Below are positions 1-64,000 of a DNA stretch of 64,000 nt, piece after piece (position 1 is the stretch's first letter; each line of letters starts with the position of its first letter). Made by a program: the position numbers and the translations under genes. The stretch is from Henckelia pumila. Lineage: Eukaryota; Streptophyta; Magnoliopsida; Lamiales; Gesneriaceae. Where the stretch lies: positions 129,302,375 through 129,366,374 of the forward strand of contig NC_133121.1 in assembly GCF_033568475.1 (NCBI RefSeq), in the 5' to 3' direction. Under the pieces are notes generated by a model. That model was not told the DNA's origin and searched no databases. It was given only the letters and a program-made list of their open reading frames with translations.

Positions 1-2725
1 GGATCCGACCAGCTACAGTTCGTAACCGATCGTACCTCATTTTTACCAGGTCTGTACCACACGTTGTTGGGAATGTGTCAAATTCCTCGTCAAGCTCATC
101 AGGATGCACAGCATCAGCAAATGACAGTTTTGTGTCCATGTGAGGAGGGTATCTAGGCCGGTAATAATAGTTCCGGAGACCGATTAGAAACATGTACAGA
201 AATGCGGTTGGTAGAATAAGTTCTGGGAAACAGATTAGCATGACAAAGAGAACCTGCACTAGTACTGTTGAGATGGGGTTTTTCCACGTACAAACTTCTC
301 TAAACCATTTCCCAACGGTGAACAATCCATTAAAAACTGACATCAACCTGAAAAAGTTAGCCTTGCTTCGCCTCATACTCCAGAGATGCGAATCAGAATC
401 GGTCATATACTTGACCACTTCTTTTCTGAGAGGGGGTTCAGCCCGACTTAATCGTTCTGCCACCATATTGACAGCTTGGTGACGCAACATATCAAGCTGA
501 GCCATAGCCAATGGTCTCACGTAGTGCCTTTTGGGCAAGACAGGTCTTGAGTATAAGAACATCATATTAGCCATTGATATGCATGAAAACCGAATTGCCA
601 AATGCAACTCCCCCATCTTCTTTACACCAGAGGGTTGAAGTACGAGCAGTGGGTAAGAATGAGTATACACATGGCCAGTCTCAAGAGTTGATATGCGTAT
701 CCGAACTTTCCCAATATTAATGTCTCTGTTACCATTTGAAGCCTTCTCGCCTGTTTGGCCATTGTCAAAAACACCAACAGTAAGAACAGTGGCTGGATCA
801 AACACTTCCCAAGAGTACTGTTCATTGTACTTAGGATTTAAGCAATCTACAATTGTTCTCGTTCGAATCCATTTCTGACCATACTTGGCAACACAAAATG
901 TATTGGAAGTGCCCTTACCATTTACCATCTTCATGGGTGTAATGGCTTCAGCATTTAAAATCCCTAATTCCAATATACCGATTGGTGGCTTCCAGAGCTG
1001 TTTTGCTGTTGGCCTCAAATCACTGCTATAATGTGTAGATTCATCAAGGACATGGTAACCTCCATCAAGGTAGACTTGAAGACAGACCCTACTAGCAAAC
1101 TTGTATTTTGCCAAATCCCCATCATCCATTGAATTCGGGTTTTGAAGGGTAAACCATCGAGGATGAACAACATGGTTACCAACCCGTTGATCAACTGTTG
1201 ATAATGGAATGAAAATACTACCAAGAATCTCATCTTTGTTTGGGCCGACACGGTCTTCCACTGAAAGTATTAGATGATCATCAAATGGTTCTGAAGCAAC
1301 AAACATCAACTCTTCATTCCATAAAACTTTCATTTGTCGTGATTGCACTGATTTTGTCCTTAAGACTTGGTTACCAATCTGTGCCTTGATGAGGAGGTTC
1401 GGAACTTTATTTTTCTCCAATAAAACCAAGTCCTGTGCCTCAATCACATTAACCAGAACATACCATAACCTTGGGGAGAGATAAACTTTTGAACGGAGGT
1501 GAGTTAACAAGACCGAGTCATCAGCAGGGCTAGTGGCATCTGAATGCCAAGCGTCTGGAAAAGCCTCATCAGCTTGTGTGCCTATCCAGACTGCAAGCAT
1601 TAGTTCTCCTTTCTTTTTCTTCCCCTTCTTGTTTCCAAGTCGATACCATTCTGGAGCTAAAGGGCTATCTGGTGGAACTCGTGTTGGGATCTCAGGAAGG
1701 TCAAACCGAATAAGCCCAACAAAATCATCTTTTAACATGTCCTTATCTTTGACCACGACTTCCAAGACAGAGGACTGCATTCTTTCTCTTGAAAAGGTGA
1801 ACACCATATTCCACTCAGGGTTTTGCGTTTTCTCACAATGCTTCGTCACCCCCTTATAGTTACCGAGTTTTACTTCAACAAAGGGGTCAAGACTCCCAGT
1901 AAGATTCTTGGAAGGAAGGTCATGAGCTTTGACAACCCGAACAAAGAGGAACTGCATTGGCTCAACCAGGTCATACATGTTGAATTGATTCTCTAACCGT
2001 CTAACTTGTCCACCAACAACTTGACCGCCACCAAGAACAGGGCTGGTTTCTTTAAGCATAAAATCAGCTCGTTGCGAGGATAAAGCCGAGTATATGCCGA
2101 TGTGTTGTGGTGTCTGAAGTTGAAACTTTATTTTGTCGACGCCTTCTTTTATTGGTTCGTTGGAGATCCCGGGAGGAAGAGGCTCTTGTTTCTGGTTCTT
2201 TGAGTTGAAGAGGTGATAAAATGCACGCCTTATACCACCCCTTTTGCTGTCAGTCAACGATTCTGAGATGACCTCTTCCACTTTCGGAGAAGCCATATCA
2301 GGAAGAGCAATTGTAGATTTGATATTCGGGTCATCAGTCAAGAAGACTTTCATGCCAAGCTCCCCTCGTGCACGTGAGAAAACACCTCCTTTTTCTAAAG
2401 GGTAGTTAAAAACAGCAGCATCAGATTGGTAAACAAATGATGTGCCAGCTATCCGAACTTTCCCCAAGGAAGATTTAGGTTTATTGCTTTTGTTGGCACT
2501 GTAAACATGAGCCTCGAGCATGTGATTATGCATGTCATTTGGATCAGAGACATTAAAATAAAAGGTCTCACTCCAGAACGGGTCAAGATCTTTCTCTTTG
2601 ATGGTGGTTCGAAATTTCTGACCATCAAAGTGAAGCTCCACAAAAGGGTTAGATGAACCCTGCCCATCTATAGGTATAAGGTTGCGGGCTCTCACAACTT
2701 CAACTGCTAACTTGAGATTGCTCAT
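1..2725 (-). CDS. MCTP: multiple C2 domain and transmembrane region protein (3' end cut by window)
   Basis: One uninterrupted frame of 908 codons runs from the ATG at 2725 to the left edge, with no stop and no intron. MCTP coding regions are usually a single exon. I see four C2 domains: residues about 1-105 (start MSNLKLAVEVV, then DGQGSSNPFVE), 255-370 (GSLDPFVEVKLGN), 415-545 and 580-715. The C-terminal plant phosphoribosyltransferase-like membrane region (PRT_C) starts near 735 and has a long hydrophobic stretch around 818-850. About 90-100 residues of the usual C-terminus lie beyond the window. Family knowledge: MCTPs bind phospholipids through C2 domains, sit at ER-plasma membrane contacts and plasmodesmata, and include FTIP1 and QUIRKY, which act in florigen movement and organ signalling. 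The four-C2 layout with a long linker after C2A is clear. Which paralogue this is remains open. Confidence 0.95.
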   Translation of the reverse strand, partial: MSNLKLAVEVVRARNLIPIDGQGSSNPFVELHFDGQKFRTTIKEKDLDPFWSETFYFNVSDPNDMHNHMLEAHVYSANKSNKPKSSLGKVRIAGTSFVYQSDAAVFNYPLEKGGVFSRARGELGMKVFLTDDPNIKSTIALPDMASPKVEEVISESLTDSKRGGIRRAFYHLFNSKNQKQEPLPPGISNEPIKEGVDKIKFQLQTPQHIGIYSALSSQRADFMLKETSPVLGGGQVVGGQVRRLENQFNMYDLVEPMQFLFVRVVKAHDLPSKNLTGSLDPFVEVKLGNYKGVTKHCEKTQNPEWNMVFTFSRERMQSSVLEVVVKDKDMLKDDFVGLIRFDLPEIPTRVPPDSPLAPEWYRLGNKKGKKKKGELMLAVWIGTQADEAFPDAWHSDATSPADDSVLLTHLRSKVYLSPRLWYVLVNVIEAQDLVLLEKNKVPNLLIKAQIGNQVLRTKSVQSRQMKVLWNEELMFVASEPFDDHLILSVEDRVGPNKDEILGSIFIPLSTVDQRVGNHVVHPRWFTLQNPNSMDDGDLAKYKFASRVCLQVYLDGGYHVLDESTHYSSDLRPTAKQLWKPPIGILELGILNAEAITPMKMVNGKGTSNTFCVAKYGQKWIRTRTIVDCLNPKYNEQYSWEVFDPATVLTVGVFDNGQTGEKASNGNRDINIGKVRIRISTLETGHVYTHSYPLLVLQPSGVKKMGELHLAIRFSCISMANMMFLYSRPVLPKRHYVRPLAMAQLDMLRHQAVNMVAERLSRAEPPLRKEVVKYMTDSDSHLWSMRRSKANFFRLMSVFNGLFTVGKWFREVCTWKNPISTVLVQVLFVMLICFPELILPTAFLYMFLIGLRNYYYRPRYPPHMDTKLSFADAVHPDELDEEFDTFPTTCGTDLVKMRYDRLRTVAGRI

Positions 2726-2783
2726 GGCAAATTTTCACAAAAACTTCATCCTTGATGAATACAAGTGAGGGAAATCACACTAC

Positions 2784-3749
2784 CTGTTTGCGAAACATGC
2801 TGCTAACTTTAATAATCTCTTAACAGAGGACCAACAGAAAGGTTTACGAAAAACGAAAGAATCGATAAAATGATTGGCAAATAGAATCCTAATTTTGACA
2901 AAACTCAGGGTAATACTAGGTCTTCTATTTTTTTATTACTTAATTCTAGCAACTGAACTGTCCCTCCAAAATACATTTACTTCATCTCAACTAAATTTTT
3001 AAGTTTGTCTTGGATCAAAACAGGATCAAAAGGATACCGTAATCTTGAGCATTGTATGCTCCTAAAAACATCAAGTGATCTTTGGCCAAAAAAAAAAAAA
3101 CAGAATTTTTTGCCCTTTTCTTACAGAAATTACGCCACTCGTTAGGTTCAGCTAGATATGAATCAGTATTTTTTATATGTCTTTACCTCCCAAAAGAGAT
3201 GAAAACTTATCTGGATTTATTAGTCAACATAACAAAAATAGGAATAAAAATTGAATTTTTTTCACATCTCCTCTGTTTTCTTACCACTTTTTTACTACTG
3301 AGACATCTCCTTCCTATATCGGCACAAAAAATAAATACATAAAATTCCAGCTTCAACTCTCAACAACAAAAAAAGTAAGTGGATCCATTCCACGCAATAT
3401 ACTCGCAAACCGGAATAATCAAATATACGATATTCCTATTTTTATTTAAATTAGTCTAAGAAATGATAAAACCATGAAACTAATCCAGAAGCCCAGACGG
3501 CCAGATAGATAACTACACTTTTACATTCTTGAAAACAAAACAAAAAATCCATACCCCATATTCAAACTTTACATTCATATATCATTCTTCAGTACATCTA
3601 AAAAAGGGATCTTTCCACCATGAAACGCAAAAACACAATCCCATAAATGAGAATATGCCAAACACCCTTTAAGTGTAACGTATATAGGAATTAGAGAGAG
3701 GGGAAACAGCTTGGATTTACAAATCCAAAAGGCCAAAAAAGGTACGTAC
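2784..3749 (-). other. Probable 5' UTR intron of the MCTP gene
   Basis: On the minus strand a strong donor, AAG/GTACGTAC, ends a putative leader exon at 3750. A candidate acceptor, AAACAG/GTAG, lies at 2784-2786, about 58 bp upstream of the start codon. The interval is AT-rich and has no long reading frame. This is inference from splice-site shape only. The acceptor has a weak pyrimidine tract, so the intron could end elsewhere. Confidence 0.35.
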
Positions 3750-3965
3750 CTTCAGGTTTCTTGTTATTCCACAACTTTTTTTCATTTTTGACTTAAAAAT
3801 CTTTAATTCTGAGGTAGAGATACACATGAAAAAGTAACATGTGGGAAATGAAGAGTTGCTGGGCAAACCTGCACAGGCTTTGCTCATCACTGTAAATATG
3901 TGGATTTTATTATCATTAAAAAAAAAAAAAAGTAAACACTCACAAGTTTATATTATATATATATA

Positions 3966-4208
3966 CTCCCTCCGTCCTCTTTGGATTTCTACAAATTAAA
4001 AAAAACGTGTTTGGAAAAATAAATTTTATATAAACTTTTTATTTTATCTCTATTCAATGTATTAAAAAATAATTGTACAATTTTCAAGATATAGTTAATA
4101 GGGGTATATTAGTAAAAAAGTGTAAAAAAATATTACTAAATATGGTATATGACTATATATTTAAGACAAAAAAAGAAACATTAACAATATAATTGAAACG
4201 AAAGGGAA
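3966..4208. mobile_element. Stowaway-like MITE
   Basis: The left end CTCCCTCCGTCC is the hallmark Stowaway/Tc1-mariner terminal repeat of plants. The right end has the decayed complement (AAAGGGAA). Both ends abut TA, the expected target duplication. The element is about 243 bp, AT-rich and non-coding. It lies upstream of the MCTP leader exon. Confidence 0.7.
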
Positions 4209-4615
4209 TATAAATGTTACATTATATTATAAAATATTATGAAAGAAAGAGGAAAAATCAAAGAAGACTTGCTTTCCAAAAAAAATCAAAGAAGACTTGA
4301 GGATGGTTGAAAAGTCCGCGACAGTGGTCTATGATGTTCCAATTTCAGCATAATTAACTAATAATTAATTAACAAAATAAAAGCAGAGCTTTCTTCTTTT
4401 TTCTTTTTTCTTTTGAAACACATAACACTTCGCTGTTATAACATTTAATTTAATTCTCTAAAAAAATATTTAATTTAATACTGCTGTTCGGTTATGAAAT
4501 GTAAATTTAATAAGTATTAATTATAATGTTAAACATGTTTAATTTGTTGATTTATCTCGTGCATTTTTATAATCATTAAATTCTTGGTTTTTGTAATTAG
4601 AAAGTATTGTAGTTA

Positions 4616-4733
4616 GGTAGTGTTTAAGAGAGCTTCTAGGAAGCACTTTTAAGTTTTTTTTTTACAATTTTTAAATTTTGTAAAATTTTGTGAAGAAAAA
4701 GCTAAAAAGTGCTTCCCTCTGCCAAACAATACC
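4616..4733. mobile_element. Short PIF/Harbinger (Tourist)-like MITE
   Basis: An element of 118 bp with imperfect inverted ends: GGTAGTGTTTAAG on the left, and GGTATTGTTTGG when the right end is read inward. It is flanked by TTA on both sides, a 3-bp duplication typical of Tourist elements. The termini resemble those of the element at 7911-8145. Confidence 0.55.
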
Positions 4734-5102
4734 TTAGTATTAGCCTCCACCACGTGTCGCATCATTGTAATTTTTTTTATTTTTTGAAATTTTATATTGG
4801 AATTAATTCAATTTTTGTATAAAATTGAATAATTGATACACTATATATTGACGCACGCATTCTTATAAACCAGTAGAAAAAAATCGTAGGTTACAATTTG
4901 GTAATTCCATCTCTACTTCTACGTTTGCAAATAGTTAAACGTGGCTTAAAAAAAGCTTTAGGACCAAGCTAAAAATTTCCTCAAAAAAAAAAAAAAGAAA
5001 AGAAAAAGACCAAGCTAAAAATGTGTGTGCGTCAATGTTGTAATTGTATGTATATACTTAATTAGAACCAAGAGATATGAAGTGCGACAATGCACAAAGA
5101 TT

Positions 5103-8100
5103 TTATTTGTTGGTGTTATGTTTGTTCCAGTAGTCATTCTCCCATGCTTCAACTTCTCTTGTTGCCTTGTCTTTTTGATCAAGAAAAGCCTCCAGTTCTT
5201 GAGGTTCATAAGGTGGAGGCATGGTGCATGGAGACAAATCTCTTGGTGACTTCTCCAACGATTCTTCCATGAATTTCCTCCAGTTCCCATCTGCAGAGCA
5301 CGCCATCGATTCCGGACAAATCTCCCTTGCATTGGGAGGAATCGTGGGCTTATACTTGAAGAGCTTTGCATACTCATTCAGCAGGTGAAACATGTAATCA
5401 TACACATTCTCCATCTTCAAATCTTCATGGATGAAGCGGCTCCCGGCTTCCCCGATGGCCTTCGCCTGATCACAAACATGTAACACAAGAATTTGTATAT
5501 CACAGAATTAACTCACCATATATATAGCAAGTAATTTTATATATAGTATTATATAGCATGCCAAGAAAAAAAATTGATCACCTTCTGAGTGTGATTGTTG
5601 CCCCATTCGACAGCAAATTTGGAGGACTTGCACTTGTCATTCTCCCTAACAGGCCAATAATGATGCTGAGGGATCATTCCTCGTACGAAGAAATCATACC
5701 AACGGAGAGTCATCAGCAAAGTCGGGGAATCACAGGCCATGATGTACTTTTCACTCACAGACCATGCCCATCCTTCTATGTAGATTTTGTACCTGTGGGT
5801 GCATTGGTCTCCAAGATTTGATTGTTTGAAGCCTTGTTGGGATTGGGCAATCCAATCCTGAACATAAAGGCGAGTGTTCCAGTCGTTTTGTTGAGTGAGA
5901 TTGCATCGCATAAGGTCACCTCTCCATGGGGCAACATGTGGGTTTCCCCTCCAATAGGCATAGGGGACTCTATCCTCCCATTTTGTCCTTTTATTCCCTT
6001 CTTTTATCTCCTCCAATACACTTCTCCATGGCTTTATGTTCGTCTCTGCCCTGCGCATGCATGCAGCTCCAACATAAATTCATTCACAAGTATCAAGTAC
6101 TACACACACACATATATATTTGGTTTCGTAAGTGGCACGTTTTTCGTTTTTACATTAGTACTAACTTGGCATCGGACATATGAGCAATGTCCTGTCACAT
6201 GTAATTTTCCCGGGAAAATTAACACAAACAATTCGATAATTAAAATTAAGGAAAGAAAGATGTATATATAGAGATACAATATACACATACTACATTAAAA
6301 TTTACGTATATTGCGAAAATCAAGCCAATAATCACAAATAACCTCACATCACGCAACATATTAAGAAAAATATGACTTGACTGACATGCAATAGCTCCAA
6401 TCAAAGACGTTCTTGATTTTTCACCATAAGTCCATTCTATAAAGTTTTTTTACTTTGCTATCAATAATCATATCTAATCAAATCATAAATGGGAAAATAA
6501 TTTTTTTGGTCCATTAACTTGTTCATGTTTTGGTTTTGGTCTATTAACTTTTCGATGTGGGTTTTGGTACACTAACTTTACATTTTAAGTGTTTTTGGTC
6601 TAACTACATATGTGTCAACTTTTGATTGGTTCAAAATAATGAGGTGGACCAATCAAAAGCTGACACGTATGCAGTTGGATCAAAAAACACTGAAAATGCA
6701 AAGTTAGTGTACCAAAACCCACATCGGAAAAGTTACTAGACCAAAACTCAAAGGGGTAAAGTTACTAGACCAAAAAATTTATTTTTCCAATCATAAATTA
6801 TTTATCTCAGATTAAGCAAGACATTGAATTAATCTCCCATATGATCCTTTATATTTTTCTTTTATGCGCATTCATTAATCTTAAAGGGTTAAAATTGTAT
6901 ATTAACATCTTATCCCAAATTTAATAAGTCAAACAAAACATATCATTATTATTATTATTTGTCCAGTACTATTCTGTTTCCTATTCAAATATTTTGACAC
7001 ACAATATTATATATCTATCTGAACCCATCAACCCAACTGAAAACGGACACGTTGGAGGAAGAAGGAAGGATATTTAAATTCAAACTTTGTCGAATATATA
7101 TATATATATATATATATATGGATTTTGTTAAAATTTTCTAATAAAATAAGATCCGTGTCTCAGGTGACTCCTTAGATGCCAATCTCCATATCTTAATACA
7201 CAATTCAGTGTCCATACGAGTCCTAAAACATCAACTAAATAAGGGACATGTAATTTTATAGACAAACATGTAACAATAATATCTAGGCAAATACTCGAGG
7301 GAGAAAAATAAAATAAAAATTACCAGCCCCAAAATGACCAGTCGGGAAACACGATATCCAAGCTCCGCCAATCGGAACAGTACCGGAACAGCGCCGGAGT
7401 CTCCGAGCCCCGTGCCCGGAAGTGCTTCTCTTCGACGACGGGCCTGTCGTCGCTGTCGAACATGATCTCCAAATCCGGTAATCTCCCCGGGTAAAGCCTG
7501 GCCAGCTGAACGATCCCCCATATCGTGAACTGAGCACGACTCTGGATCGAATCCCTCAACTTTTCCACGTAAACCTTTCCGTCTCTGATCACGAGCCGGA
7601 AGTGAGCGGTTCTCCGCGCGTTCTCCACAGATTCGCGCGTGATTCCGGTCTGCCTCCAGTGGCGCAGGTCTTGGTGGATCCACCGGAAGTACTCGGGGCA
7701 TGTTTGCGGATTCGGGGACGGATCGCGTGTCGGTCTTTGCGAGTTCGGGTTCATTAAGGGACATGAATTGGTTTGATTCCATGTGTTGCAGTCCAGTGGA
7801 AACTCCAAGCTTGGACTAATTATTGGAGAGGCTTCTTCTACTACTTCTCTACTAGAGGAATATACTCTGTATCCGGTCTGCATATACAAGATTCATATCT
7901 TCAAACAATAGGTATTGTTTGGTTTGATGTATTATTAATGTATGTATAACTTATCCCAATTAATTTCGCCTTATTTTTGTCATATTATTTATCTATTTAT
8001 TAATTAATAATTTTGCATTAATTAAATCAAATAAATTATAATCTATCCATCAAATCAAATCAAATAAATAATATATTAACTATTTTTTTTATTTATTTTT

Positions 8101-8484
8101 AATTTACATTATATTACTTATCTATCACTTAAATCAAACAATGCCTAATATTATTAGGCCGATCAAAAGATTCTACATTACACCGATAAAAAAACACATG
8201 GAATTAATCATAGATAACCGAAATCGCAAACTTACTAGTTCGAGCGTGCCAGAGAAAAGCATCGCTGAAATTACGAGGAGGAGGAAGGAGAGAACAAGCA
8301 GCGCTGTAGCACTTAAAGCGTACGTCACCATCGTCTTCTTCTTCTTCAGCGATTTCCACCATTTTTGTAGCGGAAAATTGGGTTTCTGCAGATCATGGAA
8401 AGCGGGCCTCAACCAAAATAACTTCGTCGATTTCTCTTCTTCAAATCCACTCATGCTTGGCTTTGTATGTTCACCAAATATCAT
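5103..8484 (-). CDS. CAP10 / GT90 (Rumi/POGLUT-like) glycosyltransferase, four exons
   Basis: Exons on the minus strand are 8484-8236, 7877-7324, 6050-5582 and 5465-5103. Every junction is GT..AG (donors GTAAGT, GTAATT, GTGAT; acceptors all CAG) and the frame is kept throughout, giving 544 residues ending at TAA 5105-5103. Residues 1-51 are a basic cytosolic tail and 53-77 a single membrane anchor, so this is predicted to be a type II Golgi/ER protein. The rest is the CAP10/DUF821 domain, with visible motifs WSFWGW at the exon 2/3 junction, YAYWRGNP, KIYIEGWAWSVSEKYI, ACDSPTLL and YDYMFHLLNEYAK. Relatives include Drosophila Rumi/human POGLUT1 (protein O-glucosyl/xylosyltransferases) and fungal Cap10; the plant substrate is not known to me. 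An alternative start at residue 11 (MSGFEEEK) would keep the anchor. The gene appears intact. Confidence 0.93.
6491..6788. mobile_element. MULE-type MITE in intron 2 of the GT90 gene
   Basis: This is a foldback of about 298 bp whose two halves are near-complementary along most of their length (both ends carry a GGAAAAT...TTTTTTGGTC motif read inward). It is flanked by the 10-bp direct repeat AATCATAAAT (6481-6490 and 6789-6798). Long terminal inverted repeats with a 9-10 bp target duplication indicate a Mutator-like non-autonomous element. It has no coding capacity. A related copy lies at 25365-25678. Confidence 0.75.
7095..7119. repeat. (TA)n microsatellite
   Basis: Uninterrupted TA dinucleotides in intron 2 of the GT90 gene. 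Confidence 0.95.
7911..8145. mobile_element. PIF/Harbinger-like MITE in intron 1 of the GT90 gene
   Basis: An AT-rich insert of about 235 bp with inverted ends GGTATTGTTTGG and, read inward from the right, GGCATTGTTTGA. Flanks are ATA and TAA rather than a clean 3-bp duplication, so the exact ends are uncertain. It shares its terminus with the 118-bp element at 4616. Confidence 0.55.
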
Positions 8485-8767
8485 AAAACCAATTGTCTGT
8501 TTATATGTATTTGTATTTGATTAATGTAAGATTCCCCACGGGAGTGTGGGAGTGGAAAAGGTCGATTTCATTGGCTCGTGTTTATGATTTTGACCTTTGA
8601 ATTTATAAGCGGAATTTATGAGAGTTCGAGTAGGAATACAATTACAATTACAAATACAAATAATAATATGATGTTTCTATTAGCTGTCATTACCATAGAA
8701 AACTCTGGGGCTTTTTTATTTTAAAAAATACTCATTAAATATATATTTTTTAATAGTGGGTTTTTTA

Positions 8768-8890
8768 CAAGATGTTGGTGAGACAAGTCGATCCATTCAT
8801 ATCTACAATAAAAAATAATATTTTTGATAAATAAAATAATATTTTTTTATGTGCCAGGTGAATATGAAATCCGTCTCACAAAATTGACTT
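8768..8890. mobile_element. Degenerate MITE related to the GTGAGACGG family
   Basis: The inverted ends GGTGAGACAAG and CCGTCTCAC (GTGAGACGG when complemented) bracket an AT-rich core. They resemble the clearer copy at 29278-29446. Both ends are eroded. Confidence 0.3.
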
Positions 8891-8957
8891 ATGCGGCCGT
8901 CCGTTAAAAGTTTTTGTGATTTTTTTTAATAGATCACAAAAAGTTCTATAAGATTGT

Positions 8958-8960
<3 letters not shown>

Positions 8961-9006
<46 letters not shown>
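8961..9006. repeat. (ATT)n microsatellite
   Basis: About 15 ATT/TTA trinucleotide units in tandem, upstream of the GT90 gene. Confidence 0.95.
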
Positions 9007-9008
<2 letters not shown>

Positions 9009-9383
9009 TATATATTATAAGTAAATTTGATGTTGCAATTACTAGTGGCATGATATGTAATATATATTTAGAAATATTTAAAGGAGATATATCAAATTTT
9101 GACTATATAATCAAGATTTTGTTCAAATAAGATATGATTGTCGATAGAGATATGAAAAAGCTAGAGAGAATCGTGTTTTAAAGTGAAACAATTTTTCAAA
9201 AATAAAAATAAAAAAGTGAAACTAATAATTAATAAGATAAGGTTATTCTAGGAAATTTAGATAACGACACTCAACATGTCAAAATAGTTTATATCACTTT
9301 TTTTTTTGTGAAGTTATATCACACTTTTTACTAACTAATAAAGTAGTATATATATGGTCCAATGGGTGTCTAATTAAGTTGAC

Positions 9384-9742
9384 ACTTGATGCTACAAACC
9401 GTGCTACATTTTGCTAAAAACAACCTCGTTTGCACAAATTATTAAAAATTAAATTCATTAAACAACATGGATGAACAAAATATAATTAATCATTGATAAA
9501 ATTTTTGATTCACCTATTTTTTCAATTAAAAAAATCATCAATAAATTGTTTTACTCATTTATCGTATTTGGGACACAATTTATTGCCTATTTTAATTGAA
9601 AAAAATAGGTAAATCGAACATTTTATCAATGATTAATTATATTTTGTTCATTCATGTTGTTTAATGAATTTAATTTTTAATAATTTATGCAAACGGGGTT
9701 GTTTTTAACAAAGTTTAGCACGGTTTGTAGCACCAAATGTAG
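9384..9742. mobile_element. Long foldback element, about 150-bp inverted arms
   Basis: The left arm (about 9384-9540) and right arm (about 9585-9742) are complementary with few mismatches. Shared landmarks are GCTACAAACCGTGCTA near the outer ends and a run around ATTAATCATTGATAAAAT inside. The unpaired loop is only about 45 bp. No coding capacity. I cannot assign a superfamily because no clear target duplication is visible. Confidence 0.7.
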
Positions 9743-10026
9743 CAAAGGATTTCATCCCGTAAGGTACTTGTCCAATGATCAGGTGTTCGATCTTCTTTGC
9801 CAACACTTTCTTAGAATACTAGCTTGTTGTACGGGATTTTTCAGTATATTTTATTTGACTAACCTGGTTTACAAATTATATTGTGTTAGTTCAAGATTTA
9901 AACAGTGCGAAATGAAAAGTTGTGACCACTGTTCGATTCCCAAATCATAAAGATAAAGTAGTGTATATATATATTAGATCTCTCGCATTAGAAATCGATT
10001 ATACCTACTGATCACAACTCATAGGT

Positions 10027-10070
10027 AATAATAATAATAAAAATAATAAAAATAATAATAATAATAATAC
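10027..10070. repeat. Imperfect (AAT)n microsatellite
   Basis: AAT units interrupted by AAAAT variants. Confidence 0.85.
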
Positions 10071-10250
10071 AATCCAAAATATGACAATCGTAAAACATAC
10101 ATTTTGAAATAATGGACTTCCGGGGAATGGGGGTAAATTGTTAAATTCCTTCACATATAATTTTTCGAACTGTAAGATTTAACTTTTCAAATAGCTCGAG
10201 AATCATATATATTAATATAATATATTGACTTCAGTAATATGCAAGTTATC

Positions 10251-10390
10251 ATGCATCCAATAAAGGATATAAAAGTAATTTGGAAGCGTTTAAAAACTTT
10301 GCAATAAAATATACATATACATGCATCCAATAAAGGATATAAAAGTAATTTGGAAGCGTTTAAAAACTTTGCAATAAAATATACATATAT
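10251..10390. repeat. Perfect or near-perfect 70-bp tandem duplication
   Basis: The unit beginning ATGCATCCAATAAAGGATAT at 10251 is repeated head to tail at 10321. The copies are identical until the ATACATATA at the end of the second copy, suggesting a recent slippage or repair event. Confidence 0.95.
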
Positions 10391-10837
10391 ATCATGTGGC
10401 CATGGGAAATGAACCTTGCTTTTAAGGTATAATAATATAATTTATTTAATTATAATAAAGTGAGTGAATATTGTAAATACTGGATCAGGTTATCATGTGA
10501 ATAGTACCTGAAATCCTGGGTTGACCGTGTACCCTACGGAGTGGTGTACAAAATCGACTGATGTCCGAAACTAAATAAATTTCAAATATATTGTAAATAA
10601 TAAAAATTTATAGTAAAAAATAAAAATCTCAAAATCTTAAAATATATCAAACTTCACACTTTATAAAATTTTGTTCACTCAATTGTGTTTCTTCACAAAT
10701 GGAGAGGCCTATTTATAGAACTTCATTTGAGAATAGTCCAAAAATACACATTTAATAACTCATTAGGATAAAAATCATAGTAAGAAAAAAAGAGTGCATT
10801 CACGTAAACTCCTCTTCATGTTAACACGAACTATTAT

Positions 10838-11640
10838 TCATACATTTCGTAGATTGTGCATCTCAATGTTATATATATGATTTCTGAATATTGTTGTAGG
10901 AAGTATCTTTGTGAAGAGATCTGATGAGTTTTCACTTGATTGAATGTAACGAATATTAATATTTTTATTCTTCTCAAACTCTTGGGTGAATGCGAAGAAC
11001 TTAGGGGGAATATGTTTAGTTCTGTCGCTTTTGATGTATCTTTCTTTTATTTGAGCAACACATGCAGCATTATCTTCGTATAGTGTCATAGGCTTCTTGT
11101 CTACTGATAATCCACACGAGGTTTAGATATATTGGGTTATTGATTTTAGTCACACACATTCACGACTTGCTTCATGTAGTGCAATATCTCGGCATGATTT
11201 GATGAAGTTGTTACGAGTGTTTGTTTATGTGAACGCCAATAAATTACAGTGCCTTATGTGGATCAGATAAGTATCCAGCATCAGCATCAGCATCAGCATA
11301 ACCAATTATACTTTGATTGGTATCTTTTGAATACAAAAGCCCCAAATATGTCGTTCCTCGTAAATAACGGAATGTATGTTTAATTCCGTTCTAGCGTCTC
11401 TTTGTTGGATATGAGATAAATCTTGCCAATAAATTTATAGCAAAATATATATCAGGTCTAGTACAATTTGCAAGATACATAAGGGCACCAATAGCACTTA
11501 GATATGGTACATCTGGACCTATAATAACTTCATCATCTTTACATGGGTGGAATGGATCCTTTTCTATGTTCGATAATCTAACAACCATTGGATCGGAGTA
11601 CTTAAATGATTTGATTTATCTATATGAAAACGCTTAAGGA
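10838..11640 (-). pseudogene. copia pol remnant: RT C-terminus and RNase H
   Basis: The fragment 11588-11391 carries the copia RT tail (PYLSAIGALMYLANCTRPDI, then FAINLLARF). The fragment 11089-10838 carries the RNase H end (LYEDNAACVAQ, then RTKHIPPKFF and SDLFTKILP). They are separated by frameshifts and about 300 bp of unreadable sequence. A small CATCAG repeat interrupts the region near 11280. Confidence 0.8.
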
Positions 11641-12239
11641 TATTTTTTGTATAATTTGACTGGTGAACGTACAAATATTCCATGAGAATATATGTCATTA
11701 AAACTCAACAAATTCATTTTCGATTGTGGTAAATACAAAACACCATTTATCAGAAATTTTGTACCATTAGATAACAAAAAATATGATTTACCACAACCTT
11801 CAATCAAGTCTACATGACCTGATTTTGTATATATTCACCATTGTTTTTGTTGGTTTTACTTCCAAGAAATATCTTTTATCTCGAAAAATAGTGTGCATTG
11901 TACCACTATCAGGTATACAAACTTCCATGAGATTAGTTTCTTATTTAGCTTTGCTCATAGCATTTTTCATATTTAACTTAAAAAAATATGCAAGGAAGAA
12001 AAATTACTGACAATACATATGCAAATTATTGAAAAATATAATACATACCATAATTATAGAATAAAACATTATCATAATACATGAAAAATATAATATTTCA
12101 CATTTATGTTCCACCAGTACATTGATCATTTTAAGAGAAATCATTCAGAAAATCTACAACATCAAAATGAGTTGAATCACTCAAACAGTCATTGTGTTTA
12201 GTGAAGTTAGCCTCCTTTTTTTTTTTTCCCTTTATTGAT

Positions 12240-12980
12240 TCATTATAGAGCTTACAAAGGTGCTCAGGAACTCGAAAAATACGAGACTAATGTCCTTCAA
12301 TGTCGTATCTAAAACAATAACTTTCAAATCGTTTTGAGTGATTTTCATTAATACTCATGTTGTCATGATGCTTCTTTAGTGGGTGGTTCGTGACGTCCTT
12401 TTGAGATGAGTTATGCAAGTAAATACCTGATTGTTTTCAAAACCACGATAGTGACCACGACTATGACCACTTCTATGTCCACGTCCACGTCCATGACCTC
12501 GACCTCAGCCACGACCAAAATATTATTGTTGTAGAGTTATATTTGATGCGTGAAAAGTGGAAAATATTTTCTCAAGCATTTTCGATTCTGTAACTCACGT
12601 CCACAAATTTTAATTGCGATATTATTCGATACATTACCGAATTATAATCACTGAATTTCTTAAAGTCTTGGAATCTTAACGTATTTCATTCATAACGGGC
12701 AGTCGGAAGTATAACTTTTCTTATTAATATTTTCTTTAATCCTTTTCCATAAAACCATGAGATATTTTTCAATGAGATATTCACATTTCAATCCTTCATC
12801 AAGATGTCGTAAAAATATCATAGTTTTTGCTTTATCTTGTGATGACAAGATATTATTTTCTTTAATGGTCTCATTTAGACCCAATGACTCAAGATACATT
12901 TTTACATCGAGAGTCCATGACATATAATTTTTTCTCGTAATGTCAAGCGCAACGAATTTGACATTTGCCAAATTTGACAT
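12240..12980 (-). pseudogene. copia gag remnant
   Basis: The frame starting at 12980 matches the copia gag N-terminus (NYMSWTLDVKMYLESLGL). Downstream on the minus strand an RG-rich linker (about 12540-12440) precedes a broken zinc knuckle near 12310, which reads CFRYDIEGH then a stop where tryptophan is expected. The reading frame is lost between these blocks. Confidence 0.7.
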
Positions 12981-13184
12981 AGTGACACTAGAAAAAAAAA
13001 TAACAATGCATTTTATTAGTTAAATTCTAAATCTATTAATATGACAATATAAAATAACAGATAAACTATAAGTACAAACAAACTTAAAAATAAAGAAAAA
13101 ACCTGAGGCAAATATTCTCCGATAAATACAAGACTAGTGAGTATAATAACCAAAATAGTTATAAAAAAATAACCTTGAAAGAAC

Positions 13185-13190
13185 CTTCTT

Positions 13191-13220
<30 letters not shown>
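13185..13220. repeat. (CTT)n microsatellite
   Basis: Twelve CTT units in tandem. Confidence 0.95.
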
Positions 13221-13221
<1 letters not shown>

Positions 13222-13444
13222 GTAAAGATAAAAATATTTGATGAAGAATAAATTTTAGTGAGGAGGAGTAAGTTTGGAGTGATTGAATGTATTTATAGGA
13301 CGAAAACTAGTCGTTTATGACCGTTTATAATAGATATAAATACAAAAATTTATGATAGTTAAATTTAATTTGTTTATGTTAAGTAAAAATTTACGATAAT
13401 AATGTGATGTATATAATGTTAATCATAGTTAAATAATTATGTAT

Positions 13445-13805
13445 GTCACATCACATTATTATAATGAGGTGTCAGTTACTCTTTTTATATAATAGTGTGA
13501 CATTATACAGATATAGTTAATATATATATAATAAAATATTTTATATCACATCACATTATTATAATGAGGTGTCAGTGATTCTTTTATATATATGATAACA
13601 TGCATTATACACACATATATATATATATAATGATTATATAACATGATATTATATATTAAAATATATACACAATAAAAATATATAAACAGTAGTATATAAT
13701 ATAATCATATCATGTTATTATAATGAGGTATCATTGACTCTTTCTATATAATAACATGATATTATATATTAAAATATATACACAGTAAAAATATATAAAC
13801 AGTAA
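13445..13805. repeat. Degenerate AT-rich tandem repeats
   Basis: A motif around CATTATTATAATGAGGT recurs at about 13452, 13553 and 13712. A second motif around ATGATATTATATATTAAAAT recurs at about 13643 and 13748. The spacing of roughly 100-160 bp suggests repeated local duplication inside the leader of the decayed copia element. Confidence 0.7.
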
Positions 13806-14229
13806 AATAAATATTTTTACCTGTTGAATATCATTACCTTCTTCCTTGTGTTTTGGAGTTTGAAAAATTATGGAGAACCTTCGAGTGATCGTGCTGTAAC
13901 GTGCATGTTGTAAAAAGTAAAAAATTTATGGTAAAAAGTAAAAACCTAAAAATCTTAAAATATATGAAACTCTACATGACTTTATAAAATTTTCTTCACT
14001 CAATTGTGCATGTTTTTCACAAATGGAGAGACCTATTTATAGAACCTCATTCGATAATAGTCCAAAAATACACATTTAATTTTACTATTTACACATTATC
14101 ACATACTTATTTTCAACATTTCCAACTCTTATTTTTCAACACTCTCAACTCTTATTTTCAACAAAATCCTTTATATATATTTAAGTATTATTTGAAATCA
14201 AATATTTTGATTAGATTTTTTACTCTAAA

Positions 14230-15950
14230 TTAAATTCATTAATCCAAACACAACATGAGAAGTTTGAAGAAGATCGGATCCGGAGCAAATACAAATTTTA
14301 CACTTAAATATATATTTTGTTTGTTTTTGGGCCATATACACGTACAAACCTTTTTTTTTATAAAATAAATTAAGAAATATATACACAAACTTCATGCGAA
14401 TAAATAATTCCTTTGATTTCTAATTCTAGTACATATAAATATAAATTCGGTTTGAATTTGGATGCCCTAGTATATATATATCAGACAAGAACAGATTCTG
14501 AAAGATCATTAAATTTTAGATTGACGCGACGTTCTCAGTAATTTTTGTTGAAAGTGAGTCAAGATGGTTCATATTTTATGTCAAATCAAGTGAGATGGAA
14601 TCCTCACACTATCATTTAATTACCATATAGCATCAGTGGTCACATTAAATACAATTTATTACTCATATTTAATACATGCACTTTTCATCCGATCGTCCAC
14701 GTGTATTGCTTTCTTTGTCCCCCCCCCCCCCCACCCAGTTTTCAAATATTTAAGTATTATATTTCTACCATTTTATCGATTTATCTTAATTAAATTAATA
14801 TCATTAATTATTTGTACATTTTTTTATCATATCATAATTTTCATTAAATCAATAATCTAAATTAAATTAATATCATTAATTATTTATATAATTTTTTATC
14901 TTATTAAAATTTTTAATAAATAAAAATAAAATGAGAAATTGTTTTATAAACCTTATTTTCAAAAAAAAATTAATCTGTGTGAAAATACGCACAAATCTAA
15001 GTTCACACACGGACTTAAGTAAACATGACAGATGGTCATGGAATATTTGATATTGGAAAAAGACACACACATATATATGTGTGTTTTTTTTTTCTCCCAA
15101 TCTTATATCGTGCATCACCCTTTAACTTTTGAAATCCAATTATTATAAAAATTTATATCCAATTATTGTTTCCAGTTATTGCCTATTGGCTATTGGCTAT
15201 TGGCCGACACAAATTGCCAGGTTGTATGGGCTAACCAGTAAGTAGTAAGATAATCGCTCTAAAACGCATAATATAGGCAAAATGTCAATTTTAATTATAT
15301 ATATATATATATATATGGATGTGTGATATTTTTAATCGTGGATTTTTTTATAAATAAATTATAGTCATGTAACTATGTAATTTTGATTAATTTTAGTCTT
15401 TTTAATCAAAATCATTTAATTAAATAGGTAATATCATTACTAAAGTTTATATCCACGTTGTCAAACACACGTTCATATCTTGGAAAAATTTTATAACTGC
15501 GTATTCACAAAATTGAACAATAATATTGATCATTTAATTGTATGCTATTAGGTTGAAAGGACTAAAACAGATATAAAAAAACATAATTACAGTAATATTT
15601 TTTATTCATTCAAACATACATGACTAAAAATGTCGTATAATAATATATACATGACTGAAATTGATATTTTGCCGATAATATATATTGACTTCTATAGATA
15701 TTTTTATAAAGACTTATTGGAGCTCAAATTTGTATGTCATTTTAGAAAATCTTCCTCTACGTATCGATATTATAACAAATCAAATTTTATCTGCTAATAA
15801 ATTTATAATAATAGAAATTTTTGTCAATATCAAATATTAGATAAAATAAAGATATATTCGTTGTTACTTAATCAAAGAAAAAAAAAGATATATTCGTTGT
15901 TACATAAAATATATTAGCATAAAAGCGTCAAGTTTAACAATATATTTATA
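14230..15950. other. AT-rich intergenic DNA, no gene seen
   Basis: No conserved reading frame. Minor structure only: a run of C at about 14720-14733, a diverged local duplication (14783-14850 against 14861-14925, sharing AATTAAATTAATATCATTAA), CTATTGG repeated three times near 15185-15205, a (TA)n run at 15298-15317, and a 20-bp direct repeat AGATATATTCGTTGTTAC at about 15851 and 15887. Confidence 0.6.
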
Positions 15951-16295
15951 CTTTTGTACTGTCTATATCTATTAAAAAAAAAAAAGTTCCGTTACCAAAC
16001 AAAAACAATACAGTTAATATTTCAAAAAAAAAACAATACAGTTACATATGGTAAAACCTGTCGGCATGAGAGAAATTATAGTCTACATTCGCACCAGCGC
16101 ATCTCCCCTACACCACAGCTCTCGAGCCCCCGATTCCTTTAAAACAATCACTCTCCCCATGCACCCTCAAAGCAGAGAAACACAGCCCTTCAAGACTCTC
16201 GCAGCTAGCCCACTGCATATACACGTTAGATACGCTGCTTTTGCTTTATCCTCCATTCATAAAAGAAATCACAGATCATACAAATATATATATAG

Positions 16296-17410
16296 ATGGC
16301 AAGCGGAGGTTCTGAAGCGGCGGCGATGGAGAAGCCGAACCAGTACCACCCCGTTGTTGAAGGTGAGCCGGCTGTCTTTGCTTACGCGCCACCGCATGAT
16401 CATGACTACGGCTCCGGCAATGAAATTAACTTTTCCTTTGTTTCCATATTTTTAATTTTGTGCAGAGGTTCAAGAACCAGCTGTTTCTAAGCAAGTTTCC
16501 AAAGCTGGTTCCCTTGACAGAGGTTACCAAGCTACCATTCGAACGCATTACAATATCTGAAGTTTAAATATCTTTAAATTGATTCAGAAAGATTCAAACT
16601 TTTAATTACTCTGAAATTTTTTGATCGAAACATATATTTAATTAAGTTGTGATCGATGATATATATGATTATGATTTTATGAGAGAAATTTATGTATATA
16701 TTAGACGGATGAAGGACAAAATTTTTGACAGATATAGCGCTAGCAAAGCTTGAAGACCAAAAGAAGTTGTCGAATATAAAGGCGTGGGAGGAAAACGAAA
16801 AATCCAAAGTAGACAACAAGTAAGACTACTCTGATCCATCGAGTGGAAGCTAAGACATTCATTATATATCCACACAAAATCTCTCTTTAATATATATTTC
16901 TTGAAAATTTATTTGTTATCATATAGATATATAATTCTTTTACAGCGCTCAGAAGAAAGTGTGTGAAATAGCTTCGTGGGAAAACACGAAGAAAGCTTCT
17001 CTTGAAGCCCAATTGAGAAAACTCGAGGTGAGTATAATTAATTAATGTTTGAAATGACATATATATGTATGCTACCTTAATTTAGTGATATATACATGTG
17101 TTCATGATCTGGTACAAGTACTGTAGTGAAATGGGAATCGGAAAGTACTAATTAATTAGAAGTCAAATATATATATATAATTAATATATGTTGGCATATA
17201 TATATGCAGGAAAAGTTGGAGAAGAAGAAAGCGGAGTACGCAGAAAGAGTGAAAAACAAGGTGGCATTAGTTCATAAGGAGGCAGAAGAAAAGAGAGCCA
17301 TGGTTGAAGCGAAGCGCGGTGAAGAAATACTCAAAGCACAGGAAATGGCAGCTAAATATCGCGCCACTGGCCACACTCCTACCAAAGCTTTTGCCTGCTT
17401 CTCACCTTAA
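16296..17410 (+). CDS. Remorin, five exons
   Basis: Exons are 16296-16362, 16466-16522, 16732-16819, 16946-17027 and 17210-17410. All introns begin GT and end AG and the frame is kept, giving 164 residues. The N-terminus (residues 1-50) is short, acidic and low-complexity, as in group 1-like remorins. From about residue 42 the conserved C-terminal remorin domain begins (DIALAKLEDQKKLSNIKAWEE, AQKKVCEIASWENTKKASLE, EKRAMVEAKRGEE), a long amphipathic coiled coil. The protein ends KAFACFSP, a cysteine-containing tail like the remorin C-terminal anchor. Remorins attach to the cytosolic face of plasma-membrane nanodomains and plasmodesmata and influence virus spread and symbiosis. The start at 16296 was chosen because it opens the only frame that splices into the domain. 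Exons look intact. Confidence 0.93.
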
Positions 17411-17412
17411 AT

Positions 17413-17440
17413 ATAATATAATATAATATAATATAATATT
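17413..17440. repeat. (ATAAT)n microsatellite in the remorin 3' region
   Basis: Five to six AATAT-type pentanucleotides directly after the remorin stop. They may also supply AATAAT-like polyadenylation signals. Confidence 0.85.
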
Positions 17441-17529
17441 GCCCTTTAGCATCTAATGATCAATTAAAGACGCACGGATATTATTTGTCTTGTTTCTTTT
17501 TCTGTTTGAAAAAATGGAGAGATGTTTTT

Positions 17530-17889
17530 ACAGTGTGTTTGGAACGATCATCCATGTAATTTGGTGTGATTTGAAATTATAAATATCATTTTAGTGTTTG
17601 GTAAAATGTGATGAAAATTTTTTAAAGGGAGTTAAATTTTTATGAAATTGGTCTAGGATTTAATAGGATCCAAGTTTAATAATAATAATTTTTTTTTAAA
17701 AAAATATTATTTTATAAAGTACTCATAAATTTCAAGTTATCTATGAACATTTTACAAAATAGCATTTATTTAAAACTTATATTATCAATTTACGCTATTA
17801 TATTTTAAATTCTTAACAAATACAAAAATAAAATTCCAAATTTCATGGATTTGAAGTCCAAATCTCATTTCTTATCAATCCAAACAGAC
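17530..17889. mobile_element. hAT-like MITE
   Basis: An AT-rich element of about 360 bp with inverted ends GTGTTTGGAACGAT and, read inward from the right, CTGTTTGGATTGAT. It is flanked by the 8-bp direct repeat ATGTTTTT (17522-17529 and 17890-17897), the duplication length of hAT elements. The right copy lies inside the poly(T) that I read as the tail of the LINE fragment, so the MITE is younger. Confidence 0.65.
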
Positions 17890-17892
17890 ATG

Positions 17893-18117
17893 TTTTTTTT
17901 TTTCGAGAAACAAACACTAAATATTATTAAACCAAATCCGAAATAATTACATTGAAAATCAAAGCAGGAGATGGTGTCACCCATCTCTCCTGATCAGTCA
18001 AAGAAACAGCTTCCTTTGTCAAGGCATGAGCTGCCTGGTTCGCTGATCTAAACGCAAAAGTAAAAAAACAATACGAAAAATCCTTCGAAAGGATTATACA
18101 ATCTTTAATAGAAAATG
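17893..18117 (-). pseudogene. 5'-truncated LINE, RNase H end and poly(A)
   Basis: On the minus strand the frame carries a LINE-type RNase H C-terminus (CIILSKDFSYCFFTFAFRSA, then NQAAHALTKEA). It reaches a stop at 17929-17927, has a very short 3' UTR and an A-run (17903-17893 complemented). The 5' end abuts gypsy protease sequence near 18117, so only about 220 bp of the LINE is present, as expected for a truncated insertion. The junction is in frame with the protease by chance. Confidence 0.7.
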
Positions 18118-19546
18118 GAACCACTACTCGCCTATTAACTTTCACCTCCGCACAGTCATTGAACCATTGCAACCTATATGGTTGAGGATGCTTCAAGAGA
18201 GGCAACCCCAATTTTTCCACAAGTTCGTAACTCGCTACATTGGTGCAACTACCCCCCATCAATAATAAGACTGCACACCTTTTCATTCACAAAATAACGA
18301 TTATGAAAAAGATTTTCCCTCTGACTCTCTTCTTCCTCTCTAGGTTGTGCATGTAACACTCTCCTACTCACCAATAACTCACCAACAATAGCCCCAAACC
18401 CATCCTCATCATCAGGATCTACCAACGCATGCATACCATCACAATTTTCCTCATCATTTTCAGACTCCACATCACCACAAGCATTAATAATCATCAATTT
18501 CTTATTTGGGTATTGACTAGAAATATGTCCAATACCTTGACACCTAAAACATTTAATATCTCTAGATCGAGTATTAGAAGTTTTAGATGTACCTTTAACC
18601 ACTTTCTTGGTGCCTCTGATTTGGTGTCATATTTTGGTTTGGACACCGGCTTGTTGTCCTCCCGTTTTGCAATGGTCAAACGCCAAGAAGTCGACGATCC
18701 TCCACCTAAAGTAGATCGTCCAGTTCCTCTTCTCTTGAGCTGCTGCTCCACCTTCATGGTCGTCTGCACCATTTCATCCAAATCTAAACAGTGACGAAGC
18801 TCTACTTGGTCTTGGATTTCTCTATTTAAACCGCACAAAATTCGAGCCATTGTGGTTTTATTATCCTCCTCGATGTTGGTCCGGATCATCGTGGTCTCCA
18901 ACTCCTTCTAGTAATCCTCCACGCTCCTTGGACCCTACCTCAAAGTCTGTAGATGCCTGTACATTTCACGATAATAATGGTTAGGAACAAAATGCTTCTT
19001 CATGACACGCTTCATTTCTTCCCACGTCTCGATAGGCGGCTCTCCACACCTCCTTCTAGTGGTCACTAATTGATCCCACCAGATTAATGCATAATCTAAA
19101 AAATCAACCACGGTCAACCTCACTTTCTTAAGATCAGAATAGTGATGGCAATCAAATACAAACTCCACACGCTGCTCCCATTCCAGATACGCCTCCGGAT
19201 CAGATTTCCCATGAAACGCTGGAATTTTCATCTTAATGCTACTAATATTCCCATCCTTAATGCCCTCCGTATATTTTCCACGTACCGCTTCTCGCCTATG
19301 TGTACCCCCATGTACTCTTCTCTCCCCATCCCAATTCTCATCAAAACTCTCCTCATCGTCTTCAAAATCATTCCCCTTCCTATTTTTTTTTTCACTACCA
19401 CTATTCTCCTCTAATTTACTCATCCTCTCATGAAGAGGTTCTATCTCCGATCTCATTACCCTAGTCAACTGTCCCATCAACGCCTCCATTTGAACCTTGG
19501 AAATTCCTTGGTTCACACTTTCACTAACATCTTTATTATGATTCAT
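18117..19546 (-). pseudogene. Ty3/gypsy (element G1) gag and start of protease, broken
   Basis: The gag ATG is at 19546. A gag domain follows ([20 protein letters not shown], then [20 protein letters not shown]) until stops near 18936, where TAG replaces expected sense codons. A second frame (about 18901-18600) carries the gag C-terminal part. A third (18602-18249) carries a zinc knuckle CFRCQGIGH-SSQY, whose fourth ligand is Tyr instead of Cys. The protease region (GGSCTNVASYELVEKLGL) runs to about 18117, where the element is cut by the LINE fragment. Several frame changes and in-frame stops make it non-functional. Confidence 0.85.
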
Positions 19547-20026
19547 GGTACCTGCAAGAAAATCGTTAGTAATAAATTTCCTCACAAAAATTCTCACAAT
19601 TCACTCCAAACGAATCACTCAATCACTTTTTTTCACTCAAATTTGTGGTATGGCTTTGCTTCGTAGAGTAAATGATCAAACCTTCAAGTTTAAAAACTTT
19701 TAGACGCTTGAAAATTTGACTAACAAAGATTGACAAATCGAGCAAGGAATTTTATGGACGAATTGACTTTGACTCGCGCCCATGGATGAACAAAGGCAAC
19801 GGAATTGGCCACAAGCTACTTTTTTCACTTTTTTTTCTCAGATTTTCGGTCCCACTTTTTTTACCGATTTTTTTTTTGAATTTATAACTTGTAGCACAAG
19901 ACACGAGACTTGGATAACAAGTTTGAAAAAAACGACACAGAAATTTGATATGAGATAGATGACGAACGAAGAATACGAAGAACGGATCTAGATGTAGATA
20001 GGATACTTACTTGATTCAAAACCTTG

Positions 20027-20040
20027 ACTTTGATACCAAA
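20027..20040 (-). other. Primer binding site of gypsy element G1
   Basis: On the minus strand, TTTGGTATCAAAG directly follows the LTR end TTCATATCA. It resembles the initiator-methionine tRNA complement TGGTATCAGAGC with a substitution. The plus-strand relative has TTTGGCATCAAAG at the same place (43790). Confidence 0.6.
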
Positions 20041-21012
20041 TGATATGAATCTAGATGTGTAAGATTAGCAAACACGATTACAAATTTGAATCGCACCCTC
20101 TAATCAATAAACAAAAGATCCAAAGTTTTGCCCAATCTTTGAAACAAGTAAAATTGATAGGATTTTGGATTTCCACCTTTAATCGATGGTACGATTAACA
20201 ACAGAAATCACAACAATTGAAACCAAAGAAAACCTTCAGATAACTTGTATCTGACAATCTTCAGTGAGAAATCAATCGACAAACACTTCCAAGTAATTAA
20301 ACTGAGAAAGTTTGATTTGAAAAGCCAAAGCAAAGCTTTGAATAAAATTCTTGAGATAATTTCAATAATTTGCGTATAAACTGAATCTGAATTTTTTATT
20401 AATGAAAATAACAAAAGTATTTATAGTTTACAATCAAAAATAAAATATAACACAAATTATACCTAAAGATATCAAAGATATCATCTAGAAAGTTTTCTAG
20501 TATAATTAGAACTCTAAAAAATAGGAAAAAAACATCAAAATATCAAAATCCCGCACACACACACAACACACTGAAGTGTGTGTAAAATTCCAAAAAATCT
20601 CGCTCGTTCGAGCGGACGGAATTCTCGCTTGAGCGAGGAAAACGCTGCCTCACTCTTTCTTCTGCGCTTGCTCGAGCAGACGTGTATGCTCGCTCGAGCG
20701 AGAAACACTCTGCCCGAGAAATCTTAAGGCGCTCGCTCGAGCAAACGAATGTTGCGCTCGAGCGAGATGTCTTCTGCCCCAATTGTGTTTTCTTCACTTT
20801 TTTCAACTTCTAACACTTCAAGGACGCATAGACAACTCCCAAATTGATCTTCAATGTTTCCAACACCCTCTCGATAGTTTAGCATCAACTTTTGAAGTGC
20901 CTTCTTAAATTTGGTAGCTCGGCTCCTCATTTTTTGCCCTCGTGGCAACTCCAATGGATCTCAAACTCCCCTTGCCACTCAATTCACATGCGAGCTATCC
21001 ATGATCACATCA
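20041..21012 (-). repeat. Complete 5' LTR of gypsy element G1
   Basis: It begins TGATATGAAT and ends CACATCA as read on the plus strand, so the termini are TG..CA, with the PBS outside its left end. Length is 972 bp. It contains a cluster of palindromic CTCGCTCGAGCGAG-type motifs (about 20598-20772). The 5-bp target repeat GATGG follows at 21013-21017, and gag of a plus-strand gypsy element continues directly after it. Confidence 0.85.
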
Positions 21013-23440
21013 GATGGTGCAGACAGCCATGAAAGTGGAGCAACAGCTCAGGCGGAGAGGAGCTGCTCGAGATACATCCGGTGGAGGGTTGTCTACTTTT
21101 TGGCATCCGAACGTTGCAAAACGAGAGTATAGCAAACCGGTGTCCAAACCAAAATCTGACACCAAACTGGAGGCGCCAAATAAAGGTAAATCTGAGACTT
21201 CTTCTAGTCGTACTAGAGATATCAAGTGTTTTAGATGTCAAGGTATTGGCCACTTTGCTAGCCAATACCCAAATAAAAAGTTAATGATTATTAATGCTTG
21301 TGGTGATATTGAGTCTGAAAGTGAGGAGGTTGAGAATTATGATGAAATTCCTTAGTTGAAGGATCCTGATGATGAGGGATATGGTGTGGTGATTGGTGAG
21401 ATGTTGTTGACTAGGAGAGTTTTAAATACACAACCTAAGGAGGATGAAGATAGTCAATGAGAAAATCTCTTTCATACTCGTTGTTTTGTGAATGGGAAGG
21501 TGTGCAGTCTCATTACTGATGGTGGGAGTTGTACGAATGTAGCTTGTTGTGAGTTAGTGGAGAAATTGGGGTTGCTTACTTTAAACTATCCCCAGCCATA
21601 TCAGTTGCAGTGGTTTAATGACTGTGCGGAGGTTAAGGTTACCAAACAAGTAGCAGTTTCATTTTATATTGGTAATTATGTTGATGAGGTAGCATGTGAT
21701 GTGGTACCTATGCATGCTTGTCATATCTTTTTAGGTAGACCGTGGCAGTTTGATAGGAGGGTAGTGCATGATGGGTTTGGAAATAAGTATTCTTTTACTA
21801 TGAAAAAAGAGTCAATTGTACTATTACACATGTCTCCAAAGCAAGTGTTGGAGGATCAAATGAAAAGAAAAAAAAATAGAAGAGGCAAAAAAAAAGAGCG
21901 ATAAAAAAAGTGAGATGGCCTTAGAAAAGAAAAGTGAGAAAAAAAGATGAAAAGAAAAGTGAAAGAAAAGAGGCTGAAAAAAAGATGTATATGGTCCAAA
22001 AAAGTGAGTTGAGAGATGTTTTGCATTCTCATGTTCCACTTGTGTTGATCTTTTATAAGGAGTTTCTCCTAAACACAAGTGATATAGCCGAAGATCTTCC
22101 GAGCGTTGTTAATTACATCTCTTTTGCAAGAGTTCGAGGATTTGTTTCCGGAGGAGCTACCTCAGGAGTTGCCACCTTTGAGAGGGATTGAGCATCAGAT
22201 CGACTTCGTGCCAGGGAGTGTGTTGCCGAACCGTCCAGCTTATAGGAGCAATCCAGATGAGACAAAGGAACTGCAAAAACAGGTAACTGAGCTTTTTGAT
22301 AAAGGATTTGTGTGAGAGTCGATGTCACCAAGTGCAGTGCCTGTATTGTTAGTCCCTAAGAAAAAAGATGAATCTTGGCGTATGTGTGTGGATTGTAGAG
22401 CTATAAATAACATTACCATCAAGTATAGACATCCTATTCCTAGACTAGATGATATGTTAGATGAATTTTATGGCTCTAGCATTTTTAACAAGATTGATTT
22501 TAAGAGTGGTTATCATCAGATTAGTATGAAAGAAGGAGATGAGTGGAAAACTGCGTTAAAAAAAGTATGGTTTGTATGAATGGATGGTTATGCCTTTTGG
22601 TTTGACTAATGCACTAGTACTTTTATGCATTTAATGAATCATGTTTTGCGTGCATATATTGAAAAATTTATGGTTGTCTACGTTGATGATATATCGGTAT
22701 ATAGCACGAACTTGGATGATCATGTGGAACATTTGAGAGTTGATCTTTCAATATTATCAAGCAAAAAATAATTAATGCTTCTTTATTAGTTTTGCCTGAC
22801 TTTTCTAACACGTTTGAAATTGAATGTGATTATTGAGGTGTAGGGATCAGAGGAGTGTTGATGCAAGGAGGGAAGCCAGTGGCATATTTCAGTGAAAAGT
22901 TGAATGGAGCAGTGTTTATCCAACATATGATAAGGAGTTTTATGCTCTAGCTAGTGCGAGTGCTTGAGACGTGGCATCATTACTTGAGGCCAAAGGAGTT
23001 CGTGATTCATATGGATCATGAATCTTTGAAGCATCTCAAAGGACAACAAAAGTTGAATAAGAGACATACAAAGTGGGTAGCATCTGTGAAAACTTTTCCT
23101 TACGTCATCAAGTATAAGCAAGGCAAAATGTGGTAGCGGATGCATTGTCCCGAAGGTACGTTCTCTTAACTACATTAGATGCTAAGTTTTTGGATTTTGA
23201 GCATGTAAAAGAATTGTATGGTAGTGATAGTGAATTTGGTGTAATGTATAAGTCATGTATGCATAGTCCTCAAGGAAGATTTTATTTGCATGATGGCTAC
23301 TTGTTTAAGGAAAATGGATTGTGCATTCCTAAAAATTCAATTAGGGAGTTACTTGTTAGAGAATCGCATGGTGGTGGTTTAATGGGTTATCTTTTTATTG
23401 AGAAACTGATGTGTTTGAAGAGATAAAAATGTTGGAAGAA
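21013..23440 (+). pseudogene. Ty3/gypsy (element G2) gag-pol right half, broken
   Basis: Starting at the GATGG junction, this reads gag C-terminus and zinc knuckle (21014-21355, knuckle again ending in Tyr, then a TAG), and the protease region (21488-21904). After low-complexity lysine-rich sequence comes reverse transcriptase (about 22130-22740) with [33 protein letters not shown] and VVYVDD; a stop splits it at 22313 and a frameshift at about 22560. About 200 bp of RT are missing near 22750. RNase H follows (MQGGKPVAYFSEKLN), then [27 protein letters not shown] and the start of integrase (HGGGLMG), which stops at 23424. No intact protein. Confidence 0.85.
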
Positions 23441-23456
23441 TTAAAATGAAGTGGTC

Positions 23457-25022
23457 ATGCATGTGGGTCTAGAATTTCTTTATTTATTTGGGATATTCTT
23501 GGATTTATAGTGTTAATAATTTAGTGATTGATTTTGTGCGTGAGTTTTACGTACATGGAGTTTCTGAATCTTGCATTCTTTAATTATCTAAACTTGATAT
23601 AGATATTTATTCAAATATCTTATAAAACTAGGAAACAACACGTACGTTGCACATGAAAACGGTTCAGTGATTGAGTACATATATGTAATTTATAATATAA
23701 TTTAAATTAAATATGTGAAAAAGGAGCAAAAATTAAACTTATTCGAAATGTACAATAATTAAATAAAATTCAAAATGTATTCACCATTTCTGTTCTTCAA
23801 AAGAGACATAAGCAATTAATAATGTGTACCATGTGTTACTACTCTTGTTGGAAGCACAATTATTTTTCCAATTTCATTTTCTCTTGTTTCTCCGCTAACA
23901 ATACTATCAATATGCCCTGATCAAAACTCAAATGTCATTTCTGTCTGATTTCTATGTACGATAATAATCCAACTTAGTTTTTTCAAGTTTTATATACAAA
24001 TCTATTAGAGGTGATTACGATACGGTTTGAGCAATATTTTCCTAAAATTCAAACCAAATTGCTATGCACGGTTCGGTTTCACAGATAGTTATAATTGTGG
24101 TTTTTCGTGTAAATGTAGATATGCAGTTTGGGATACTTTCGGGAGGTTTTGCGATTTTTTAATAAAGAATAATGATCATCAATAGACAAAAATACAGTAT
24201 GAATACAATAACACCAAAAAACATAAGTTAATATAAAAATATTGAATGAACTTAGAATATTTTTTGTTCAGTACGACATGAAAACATTAAAAAAAAAATT
24301 CAAATAAAAAATGCAATCGAAAATTCCAAATCATTAAAAAATAAATGACATAAGACAATAGTCAAGTTTTTAATCATGGAATCTCATAATTGAAATTGAA
24401 TGTTCCGTCAAAAATTACTTTCGAGTTTCAAGGTATAATACTTGCAAAAAAAGGAAAGAAATTCTCAGAGAAATATATAAAAGTTTTCTCATATTTTTTC
24501 AACATGCAAGATTTAAAAAAAAATAGTATAAGAAAGGAAAAACAAAATTGTTTTAAAAAATAAAATTGTAGAGAAACAAAAAATTTATGAAATCGTATTT
24601 AGAATATTAATCGATACATTGAATTACCTCTTTTCCAATAGACTTTAAGTCTTGACAAAATTTCCAGGAGAATACAGACTGAAGGTTGAGAATTAATAAA
24701 AAACTTGAGACAAGAGAATAAAATTAACTAATGGATTTAAGAGACTGCCGGTGAGGAAATACATTGAAATTAGGTTTTATGATTTAATGTAGTAGTTAAT
24801 TTATGTTAAATATTTATTTATAACCTATAGAAAGATTTTACAAAGAAAAGATGATCTATTTGTTTCCAAACCCCCTAAATTTGCATGATTTAATTTGAGG
24901 ATAACATATCTGATGAAATAAAGTCAATTTTTAATTCCTATGAAATATTATACAGTCTCTTTTTCTGTATATAAGTTTAGAATTTCTATCATAATTATGG
25001 TATTATAATTAGATACAAACAT
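23457..25022. repeat. Duplicated segment, copy 1 (with 848-bp extra block and empty gypsy site)
   Basis: 23457-23580 matches 36886-37009, and 24429-25022 matches 37010-37601, at high identity. The block 23581-24428 is absent from copy 2. Copy 1 continues past 25022 as ACAAACAT/GGTAATTT, whereas copy 2 carries the gypsy LTR at exactly this point. Copy 1 is therefore the unoccupied form of the insertion site. No gene is visible in it. Confidence 0.85.
23628..23657 (-). mobile_element. Helitron-like 3' terminus
   Basis: Read on the minus strand, a short palindromic hairpin around CAACGTACGTGTTG is followed by TTTCCTAG and then T. This matches the Helitron 3' signature (hairpin, CTRR, insertion before T). 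It falls inside the 848-bp block missing from the duplicate. I could not place a matching 5' TC end. Confidence 0.35.
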
Positions 25023-25112
25023 GGTAATTTTTAATTTGAATCACTCTATTGAATTTAAAATAAATTATATAAACAACGTGCTTGTCTCGAGCAAAGAAAT
25101 TAACTAAATCTA

Positions 25113-25215
25113 CTTAAATAAATTAGAAAACCTACCCGCAATCAGCGGAAATCGAACCTGAGACCTCTTGAACTCATGGCCTCGGTCTTAGCCACTAGGT
25201 TAAAACCTCATCGGT
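25113..25215 (-). mobile_element. tRNA-derived SINE-like sequence
   Basis: On the minus strand a pol III A box (TGGCTAAGACCG, 25194-25183) and B box (GGTTCGATTTC, 25158-25148) have normal tRNA-like spacing. The flanking bases do not form an acceptor stem, so a SINE head is more likely than a tRNA gene. An AT-rich tail follows. Confidence 0.5.
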
Positions 25216-25364
25216 TGCATCATATATTGTTGTTATAGTCTCCATGCATATAAAATTGTCGATGTCATATAATCTGTCAGCACATTATCCAATATGACAT
25301 CATCTTATATATCATTATCCCTATGCACTAAGACTTGAGTTAAAAAGCATAATAATAATAATAA

Positions 25365-25678
25365 GGAAAAATTGCTTTTTTGGTCCGTATGTTTGTCACT
25401 TTGCGATTTCACTCCTTTATATTTTCAGATTTCAGTTTTAGTTCGCTAACTTTATTTTTTTTGGCAATTTTAGTCTTTTTTTTCGACGTGGCGCTGATGT
25501 GACACCAATTCAATGATGATGTGGAGCTGACGTGTACAGTGCCACGTAAACATTTTTGAATAAAAAGGACCGAAATTACCAAAAATCAGAACATGCAGGA
25601 CTAAAACTAAAATGTGAAAATATAGAGGACCAAAATCGCAAAGTGACAAACATATAGGACTAAATTTGTAATTTTCCC
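25365..25678. mobile_element. MULE-type MITE, relative of 6491-6788
   Basis: A foldback of 314 bp with ends GGAAAAATTGCTTTTTTGGTCC and the complement on the right, ending in TTTTCCC. Both flanks read TAATAATAA, giving a possible 9-bp duplication, although the site is a TAA microsatellite. The terminus and size match the element in GT90 intron 2. Confidence 0.7.

Positions 25679-25727
<49 letters not shown>
25679..25727. repeat. (TAA)n microsatellite
   Basis: About 16 TAA units. A shorter run lies on the other side of the MITE at 25351-25364, suggesting the MITE inserted into a TAA tract. Confidence 0.95.
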
Positions 25728-25736
<9 letters not shown>

Positions 25737-26385
25737 GCAATGTATCATCGTAAATCTAAATGTTTATCTTATCATAATCCTAAATGCACAAGATAAGAAA
25801 AAAATATGATAAAACTGATATTTTTTGTTCGCTAACTCCAAAACTAAAACAAATGAAATGAAACAGTGAACAATTTTATTTATTATTAATTTTTTGTCTC
25901 AAAAACATTTGTCAGAATAAATAAAAAAATGATAGATCAGAATAATTATAAAAATAATAACAAAGGGTTTTGAACTATATTACATACAAGAACAAGTATT
26001 CACCTAAATTATAACATCTAATATAAAATATTTTTGCCGAAAAAAAATAAGAGGGAAATTCTTTCTTTAAATTAATGAAAGTCTACAAAATCATGCAAAG
26101 AATTTGATTATTAATATTTATGTCACCAACGGAAAAATGTACCATCAAATGTCACATAAACTATTTAAGTAAATGTACAAGAGGCATTGAAACGAAATAT
26201 GAAAATCGGAAATGTACCTCTTCTTTGCTATTTGCCAAGTATAGAATCAATTGAGTGGAAGGATTTTTTTTCATCACTCCCATGAATAATCGCATCGTAC
26301 TTTGACCAACACCGGCGTTTTCCATGACATTCATCCTATTGATTAATTCATTACTATCTATCAAATAATGTATCGACTTCTTATC

Positions 26386-26386
<1 letters not shown>

Positions 26387-26416
<30 letters not shown>
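26387..26416. repeat. (AAT)n microsatellite
   Basis: Ten ATA/AAT units. Confidence 0.95.
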
Positions 26417-26417
<1 letters not shown>

Positions 26418-26439
26418 TTTTCTTTCATGGGTAATTTCT

Positions 26440-26670
26440 AGGGATGTAAACGAATCTAACGGTTCGCGAGTTATTCGGAGCTCGACTCGGTAAAAAGCTC
26501 GATCGAGTTCGTTTGTTAAGTTTATCGAGCCGAGCTTGATCTTGATTTCAAGCTCGATAATTTTCATGAGCCAAGATTGAGCTTAAGAATGTTCGGCTCG
26601 TGAGCTCGCGAACATGTTTGTTAATAGGCTCAAGAACTCGAGCTCGGGCTCGTCTCGTTTAAGAAGCTCC
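26440..26670. mobile_element. Fragment of a GAGCTCG-rich non-autonomous DNA transposon
   Basis: The segment begins AGGGATGTAAACGAATC and contains many interspersed GAGCTCG, GCTCGAT and GTTCGCGAG motifs on both strands. I associate this pattern with widespread plant hAT-like elements that start near GGGRTGTAAACGA. The right terminus is not visible. The class is an inference. Confidence 0.4.
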
Positions 26671-27636
26671 GAACATCCAGAAACAATCTACTATGTTATT
26701 TACTGCTTTATACATTCACAAACCAGTAGAACCAAAATGCATTCCAATCTCTTAGTTGACCTTTTTCCGCACTAGTATAATTGTTGGTCAACCTTCGAGA
26801 TCCAGGAGAAATGAGAGTTTAGTGGCTCACACTATTGAACTCACTGGCAGCAAGGAGCTACTGCCCCTACAATCAGAATCAGAACAGTAGTAACTCACTA
26901 CTTGTCAACCCAGCTGTAGTAGCAATTCGATCCAGACACTAATGTATATGCATGTGATATGAAACATTTATAACTTTCTAACACCAACTGAAATTTACAA
27001 AAACATGAAAAATATCATAAAATTTTATTTTATCAAATTTATAATTTACTCATAATAAAGCAATTATTTCAAAACAACCATCATATTAAAGCATAAATTA
27101 TAAATTTGTTTAATCACGGTTATTTTAAATAATATCATTTTGTAAAAATGTTGTTGCGTATATGTATAATTGTATATTGGCGAAACAACTAGCTTATTAA
27201 AAACAAAAAGTAAATTTTGTTTAATCACAAAAAAAACTATTTTAATTTTTAAAAAAATTCAATCGTATTTTTATTTATATTATTAAATTTAAGGGTAAAA
27301 TAGTTAATCTTTTTTTGAATCTTCAATATTATCTTTATCTATAATTTTAAATTCAATAATATCTTTATTTGTATTTATGCAATATCTAATATTTTTGGAA
27401 AGAAACTTTAGACGGGAAAATGATAGTTTTTTTTAGTATATATATTTATATATATATATATATATGTAGATTTAATAGATATAGTAAAAATAAATAAATT
27501 ATGTATCTTTGAGTTATTTCTAATATTTTTTGATAACATTATCCAAAAGACATCCCATAATTTATAAGTTTTTAGTAAGATAGATGCACAAAAATCGAAG
27601 AAGCAAGTATGAGATATAATAATGCATATTTTTTTA

Positions 27637-27683
<47 letters not shown>

Positions 27684-28110
27684 AGTGGATGACACCAAAA
27701 TCGAAGAGTTGTAATGATGATGCTATTATACATCTATTTTTTGAAATATTTAAATTATATGTTTTTATTTTTTAATTAATTTTTTATTTTCATAAATGCA
27801 TAATCTATTTGAAATAAGTATTTTGAGCGGAAAAACTTGAAGTTTTATTTTTTGGAAGGCTTGATTTGTTATATATATATATATTGCTGACATAAGATAT
27901 AACAAGTCAATAATTTTTGATGTCACATCAATATTTTATAACTCCATATTAGCTCTCCGAAAAAATAATATTGAAATCTAGAAAAAAAAAATTAAATATA
28001 ATGTACCAAAAGTAATATCTAAAACTTAGTCGATCAAAACCCAATATACTGAAAGTTAGTGGACTAAAAATATTATTTGGCCTTCAAAATATTATTATGA
28101 TTGGAATAAA
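26670..28110. other. AT-rich intergenic DNA, no gene seen
   Basis: No reading frame of note. Contains (TA)n runs near 27442-27466 and 27640-27679. Confidence 0.6.
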
Positions 28111-28111
28111 T

Positions 28112-28560
28112 CACTACAAGAAAAGGGTGATAGACATCATCCATAAGACAATATTTTTATTAAAAACTGTTGTAAATTAAGTATTAACAACGGTTTTCAC
28201 AAAAACCATTGTCTATGAGCGCTTATCTATACTATATTATTAAACTTGAAACATTTTAGTGTCATGATGCATCATCAAAATGTCAAATTTACCATAATTA
28301 ATTTGATATTCTTTAAATAGCTATTTAATTACGAAAATTTTATATTGTTTTGTTGGATATTTATATATGAAAATATCATTTTTTTTTATTTTACCCTTTT
28401 TTCTTTTTATTTTCGTTAAAAAATAGTTATACAAACATGCAATGCGTGCATCCAAGAAATAATCTGAATTAAAGATAACCGTTGTTTTTTTCGTGTTTTT
28501 TTTTAAAAATTATAGACAACTGTTTTTAAGAAACCGTTGTCCATGTATTTTTCCTCCCGA
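28112..28560. mobile_element. CACTA (En/Spm-like) terminus with subterminal repeats, truncated
   Basis: The sequence CACTACAAGAAAAGG at 28112 is the canonical plant CACTA terminus. Subterminal repeats follow in both orientations: ACAACGGTTTT (about 28189), AACCGTTGTTTT (about 28479) and AAACCGTTGTCC (about 28531). No matching right-hand TTTTCTTGTAGTG is present, so one end is lost. A Helitron-like insert sits inside. Confidence 0.65.
28225..28456 (+). mobile_element. Short Helitron-like insert
   Basis: It begins TCTATACTATATTATTAAAC after an A, the common plant Helitron 5' signature. It ends shortly after a hairpin ATGCAATGCGTGCAT (28437-28451), followed by CCAAG, a decayed form of CTAG. Only about 232 bp, non-coding. 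Confidence 0.45.
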
Positions 28561-29277
28561 TCTATGACACGGACCAAAGTCTATTATCATATATATCACG
28601 GAATAAAGCCTATTTTCGTCACTCTTCTTTGTCACTTATTCCAAAATAGTCCATCGAGTTTTCGAGCCACCAAAATGGTCCCTAATGTTTTATATTTTTT
28701 CTTCATTTGATCCATGTCGTTAGATGCACGTTAAAAAAAGCCCAAATGCATATATCACGTTGCAGCAGGTTTCTTTCTCATTTTCTCCCAAATTGGGAAC
28801 CCTTCTTCTTCGCTTTTGCCCCCAAATCAAAACCCTAAAACTCAGAATACAAATTCGAAGCGGCCAAAGTCAAAGCACACGAAGGTAATTTAGCTTCCAG
28901 TAGCCACCACACGCACCGTTGGCCTGTTGTTGTGGGTGAACGAGGAAGAGTAATTCTATCTATTTCTTTCCAGAAAAACTTCATTCAATGGTAAAATCTC
29001 AGTTGCATTTTGTTTTCATGATTTTTGTATAGTATTTAATTCTTTGAACATGAAAATAGTGAGCAAGCTCAAGGTTTAGCTGATATTTAAAAATCTAATT
29101 TAGAGGTTGATGGTTTTCAAGTTGCTATCCTACTATTTTTTGCTCTTCGATTTTATTTTTATGTGTTTAGGGTTTGGATTTGGGGCATACTTGAAGTGGA
29201 GACTTTTCAATTTGAGAAAAAAGGTTATAATTTGACAATGTGGAGATGTGAACTTTTTTTTTTTTTTTTTTTACAGT

Positions 29278-29446
29278 AACACTCTTGTGAGACGGTTTCA
29301 TCCGTGAGACGGGTCAATCCTACCCTTATTTATAATAATAATAATAATAATAATTTTGACATAAAATATAGTATTTTTTAATGGATAACTCATATAAAAT
29401 ACCTGTCTCAAAAAAATGACCCTTGAAACCGTCTCATAGAAGTTTT
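29278..29446. mobile_element. MITE of the GTGAGACGG family
   Basis: The inverted ends are ACTCTTGTGAGACGGTTTC and, read inward from the right, ACTTCTATGAGACGGTTTC. The core is AT-rich with a (TAA)n run. About 169 bp. Confidence 0.65.
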
Positions 29447-29503
29447 TATCTCTTTTTTTTAGCTAACGACATAAATCAAATGAGAAAAAAAATGAAACAT
29501 TAA

Positions 29504-30282
29504 GGCCGCGTTTACTTAGTGAGATTAATTATATATAGATAAATAATACTAAGACTATTAAAGTAATTTTATAGGATGTTGAATAATGATGCATAAACAA
29601 TCACATGTTTACTTTAATGAATCAATTTTGTGATTGATACTGTGATTAAATTACAAGTTATAATTTTGCCCTTTCTGTATATTATATAATCTTATTTTTA
29701 GTTTTTATTTGTAAAATTGGGATTGTGATTTTTATTGAATAATATAAATTATTATTAATCCACATGTAAATTATTTTAATTGACTAAAATTATTGAATAT
29801 AATTATTATTTATTTTTTAAAACAACAATTAATAAATTGAGTTAAATGTTTTTTCCCCATCAATAAGGATAAAATCTCATGAAATGTATTTATCATATAT
29901 TAAATTATTAGATTTTGTATTTTTATAATTTTTAAATAGATCTTTCGTATATTTAAATCAAATGAAATGTATTAATATAACTTAAAGTATGTGAAATTTA
30001 TATCCATGTTATATAATTTTTTTAAATGAGAATTTCAATTTTCATAGATTATTTTTTTGGAAAGTAAATTAAGGATATTAGTGTAATTTTTTTCAATTAG
30101 AAACGTAATGATTATTTATCACACCATTTATTTGTGATAAATCATCAAAATTTAAATTTTAAATTAGATAACTATGGATGAACTTTATGAGTTAATACGA
30201 ACCTTAAAAAAGCAAGTAAACATGTGATTATATAGGATTATTTAATATAATCATATGTTTATCATAGCAAATAAACACAACC
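29504..30282. mobile_element. PIF/Harbinger (Tourist)-like non-autonomous element
   Basis: The ends are GGCCGCGTTTACTTAGT and, read inward from the right, GGTTGTGTTTATTTGCT, with perfect TAA duplications at 29501-29503 and 30283-30285. It is 779 bp, very AT-rich and non-coding. Confidence 0.7.
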
Positions 30283-30394
30283 TAAAGGTTATTTTAGCGG
30301 TCTAGAAACAAAATATGAATCAAATGAGAAAAAAATGAACATTATGGATATTTTAGCGGTCCGATAGAATCAAGGAAAAAAAAGCAAACACCAA

Positions 30395-30670
30395 ACACCC
30401 TTTCTAATCACCTCCCGACCAGCACCAATCAGCCGTCGTCGCCGCTCTTACTCCGACGGGAACAACCCGGAGACCACCCTGGATGTTAGCCCAAGGCCCC
30501 ATGAACTCGATTATGGTCTGAATCCAAGAAACAATGAGGTCAAATTGTGCGAGCCATCGCCTCGCCCCTGTTTCGATCGGAATCTGCGAGTTGTACTTCT
30601 TTGTTTCCTCCGGCTAATTTGCTCCGATTTCTGGTTTATTCTTGGTCTTCTAGCTACCCTTTGAAATTAG
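30395..30670 (+). other. GC-rich exon-like or 5' UTR-like segment, unassigned
   Basis: A rise in GC (CAGCCGTCGTCGCCGCTC) followed by an open frame through about 30664 that contains DGNNPETTLDVSPRPHELDY but no start codon. I recognise no domain. It may be the leader exon of a gene running right, as a candidate exon with clean splice sites occurs at 31420-31480. Confidence 0.3.
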
Positions 30671-31419
30671 TATAATACTTGAATTTAGGGTTCATGACAG
30701 ATACCCGAATCTTCTGTGTTGTGCTGCGAACTTAATTTTTGTGCTTTCCGTTGAGCCGATGGAGCTCACATGAAGACCCGATACATTTTTAGGTTAATTT
30801 CGTGCTCTTTACAGTTTCCTTTTACAGTATAAATTTTGTTTGCACGATTCTTGCAATGGGTCGTTATCGTGGAATTTTCGTTCGGAAGAAGATCCAAGTC
30901 AAAGGTCTTAGCTTTTGTTTCAATTTCGTTTTACCCTTTTGTATCATCTTGCATGTTGCATATGCTGATGGGTGCATAATATCTTTGGTATTTTAATCCT
31001 CTGCTAAGATTTATAGCATTAAAAGTTAGCTTTGCAGTTTTGTTGTTTGTTTGGGTTATACGGGGACGTAATTTATTTGATTTAATAGTCCTTTGCGCAA
31101 TGCCATACATGAAGGAGTTCATTTCTCAGTATTGGGCTATGGTTTTGTAAATTTGTGTTTTTTAAAGTTTGAAGCATTGTCAAGAATATTTTGTTTTGTG
31201 CAAAAATGAATGAGTTGTGCTATTGTCTGACTAATCTTTATTGCTCCTGATTTTCTGCATTATGTGATGCCATGAGGTTTTTCCTTTTTTTTTTCCGATA
31301 GATCGACTGGAACTGTGTCTTTATTTTTCAATCACTTTTCCTTTTCTTTCTTTTTACGATTCAATCAGTATACGTCTCTTCATTTCATCAAATATTCGGT
31401 GTTTTTTTTTTTTTTGCAG

Positions 31420-31480
31420 ATCAAATCAGAGAGAAAAAAGAGCCCATCAAGTATGGGTTATTGTGCACTCTAGTATGGGG
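31420..31480 (+). other. Candidate internal exon, unknown gene
   Basis: A long T-run and TTTTTGCAG acceptor precede 31420, and a strong GGGG/GTAAGTCC donor follows 31480. One frame is open (EKKEPIKYGLLCTLVWG) and could continue in phase at an acceptor before about 31953 (PQPSYFRTNFHWPLVC). No family recognised; treat as a splice-site-based guess. Confidence 0.3.
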
Positions 31481-31528
31481 GTAAGTCCGGGTAGTTCCTA
31501 TATTTACCCGGTTTTCTTTTCCAATTGC

Positions 31529-31852
31529 TTAAAGAGTTGAATCATTTCCACCTGAAAAGACCGTTGTGTATTTATAATATATTAACGATTTAGCTTCCAA
31601 TTGTGTCTTAAAGTTATTATTTGCATTTTCAGATGGGGCAAGTTTATTTTCTAAGCATGCAAAAACTTTTTGAAACCATCTTGACTGCCATGCCTTTCTC
31701 ATATCCGGGGGAGTCCTACCGATGACCTGAAAGTTGTTCTGCTTTGATTCTTTAAATTGAATATTGATCCGTGTTAAGAGGGGCGAGATTTTCAGAAGCA
31801 CTGTACTGGAAAATACTTTGATTATTGGCGCTGTATCAATAATTGCGTAAGC
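31529..31852 (-). other. Open minus-strand frame, unrecognised protein fragment
   Basis: About 105 codons are open on the minus strand, including DDGAYAIIDTAP, RTPPDMRKAWQSRWFQKVF and ENKLAPSENANNN. The residue mix is protein-like rather than random, but I cannot name a family, and no flanking exon is evident. It may be an exon remnant of an older gene. Confidence 0.3.
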
Positions 31853-32707
31853 CCCATCATCTAATTGACTCTCTGTTAAACCTTTCCCATATTTTTTGGA
31901 GAAAATAAATCACTTCATTCTGATTTGACTTTTGAATTTTTTACGTTAACAGGCCTCAACCAAGCTATTTTCGCACTAACTTTCACTGGCCATTGGTATG
32001 CCGCAACCAAGGTATTTTTTCATCTTAAATAACAGAACATAACTTCATTGCTTAGTGCTATATTAGTATCAGATTAAACTCTTTTTTCTTTGGAGATGAA
32101 GAAATTCAGTTGTTTGATGTCTTCTAGCTGCATGAGATGGAATTTGTCATCATGATTGTCATACTAGCCTTGGTCTCAACTAATTGGAGACGACTCGGTT
32201 CAATCAATAAAACCATAAAATTTTGTTGATTTGGATATCCCAGCTAATGGCTAATATCTTTCTTATATTAATACTATCCGTATTTCATGTCTGATGATAC
32301 TGATTGGTTTAGGAGATAAACCCAAGACAATGTGATCCATTAAATGATGTTTTACTCTTTATGGAGACAGTAGCCATTAGCCCAGGCATCACTACAATGG
32401 ATCTTGTACCTAATAAAATACCTTGAATCGGTAATCGACGAACCAATTTTCTTCAATAAACCGAACCGAATCCGCCCCAAAAATATTTCTGTGTATCAAA
32501 GAAAAAGAGTAAGATGACTCCGCCCGAAGGCGGAGGCACTCCGACGCTCAAGTCAGTATAATATTCAACAGAAAAGGTATTAAAATTGCGTATGAAATAC
32601 ATATATGAAAAGCGTACCTTTATACGGGTTAGGAGTCATCTCACCACATGTCATTTATTTTAAATGATATCTTGTAGGTTTTGAACAACATGAAAGTTCT
32701 AAATTTA

Positions 32708-33938
32708 CAGGAAAAAGAGGCCAAAGTTGACGAGGAGGATAGCCTTTTATGGATTTCTTTGTGGTTTGTTCAGTAGCTTGTTTACATTAACCAATCTCGC
32801 ATAAACCATGTGAACGAACAACATTAATGTTTAATGCATGATCAATTAACAGGGAGACATCATGTGATGTAATAATAAAACACTGGATGAACTTTAATTC
32901 AATTGATTTTATCTTATAGTTCTTAACAAGTCTTGATGATAACTCTTAATTGACAGTGATTAATCAAGAACTACCTGTTGATTTTCCTGAATTTAATCTT
33001 CTGGGCCAGGCATTGGCAGCAGAATTGAAAATCAAGACAAAGGAATAGAGGTAGTCGTCTCGGGTAGTAGCTTTGGGAGCAGTGCCAGCGTAAAAGGATT
33101 TGGAGGCGTCATAGAGGAGAGACGAAGCAGTAAAAAGTCTGACTCTAGCTGGTTTTCACATGTAACTATAAAAATCAAGCAGATATGCATTTTTACCATC
33201 AAGGAACCAAGTAGAGTACAATTTTTTGCAGGAAGAAAAACAGTGAATGCATCAACTTTCTTTGAACTGTAGAAAGTATCATACACTATCTGTTGTTGAA
33301 ATCTGAGAACATTTATAATCAATTCTCTTTTTTTTTTTAAAGTATTTATAATCCATTCTCAATTCAATGTTGTCCATAACTTATCTAAAAGTTTATCATC
33401 TAATGCAAGTTTTTTTTTCTTTTTCTTATTGTATTATTAATCAATTATTTAAATTTATATTTTATAATAGTCTTGTGTGTTTCCACCCCTAGGTGACCTG
33501 CATGTACATTCATACATATATCTGTGAAGTATTCCCTTTTTTTTTTTTTGGAGGATTTATTTTCAGCTTTTTTTTTTCATATTTTTTTCCTTTTCATCTT
33601 CTTTAACATCTTTGTTTTCCCCCTTTTTTTATTTTAGCCTTTTTCATTTTCTTTAACATAGAAAGAGGCAATAATTGTTCTTACAGTTGTCTCCTCCTCC
33701 TTCCCTCTAAAATCCTTGTTTCTTGTATGTTAAAACGCTTAAACTTGTGAAAAATTTTACACTTTTGATCATAAAGATGAAATTGACAAAATGATTTTAC
33801 AAAAATTACAAATCAACCTAAATGCTTCAAATCTATCAGTTTTTGTAGCTTAACTGCTCATTAAGGTCGGCGACGCCTTCGTTGTTCTTGCTACCATTCT
33901 TATGTATTATTTATTTAAATTTACTGATTCACGAGTAT
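32708..33938 (+). repeat. Left arm of a large imperfect inverted repeat
   Basis: Blocks at 32708-32790, 33030-33330 and 33480-33938 match, in inverse orientation and the same order, blocks in 34393-35875. Landmarks are GGAAAAAGAGGCCAAAGTT (32711) and GGGAGCAGTGCCA (about 33079). A 91-codon frame without a start (32997-33272) covers part of it. The arm contains indels relative to its partner, so it is old. Confidence 0.8.
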
Positions 33939-34392
33939 TAGTAGAGGATGTCCTAAGATAACCAAAGTAACACATCCAATTTTATCACATATTGGAATAC
34001 TAAGCTCATTACACCAATAAATCATGATCACATTATATATTTATGCATTTTCTTATATTATTACTATCCATTCTACGTTTGTCAATATTGATTTGATCAG
34101 GTAAATAAATCTCATAATTAATATTGTGATCCACGGTGCTTTGCTTAGATGAATAATATGATATGAGCATAAAGTTCATCTAAATTGAATAACGTAAAAC
34201 AATGCATCATAGGATATGTACATAAAGTTCATTTGAATTGCAGAACATATCATGGTATTGGATGCATGAACTATGAAATATGACGAGTACATACCACGAA
34301 CCTAATGCCGTTCTAATTGATTGATAATCGATTATTCAAATACGCGGATAAAAATCTTTTCGTGATTTATTATTAAAAAAAAATCATACAAA

Positions 34393-35875
34393 TACTCATG
34401 AATATTTGAATTTAAATAAATAATACACTAAGAATTGCAGCAAGAACAATGAAAGCGGCACCGACCTTAATGAGCAATTAGCTACAAGAAATGATAGATT
34501 TAAAGCATTTGGGTTGACTTGTAATTTTTGAAAAATCATTTTGTCAATCTCATCTCCATGATCAAAAGTGTAAAATTTCTCACAAGTCTCGGCGTTTTAA
34601 CATACAAAAAACAAGAGTTTTAGAGGGAAGGAGGAGGAGGCAACCGTAAGAACAATTATTGCCTCTTCCTATGTTAAAGAAAGTGTTTAGAGATATATAT
34701 ATGTAAGCCCGTACATGCACGTCACCCTAGGGGAAAACACAAATGAAGGGCTACATAATTCTTCATTTCACTTTTACTAGTAATATAGATATAGACTACT
34801 ATCATGATAACTTATTCGAAAAGATTTTTTTATCCGCGTTTATGAATCATCAATTAGAACAGCGCATGTACTCAAATGTTACCTACAAAAAGTGTATGAC
34901 ATGTTATATATAGTTCAAAAAAAGTTGATGAATTGTTTTCCTCTAGCAAAAAACTGTACTCATCCTGGTTCATTGATGGGAAAAATGCATATCTAGCTAC
35001 TGTATCTTTAAAGATAAATGTGAAAACCAATTAGAGTTTGAATAGTTCTTGCCTCGTCTCTCCTTTGAGATGCCTCCAATTAATCCTTTGCGTTGGCACT
35101 GCTCCCACGGTTGGTTATTCCTTTGTCTTGATGGGAGACCTTCTTCAGTTGCTTCCCTTTTCCCATAGTCCTCCGATCCTACAGAAGAGAAGCCTCGTCA
35201 AATTAAAATCAAATTTACAGTACAGAAGAATCCAATTGTTTAAGAGGAAAAGAAGCATGCAACGTACACAATATTCCCACAGATCGAACATCCGGAGATC
35301 CAATCCCTCTGCCTTTTTCCTCAACTTAATTTCTGCAAGAGTTCTTCCGCAACAACGCTTCCCTCTTGGCGTCAAGCACTGCACAAAACCATCATCAACA
35401 CGCTACTTATAATACTGATCCCGAGCAGCATGTGCTTTAATTTAAATTTATGATCAAATATTCATGATTCAAAAAATACGTACCGATTCCAGATGTTATA
35501 ATTAACAACTTTGCCTCGATCTCATGTTGGTATCCGTGTTTTAAAAGAGATCATGATTTATTAATTAATTTGTTTCCTGCCCTCGATCGTATACCATCCA
35601 AATCTCTCCAACCTGAAACAAATACGTACACCACAAGATTTATCATGATATATGTTAATGTCAAAGAACAGATCATTCGATCTGTCCCCCTGCATATATA
35701 AGAAATCCGTCCGAATCGATCGATAACAAATTTAAGTTCAGTTCGTTCAAAGCTGGGATTATTCATTCAAGATTGGTTATAATACAAACAAGCTATGCAT
35801 TAAGAAGCAATTCTCAACCGATCGAACAAATTAAACCACAAAGAAATCCATAACTTTGGCCTCTTTTTCCTGTAA
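34393..35875 (-). repeat. Right arm of the inverted repeat, with transcript-like features
   Basis: Complementary to 32708-33938. On the minus strand it has exon-like blocks: one after TTGTGCAG (about 35383) with a frame containing EIKLRKKAEGLDLRMFDLWE, and one after CTTCTGTAG (about 35183) with MGKGKQLKKVSHQDKG ending at TAA. I do not recognise the product. The leader-like region upstream (36350-35880) contains several splice-like AG/GT sites. Confidence 0.6.
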
Positions 35876-36498
35876 AATCACAACAAATTAGTTTTTCTTG
35901 CAGTAAAAAAGTATCGAAACTGCCTAGACAAAATCAAATTACACTACATAATCCAAGTTTAAGCGGAAAACAAGTATGTATGCATCAAGATTCAAACAAT
36001 TGAAACCCCGTGATTCATAACTGAATCTATATCAAAAGTAAAAATCCCACAAGTTCTTGACTACCTGCACGTTCAAAAATCTGAAACTCGGAAACATGTA
36101 ATCCAAACCTTCAACAAGAAGAGTAATGTAAACGGAAATTAAGATGATTTGAACCAGAACCATCAAAAGGGTCAGTAATCGAAATCCCCTGTACAGAAGG
36201 CCATTAATGATCGTAGACTATTTTTGATCAAAATCGTAGAATTAATACGCACAAAATCTTGGCAGGGAGAACTGAAACGAGAGTCGGAAGAAAACCAAGT
36301 GGAGAGAACAAACAAGAAAGGCCTCTCTGCTTTCTCGCTGTTCAAGAAGATGATGAAAACAACTAGCTAGGATTTCCTCGAGAGAGAGATATGTATATTA
36401 ATATATATAGCATGCGATTATATATCTATGTAGAAAGGGAGAAAAAAAATATCTATTGTGTATTTTAATTTTTTTAAAAATATCATTGAGATTTCAAA

Positions 36499-36501
<3 letters not shown>

Positions 36502-36552
<51 letters not shown>
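36502..36552. repeat. (TA)n microsatellite
   Basis: About 25 TA units. Confidence 0.95.
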
Positions 36553-36554
<2 letters not shown>

Positions 36555-36885
36555 TTGTAATATCCCTTCCATTTTTTTTTTAAAAAAAAAGAAAATTGGT
36601 GTAATTTGAGAAGAAAATAGACGGACCTATACGTCAGTTTGATATTTGAATAAATGACAAAGTTTCTTTAAAATTGGGAGGATTGATTGTGTAGATGAAG
36701 TATTTTAAAATTTATTATTGTTACCATAAAAGATAAATAATATTTCATCCATTTTTTTTTGGGATTAATTCTACTCAAGATCCAAGCAATATTGTAGAGC
36801 TCAAGTCAAAATTGATGAATTATTTGGGTCAAAATTAAGCTTGAATACAATCTGTAACAAATTTTTAGACAGAGTAAAAGAATGG

Positions 36886-37601
36886 ATGCATGTGGGTCTT
36901 GAATTCCTTTATTTATTTGGGATATTCTTGGATTTACAGTGTTAATAATTTAGTGATTGATTTTGTGCGTGAGTTTTACGTACATGGAGTTTCTGAATCT
37001 TGCATTCTTCAAGGTATAATACTTGCAAAAAAAAACGAAAGAAATTCTCAAAGAAATGTATAAAAATTTCTTCATATTTTTTCAACATGCAAGATTTTAA
37101 AAAATAGTATAAGAAAGGAAAAACAAAACTGTTTTAAAAAATAAAATTGTAGAAAAACAAAAATTTTATGAAGTCGTATTTAGAATATTAATCGATACAT
37201 TGAATTACATCTTTTCCAATAGATTAGAAGTCTTGACAAAATTTTCAGGAGAATATAGATTGAAGGTTGAGAATGAAAAAAAAAAATTTGAGACAAGAGA
37301 ATAAAATTAACTATGGAATTAAGAGACGGCCGGTGAGGGAATACACTGAAATTAGGTTTTATGATTTTATCTACTAGTTAATTTAGGTTAAATATTTATT
37401 TATAACCTATAGAAAGATTTACAAAGTAAGGATGATTTTTTTGTTTCCAAATTCCCTAAATTTGCATGATTTAATTTGAGGATAACATATCTGATCATAT
37501 AAAGTCAATTTTAATTCCTATGACATATTATATAGTCTTTTTTCTGTACATAAATTTCGAATTTCTATCATAATTATGGTATTATAATTAGATACAGACA
37601 T
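36886..37601. repeat. Duplicated segment, copy 2 (occupied gypsy site)
   Basis: Matches 23457-23580 joined to 24429-25022. It ends GACAT at 37597-37601 and the gypsy LTR begins immediately at 37602. It lacks the 848-bp block present in copy 1. Confidence 0.85.
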
Positions 37602-38286
37602 TGATGCGATCGTGGACAGCTCGCATGCGGATCGTATTGCGAAGAATGTGAGAGATCCTTTAAAGTTGCCAGTCCGACCAGTTACATGGAGGCGAGCTAA
37701 ACAGTTCAAGGAAGTTTTTCAAAATATGTTGATTAATTATCAAGAGAGCGATGGAATATTCGGAGTTTGTTTCGGGGAAAGCTGTAATGTACTGGAAGTG
37801 CACGGAAGCCTGGAGGAAATAACGGAATCGTCAAGCAAAAATTCGGGTAGGAATTGTCGCGCTCCAGCGGATGATTTACCGCTCGAGTGCAAGAACCAAA
37901 AACAGTAGCATCCAGTTTCGGGCGCGCTCGAGCGAGCACTATTCTCGCTCCAGCGCAAAATCAATTCCAGTGATCAGGGCCAATTCTTGGCGCGCTCGAG
38001 AAAGAAATATTCGCGCTTCAGCGCGAGATCGCCGATTGCACACATTTGGAGGTGTTGTGTGTGTGTGTGTGGGATTTTCTAATATTTTATTATGTTACTT
38101 ATTTTAAGTGTTTTGGTTTATTTGGAAACTTTTCCATGGTATCTTGTGATATCTTTATCATTATTTTATATCTTTTTGGGATGTAATATAAATAGAACAA
38201 TTACATTCATTATTAAAAACAGATTGATTTGATTATTGATTTTATCATTCTTATAAAATTCTCTCAAGAATTTTATTGAAGCTTTG
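37602..38286 (+). repeat. 5' LTR of plus-strand gypsy element G2, first part
   Basis: It begins TGATGCGATCGTGGACAGC, homologous to the reverse complement of the 3' part of 20041-21012. It includes several CTCGAGCG palindromes and a GTGTGTGTGTGTG run (38054-38070). It is interrupted at 38286 by the element at 38287-43474 and resumes at 43475. Confidence 0.85.
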
Positions 38287-39717
38287 TGACTCCTTAATTC
38301 GGTTATCTAGCAAGTGCACTAGGTCAAGTTATAATAAGTAGACAATGAGTCCAAGTATCGATCCCACAGAGACTGTAGTCAATTCTCAAGATTTAATTAT
38401 TTTACTTAATCTAGAAAAAAATAATATAGAAGGATGCAATGAATTAAATAAAAATTTAATTACTAAAAAATAATAATAATTAAAATAGCTGAAGGATAAA
38501 TTTAATTAAATTGAGACAACCAAGACACACGAATGTACCAAACAAATTGTGCAAACAAGTGGAAAATCTAAGATTCATATTTAATCTTAATATACGGCGA
38601 ATTCTCCTAATTTATTTAACAGTCTATTTCTAGAACAGTTAAACCTATTCAAATATTGACGGATTAATTTTCATAATTCTAATCAAACTCAAATACATTA
38701 GAAATTATGAGAATTCATTTTTTTTTTATCTAAAACCGCATACGGAAACCGAATACTATTTCAATTCGGTTTAAACATATGTAAATTATTGGAACGATCG
38801 AAATGAATTCCTAATCTGTCGACTCAGAATCAATTAACATGCAAGTAAATAATTGATCAGATTATTCACAAGAACAAAATATAAATCCAAAAAACAATAA
38901 TCTAGATAATAATCCAAAAATCCCAAATCAAAATCCACATGTTCGACATAAAATTGTTCAGCCCAATCTCGTGGTCTTGGTTGAAAGAAAAACTAATCAA
39001 TAATTGAAAACAATAATTCAAAAATAAAAAGAAGAAGAAGAAACTAGAATGGAGTTTTCTTCAAATCTTCAAGCCTCCTAGTCGTCGTCTCCTGTGTCTC
39101 TGCGTTCACTCCCCCTCTTTCACATCTGAATATCTTCTATTTATATGTCTTTGAAATCCCAAGAAATAAAGCCCGAAAAGTAAAGGATTTTAATTCCCAA
39201 AAATTCCAATTTCTGAGTCCTCGCGAGGCCTCGCTCCAGCGGAAAAAAGTTGCAGCTCGAGCGAGGTGTTTTATGTCCCAAAGATGTGTTTTTCCAGCCC
39301 AAGTCTCGCTCGAGCGGCAAAAATTTACCTCTCGAGCGAGCAACTTTCTGTCCAGCGCGCAACGATTTTAAAAAATTCATATCTGGAGTTCTAGCCGTCG
39401 GATCGAGCCGAAATTTGGACAGCAACTTCAAAACATCTTGAATTTAATTTGAACTGTGGAGATCGGATTTGTATCTCTCTATCATTAAAAATATATTTTT
39501 GACCATTGATGCTCCGTAATTCATTATTGCGGCTCTTCTCTTCCTCCAAAATCATGATTTCTTCACAAGTTCCTACAAAATCAACCCGGAGAATGAAATA
39601 CACACGCATGAAATAAATTATAAATAAAACATGTAAAAACACACATGAAACAATATGAATGCATGCCAAATAAACCTGAAAATAACATAAAATAATACAC
39701 ACAAAATACACTTATCA
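38287..39717 (-). repeat. 3' LTR of the LARD-like element
   Basis: Starts TGACTCCTTAATTCGG and ends CACTTATCA on the plus strand. It contains CTCGCTCGAGCGG-type palindromes at about 39226-39345, a motif also found in the unrelated gypsy LTR. Confidence 0.85.
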
Positions 39718-42047
39718 ACACCTCCATACTTAAACCTTGCTCGCCCTCGAGCAAGACATATGACAAACAACCACAAAACACAAACAAAAGTAGGAATGAT
39801 TCATGGTAAGTGTCAGCCTCTGAGAAGTTCTATTGTCAACTAAAAAACATGAATGCTCTCAACCATTCATAATACACCTTCGGTTTAGCGTGAACGTGTT
39901 TGTGCGATGTCGTTCCAGTTACATGCAACTTAGACAGAATCCGTTTCAAGACTGCTTAGCGACTTATGATAAATCAGTGGAAGTTTCACTCTCAAGTGTC
40001 TATTTCTTCTAACGACCTTTTAACAAAACACACCTCCCTTGAGATAATTAATTACACACCTTCGGATTTTACACCCTATTTTGCTTTAGCCTCAATAATT
40101 ACCCACAAATTTAGCTATAACTGTGATAGGATTCGAATTTCAATCCCCTCGTCTATAGCCCGGATGGAGCATCAACCCCATTTCATCCGCAAACTTAGCC
40201 TTGGACGTGGTAATTAGTATTTTAATTCCTCGTCCATGAACCGGATGGAGTTGAGTTTTTCAAAACTAAATTTTTTAAAAAATTTGGTGCGCCCAAGATC
40301 ATAAGTGCAAAGTTAGAAACTCATCAAAATTCACAGAACACAGTTAAGATCCACAAAACACCTATTGTCGTGCAATGATCAAACAGACAGAAACTTCATC
40401 AAATATTTCGCTACAATTCACTGGTCTAACATGAGTGCTTAAAAATATTCATGGTTCAACCTACATTTTCTCATGTCAAGTCAAGAGCAAAATTTTCACA
40501 AAATTCATAACTTCATATCATCATGAGCTCCCATTCATCATCCTACTCAACACACATGCAGAAAATTACTAAAACAAATATAACACAATCAAACACGACA
40601 CGAACTATATGCAATCAAACTAAAATATTACGAATGCAACACAAACATGACAAACACTGAAATAAACTAGTCTACCCCCATACTTATCCAAAGCATTGCC
40701 CTAAATGCTATGGAAACAATGAACAGAATGCAAAAACGAACAAACAAATGCAAGACGAACAAAAATACAATGAAAACAAAAATAACACTCCCCTGGTTTT
40801 AGATTCATCCACTTTCTCCGGCTGTAGAACTGCAACAACAACTTCACTTAACGGGGAAACTTACTGCACATATAAAGGAGACGGGTAAGGCGTTGAATTG
40901 AAAAAGATAATAAAAATAAAAATAAAAAGAACATTAAAAATAAAGGAAAAAAAAACAATGGGTTGCTTCTCAGTCAGCTCTAAATTTATAGTCTCTAGCC
41001 CGACTTTCCAATAGCAGCCATCAAATAGCGGCTGCCGCCCATAGTAAGAATCATACGACTCTATGTATAGGTCTTTATTACCTACGCCCTCAAGCTTGGC
41101 GTGATATTGACATGGGAACTCGTCGGTCCAGCAATACTCGGTATGAACTGATTATTTTGGAAGAAGACTCCGAATCTAGGCTGAAGCTCTTGGAGGATGT
41201 AATATTTTGGAATTGGCAATAATGTCAAGAACGGAACTTCTAATGGTGTACATGTAAAGACCATTGACAAGGTCAAATCTTTCGCCTTGTATATTTCTTC
41301 CTCCACTTTCACTTTTGGCTCCTCGTAGCATGAAGATTGCTCAAAAAATATTTCCTCATGATCTGGCGCAATTACTTCATTCTCTTGAAATATCTCAAAA
41401 AAAGGTTCTATAAAATGCTCAATCTGCTCATCCGAAAAACTCAAAGAGTTGATGCGGCTTTCTAAAACTGATTTGTCTCTGCCTGTTTTCTCACAATGTT
41501 CTCCAACTGAGCCACATGATCCTCAAAACACCCTATACACTCTTCTTGATGCTCAAATGGTTGGTTCGCAAAATTTGTGGAGTTGAATTCTGGAGGATAT
41601 TGGTGACTCCAACCCTGCAGTGAAGGATCATAATGCCAATGGTAGTCGAAATCTGTCATATCATTTAACAAGTGCATAGCACTGTTATAATCTCTTCTAA
41701 ACAAGTGACTGCCAGTTGCCAAAGCTCCATAATCTCCCCAAATTCTTGTTGTCGCATCCAAACCACCATAAAAAAAATAAGAACAAGAGTGTAGTTTGAA
41801 AAATCATGATATCGACAATTGTTTGCCAAATCATTGAATCTCCCCCAAGCAACATAAAATAGTTCTGAGTATTGTTGGCCAAACCTTGTGAACTCTTATA
41901 GATGATCCATCTCCAAGTACCTCACAAGTAAAAAAAATATAAATAAAATTAAAAATTAAACAAATGCAAGAAAAAAAATGTCAAGTCTCAAGAAAATAAT
42001 CTATTCTAATATTAACCAAACAGTCCCCGGCAACGGCGCCAAAAACT
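39718..42047 (-). pseudogene. Interior of the LARD-like element with gag-like remnants
   Basis: On the minus strand the frame 41761-41462 is rich in aromatic residues and reads FDYHWHYDPSLQGWSHQYPP, then an amphipathic end. The frame 41444-41082 is acidic (HEEIFFEQSSCYEEPKVKVE). Neither has catalytic motifs. They look like relics of coding sequence in Athila/Tat-type elements, but I cannot match a domain. The rest (39718-41080) is non-coding. Confidence 0.45.
42024..42041 (-). other. Primer binding site of the LARD-like element
   Basis: TGGCGCCGTTGCCGGGGA on the minus strand, separated by six bases from the LTR end GGCAGTCA. Its position fixes the orientation of the element. Confidence 0.75.
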
Positions 42048-43474
42048 TGACTGCCTAATTCGTTTATCTAGCAAGTGCACTAGGTCAAGTATAGTAAGTG
42101 GACAATGAGTCCAAGTATCGATCTCACAGAGACTGTAGTCAATTCTTAAGATTTAATTATTTTACTTAATCTAGACAAAAATAATAAAGAAGGATGCAAT
42201 AAATTAAATAAAAATTTAATTACTAAAAAATAATAAGAATTAAAATAGGTGAAAGATAAATTTAATTAAATTGAGACAACCAAGACACACGAAGGTACCA
42301 AACAAATTGTGCAAACAAGTGGCAAATCTGAGATTCATATTTAATCTTAAATTACGGCGAATTCTCCTAATTTATTTAACAGTCTATTTCTAGAACAATT
42401 AAACCTATTCAAGTATTGATGGATTAATTTTCATAATTCTAATCAAACTCAAATGCATTAGAAATTATGAAAAATCAGTTTTTACCTAAAACCGCATACT
42501 GAAACCGAATACTTTTTCTAGTCGGTTTAACCATATGTCAATTATTGGAGCGATCGAAATCAATTCCTAATCTATCGACTCAGAATAAATTAACATGCAA
42601 GTAAATAATTGATCAGATTATTCACAAGAACAAAATATAAATAAAAAAACAATAATCTAGATAATAATCCAAAAATCCCAAATCAAAATCCAAATGTTCG
42701 ACATAAAATTGTTCAGCCCAATCTCGTGGTCTTGGTTGAAAGAAAAACTAATCAATAATTGAAAATAATAATTCAAAAATAAAAAGAAAAAGAAGAAGAA
42801 ACTAGAATGGAGTGTTCTTCAAATCTTCAAGCCTCCTAGTCGTCGTCTCCTGTGTCTCTGCGTTCACTCCCCCTCTTTCACATCTCAATATCTTCTATTT
42901 ATATGTCTTTGAAAGCCCAAGAAATAAAGCCCGAAAAGTAAAGGATTTTAATTCCCGAAAATTCCAATTTCGGAGTCCTCGCGAGGCCTCGCTCCAGCGG
43001 CAAAAAGTTGCAGCTCGAGCGAGGTGTTTTATGTCCCAAAAATGTATTTTTCCAGCCCAAGTCTCGCTCGAGCGGCAAAAAGTTACCGCTCGAGCGAGCA
43101 ACTTTCTTTTCAGCGCGCAGCAATTTTAAAAAATTCATATCTGAAGTTTTAGCTGTCGGATCGAGCCGAAATTTGGACAGCAGCTTCAAAACATATTGAA
43201 TTTAATTTGAACTATGGAGATCGGATTTGTATCTCTATATCATTAAAAATATATTTTTGACCATTGCTGTTCCGTAATTCATTATTGCGGCTCTTCTCTT
43301 GCTCCAAAATCATGATTTCTTCACAAATTCCTACAAAATCAACCCGGAGAATGAAATACACACGCATGAAATAAATTATAAATAAAACATGTAAAAACAC
43401 ACATGAAACAATATGAATGCATGACAAATAAACCTGAAAATAACACAAAATAATGCACACAAAATGCACTTATC
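42048..43474 (-). repeat. 5' LTR of the LARD-like element
   Basis: Starts TGACTGCCTAATTCG on the plus strand. The last bases (CACTTATCT) have lost the final CA relative to the other LTR. Carries the same CTCGAGCGAG motifs (about 42975-43105). Confidence 0.85.
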
Positions 43475-43789
43475 TCTTGGGCTTTGTTTAAATCAAACTT
43501 ATCAAAGTTATTAACTTTGTGGCATTTGTCAATTTTTCTTCATTGAATATTGTTAGATACAAGTTATCTGAAGGTCTCATTGAATTCAATTGTTTCGTAA
43601 TTTTCATTGTTAATCGTTCATCGATTAAAGGTTAAAATTAAATTCTATCTTTTATTATTTTTTTCCGTGAGATTTTACTTGTCTAAAAAATATCGAAAAC
43701 ATCAATTGAGTCTTGTGTTTAATTGATCTGAGGGCACGAATTGGTTTATTTTTGTGTTTTCTTTTCATTAATCAACCAGGTTCATATCA
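43475..43789 (+). repeat. 5' LTR of plus-strand gypsy element G2, second part
   Basis: The continuation of 37602-38286 after the nested insertion, ending TTCATATCA. The PBS TTTGGCATCAAAG starts at 43790. Together the two parts give an LTR of about 1.0 kb, comparable to the 972-bp copy at 20041. Confidence 0.85.
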
Positions 43790-44344
43790 TTTGGCATCAA
43801 AGACAAGATTTTTTGAGACAAGTAAGTATTGTTTCAACAATCTTTGTTCTTATCTGTTCTTCGTTCTTCGTTGTCTTTCTTCATTCGTCATTTAAATTTA
43901 TTCTTCGTCAAGTATTTTTTGTTTCTATCTTGTTGCCCAAGTTTTGTGTCTTGTGCTACAAGTTATCTCAAAATTCAAAAAAAAAGAGAAAAAAAGAAAA
44001 TTATCGGTAAAAAAAAGGGAGACCAAAAATTAGCTTAAAAAAAATAGAGGAAGCAATAACTTGTGGCAAAATTCCAATCTTGTGTCTTAGTTCATACTTG
44101 GGTGCAAGTCAAGTTGATTATCCATAAGTCCTTGTTACTTGTTTTTGTTTGATCTTTCGTGAAATCAATTTTCTGTAGTAAACAAGTTTTTAACTTGAAG
44201 GTTTGATCTTTACTCCTCAAAGCAAAAACTACCATATATTTGAGTGAAAAAAAAAATAATTAGAGTGTTTGAGTGATTCGTTTAGAGTTATTTGTGAGAA
44301 TTTGTGTGAGGATGTTTAATTACTAACATCTACTTGCAGGTACA

Positions 44345-45139
44345 ATGAATCCTAATAAAGGAGTAGGGGAAAGTTCGAGCCAAGTAATTTCCAAAGCTCA
44401 AATGGAGGCGTTGTTGGGGCATATGACTAGGATGATGAGGTCAAAGTTGGAGCCGCTACATGAGCGGATGAGTAAATTGGAGGAGAGTAGTAGTAGTGGG
44501 AGTAAGAGTAAAAATAAGCATGTGATGGATGACTTTGATGGTGAGGGTGATGAAAGCCATGATGATGATTGGGAAAGGGAAATACGAGAGCATGGGTTGG
44601 TAGAAATAGGCAAAAAGCGGTGCGAGGTAGATATACTAAAGGGGGTAGAGAAGATGGGAATATTAGCAGTATCAAAATGAAAATTCCGTCGTTTCATGGG
44701 AAGTCTGATCCAGAGGCGTATCTAGAGTGGGAAACACGGATAGAGTTTGTGTTTGAATGTCATCGCTATTCTGATCTTAAGAAAGTGAAGTTGGCAGTGG
44801 TGGAGTTTGTGGATTACGCATTAATCTAGTGGGATCAACTTAGTACCACTAGGAGGAGGAGTGGTGAGCGGCCTATTGAGACATGGGATGAAATGAAGCG
44901 AGTCATGAGAAAGCGGTTTGTCCCTAACCACTACTATCGTGAGATGTTTAGGTGCTCGCAGGCTTTGAAACAGGGTTCTAGGAGCGTGGAGGATTATTTT
45001 AAGGAGTTGGAGACCATGATGATCCAGACCAATATTGAGGAAGATAGTGAGGCTACTATGGCATGTTTCATGTGTGGTTTGAATAGGGAGATTCAAGATC
45101 AAGTGGATCTTCGTCATTGTTTTGATCTTGATGAGATGG
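44345..45139 (+). pseudogene. Ty3/gypsy G2 gag, left part, broken
   Basis: The start codon follows CAGGTACA as in G1. The first frame runs to 44680, then a frameshift near 44570 moves the gag domain ([20 protein letters not shown]) to another frame, which stops at TAG 44827-44829 where tryptophan is expected. A third frame (44893-45147) contains [18 protein letters not shown] and ends LRHCFDLDEMV. Gag is then cut exactly at GATGG (45135-45139) by an inserted LTR. The missing continuation of this gag is what appears at 21018. Confidence 0.85.
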
Positions 45140-46030
45140 TGATATGAATTTAGATGTGTCAGATTAGCAAACACGATTACAAATTTGAATCACACCCTCT
45201 AATCAATAAACAAAAGATCCAAATTTTTTCCCAATATTTGAAACAAGTAAAATTGATAGGATTTTGGATTTTCACCTTTAATTGACGGTACGATTAACAA
45301 CAGAATCACAACAATTGAAACCAAAAAAAACCTTCAGATAACTTGTATCTGACAATCTTCGTAAGAAATCAATCGACAAACGCTTCTAAGTAATTAAACT
45401 GAGAAAGTTTGATTTGAAAAGCCAAAGCAAAGCTTTGAATAAAATTTTTGAGAGAATTTCAATAATTTGTGTATAAACTGAATCTGAATTTTTTATTAGT
45501 AAAAATAACAAAAGTGTTTATAGTTTACAATAAAAAAAATAAAATATAATGCAAAATATACCTAAATATATCAAAGATATCATCTAGAAAGTTTCCTAGT
45601 ATAATTAGAAATCTCAAAAATAGGAAAAAAAACATCAAAATATCAAAATCCCGCACACACACACAACATGCCAAAGTGTGTGTAAAATTCCAGAAATCTC
45701 GCTCGCTCGAGCAGACGGAATTCTCGCTCGAGCGAGGAAAGGCTGCCTCGCACTTTCTTTTGCGCTCGCTCGAGCGGACGTGTATGCTCGCTCGAGCGAG
45801 AAACACTCTGCCCAAGAAATCTTAAGGCGCTCGCTCGAGCGAACGAATGTTGCGCTCGGGCAAGATGTCTTCTGCCCCAATTGTATTTTCTTCACTATTT
45901 TCAACTTCTAACACTTCAAGGACGCATAGACAACTCCCAAATTGATCTTCAATGTTTCCAACACCCTCTCGATAGTTTAGCATCAACTTTTGAATTGCCT
46001 TCTTGAATTTGGGAGCTCGGCTCCTCATTT
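45140..46030 (-). repeat. G1-type gypsy LTR, interrupted on the right
   Basis: Colinear with 20041-20936 at high identity, starting TGATATGAAT right after GATGG. It ends at CTCCTCATTT, where the outer copia LTR begins; the remaining 75 or so bases of the LTR lie beyond the window. It has the same cluster of CTCGCTCGAGCGAG palindromes (45697-45865). Confidence 0.85.
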
Positions 46031-47891
46031 TGTAAGAGTGGGTGCCCAGTGAGCCAACTGTGTGGCTATGGGCTTTGTTGACTCTTTGTATAAACAATCT
46101 TTTGTTTAATATTATTTACACTTTTATGGCAATGACTTTATATTACTTCATATTGTTATATTGTGATATACTATTGTTGTTTTGATAAAGACCTTGAATA
46201 TACTATAGTGTATGTAAGATGTGGTAGAACATGGAGATGTCTATCATGAAATACATCTTATAGTCACTGTATATTCTAAAACCGTTCCTAGTCGATTGAG
46301 CCGTCCGATAATAAGGATAAGGATCGCTCGAGTTTGAGACTAGCATTTGCGATGCGGAGTACCACGTTTCATTGGTAGGGAACATGGAGATGTTCGAAGC
46401 ATGCAAATGGATATTCATAGGATGAATAGTCGAACTACCCTATCCGGACTTTCCAAGTGGTTATCACTTATCGAGTGGATAAAGTCCGCGGTTTTGGTTG
46501 TACACCATTAGTCCTTACGACTTGAAACATCATGGAGACTCTATATGCTAGTACTGTGCTTTGACTCGTTTACCGACTCTGAGGGGGTCATCAGGTGTCG
46601 AGATTGGGTACAGTTACGACACATATAGGAGTCAATGCATTGTTGTCAAGGATTCACCACATACTTGCGAGTGTGGATATCCTATGCGATCTGAGGAGAT
46701 ATTAGTGTGACAAATCTCTGGCCAGAGTACTTGATGTGATTTAAGAAATGGTTTCTTAGTAGCACATGCGATGTCACTAATTTGATCTTCAAGATGTATT
46801 GCATAGTTATCGAATCTTGAGCGACTCTCGATATACCAATGGTTGTTGATTCGATCGGGATATATGGATGAAGGGACCGTACTGTACGTTAACCAAAATC
46901 TACTGGTTCTTGTAGGCACTATCAGTGATACCTAGGAAATCATGGGGCGATGTTGCTAGGCGCTTTACCATGATTCGTTGGGCAAGTCGGAAAGTGTTGT
47001 TCCGAGTCACAAGGAGTTGTGAGCCCACGGCTAGCTGTATCCCTGAACCATTGAGGGTCACACAGTGTAATGGAGTTTTAATCCCCGTTGAGATAGTTAA
47101 ATTTAAAGAGTTAAATTTAATGAACTAAGGAGTTGGACTTCTTAAATAAGAGTAAGGGAGTAGGATTTCCTAAAATGACATAGGGATGGACATTTTTGGA
47201 AACCACTGAATTCGGATTCAGGAAAATTTATTTTGACTTTAAAACGTGCAGAAATGGTTTCTGTGCACATTGGTGAAATCGTTTCATCAATCGAAGTCAC
47301 GATGAATTTTATATTAATTTCTGAACGAGCGGGCTTTGCTTGTCGGGCCCCAGCTTATGACTAATGGGCCCTAAGGTGTTAGTGGCCTGCATTATAAATA
47401 AGTTATTTCAGTACAGAAATTACACACAACAGGTCATAATTTTTGAGACAGGATTTTCGAAACCCTAGCCCCTCTCAAAAACGTTTTTGGCCGACCCCTC
47501 CCCTCTGCCCGAGAAAATTCCGGTCTGTGATTTTGAATCGCAGTAAGGAATAACGAATCAAATTCGTGTATTCTCTTCGCAGAAAACTTCTGATAGATTT
47601 TCTAGTGCAATCTATCAGAGGGATTAAACCTCTGTTCGTGGACCTGATTGAAGGCGTTCATCGGTTCCAGGGAGAGACAACAAGAGCAGAATTGTTCTGT
47701 TGGTGTCCATTAATCTCGTTGCGAGATTTGAGGTAAAATTTATTTAATTGTTATTTAAATTTTACACACACAAAAATTTAATCGTTGAACGGTTGATACC
47801 CACACCATGGAATTGTTCCATGATAAAATTTTTTAAACTTCCGCTGCACCGGGTATCAATCGTGATTGATCTGACCGCCAGTTTTCCAACA
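46031..47891 (+). repeat. 5' LTR of the outer copia element
   Basis: TGTAAGAGTGGG...TTTTCCAACA, 1861 bp. It should contain the promoter and poly(A) site. Short open frames inside it recur in every LTR copy and have no protein-like character. Confidence 0.92.
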
Positions 47892-47892
47892 G

Positions 47893-47904
47893 TGGTATCA
47901 GAGC
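47893..47904 (+). other. Primer binding site of the outer copia element
   Basis: TGGTATCAGAGC, the exact complement of the 3' end of plant initiator-methionine tRNA, one base after the LTR. Confidence 0.9.
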
Positions 47905-49800
47905 CAGGTTGCTCAGATCAATCGATTGAATTAATCAATTGTACAAAATTTTTGAGTCTCGGTTTTTGAAACAAAATAAATATTTTTTAATAAAAAATTT
48001 TTTTCGGGGCAAAACCCGGGCAGCGATTGGATCGCTGCCCGGTGGGGCAGCAATTGTTGCTGCCCCGGGCGGCGCACGGCGCCGCCCAAAGGGGGCGCAC
48101 GGCGCCGCCCAAGGCGGCGACCGTCGCCGCCCAGGGCGGCGCACGGCGCCGCCCAGGGTGGCGCACGGCGCCGCCCAGGGCAGCGCTGTGCGCTGCCCAG
48201 CGCAGCGCTGGGCGCTGCCCTAAGGGGGCAGCCGGGCTGCCCCCGGGGCGCGGGCCGGCCCGGGAGTGTCCCGGGCGGCCCGCGGGAAAAAATTATATTT
48301 TTATTAATTTTAATATTTAAAATTTTATTTTTGGTCCGGTCAAAAATTGTTTTGATTGGTTCACGAGATTTCGGATCGAATTGTTCGAGTCCGTAAATTT
48401 TAAAATTGATTTTGGATAAATTTGAATTTTTGGAAAATTTTAATATTTTATCCGTAAATTGAATTTTGAAATCAATTATTTTGGTACAATTGATGATAAG
48501 ATATGATCTTATGATATATTGAGTAAAATATGATTTTATTTGTAAAATTGGATTTTATAGATAAAATATGATTTTATTTGATATGGAGATAAAATATGAT
48601 TTTATATGTGAAATGTATTTTATATATAAAATATGATTTTATCTTGTTTAAATTTGAAATGCCACAGCATGTTATCCAATAAATTAATTTTGAATTAAAT
48701 GTTATTGGATAAGGATGATCGATTGCCATGACCAATTTTGTAGGTGTATGTTAGGAATTTACATTTTGTCTTTATTGTTGTTGGTTTTATTAATGGGCCT
48801 GGTTTATGGCCCGATATGAATGTCATATGTAATAAAAGTGGGCTTGGTTTATAGCCCGTTCCCACCCCCTAAAAATGTATCCCCTACTTGTCATTGTTAT
48901 TTATTGTAAATACATTAGATTTAGTGGGAGATCAAGATTTGAAGATGGTGGGCCCAGCAGACAATGAAGACTGAAGAAATGTAAATTGGAAGCATATGTA
49001 ATAGGATTGCATTTGCATACTGCATATTACCTAGGATTGGACTAAGACCCGTGATTGGCAACCACGGGTCAATTAGAAATGGAATCGATCATCCTATATA
49101 ATATGTGATATTATGATTGTATGCATGTTTAGACATAAATTGCGTGAATCCGGCAATGCATGCAATAAATTAAATATGATGAGACAAATATTTTTATAAT
49201 TAAAAATCCCTCATTTTAAATATGATTTAAAATTTATATCAAGATAAATAAAGGAAATTTAAATATTGTTTAAATGTTCCTACCTTCCATCAACGGTCAA
49301 TGTATGTGATGCTACCCGCGGATACGGTCCGGCTCATATTATTGGGGGGGCCCGTCCGTCGGAAAGCTGTACATTGGATCGACAAATGTTGTAAGTTGGG
49401 TGGAACTCCCATGGGATCGGCTCATATTATTGGGGGATCCACATGGCGACCGTCCATCACAACTTAATATTGATGGGTCATCTTGACATGTCACTTTAAA
49501 CGGCGTCATATTATTGGGCCCTTATTGGACATGAGGTAAACACATGGGGGTTGCTTTGGAAGCAATTGGGCTCTACCTTTTGAGAATTATGGTTGGCTGA
49601 TATTATTCGGGACCATAAGTTTGTCAATTGGACTCCATGTTCTCACTAAGGAAAAAGTTTCCCGTTTTCACTAGAGGGTGGTGAAATCGTTAAAATAGTG
49701 GGAGTGAGATTCATAAAATTAAATTCGCCTATTTTATGTCTTAGTAAATTGTTAAACAATCATTGATATATGTCTGTTTTCCTTTTCAGTATTTCATACA
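47905..49800 (+). other. Long structured leader of the outer copia element
   Basis: About 1.9 kb without long coding frames. Three parts can be seen. 48005-48290 is extremely GC-rich with repeated GGCGGCGC/GCGCCGCC and GGGCAGC/GCTGCCC inverted motifs. 48480-48660 is an AT-rich array of (G)ATAAAATATGATTTTAT units. 49333-49615 has four copies of a CTCATATTATTGGG motif (49333, 49431, 49505, 49597). The inner element has the same layout in reverse at 57264-59276, so these features belong to the family. Confidence 0.7.
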
Positions 49801-52093
49801 ATGAATTCGCGAAATCCTTTATTCTCGATCCTCGAACAAAACAAGCTGACTGGCGCCAACTATACGGAATGGTTCCGGAAGTTGAAGATTGTCTTAACTT
49901 CGGAGAAAATGCTCTACGTGTTAGAGAAAGCACCTCCGAAGGAAGCACCAGCTGACATAAGTCCGGAGGAATTGGCCAAACTTGATGCATGGTGTGACCA
50001 TGACATCAAGACCAAATGCTATATGCAAGCCTCGATGTCTGATGAACTCCAGAGGCGATTTGAGGACACGGTGAATGCTGCTGACATTCACGCGCAACTC
50101 AAGGAACTTTTTGGGGCTCAGTCGAGGGCTGAAAGGTTCTCTACTGTTAAGGAGTTGATGACGTGCCGCATGCGTGAAGGGACTTCGGTCCGTGATCATG
50201 GGGTACGAGTGATTTGGCTCATACAGAAGTTAGCGACCCTTGATTTGGTGTTGGAGCATGAACTCAATGTGGACTTGCTGCTTCTATCTCTTCCTTCTTC
50301 ATTTGATGGATTCGTGATAAATTTTAATATGAACAAGATAGAGGCCACCCTTGAAGAGATGGTCAATATGCTCGTTACATATGAATCCACACTTAAGAAG
50401 GATAAGCCAGCTTTCTTGGTGGGCTCCTCATCTTCTGCTAAGAAGGGGCCAAGTATGAAGGGCAAGAAACGTTCTGCCCCACCCAAGAAAGTGGAACCCG
50501 AGAAGAAGCAAAAGACAAAGGCTTCAAACAATGGAAAATCCAAGGATGTTTGCCATTACTGCAAGAAGCCGGGTCATTGGAAGCGCAACTGCAAGGAGTA
50601 TCTTGAGCAGTTAGGAACTGCAAAGGGTATGTTCTATATCGAAATAAACATGTCACTTAATACAACTTCTTGGGTATTGGATACCGGATGTGGATCTCAC
50701 ATTTGCAATGATTTGCAGGTGATGACAAGAAGTCGCAGGCTTAGAATGGGTGAGACCCAGCTGAGGCTCGGGAATGGTTCCAGAGTTGAAGCTACGGCCA
50801 TTGGAGATGTTTGTTTGATATTGCAGAACGGTTTTAAATTATTGTTGAGAGATGTTTTATTTGTGCCAGATTTAATTAAAAACATTATTTCTATTTCTAT
50901 GCTTGATAGAGATGGTTATTCTTGTAATTTTGTGAATGGGATTTGCGGTATTTACAAGAATGAATGTTTAATTGGAAATGGACAACTTGAAAACGATCTA
51001 TATAATTTAAAACTAAAAGACGTTCCAGTGAATTGTATTGACAAACCGGCAACAACAAACAAAAGGAAAATCGATAGTCAAAACCCGGCAAACCTTTGGC
51101 ACGCTAGGCTAGGTCATATTTCCTCAAGGAGGATGAACAAGCTAGTGGGAGAGGGCATGTTTGATATGTCTGATATTAACTCTCTACCTACTTGTGAATC
51201 CTGCCTAAAAGGAAAAATGACTAAATCTCCTTTTAAGGGGAAACCTGAGCGTAGTCAGAATCTGTTGGATTTGATCCATACAGATGTTTGTGGTCCATTT
51301 AGAGTAGGGACTCAACATGGCCACACCTACTTCATTACCTTTACTGATGATTATTCAAGGTATGGGTATTTATATTTAATGAAATATAAGTCTGAAGCAT
51401 TTGAAAAGTTCAAAGAATTCAAGGCTGAAGTAGAAAACAAGCTAGGTAAAAGTATTAAAGCACTTCGATCGGATCGAGGTGGAGAATACTTGAGTACCGA
51501 GTTTTTGGACTATCTAAAAGAGAATGGGATTCTCTCTCAGTGGACTCCTCCTATGACACCACAGCTTAATGGTGTATCGGAGCGTCGTAATCGAACTTTG
51601 TTGGACATGGTTCGATCCATGATGAGCTTCACTGAGCTTCCACCTTCGTTTTGGGGCTATGCGCTTGAAACGGCGGTATTGTTGTTGAATAACGTCCACA
51701 CTAAAGCAGTAGACAAAACACCATACGAGTTATGGAATGGCAAAGCTCCTAAGTATTCGTACTTGAGGATTTGGGGATGTCCTGCTTACGTGAAGCGGAC
51801 AGTGGGAGATAAGTTGGATAGTCGATCCAGCTTGTGTTATTTTGTGGGGTATCCGAAGAATTCAATCGGATATTATTTCTATTATCCTGCTGAAACAAAG
51901 GTGTTTGTTTCACGGAATGCCACCTTCTTGGAGAAGGAGTTCTTATTGGATAAGAAAGGCGAGATGATGGAACTCGAAGAAGTTCGAGAAGAACCCAAAA
52001 TACAAAATAACGATCCTACACCTCAGGAACCATTGCTGGACACGCCTGAACCTAGAAGATCCGAGAGGACTTCTAGACCTCCTATTCGATATG
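49801..52093 (+). CDS. copia gag-pol polyprotein, N-terminal part (gag, protease, integrase), split by insertion
   Basis: 764 codons are open from ATG 49801. Residues 1-240 are UBN2-type gag (start MNSRNPLFSILEQNKLTG). A CCHC zinc knuckle CHYCKKPGHWKRNC lies near 250-263 and the protease motif WVLDTGCGSH near 290-299. The integrase HHCC finger (LWHARLGH ... CESC) spans 432-466, with catalytic Asp near 495 (HTDVCGPF), Asp near 558 (RSDRGGEY) and Glu near 594 (VSERRN). The C-terminal region ends at RSERTSRPPIRY. At 52094 the frame enters the inner LTR and terminates at 52233. The remainder is at 61159-62780. Skipping the inner element and one ATATG copy gives 1305 codons in a single frame, so no other damage is visible. 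Confidence 0.92.
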
Positions 52094-53957
52094 TGTTGGA
52101 AAACTGGCGAGTTCCCAGACCAATTACGATTGATACCCGGTGCAGCGGAAGTTTAAAAATTTTCTCATGGAACGATTCCATGGTGTGGGTATCAACCATA
52201 CAACGATTGAATTATTGTGTGTGTAAAATTTAAATAACAATTAAATAAATTTTACCTCAAATCTCGCAACGAGATTAATGGACACCAACAGAACAATTCT
52301 GCTCTTGTTGTCTCTCCCTGGAACCGATGAACGCCTTCAATCAGGTCCACGAACAGAGGTTTAATCCCTCTGATAGATTGCACTAGAAAATCTATCAGAA
52401 GTTTTCTGCGAAGAGAATACACGAATCTGATTCGCTATTCCTTACTGCGATTCAAAATCACAGACCGGAATTTCTCGGGCAGAGGGGGAGGGTTCGGCCG
52501 ATTTGTTGAGAGAGAGGCTAGGGTTCGATTTTTGCTCTGTCTCAAAAATTATGACCTGTTGTGTGTAATTTCTGTACTGAAATAACTTATTTATAATGCA
52601 GGCCACTAACACCTTAGGGCCCATTAGTCATAAGCTGGGGCCCGACAAGCAAAGCCCACTCGTTCAGAAATTAATATAAAATTCATCGTGACTCCGATTG
52701 ATGAAACGATTTCACCAATGTGCACAGAAACCATTTCTGCACGTTTTAAAGTCAAAATAAATTTTCCTGAATCCGAATTCAGTGGTTTCCAAAAATGTCC
52801 ATCCCTATGTCATTTTAGGAAATCCTACTCCCTTACTCTTATTTAAGAAGTCCAACTCCTTAGTTCATTAAATTTAACTCTTTAAATTTAACTATCTCAA
52901 CGGGGATTAAAACTCCATTACACTGTGTGACCCTCAATGGTTCAGGGATACAGCTAGCCGTGGGCTCACAACTCCTTGTGACTCGGAACAACACTTTCCG
53001 ACTTGCCCAACGAATCATGGTAAAGCGCCTAGCAACATCGCCCCATGATTCCCTAGGTATCACTGATAGTGCCTACAAGAACCAGTAGATTTTGGTTAAC
53101 GTACAGTACGGTCCCTTCATCCATATATCCCGATCGAATCAACAACCATTGGTATATCGAGAGTCGCTCAAGATTCGATAACTATGCAATACATCTTGAA
53201 GATCAAATTAGTGACATCGCATGTGCTACTAAGAAACCATTTCTTAAATCACATCAAGTACTCTGGCCAGAGATTTGTCACACTAATATCTCCTCAGATC
53301 GCATAGGATATCCACACTCGCAAGTATGTGGTGAATCCTTGACAACAATGCATTGACTCCTATATGTGTCGTAACTGTACCCAATCTCGACACCTGATGA
53401 CCCCCTCAGAGTCGGTAAACGAGTCAAAGCACAGTACTAGCATATAGAGTCTCCATGATGTTTCAAGTCGTAAGGACTAATGGTGTACAACCAAAACCGC
53501 GGACTTTATCCACTCGATAAGTGATAACCACTTGGAAAGTCCGGATAGGGTAGTTCGACTATTCATCCTATGAATATCCATTTGCATGCTTCGAACATCT
53601 CCATGTTCCCTACCAATGAAACGTGGTACTCCGCATCGCAAATGCTAGTCTCAAACTCGAGCGATCCTTATCCTTATTATCGGACGGCTCAATCGACTAG
53701 GAACGGTTTTAGAATATACAGTGACTATAAGATGTATTTCATGATAGACATCTCCATGTTCTACCACATCTTACATACACTATAGTATATTCAAGGTCTT
53801 TATCAAAACAACAATAGTATATCACAATATAACAATATGAAGTAATATAAAGTCATTGCCATAAAAGTGTAAATAATATTAAACAAAAGATTGTTTATAC
53901 AAAGAGTCAACAAAGCCCATAGCCACACAGTTGGCTCACTGGGCACCCACTCTTACA
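52094..53957 (-). repeat. 3' LTR of the inner copia element
   Basis: TGTTGGAAAAC...CCACTCTTACA on the plus strand, the reverse complement of the outer LTR type with small differences around 52470-52530. Confidence 0.92.
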
Positions 53958-53971
53958 ATCTCCCACTTGCC
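53958..53971 (-). other. Polypurine tract of the inner copia element
   Basis: GGGCAAGTGGGAGAT on the minus strand between the pol stop and the 3' LTR. The same sequence precedes the outer 3' LTR (62781-62794). Confidence 0.75.
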
Positions 53972-55843
53972 CTATAGCCAACTAGTCATACTACGTAGAC
54001 CCATTGCTTCGCGATGTTTGTCAAACAATGGTCCTGGCAAAGGCTTAGTAAGTGGATCAGCGATATTGTCTGCAGAGGCCACTCGTTCGACACTGATGTC
54101 TCCTCTTTCCACAATCTCCCGGATTATGTGGTATTTCCTCAGTACGTGTTTGGATCTTTGATGAGACCTTGGTTCCTTTGCTTGAGCAACGGCACCCGTG
54201 TTGTCGCAGTACACCGGGACTGGACCAACAAATTCAGGAATGACGCCCAACTCTTGGACGAAATTCCTCATCCAAACGGCCTCTTTAGCAGCAGCTGATG
54301 CTGCAATGTATTCAGCCTCAGTGGTGGAATCCGCTGTGGTGTCCTGCTTGGAACTCTTCCAAGAGACAGCACCGCCATTGAGCATGAACACAAATCCAGA
54401 GGTTGACTTCGAGTCATCCACATCACTTTGGAAGCTAGAGTCGGTATAGCCTTCCAGTTTGAGTTCTCGTCCTCCATAAACCATGAACATATTCTTAGTC
54501 CTTCGCAAGTACTTAAGAATGTCCTTCACGGCTTTCCAATGCATCTGACCAGGATTAGACTGATATCTGCTCGTGACACTCAGAGCAAATGCTACATCCG
54601 GTCTGGTAGATATCATCCCATACATGATACTACCTATAGCTGACGCATATGGTACATGTGTCATATTCTCTATCTCTGCATCAGTCTTGGGACACATAGA
54701 CTTGGATAGAGAAACTCCATGACACATGGGTAGATGTCCTCTCTTGGACCCATCCATTGAAAACCGTTTCAATATGGTATCGATGTAGGTTGATTGAGTG
54801 AGTCCTATCATTCTCTTAGATCTATCCCTATAGATCTGTATCCCAAGAATGTAGGATGCCTCACCCAAATCCTTCATCGAAAATCTACCTGATAACCATA
54901 TCTTTGTTGACTGCAACATCCCTACATCATTCCCAATGAGTAGGATATCATCAACATAAAGTACTAAGAATGTCACAGCATCCTTAACTACTTTCTTGTA
55001 CACGCACGGTTCCTCCGGGTTCTTGATGAAACCAAAATCTTTTATTGTTTCATCAAATTTCTGGTTCCAACTTCTTGATGCTTGTTTTAGACCATAAATT
55101 GATCTCTGAAGCTTGCATACCTTATGCTCGCTTCCCATGGATGTGAACCCCTCAGGCTGCTTCATATAGATTTCTTCCTTAATGTCTCCATTAAGAAAAG
55201 CAGTCTTCACATCCATTTGCCATATCTCATAGTCATACCATGCAGCTATGGCAATCAGGATTCTTATGGACTTGAACATTGCGACTGGTGAAAAGGTTTC
55301 ATCATAGTCAACTCCTTGCCTTTGAGTATAACCTTTCGCCACCAATCGCGCCTTGTAAGTCAATATCTTACCATCAGGCCCAAGCTTTCTTTTGTAGATC
55401 CATTTACACCCTATCGGAACAATTCCATCGGGAGGATCCACTAAAGACCAGACTTGGTTAGTATGCATCGAATCCAATTCAGACTGCATAGCTTCAAGCC
55501 ATAAATTCGAATCCGCATCAGAAATTGCTTCCTTGAAGCTTCTTGGATCACATCCAATGTCGGGTTCATCTTGACCCTCTTCAAGAAGAAGACCATATCG
55601 AACTGGAGGTCTAGAAGTCCTCTCGGATCTTCTAGGTGCAGGCGTGTCCAGCAATGGTTCCTGAGGTGTAGGATCGTTATTTTGTATTTCGGGTTCTTCT
55701 CGAACTTCTTCGAGTTCCATCATCTCGCCTTTCTTATCCAATAAGAACTCCTTCTCCAAGAAGGTGGCATTCCGTGAAACAAACACCTTTGTTTCAGCAG
55801 GATAAGAAATAATATCCGATTGAATTCTTCGGATACCCCACAA
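53972..55843 (-). CDS. copia reverse transcriptase-RNase H of the inner element
   Basis: An open frame of 623 codons. The first 40 or so residues belong to the end of integrase after the frameshift. RT motifs are WLEAMQSELDSM, KARLVAKGYTQRQGVDYDET, QMDVKTAFLNGD and the catalytic YVDD (FLVLYVDDILL). RNase H has GYTDSSF, TTEAEYIA and DNTGA. It ends ADPLTKPLPGPLFDKHREAM and a stop at 53974. This half is nearly identical to 61159-62780. It would need an upstream gag and integrase to be expressed as the family's single polyprotein, so it is probably not translated on its own. Confidence 0.88.
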   Translation of the reverse strand: MWGIRRIQSDIISYPAETKVFVSRNATFLEKEFLLDKKGEMMELEEVREEPEIQNNDPTPQEPLLDTPAPRRSERTSRPPVRYGLLLEEGQDEPDIGCDPRSFKEAISDADSNLWLEAMQSELDSMHTNQVWSLVDPPDGIVPIGCKWIYKRKLGPDGKILTYKARLVAKGYTQRQGVDYDETFSPVAMFKSIRILIAIAAWYDYEIWQMDVKTAFLNGDIKEEIYMKQPEGFTSMGSEHKVCKLQRSIYGLKQASRSWNQKFDETIKDFGFIKNPEEPCVYKKVVKDAVTFLVLYVDDILLIGNDVGMLQSTKIWLSGRFSMKDLGEASYILGIQIYRDRSKRMIGLTQSTYIDTILKRFSMDGSKRGHLPMCHGVSLSKSMCPKTDAEIENMTHVPYASAIGSIMYGMISTRPDVAFALSVTSRYQSNPGQMHWKAVKDILKYLRRTKNMFMVYGGRELKLEGYTDSSFQSDVDDSKSTSGFVFMLNGGAVSWKSSKQDTTADSTTEAEYIAASAAAKEAVWMRNFVQELGVIPEFVGPVPVYCDNTGAVAQAKEPRSHQRSKHVLRKYHIIREIVERGDISVERVASADNIADPLTKPLPGPLFDKHREAMGLRSMTSWL

Positions 55844-56784
55844 AATAACACAAGCTGGATCGACTATCCAACTTATCTCCCACTGTCCGCTTCACGTAAG
55901 CAGGACATCCCCAAATCCTCAAGTACGAATACTTAGGAGCTTTGCCATTCCATAACTCGTCTGGTGTTTTGTCCACTGCTTTAGTGTGGACGTTATTCAA
56001 CAACAATACCGCCGTTTCAAGCGCATAGCCCCAAAACGAAGGTGGAAGCTCAGTGAAGCTCATCATGGATCGAACCATGTCCAACAAAGTTCGATTACGA
56101 CGCTCCGATACACCATTAAGCTGTGGTGTCATAGGAGGAGTCCACTGAGAGAGAATCCCATTCTCTTTCAGATAGTCCAAAAACTCGGTACTTAAGTATT
56201 CTCCACCTCGATCCGATCGAAGTGCTTTAATACTTTTACCTAGCTTGTTTTCTACTTCAGCCTTGAATTCTTTGAACTTTTCAAATGCTTCAGACTTATA
56301 TTTCATTAAATATAAATACCCATACCTTGAATAATCGTCAGTAAAGGTAATGAAGTAGGTGTGGCCATATTGAGTCCCAACTCTAAATGGTCCACAAACA
56401 TCTGTATGGATCAAATCCAACAGATTTTGACTACGCTCAGGTTTCCCCTTAAAAGGAGATTTAGTCATTTTTCCTTTTAGGCAGGATTCACAAGTAGGTA
56501 GAGAGTTAATATCAGACATATCAAACATGCCCTCTCCCACTAGCTTGTTCATCCTCCTTGAGGAAATATGACCTAGTCTAGCGTGTCAAAGGTTTGCTGG
56601 GTTTTGACTATCGATTTTCCTTTTGTTTGTTGTCTCCGGTTTATCAATATAATTTATTGGAACGTCTTTTAGTTTTAAGTTGTATAGATCGTTTTCAAGT
56701 TGTCCATTTCCAATCAAACATTCATTCTTGTAAATATTGCAAATCCCATTCACAAAATTGCAAGAATAACCATCTCTATCTAGC
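55806..56784 (-). pseudogene. Integrase of the inner copia element, frameshifted
   Basis: The frame from 56552 keeps the CESC half of the zinc finger and the three catalytic residues in HTDVCGPF, RSDRGGEY and VSERRN. Near 55808 two bases are missing relative to the outer copy (TTTCTTATCC for TTTCTATTATCC), ending the frame at YFLSC. Upstream, at about 56585, the tryptophan codon of LWHARLGH is TGA, a G-to-A change. Together these separate integrase from both gag and RT. Confidence 0.85.
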
Positions 56785-56832
56785 ATAGAAACAGAAATAA
56801 TGTTTTAATTAAATCTGGAACAAATAAAACAT

Positions 56833-57300
56833 CTATAAAAAGTAACTTAAAACCGTTCTGCAAAAATAAATATTTCCCATAGCTATGGATTTAACTCTGG
56901 AACCATTCCCGAGCCTTGACTGGGTCTCACCCATCCTTATCCTATTACTTCTTGTTATCATTTGCAACTCATTGCAAATATGAGATCTACATCTGGTATC
57001 CAATACCCAAGAAGTAGTATTAAGAAAAACATTTATTTCAATGTAAAACATACCCTTTGCAGTTCGCAACTGCTTGGGGTATTCCTTGCAGTTACGTTTC
57101 CAATTACCGGGTTTCTTGCAGTGATGGCAAACTTGTTTAGACTTGTCCAATTTTGCATGTAACATTTGGCCTTGAGATCATGGTCCAACCATTTCTCTAA
57201 TTCGGCCAACCTTTCGGCAGTTACATCAGCCGGGGCTGTTTTCGGAGAAGCCTTTTCTAACACTTAGAAAATCTTTTTCCGAACTTAGGACAATCTTAAC
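56833..57300 (-). pseudogene. Gag-protease remnant of the inner copia element, internally deleted
   Basis: The gag N-terminus (57263 on) reads SPKTAPADVTAERLAELEKW then KAKCYMQ. It jumps, with a deletion equivalent to about 500 bp of the outer element (roughly outer 50030-50535), to the zinc knuckle (CHHCKKPGNWKRNC) in another frame. The protease region has DTRCRSH where the outer copy has DTGCGSH. Gag here differs from the outer copy far more than pol does. Confidence 0.8.
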
Positions 57301-59276
57301 TTATGGAATCATTCTGTATTGTTTGCGTCAATAAGTTTGTTTTGTTGGAGAACAGAAACATGTGGATTACTGAGATAAAACAGACAATTATCGATGATTG
57401 TTTAAATAATTTACTAAGACATAAAATTGGCGAATTTTATTTTATGAATCTCACTCCCACTATTTTAACGATTTCACCACCCTCTAGTGAAAACGGGAAA
57501 CTTTTTCCTTAGTGAGAACATGGAGTCCAATTGACAAACTTATGGTCCCGAATAATATCAACCAACCATAATTCTCAAAAGGTAGAGCCCAATTGCTTCC
57601 AAAGCAACCCCCATGTGTTTACCTCATGTCCAATAAGGGCCCAATAATATGACGCCGTTTAAAGTGACATGTCAAGATGACCCATCAATATTAAGTTGTG
57701 ATGGACGGTCGTCATGTGGATCCCCCAATAATATGAGCCGATCCCATGGGAGTTCCACCCAACTTACAACATTTGTCGATCCAATGTACAACTTTCCGAC
57801 GGACAGGCCCCCCCAATAATATGAGCCGGACCGTATCCGCGGGTAGCATCACATACATTGACCGTTGATGGAAGGTAGGAACATTTAAACAATATTTAAA
57901 TTTCCTTTATTTATCTTGATATAAATTTTAAATCATATTTAAAATGAGGGATTTTTAATTATAAAAATATTTGTCTCATCATATTTAATTTATTGCATGC
58001 ATTGCCGGATTCACGCAATTTATGTCTAAACATGCATACAATCATAATATCACATATTATATAGGATGATCGATTCCATTTCTAATTGACCCGTGGTTGC
58101 CAATCACGGGTCTTAGTCCAATCCTAGGTAATATGCAGTATGCAAATGCAATCCTATTACATATGCTTCCAATTTACATTTCTTCAGTCTTCATTGTCTG
58201 CTGGGCCCACCATCTTCAAATCTTGATCTCCCACTAAATCTAATGTATTTACAATAAATAACAATGACAAGTAGGGGATACATTTTTAGGGGGTGGGAAC
58301 GGGCTATAAACCAAGCCCACTTTTATTACATATGACATTCATATCGGGCCATAAACCAGGCCCATTAATAAAACCAACAACAATAAAGACAAAATGTAAA
58401 TTCCTAACATACACCTACAAAATTGGTCATGGCAATCGATCATCCTTATCCAATAACATTTAATTCAAAATTAATTTATTGGATAACATGCTGTGGCATT
58501 TCAAACTTAAACAAGATAAAATCATATTTTATATATAAAATCACATTTCACATATAAAATCATATTTTATCTCCATATCAAATAAAATCATATTTTATCT
58601 ATAAAATCCAATTTTACAAATAAAATCATATTTTACTCAATATATCATAAGATCATATCTTATCATCAATTGTACCAAAATAATTGATTTCAAAATTCAA
58701 TTTACGGATAAAATATTAAAATTTTCCAAAAATTCAAATTTATCCAAAATCAATTTTAAAATTTACGGACTCGAACAATTCGATCCGAAATCTCGTGAAC
58801 CAATCAAAAACAATTTTTGACCGGACCAAAAATAAAATTTTAAATATTAAAATTAATAAAAATATAATTTTTCCCGCGGGCCGCCCGGGACACTCCCGGG
58901 CCGGCCCGCACCCGGGCGCGGGCCGGGGCAGCCCGGCTGCCCCCTTAGGGCAGCAACGTTTGCTGCCCTGGCGGCGCCTGGCGCCGCCGCTGGGCGGCGC
59001 CGTGCGTCGCCCTGGGCGGCGCCCTGGGCAGCGCCGAGCGCTGCCCTGCGCAGCGCCCAGCGCTGCGCTGGGCAGCGCCGTGCGCCCCCTTTGGGCGGCG
59101 CCGTGCGCCGCCCGGGGCAGCAACAATTGCTGCCCCACCGGGCAGCGATCCAATCGCTGCCCGGGTTTTGCCCCGAAAAAATTTTTTTTATTAAAAATAT
59201 TTATTTTGTTTCAAAAAACCGAGACTCAAAAATTTTGTACAATTGATTAATTCAATCGATTGATCTGAGCAACCTG
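57301..59276 (-). other. Leader of the inner copia element
   Basis: Mirror of the outer leader: ATTATT(C/G)GG-type motifs at about 57550-57830, an AT-rich ATAAAATCATATTTTAT array (58505-58660) and a GC-rich hairpin region (58872-59165). The GC-rich block differs in repeat order from the outer copy, as expected for unstable repeats. Confidence 0.7.
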
Positions 59277-59288
59277 GCTCTGATACCA
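59277..59288 (-). other. Primer binding site of the inner copia element
   Basis: TGGTATCAGAGC on the minus strand, one base from the 5' LTR. Confidence 0.9.
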
Positions 59289-59289
59289 C

Positions 59290-61153
59290 TGTTGGAAAAC
59301 TGGCGAGTTCCCAGACCAATTACGATTGATACCCGGTGCAGCGGAAGTTTAAAAATTTTCTCATGGAACGATTCCATGGTGTGGGTATCAACCATACAAC
59401 GATTGAATTATTGTGTGTGTAAAATTTAAATAACAATTAAATAAATTTTACCTCAAATCTCGCAACGAGATTAATGGACACCAACAGAACAATTCTGCTC
59501 TTGTTGTCTCTCCCTGGAACCGATGAACGCCTTCAATCAGGTCCACGAACAGAGGTTTAATCCCTCTGATAGATTGCACTAGAAAATCTATCAGAAGTTT
59601 TCTGCGAAGAGAATACACGAATCTGATTCGCTATTCCTTACTGCGATTCAAAATCACAGACCGGAATTTCTCGGGCAGAGGGGGAGGGTTCGGCCGATTT
59701 GTTGAGAGAGAGGCTAGGGTTCGATTTTTGCTCTGTCTCAAAAATTATGACCTGTTGTGTGTAATTTCTGTACTGAAATAACTTATTTATAATGCAGGCC
59801 ACTAACACCTTAGGGCCCATTAGTCATAAGCTGGGGCCCGACAATCAAAGCCCACTCGTTCAGAAATTAATATAAAATTCATCGTGACTCCGATTGATGA
59901 AACGATTTCACCAATGTGCACAGAAACCATTTCTGCACGTTTTAAAGTCAAAATAAATTTTCCTGAATCCGAATTCAGTGGTTTCCAAAAATGTCCATCC
60001 CTATGTCATTTTAGGAAATCCTACTCCCTTACTCTTATTTAAGAAGTCCAACTCCTTAGTTCATTAAATTTAACTCTTTAAATTTAACTATCTCAACGGG
60101 GATTAAAACTCCATTACACTGTGTGACCCTCAATGGTTCAGGGATACAGCTAGCCGTGGGCTCACAACTCCTTGTGACTCGGAACAACACTTTCCGACTT
60201 GCCCAACGAATCATGGTAAAGCGCCTAGCAACATCGCCCCATGATTCCCTAGGTATCACTGATAGTGCCTACAAGAACCAGTAGATTTTGGTTAACGTAC
60301 AGTACGGTCCCTTCATCCATATATCCCGATCGAATCAACAACCATTGGTATATCGAGAGTCGCTCAAGATTCGATAACTATGCAATACATCTTGAAGATC
60401 AAATTAGTGACATCGCATGTGCTACTAAGAAACCATTTCTTAAATCACATCAAGTACTCTGGCCAGAGATTTGTCACACTAATATCTCCTCAGATCGCAT
60501 AGGATATCCACACTCGCAAGTATGTGGTGAATCCTTGACAACAATGCATTGACTCCTATATGTGTCGTAACTGTACCCAATCTCGACACCTGATGACCCC
60601 CTCAGAGTCGGTAAACGAGTCAAAGCACAGTACTAGCATATAGAGTCTCCATGATGTTTCAAGTCGTAAGGACTAATGGTGTACAACCAAAACCGCGGAC
60701 TTTATCCACTCGATAAGTGATAACCACTTGGAAAGTCCGGATAGGGTAGTTCGACTATTCATCCTATGAATATCCATTTGCATGCTTCGAACATCTCCAT
60801 GTTCCCTACCAATGAAACGTGGTACTCCGCATCGCAAATGCTAGTCTCAAACTCGAGCGATCCTTATCCTTATTATCGGACGGCTCAATCGACTAGGAAC
60901 GGTTTTAGAATATACAGTGACTATAAGATGTATTTCATGATAGACATCTCCATGTTCTACCACATCTTACATACACTATAGTATATTCAAGGTCTTTATC
61001 AAAACAACAATAGTATATCACAATATAACAATATGAAGTAATATAAAGTCATTGCCATAAAAGTGTAAATAATATTAAACAAAAGATTGTTTATACAAAG
61101 AGTCAACAAAGCCCATAGCCACACAGTTGGCTCACTGGGCACCCACTCTTACA
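59290..61153 (-). repeat. 5' LTR of the inner copia element
   Basis: Same length as 52094-53957, with one base difference noticed. It ends CACTCTTACA and is followed by the ATATG duplication. Confidence 0.92.
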
Positions 61154-61158
61154 ATATG

Positions 61159-62780
61159 GTCTTCTTCTTGAAGGGGATCAAGATGAACCCGACATTGGAT
61201 GTGATCCAAGAAACTTCAAGGAAGCAATTTCTGATGCGGATTCGAATTTATGGCTTGAAGCTATGCAGTCAGAATTGGATTCGATGCATACTAACCAAGT
61301 CTGGTCTTTAGTGGATCCTCCCGATGGAATTGTTCCAATAGGGTGTAAATGGATCTACAAAAGAAAGCTTGGGCCTGATGGTAAGATATTGACTTACAAG
61401 GCGCGATTGGTGGCGAAAGGTTATACTCAAAGGCAAGGAGTTGACTATGATGAAACCTTTTCACCAGTCGCAATGTTCAAGTCCATAAGAATCCTAATTG
61501 CCATAGCTGCATGGTATGACTATGAGATATGGCAGATGGATGTGAAGACTGCTTTTCTTAATGGAGACATTAAGGAAGAAATCTATATGAAGCAGCCTGA
61601 GGGGTACACATCCATGGGAAGCGAGCATAAGGTATGCAAGCTTCAGAGATCAATTTATGGTCTAAAACAAGCATCAAGAAGTTGGAACCAGAAATTTGAT
61701 GAAACAATTAAAGATTTTGGTTTCATCAAGAACCCGGAGGAACCTTGCGTGTACAAGAAAGTAGTTAAGGATGCGGTGACATTCTTAGTACTTTATGTTG
61801 ATGACATCCTACTCATTGGGAATGATGTAGGGATGTTGCAGTCAACAAAGATATGGTTATCAGGTAGATTTTCGATGAAGGATTTGGGTGAGGCATCCTA
61901 CATTCTTGGGATACAGATCTATAGGGATAGATCTAAGAGAATGATAGGACTCACTCAATCAACCTACATCGATACCATATTGAAACGGTTTTCAATGGAT
62001 GGGTCCAAGAGAGGACATCTACCCATGTGTCATGGAGTTTCTCTATCCAAGTCTATGTGTCCCAAGACTGATGCAGAGATAGAGAATATGACACATGTAC
62101 CATATGCGTCAGCTATAGGTAGTATCATGTATGGGATGATATCTACCAGACCGGATGTAGCATTTGCTCTGAGTGTCACGAGCAGATATCAGTCTAATCC
62201 TGGTCAGATGCATTGGAAAGCCGTGAAGGACATTCTTAAGTACTTGCGAAGGACTAAGAATATGTTCATGGTTTATGGAGGACGAGAACTCAAACTGGAA
62301 GGCTATACCGACTCTAGCTTCCAAAGTGATGTGGATGACTCGAAGTCAACCTCTGGATTTGTGTTCATGCTCAATGGCGGTGCTGTCTCTTGGAAGAGTT
62401 CCAAGCAGGACACCACAGCGGATTCCACCACTGAGGCTGAATACATTGCAGCATCAGCTGCTGCTAAAGAGGCCGTTTGGATGAGGAATTTCGTCCAAGA
62501 GTTGGGCGTCATTCCTGAATTTGTTGGTCCAGTCCCGGTGTACTGCGACAACACGGGTGCCGTTGCTCAAGCAAAGGAACCAAGGTCTCATCAAAGATCC
62601 AAACACGTACTGAGGAAATACCACATAATCCGGGAGATTGTGGAAAGAGGAGACATCAGTGTCGAACGAGTGGCCTCTGCAGACAATATCGCTGATCCAC
62701 TTACTAAGCCTTTGCCAGGACCATTGTTTGACAAACATCGCGAAGCAATGGGTCTACGTAGTATGACTAGTTGGCTATAG
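61159..62780 (+). CDS. copia gag-pol polyprotein, C-terminal part (RT, RNase H) of the outer element
   Basis: It continues the frame of 49801-52093 once the inner element is ignored. RT carries QMDVKTAFLNGD and YVDD (near 61797), RNase H carries GYTDSSF and TEAEYIA, and the frame ends at TAG 62778-62780. No stop or frameshift is visible over the 540 codons. An internal ATG at 61263 could start a shorter frame but has no known role. As it now stands the polyprotein is cut by 9 kb of inserted DNA. Confidence 0.9.
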
Positions 62781-62794
62781 GGCAAGTGGGAGAT
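62781..62794 (+). other. Polypurine tract of the outer copia element
   Basis: GGCAAGTGGGAGAT directly before the 3' LTR, identical to the inner copy. It serves as the plus-strand primer in copia replication. Confidence 0.8.
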
Positions 62795-64000
62795 TGTAAG
62801 AGTGGGTGCCCAGTGAGCCAACTGTGTGGCTATGGGCTTTGTTGACTCTTTGTATAAACAATCTTTTGTTTAATATTATTTACACTTTTATGGCAATGAC
62901 TTTATATTACTTCATATTGTTATATTGTGATATACTATTGTTGTTTTGATAAAGACCTTGAATATACTATAGTGTATGTAAGATGTGGTAGAACATGGAG
63001 ATGTCTATCATGAAATACATCTTATAGTCACTGTATATTCTAAAACCGTTCCTAGTCGATTGAGCCGTCCGATAATAAGGATAAGGATCGCTCGAGTTTG
63101 AGACTAGCATTTGCGATGCGGAGTACCACGTTTCATTGGTAGGAAACATGGAGATGTTCGAAGCATGCAAATGGATATTCATAGGATGAATAGTCGAACT
63201 ACCCTATCCGGACTTTCCAAGTGGTTATCACTTATCGAGTGGATAAAGTCCGCGGTTTTGGTTGTACACCATTAGTCCTTACGACTTGAAACATCATGGA
63301 GACTCTATATGCTAGTACTGTGCTTTGACTCGTTTACCGACTCTGAGGGGGTCATCAGGTGTCGAGATTGGGTACAGTTACGACACATATAGGAGTCAAT
63401 GCATTGTTGTCAAGGATTCACCACATACTTGCGAGTGTGGATATCCTATGCGATCTGAGGAGATATTAGTGTGACAAATCTCTGGCCAGAGTACTTGATG
63501 TGATTTAAGAAATGGTTTCTTAGTAGCACATGCGATGTCACTAATTTGATCTTCAAGATGTATTGCATAGTTATCGAATCTTGAGCGACTCTCGATATAC
63601 CAATGGTTGTTGATTCGATCGGGATATATGGATGAAGGGACCGTACTGTACGTTAACCAAAATCTACTGGTTCTTGTAGGCACTATCAGTGATACCTAGG
63701 GAATCATGGGGCGATGTTGCTAGGCGCTTTACCATGATTCGTTGGGCAAGTCGGAAAGTGTTGTTCCGAGTCACAAGGAGTTGTGAGCCCACGGCTAGCT
63801 GTATCCCTGAACCATTGAGGGTCACACAGTGTAATGGAGTTTTAATCCCCGTTGAGATAGTTAAATTTAAAGAGTTAAATTTAATGAACTAAGGAGTTGG
63901 ACTTCTTAAATAAGAGTAAGGGAGTAGGATTTCCTAAAATGACATAGGGATGGACATTTTTGGAAACCACTGAATTCGGATTCAGGAAAATTTATTTTGA
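62795..64000 (+). repeat. 3' LTR of the outer copia element (cut by the window)
   Basis: Starts TGTAAGAGTGGG. The first 1206 bp are present and match the 5' LTR except for two positions noticed. About 655 bp should lie beyond the window. Confidence 0.92.

Follow-up and report, generated by a model that had tools for sequence, protein, structure and literature searches.

One nested retrotransposon insertion with its two junctions in swapped order in Henckelia pumila, and a probable local duplication of its right half

We analysed a window of 64,000 nucleotides from contig NC_133121.1 (here C2) of Henckelia pumila, and positions above 64000 continue its numbering into the neighboring DNA. The locus is housed in a low-copy plus-strand segment, M (30315..36885), which matches C2:25691560-25697772 at 93% (locus P2, where the match extends to 37065) and C3:185136912-185142643 at 98% (locus P3, where the match, over stretch 185137001-185142000, rests on a genome search). 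M is followed by E1 (36886..37601, plus strand), the left flank of an inserted element, G2; E1 differs from its P3 counterpart by a K2P distance of 0.012. There are 12 open frames with 70 or more amino acids in 26046-37601; the two that were scanned contained no Pfam family. The 5' LTR of G2 opens with TGATGCG and lies on the plus strand in two parts: the first (37602..38286) is 62% identical to the reverse complement of the LTR of a second element, G1, at 20331-21012, and the other (43475..43789) is 67% identical to that of 45140-45427. Between them sits V (38287..43474), a nested LTR element whose LTRs (38287-39716 and 42048-43474) stand at K2P 0.049 and whose one scanned frame (41082-41519) showed no Pfam family. 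The left half of the G2 gag (43790..45139, plus strand) comes next, with 43476-45141 being 73% identical to the reverse complement of G1 18767-20330. Beyond it lies the left-hand LTR of G1 (45140..46030, minus strand), which is interrupted by X1 and resumes outside the window at 64657-64740. X1 is a young plus-strand copia element (46031..64000 in the window, ending at 64655) with an LTR K2P of 0.0016, flanking 5-mers equal at four of five positions (CATTT/GATTT), a copia-type gag in 49756-52230 and an RVT_2 domain in 61119-62777. Nested within it on the minus strand is another copia element, X2 (52094..61153; LTR K2P 0.0005; flanks ATATG/ATATG; RVT_2 in 53975-55891).

Upstream of M lies a plus-strand block, block A (18107..28074), which contains the G1 3' part, a G1 LTR, GATGG, the G2 gag end and pol, and then segments that we term E2, tail and F, together with the first 141 bases of the repeat R. 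The end of G1 pol and the G1 gag (18107..20040, minus strand), cut at 18107, are homologous to 81063-83006 (K2P 0.031), and 18935-19597 carries a Retrotrans_gag domain (PF03732, E 7.8e-09), which alone is no proof of a gypsy element; at an E threshold of 0.001 no Pfam family was found in the pieces 18249-18623 of G1 and 21461-21901 of G2. The G1 LTR (20041..21012, minus strand) leads through GATGG (21013..21017) to the end of the G2 gag and the G2 pol (21018..23405, plus strand, cut at about 23405), which is 79-81% identical to G1 pol 79031-81734. E2 (23457..25022, plus strand) is a G2-free copy of the left flank of G2, homologous to 36886-37601, to 86525-84960 and to sequence at P2 and P3, and it includes, at 23583-24427, an additional stretch of some 845 bp. 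The tail (25023..26064, plus strand) continues E2 as an unoccupied G2 site, and P2 matches it at 25023-25073, 25219-25364 and 25688-26064. F (26065..27933, plus strand) is the left neighbor of R (27934..29503, plus strand), a low-copy repeat. At P2 (C2:25.69 Mb), R lies on either side of M-E-tail (P2 2637-4480 and 15607-17440, 93.9% identical), and the counterpart of 27621-27933 lies left of the first R (P2 2332-2636). As R occurs twice at P2, we considered whether it might be the LTR of an outer element; its alignment ends read TTTTATAACTCC... and ...ATTATTAG, with no TG start or CA end, no matching flanking duplication was evident by eye, and we rejected the idea.

The two junctions of G1 with G2 lie in swapped order, as a preliminary description of the window had proposed. 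At the left junction, the plus-strand G2 gag (...FDLDEM) runs into GATGG at 45135-45139, and a minus-strand LTR starting TGATATGAAT begins at 45140. At the right junction, the LTR ends in CACATCA (21006-21012), GATGG follows at 21013-21017, and the gag continues in matching frame as MVQTAMKV. The 5-bp target-site duplication is identical on the two sides and the host gag frame is interrupted, as in a nested insertion, here putatively of one gypsy element in another. The LTRs at 20041-20933 and 45140-46031 are 93.6% identical.

We searched the genome for either junction, scoring 40 candidates in this as in every genome search. With 44900-45300 as the query for the left junction, 40 of 1833 candidates were scored; the window alone spanned it, the other 39 scored rows stopping or starting at query 241-242. 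The right junction was sought with 20900-21100, in which the LTR ends at position 113 of the query; among 40 scored of 705, the window alone covered both LTR and gag. One further row, C2:129391263-129391363 (window coordinates 88889-88989), matched query 99-199, that is, the LTR tip, GATGG and gag. The remaining 38 lay on the LTR side: 35 stopped at 111-114, the copy beyond the window (copy B, below) at 97, one on C4 at 116 and C3:146301369 at 121. We fetched this last row, which reaches 8 bases past the LTR end, and found the LTR followed by other DNA with no GATGG-gag, so it is not a second junction. Neither intact junction was found elsewhere among the candidates scored (40 of 705; 40 of 1833), and nor were the several further G1 copies in a G2 gag with GATGG that would have pointed to a dispersed nested unit. 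Furthermore, 34 substitutions relative to the majority of four G1-family LTRs are common to the four LTR copies found at the locus and at P3. Judged from sequence, both junctions are those of one insertion of minus-strand G1 into the related, plus-strand G2 rather than a chance likeness, in support of the single event first proposed.

The apparent swap became plain once about 30 kb beyond the window was read. G1 resumes behind X1 at 64657 and runs to 83961: what remains of the interrupted LTR (64657-64740) is followed by the Y element (65634-78880), a local three-LTR tandem inside G1 with CGGTT on both sides, then by G1 pol and gag, assigned by homology (79031-83006), and by the other G1 LTR (83007-83961). 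The rest of the original right half occupies 83962-91555 as two inverted fragments, one of which carries the final 15 bases of the LTR along with GATGG and gag; a second G2 pol, inverted, lies at about 86580-88969. Block A aligns directly with 81063-83961 (96.4%) and in inverted orientation with 83962-88989 (96.5%), 89872-91555 (93.5%) and 88989-89457 (87%). By eye, the junctions of copy B share at most about one base; base 20997 is absent from B, as are some seven bases at 26039-26045. We prefer two in-place inversions over an excised circle put back as the origin of the fragments, because the block sits at its original place; three junctions are needed either way.

With a second right half at 81063-91555 in the assembly, 18107-28074 is very probably a second copy of the right half, duplicated locally, so that a copy of about 10 kb precedes the left half while the original lies just outside the window in two flipped pieces. 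The preliminary description had named the rest of the G1 LTR, G1 gag and a second G2 pol to the right of 64000 as the sign of a segmental duplication, and that sign, G1 pol included, is what we found. Its suggestion of complementary losses held in part: the first copy does lack its left part, but no such loss befell the second right half, which survives as two inverted pieces. K2P distances between A and B are 0.042 for the G1 LTR, 0.031 for G1 gag-pol, 0.031 for G2 pol, 0.019 and 0.028 for E, 0.027 for the tail and 0.026 for F; over these seven segments the range of 0.019-0.042 is a twofold spread, which we counted as similar divergence along the length. Copying appears to have followed the G1 insertion, given that the A-B LTR distance (0.042), like the other A-B values, is smaller than that between the left LTR and A (0.065) or B (0.074). 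In the LTR tree A and B group together (support 86), P3 joins them (75), and the left LTR falls outside. By LTR divergence, X1, X2 and Y are younger still, and their sites lie outside block A. In repeat-rich DNA, a target-site duplication split between two places serves as a direct marker of segmental duplication, and the order of its steps can be worked out in part from nested insertions that can be dated.

The related loci offer further points of reference. P3 is a partial, colinear third copy on contig C3, in unswapped order and without either junction, arranged as R, 6.3 kb of other DNA, M, E1, the start of a G2 LTR, other elements, G1 and E2. Its distance from the window is uneven, at 0.005-0.012 in the parts of M and E1 measured and 0.045-0.089 in the G1 LTR, gag-pol and E2. 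Its place in the history is indicated differently by two comparisons: in a tree of E pieces its E2 groups with P2 (support 90) and not with A and B, whereas over the 845-bp stretch P3 is nearer to A (0.056) and B (0.048) than to P2 (0.060).

The two ends of block A differ. Its left end, at 18107, is abrupt, and this joint was found in A only; its right end merges seamlessly into F-R, the native left flank of the locus. As P2 has R on both sides, with 27621-27933 left of the first R, the single F-R at the right joint places this joint within a long stretch of homology shared by direct repeats on either side. Over 27685-28071, A and B differ by 2.6% and A and P2 by 5.3%. We propose that G1 inserted once in the G2 gag, at GATGG, within a low-copy segment R-M-E-tail, and that a stretch of about 10 kb, beginning in G1 pol (18107) and reaching R (28074) or beyond, would later have been duplicated locally and placed left of M. 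A broken end in F-R left of M may have paired with the homologous F-R right of the tail; about 10 kb would then have been copied leftward into G1, and the end joined to unrelated DNA at 18106. Break-induced replication could account for this, and so could strand-annealing repair, in each case finishing without homology. Because A keeps the unbroken order, the flipping of the two B fragments, by three breaks, would have occurred during or after copying. That a single repair event was the whole mechanism we rate at slightly under an even chance. The left F-R copy that it requires is not preserved. The fetched flanks left of 18107 and right of 91555 have no match to 27934-46030 except V (at least 70 bases, 75%), and therefore contain neither the rest of a first unit nor the remainder of R beyond 28074. 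In addition, the E2 copy predates the duplication and requires a separate event before it.

Within the duplication reading, the same product would arise by unequal crossing-over between R repeats, giving a full tandem duplication, followed by separate deletion of the first copy up to 18107. A simple tandem duplication of 18107-28074 itself was rejected, as R and M, not G1 pol, come after 28074. Unequal crossing-over would give the same F-R joint and is consistent with R on both sides of the unit at P2. Unequal exchange makes multi-LTR tandem elements, and Y, with one pair of flanking 5-mers around three LTRs, points the same way. However, two events are required instead of one, complete head-to-tail units were not found, and no remnant of the first copy's left part was seen in the fetched left flank; we regard this course as almost as likely as the single repair event. 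A bolder proposal, that the duplication and the two-fragment inversion of B arose in one replication or repair crisis, with 10 kb copied to the broken left end and the donor fragments re-ligated flipped, we consider unlikely. If true, the locus would preserve, around one transposon insertion, a single record of local chromosome shattering that can be dated and read base by base, the target-site duplication serving as its marker.

Local duplication, our preferred reading, has also to be set against an assembly artefact, in which block A would be either a misjoin beside the real locus or an alternative haplotype kept in the assembly. Repeat-rich haplotypes may differ by as much as the roughly 3% between A and B, and the 18107 joint, where a misjoin may exist, was seen in A only. 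Nevertheless, block A enters F-R at the homologous place, B is scrambled in a way that a simple retained haplotype does not need, and the misjoin once suspected at 23.44 kb is contradicted by copy B, which has the identical G2-pol/E2 join; an artefact is thus very unlikely. Rearrangement of a single copy, a translocation or inversion swapping the halves without duplication, was also on the original list and would yield the swapped junctions seen within the window alone, but it is contradicted by the second set of right-half sequences at 81063-91555 and retains almost no probability. That G1 inserted twice, independently, at one GATGG site has nothing in its favor beyond that common site and is hardly credible given the lack of other spanning junctions among the scored candidates, the substitutions shared against the family, and flanking sequence that was duplicated together with the element.

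We regard the locus as ordinary remodelling of repeat-rich DNA that is unusually readable, and not as a new kind of system. A study of maize centromere 10 describes nested CR1 elements in a 22.7-kb segmental duplication whose copies are adjacent (PMC4806543). Like the present case, that duplication is local, starts within the coding region of a retrotransposon, takes in LTR elements both nested and partial and was dated by divergence. There the same five bases lie at the junction of the adjacent copies, pointing to alternative end-joining; in our case long homology underlies the right joint, the left one is abrupt, and the copies are separated, the second being scrambled. Repair-mediated duplication through capture of proximal chromosomal DNA is the subject of a report on, by its title, vertebrate genomes (PMC2671141). 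Existing DNA is duplicated there at an imperfectly repaired break, as in the single-event mechanism proposed above; at the present locus about 10 kb was copied, with homology at one joint. Tandem elements with several LTRs, such as LTR-IN-LTR-IN-LTR in the LTRtype paper (PMC5379124), differ in that the unit duplicated here has no bounding LTRs of its own, R being without a TG start and a CA end. They resemble the locus in having tandem units that share a repeat, and Y (65634-78880) has just such a structure.

Both junctions of G1, a minus-strand element inserted at GATGG in the gag of a related plus-strand element, G2, are present as the preliminary description gave them, with gag, GATGG and LTR on the left and LTR, GATGG and gag on the right. 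On the left, the G2 gag frame (...FDLDEM) runs to GATGG at 45135-45139, and the LTR start, TGATATGAAT, follows at 45140. On the right, the LTR end, CACATCA, lies at 21012 and is followed by GATGG (21013-21017) and by gag MVQTAMKV in matching frame. When the 885 Mb assembly, in which the window occupies C2:129302375-129366374, was searched with the left junction, only the window spanned it among the best 40 of 1833 candidates, with 39 of the 40 rows stopping or starting there. Among the best 40 of 705 candidates for the right junction, the window was the sole row with both LTR and gag, and C2:129391263-129391363 took in gag and the tip of the LTR. A row on the LTR side that extended 8 bases beyond the LTR end was rejected as a second junction, as other DNA comes next. 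These searches scored the best candidates only, among which a recent copy would be expected to rank high; they do not prove absence elsewhere.

We added 100 kb to each side of the window and compared the resulting 264 kb with itself (coordinates above 64000 continue the window numbering). In this comparison, block A (18107-28074), the right half within the window, has a partly inverted counterpart, block B, at 81063-91555. The match is direct between 18107-20996 and 81063-83961 (96.4%), and inverted between 20998-26038 and 88989-83962 (96.5%), 26034-27661 and 91555-89872 (93.5%), and 27646-28074 and 89457-88989 (87%, with microsatellite gaps). G1 extends from 45140 to 83961. As the preliminary description had anticipated for a duplication, its left LTR, which starts at 45140 and is split by the copia element X1 (46031-64655), resumes to the right of 64000, at 64657-64740, and right-half sequences follow. 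Its interior is split outside the window by Y (65634-78880), an LTR-interior-LTR-interior-LTR element with three LTRs and a single CGGTT pair, one on each side. The right LTR (83007-83961) stops 16 bases short of its end; the last 15 of those bases lie, along with GATGG and gag, at the distal end of the first inverted fragment, which places the true right half at 81-91.6 kb. Judged by sequence, block A is a further copy of this right half.

The inversions in B involved three breaks (in block A coordinates, after 20996, between 26038 and 26046, and after 28074), which released two fragments that were both re-ligated inverted. The B junctions show very little loss and share at most about one base. 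The swapped halves of the G1 insertion, a real observation that was correctly read, are explained by duplication plus local inversion.

G2 entered a host segment, M-E, at 37601/37602. E1 (36886-37601) has G2 directly behind it, and E2 (23457-25022) continues into the tail (25023-26064) without G2. A misjoin of block A where G2 pol meets E2 is rejected, since A and B alike carry this direct join, which must be older than the duplication. M also contains a large imperfect palindrome (33074-35107), with a similar one at a related place, P2 (C2:25.69 Mb).

At P2, which is inverted, the order is [27621-27933]-R-M-E-tail-R, the two copies of the low-copy repeat R being 93.9% identical. At P3 (C3:185.13-185.16 Mb), 6.3 kb of other DNA separates R from M; next come E1, the opening 64 bases of the G2 LTR, other elements, and then G1 pol-gag-LTR and E2. 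The G2 site, G1 and E2 thus stand in unswapped order, and neither G1 junction is retained. Between the G2 LTR start and G1 lies an array of three near-identical repeats (C3:185144114-185152007; 98.7-99.4%). P3 differs from the window by a K2P of 0.005-0.012 in the measured parts of M and E1, against 0.045-0.055 in G1 LTR and gag-pol and 0.048-0.089 in E2, and this unevenness suggests that the two contigs later exchanged sequence in the left part. Window 30755-37665 aligns with C3:185136912-185143832 at 98% and 96.5% in two alignments, an interchromosomal patch resembling the product of recent gene conversion or copying. In the E tree, E2 of P3 groups with P2 (support 90), apart from A and B, whereas an 845-bp stretch of P3 is nearest B (K2P 0.048) and A (0.056), which counts against a simple history. 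This stretch (about 845 bp, window 23583-24427) occurs in E2 of A, B and P3 and in P2, and E1 lacks it both in the window and at P3. The E2 starts at window 23457 and C3:185159674 coincide within one or two bases, with different left partners (G2 pol and G1 LTR, respectively), perhaps marking ATGCATG as a favored breakpoint.

Block A is seamless at its right end: up to 28071 it differs from B by 2.6%, and beyond that point it passes through R into M, as at P2. Given that 27621-27933-R adjoins M on the left at P2, and that the window has a single such stretch, the right joint lies inside homology. The left end is abrupt, A and B diverging immediately upstream of 18107. Among its best 40 of 3708 candidates, a genome search with the DNA to the left gave no match elsewhere for 14184-17550 or 17840-18106, and weak matches only for 17551-17839. 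One homologous and one non-homologous joint are expected if a broken end invaded a repeat, copied some kilobases and was then end-joined to other DNA. Unequal crossing-over plus a later deletion would also produce block A and account for both joints; we rate the two about equal and only narrowly prefer the single repair event. No remnant of a first unit was found in the fetched flank left of 18107, nor the remainder of R within 72 kb right of 91555.

The left G1 LTR differs from the right one by a K2P of 0.065 (A) or 0.074 (B). Between A and B, K2P is 0.042 for the LTR, 0.031 for both G1 gag-pol and G2 pol, 0.019 and 0.028 for E, 0.027 for the tail and 0.026 for F, the left neighbor of R, a twofold range between segments. 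As these values are below those between the left and right LTRs, the duplication postdates the insertion. In the LTR tree, A and B pair (support 86), P3 joins next (75) and the left LTR falls outside; four sites group A, B and P3, three group A and B, and three conflicting groupings have one site each, lending the grouping of these LTRs modest support. LTR K2P is 0.004-0.011 for Y, 0.049 for V (inside a G2 LTR), 0.0016 for X1 and 0.0005 for X2, an opposite-strand copia element within X1. The LTRs of X1 and X2 are closely related, and the two elements jointly form long near-perfect inverted repeats. At the rice substitution rate of 1.3e-8 per site and year, uncalibrated for this locus, the insertion would date to about 2.5-2.8 million years ago, the duplication to about 1 million and X1 to about 60 thousand.

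The locus is of a known kind, local duplications of nested retrotransposons being already known. A close parallel is the 22.7 kb local duplication in maize CEN10 that starts in a CR1 coding region (PMC4806543). Three-LTR elements are already catalogued (PMC5379124), and REANNOTATE treats segmental duplications that occur inside LTR elements, as well as the use of nested insertions for dating (PMC2672092).

Pfam families were found in four of the ten frames scanned: one frame of G1 had Retrotrans_gag, while two frames of X1 and one of X2 had domains of copia type. The putative gypsy label comes from the preliminary description, and for G2 it draws on 73-81% DNA similarity to G1. The G1 LTR also carries many near-palindromic GCTCGAGCGAGC-like motifs, at window 20590-20770 and 45690-45870.
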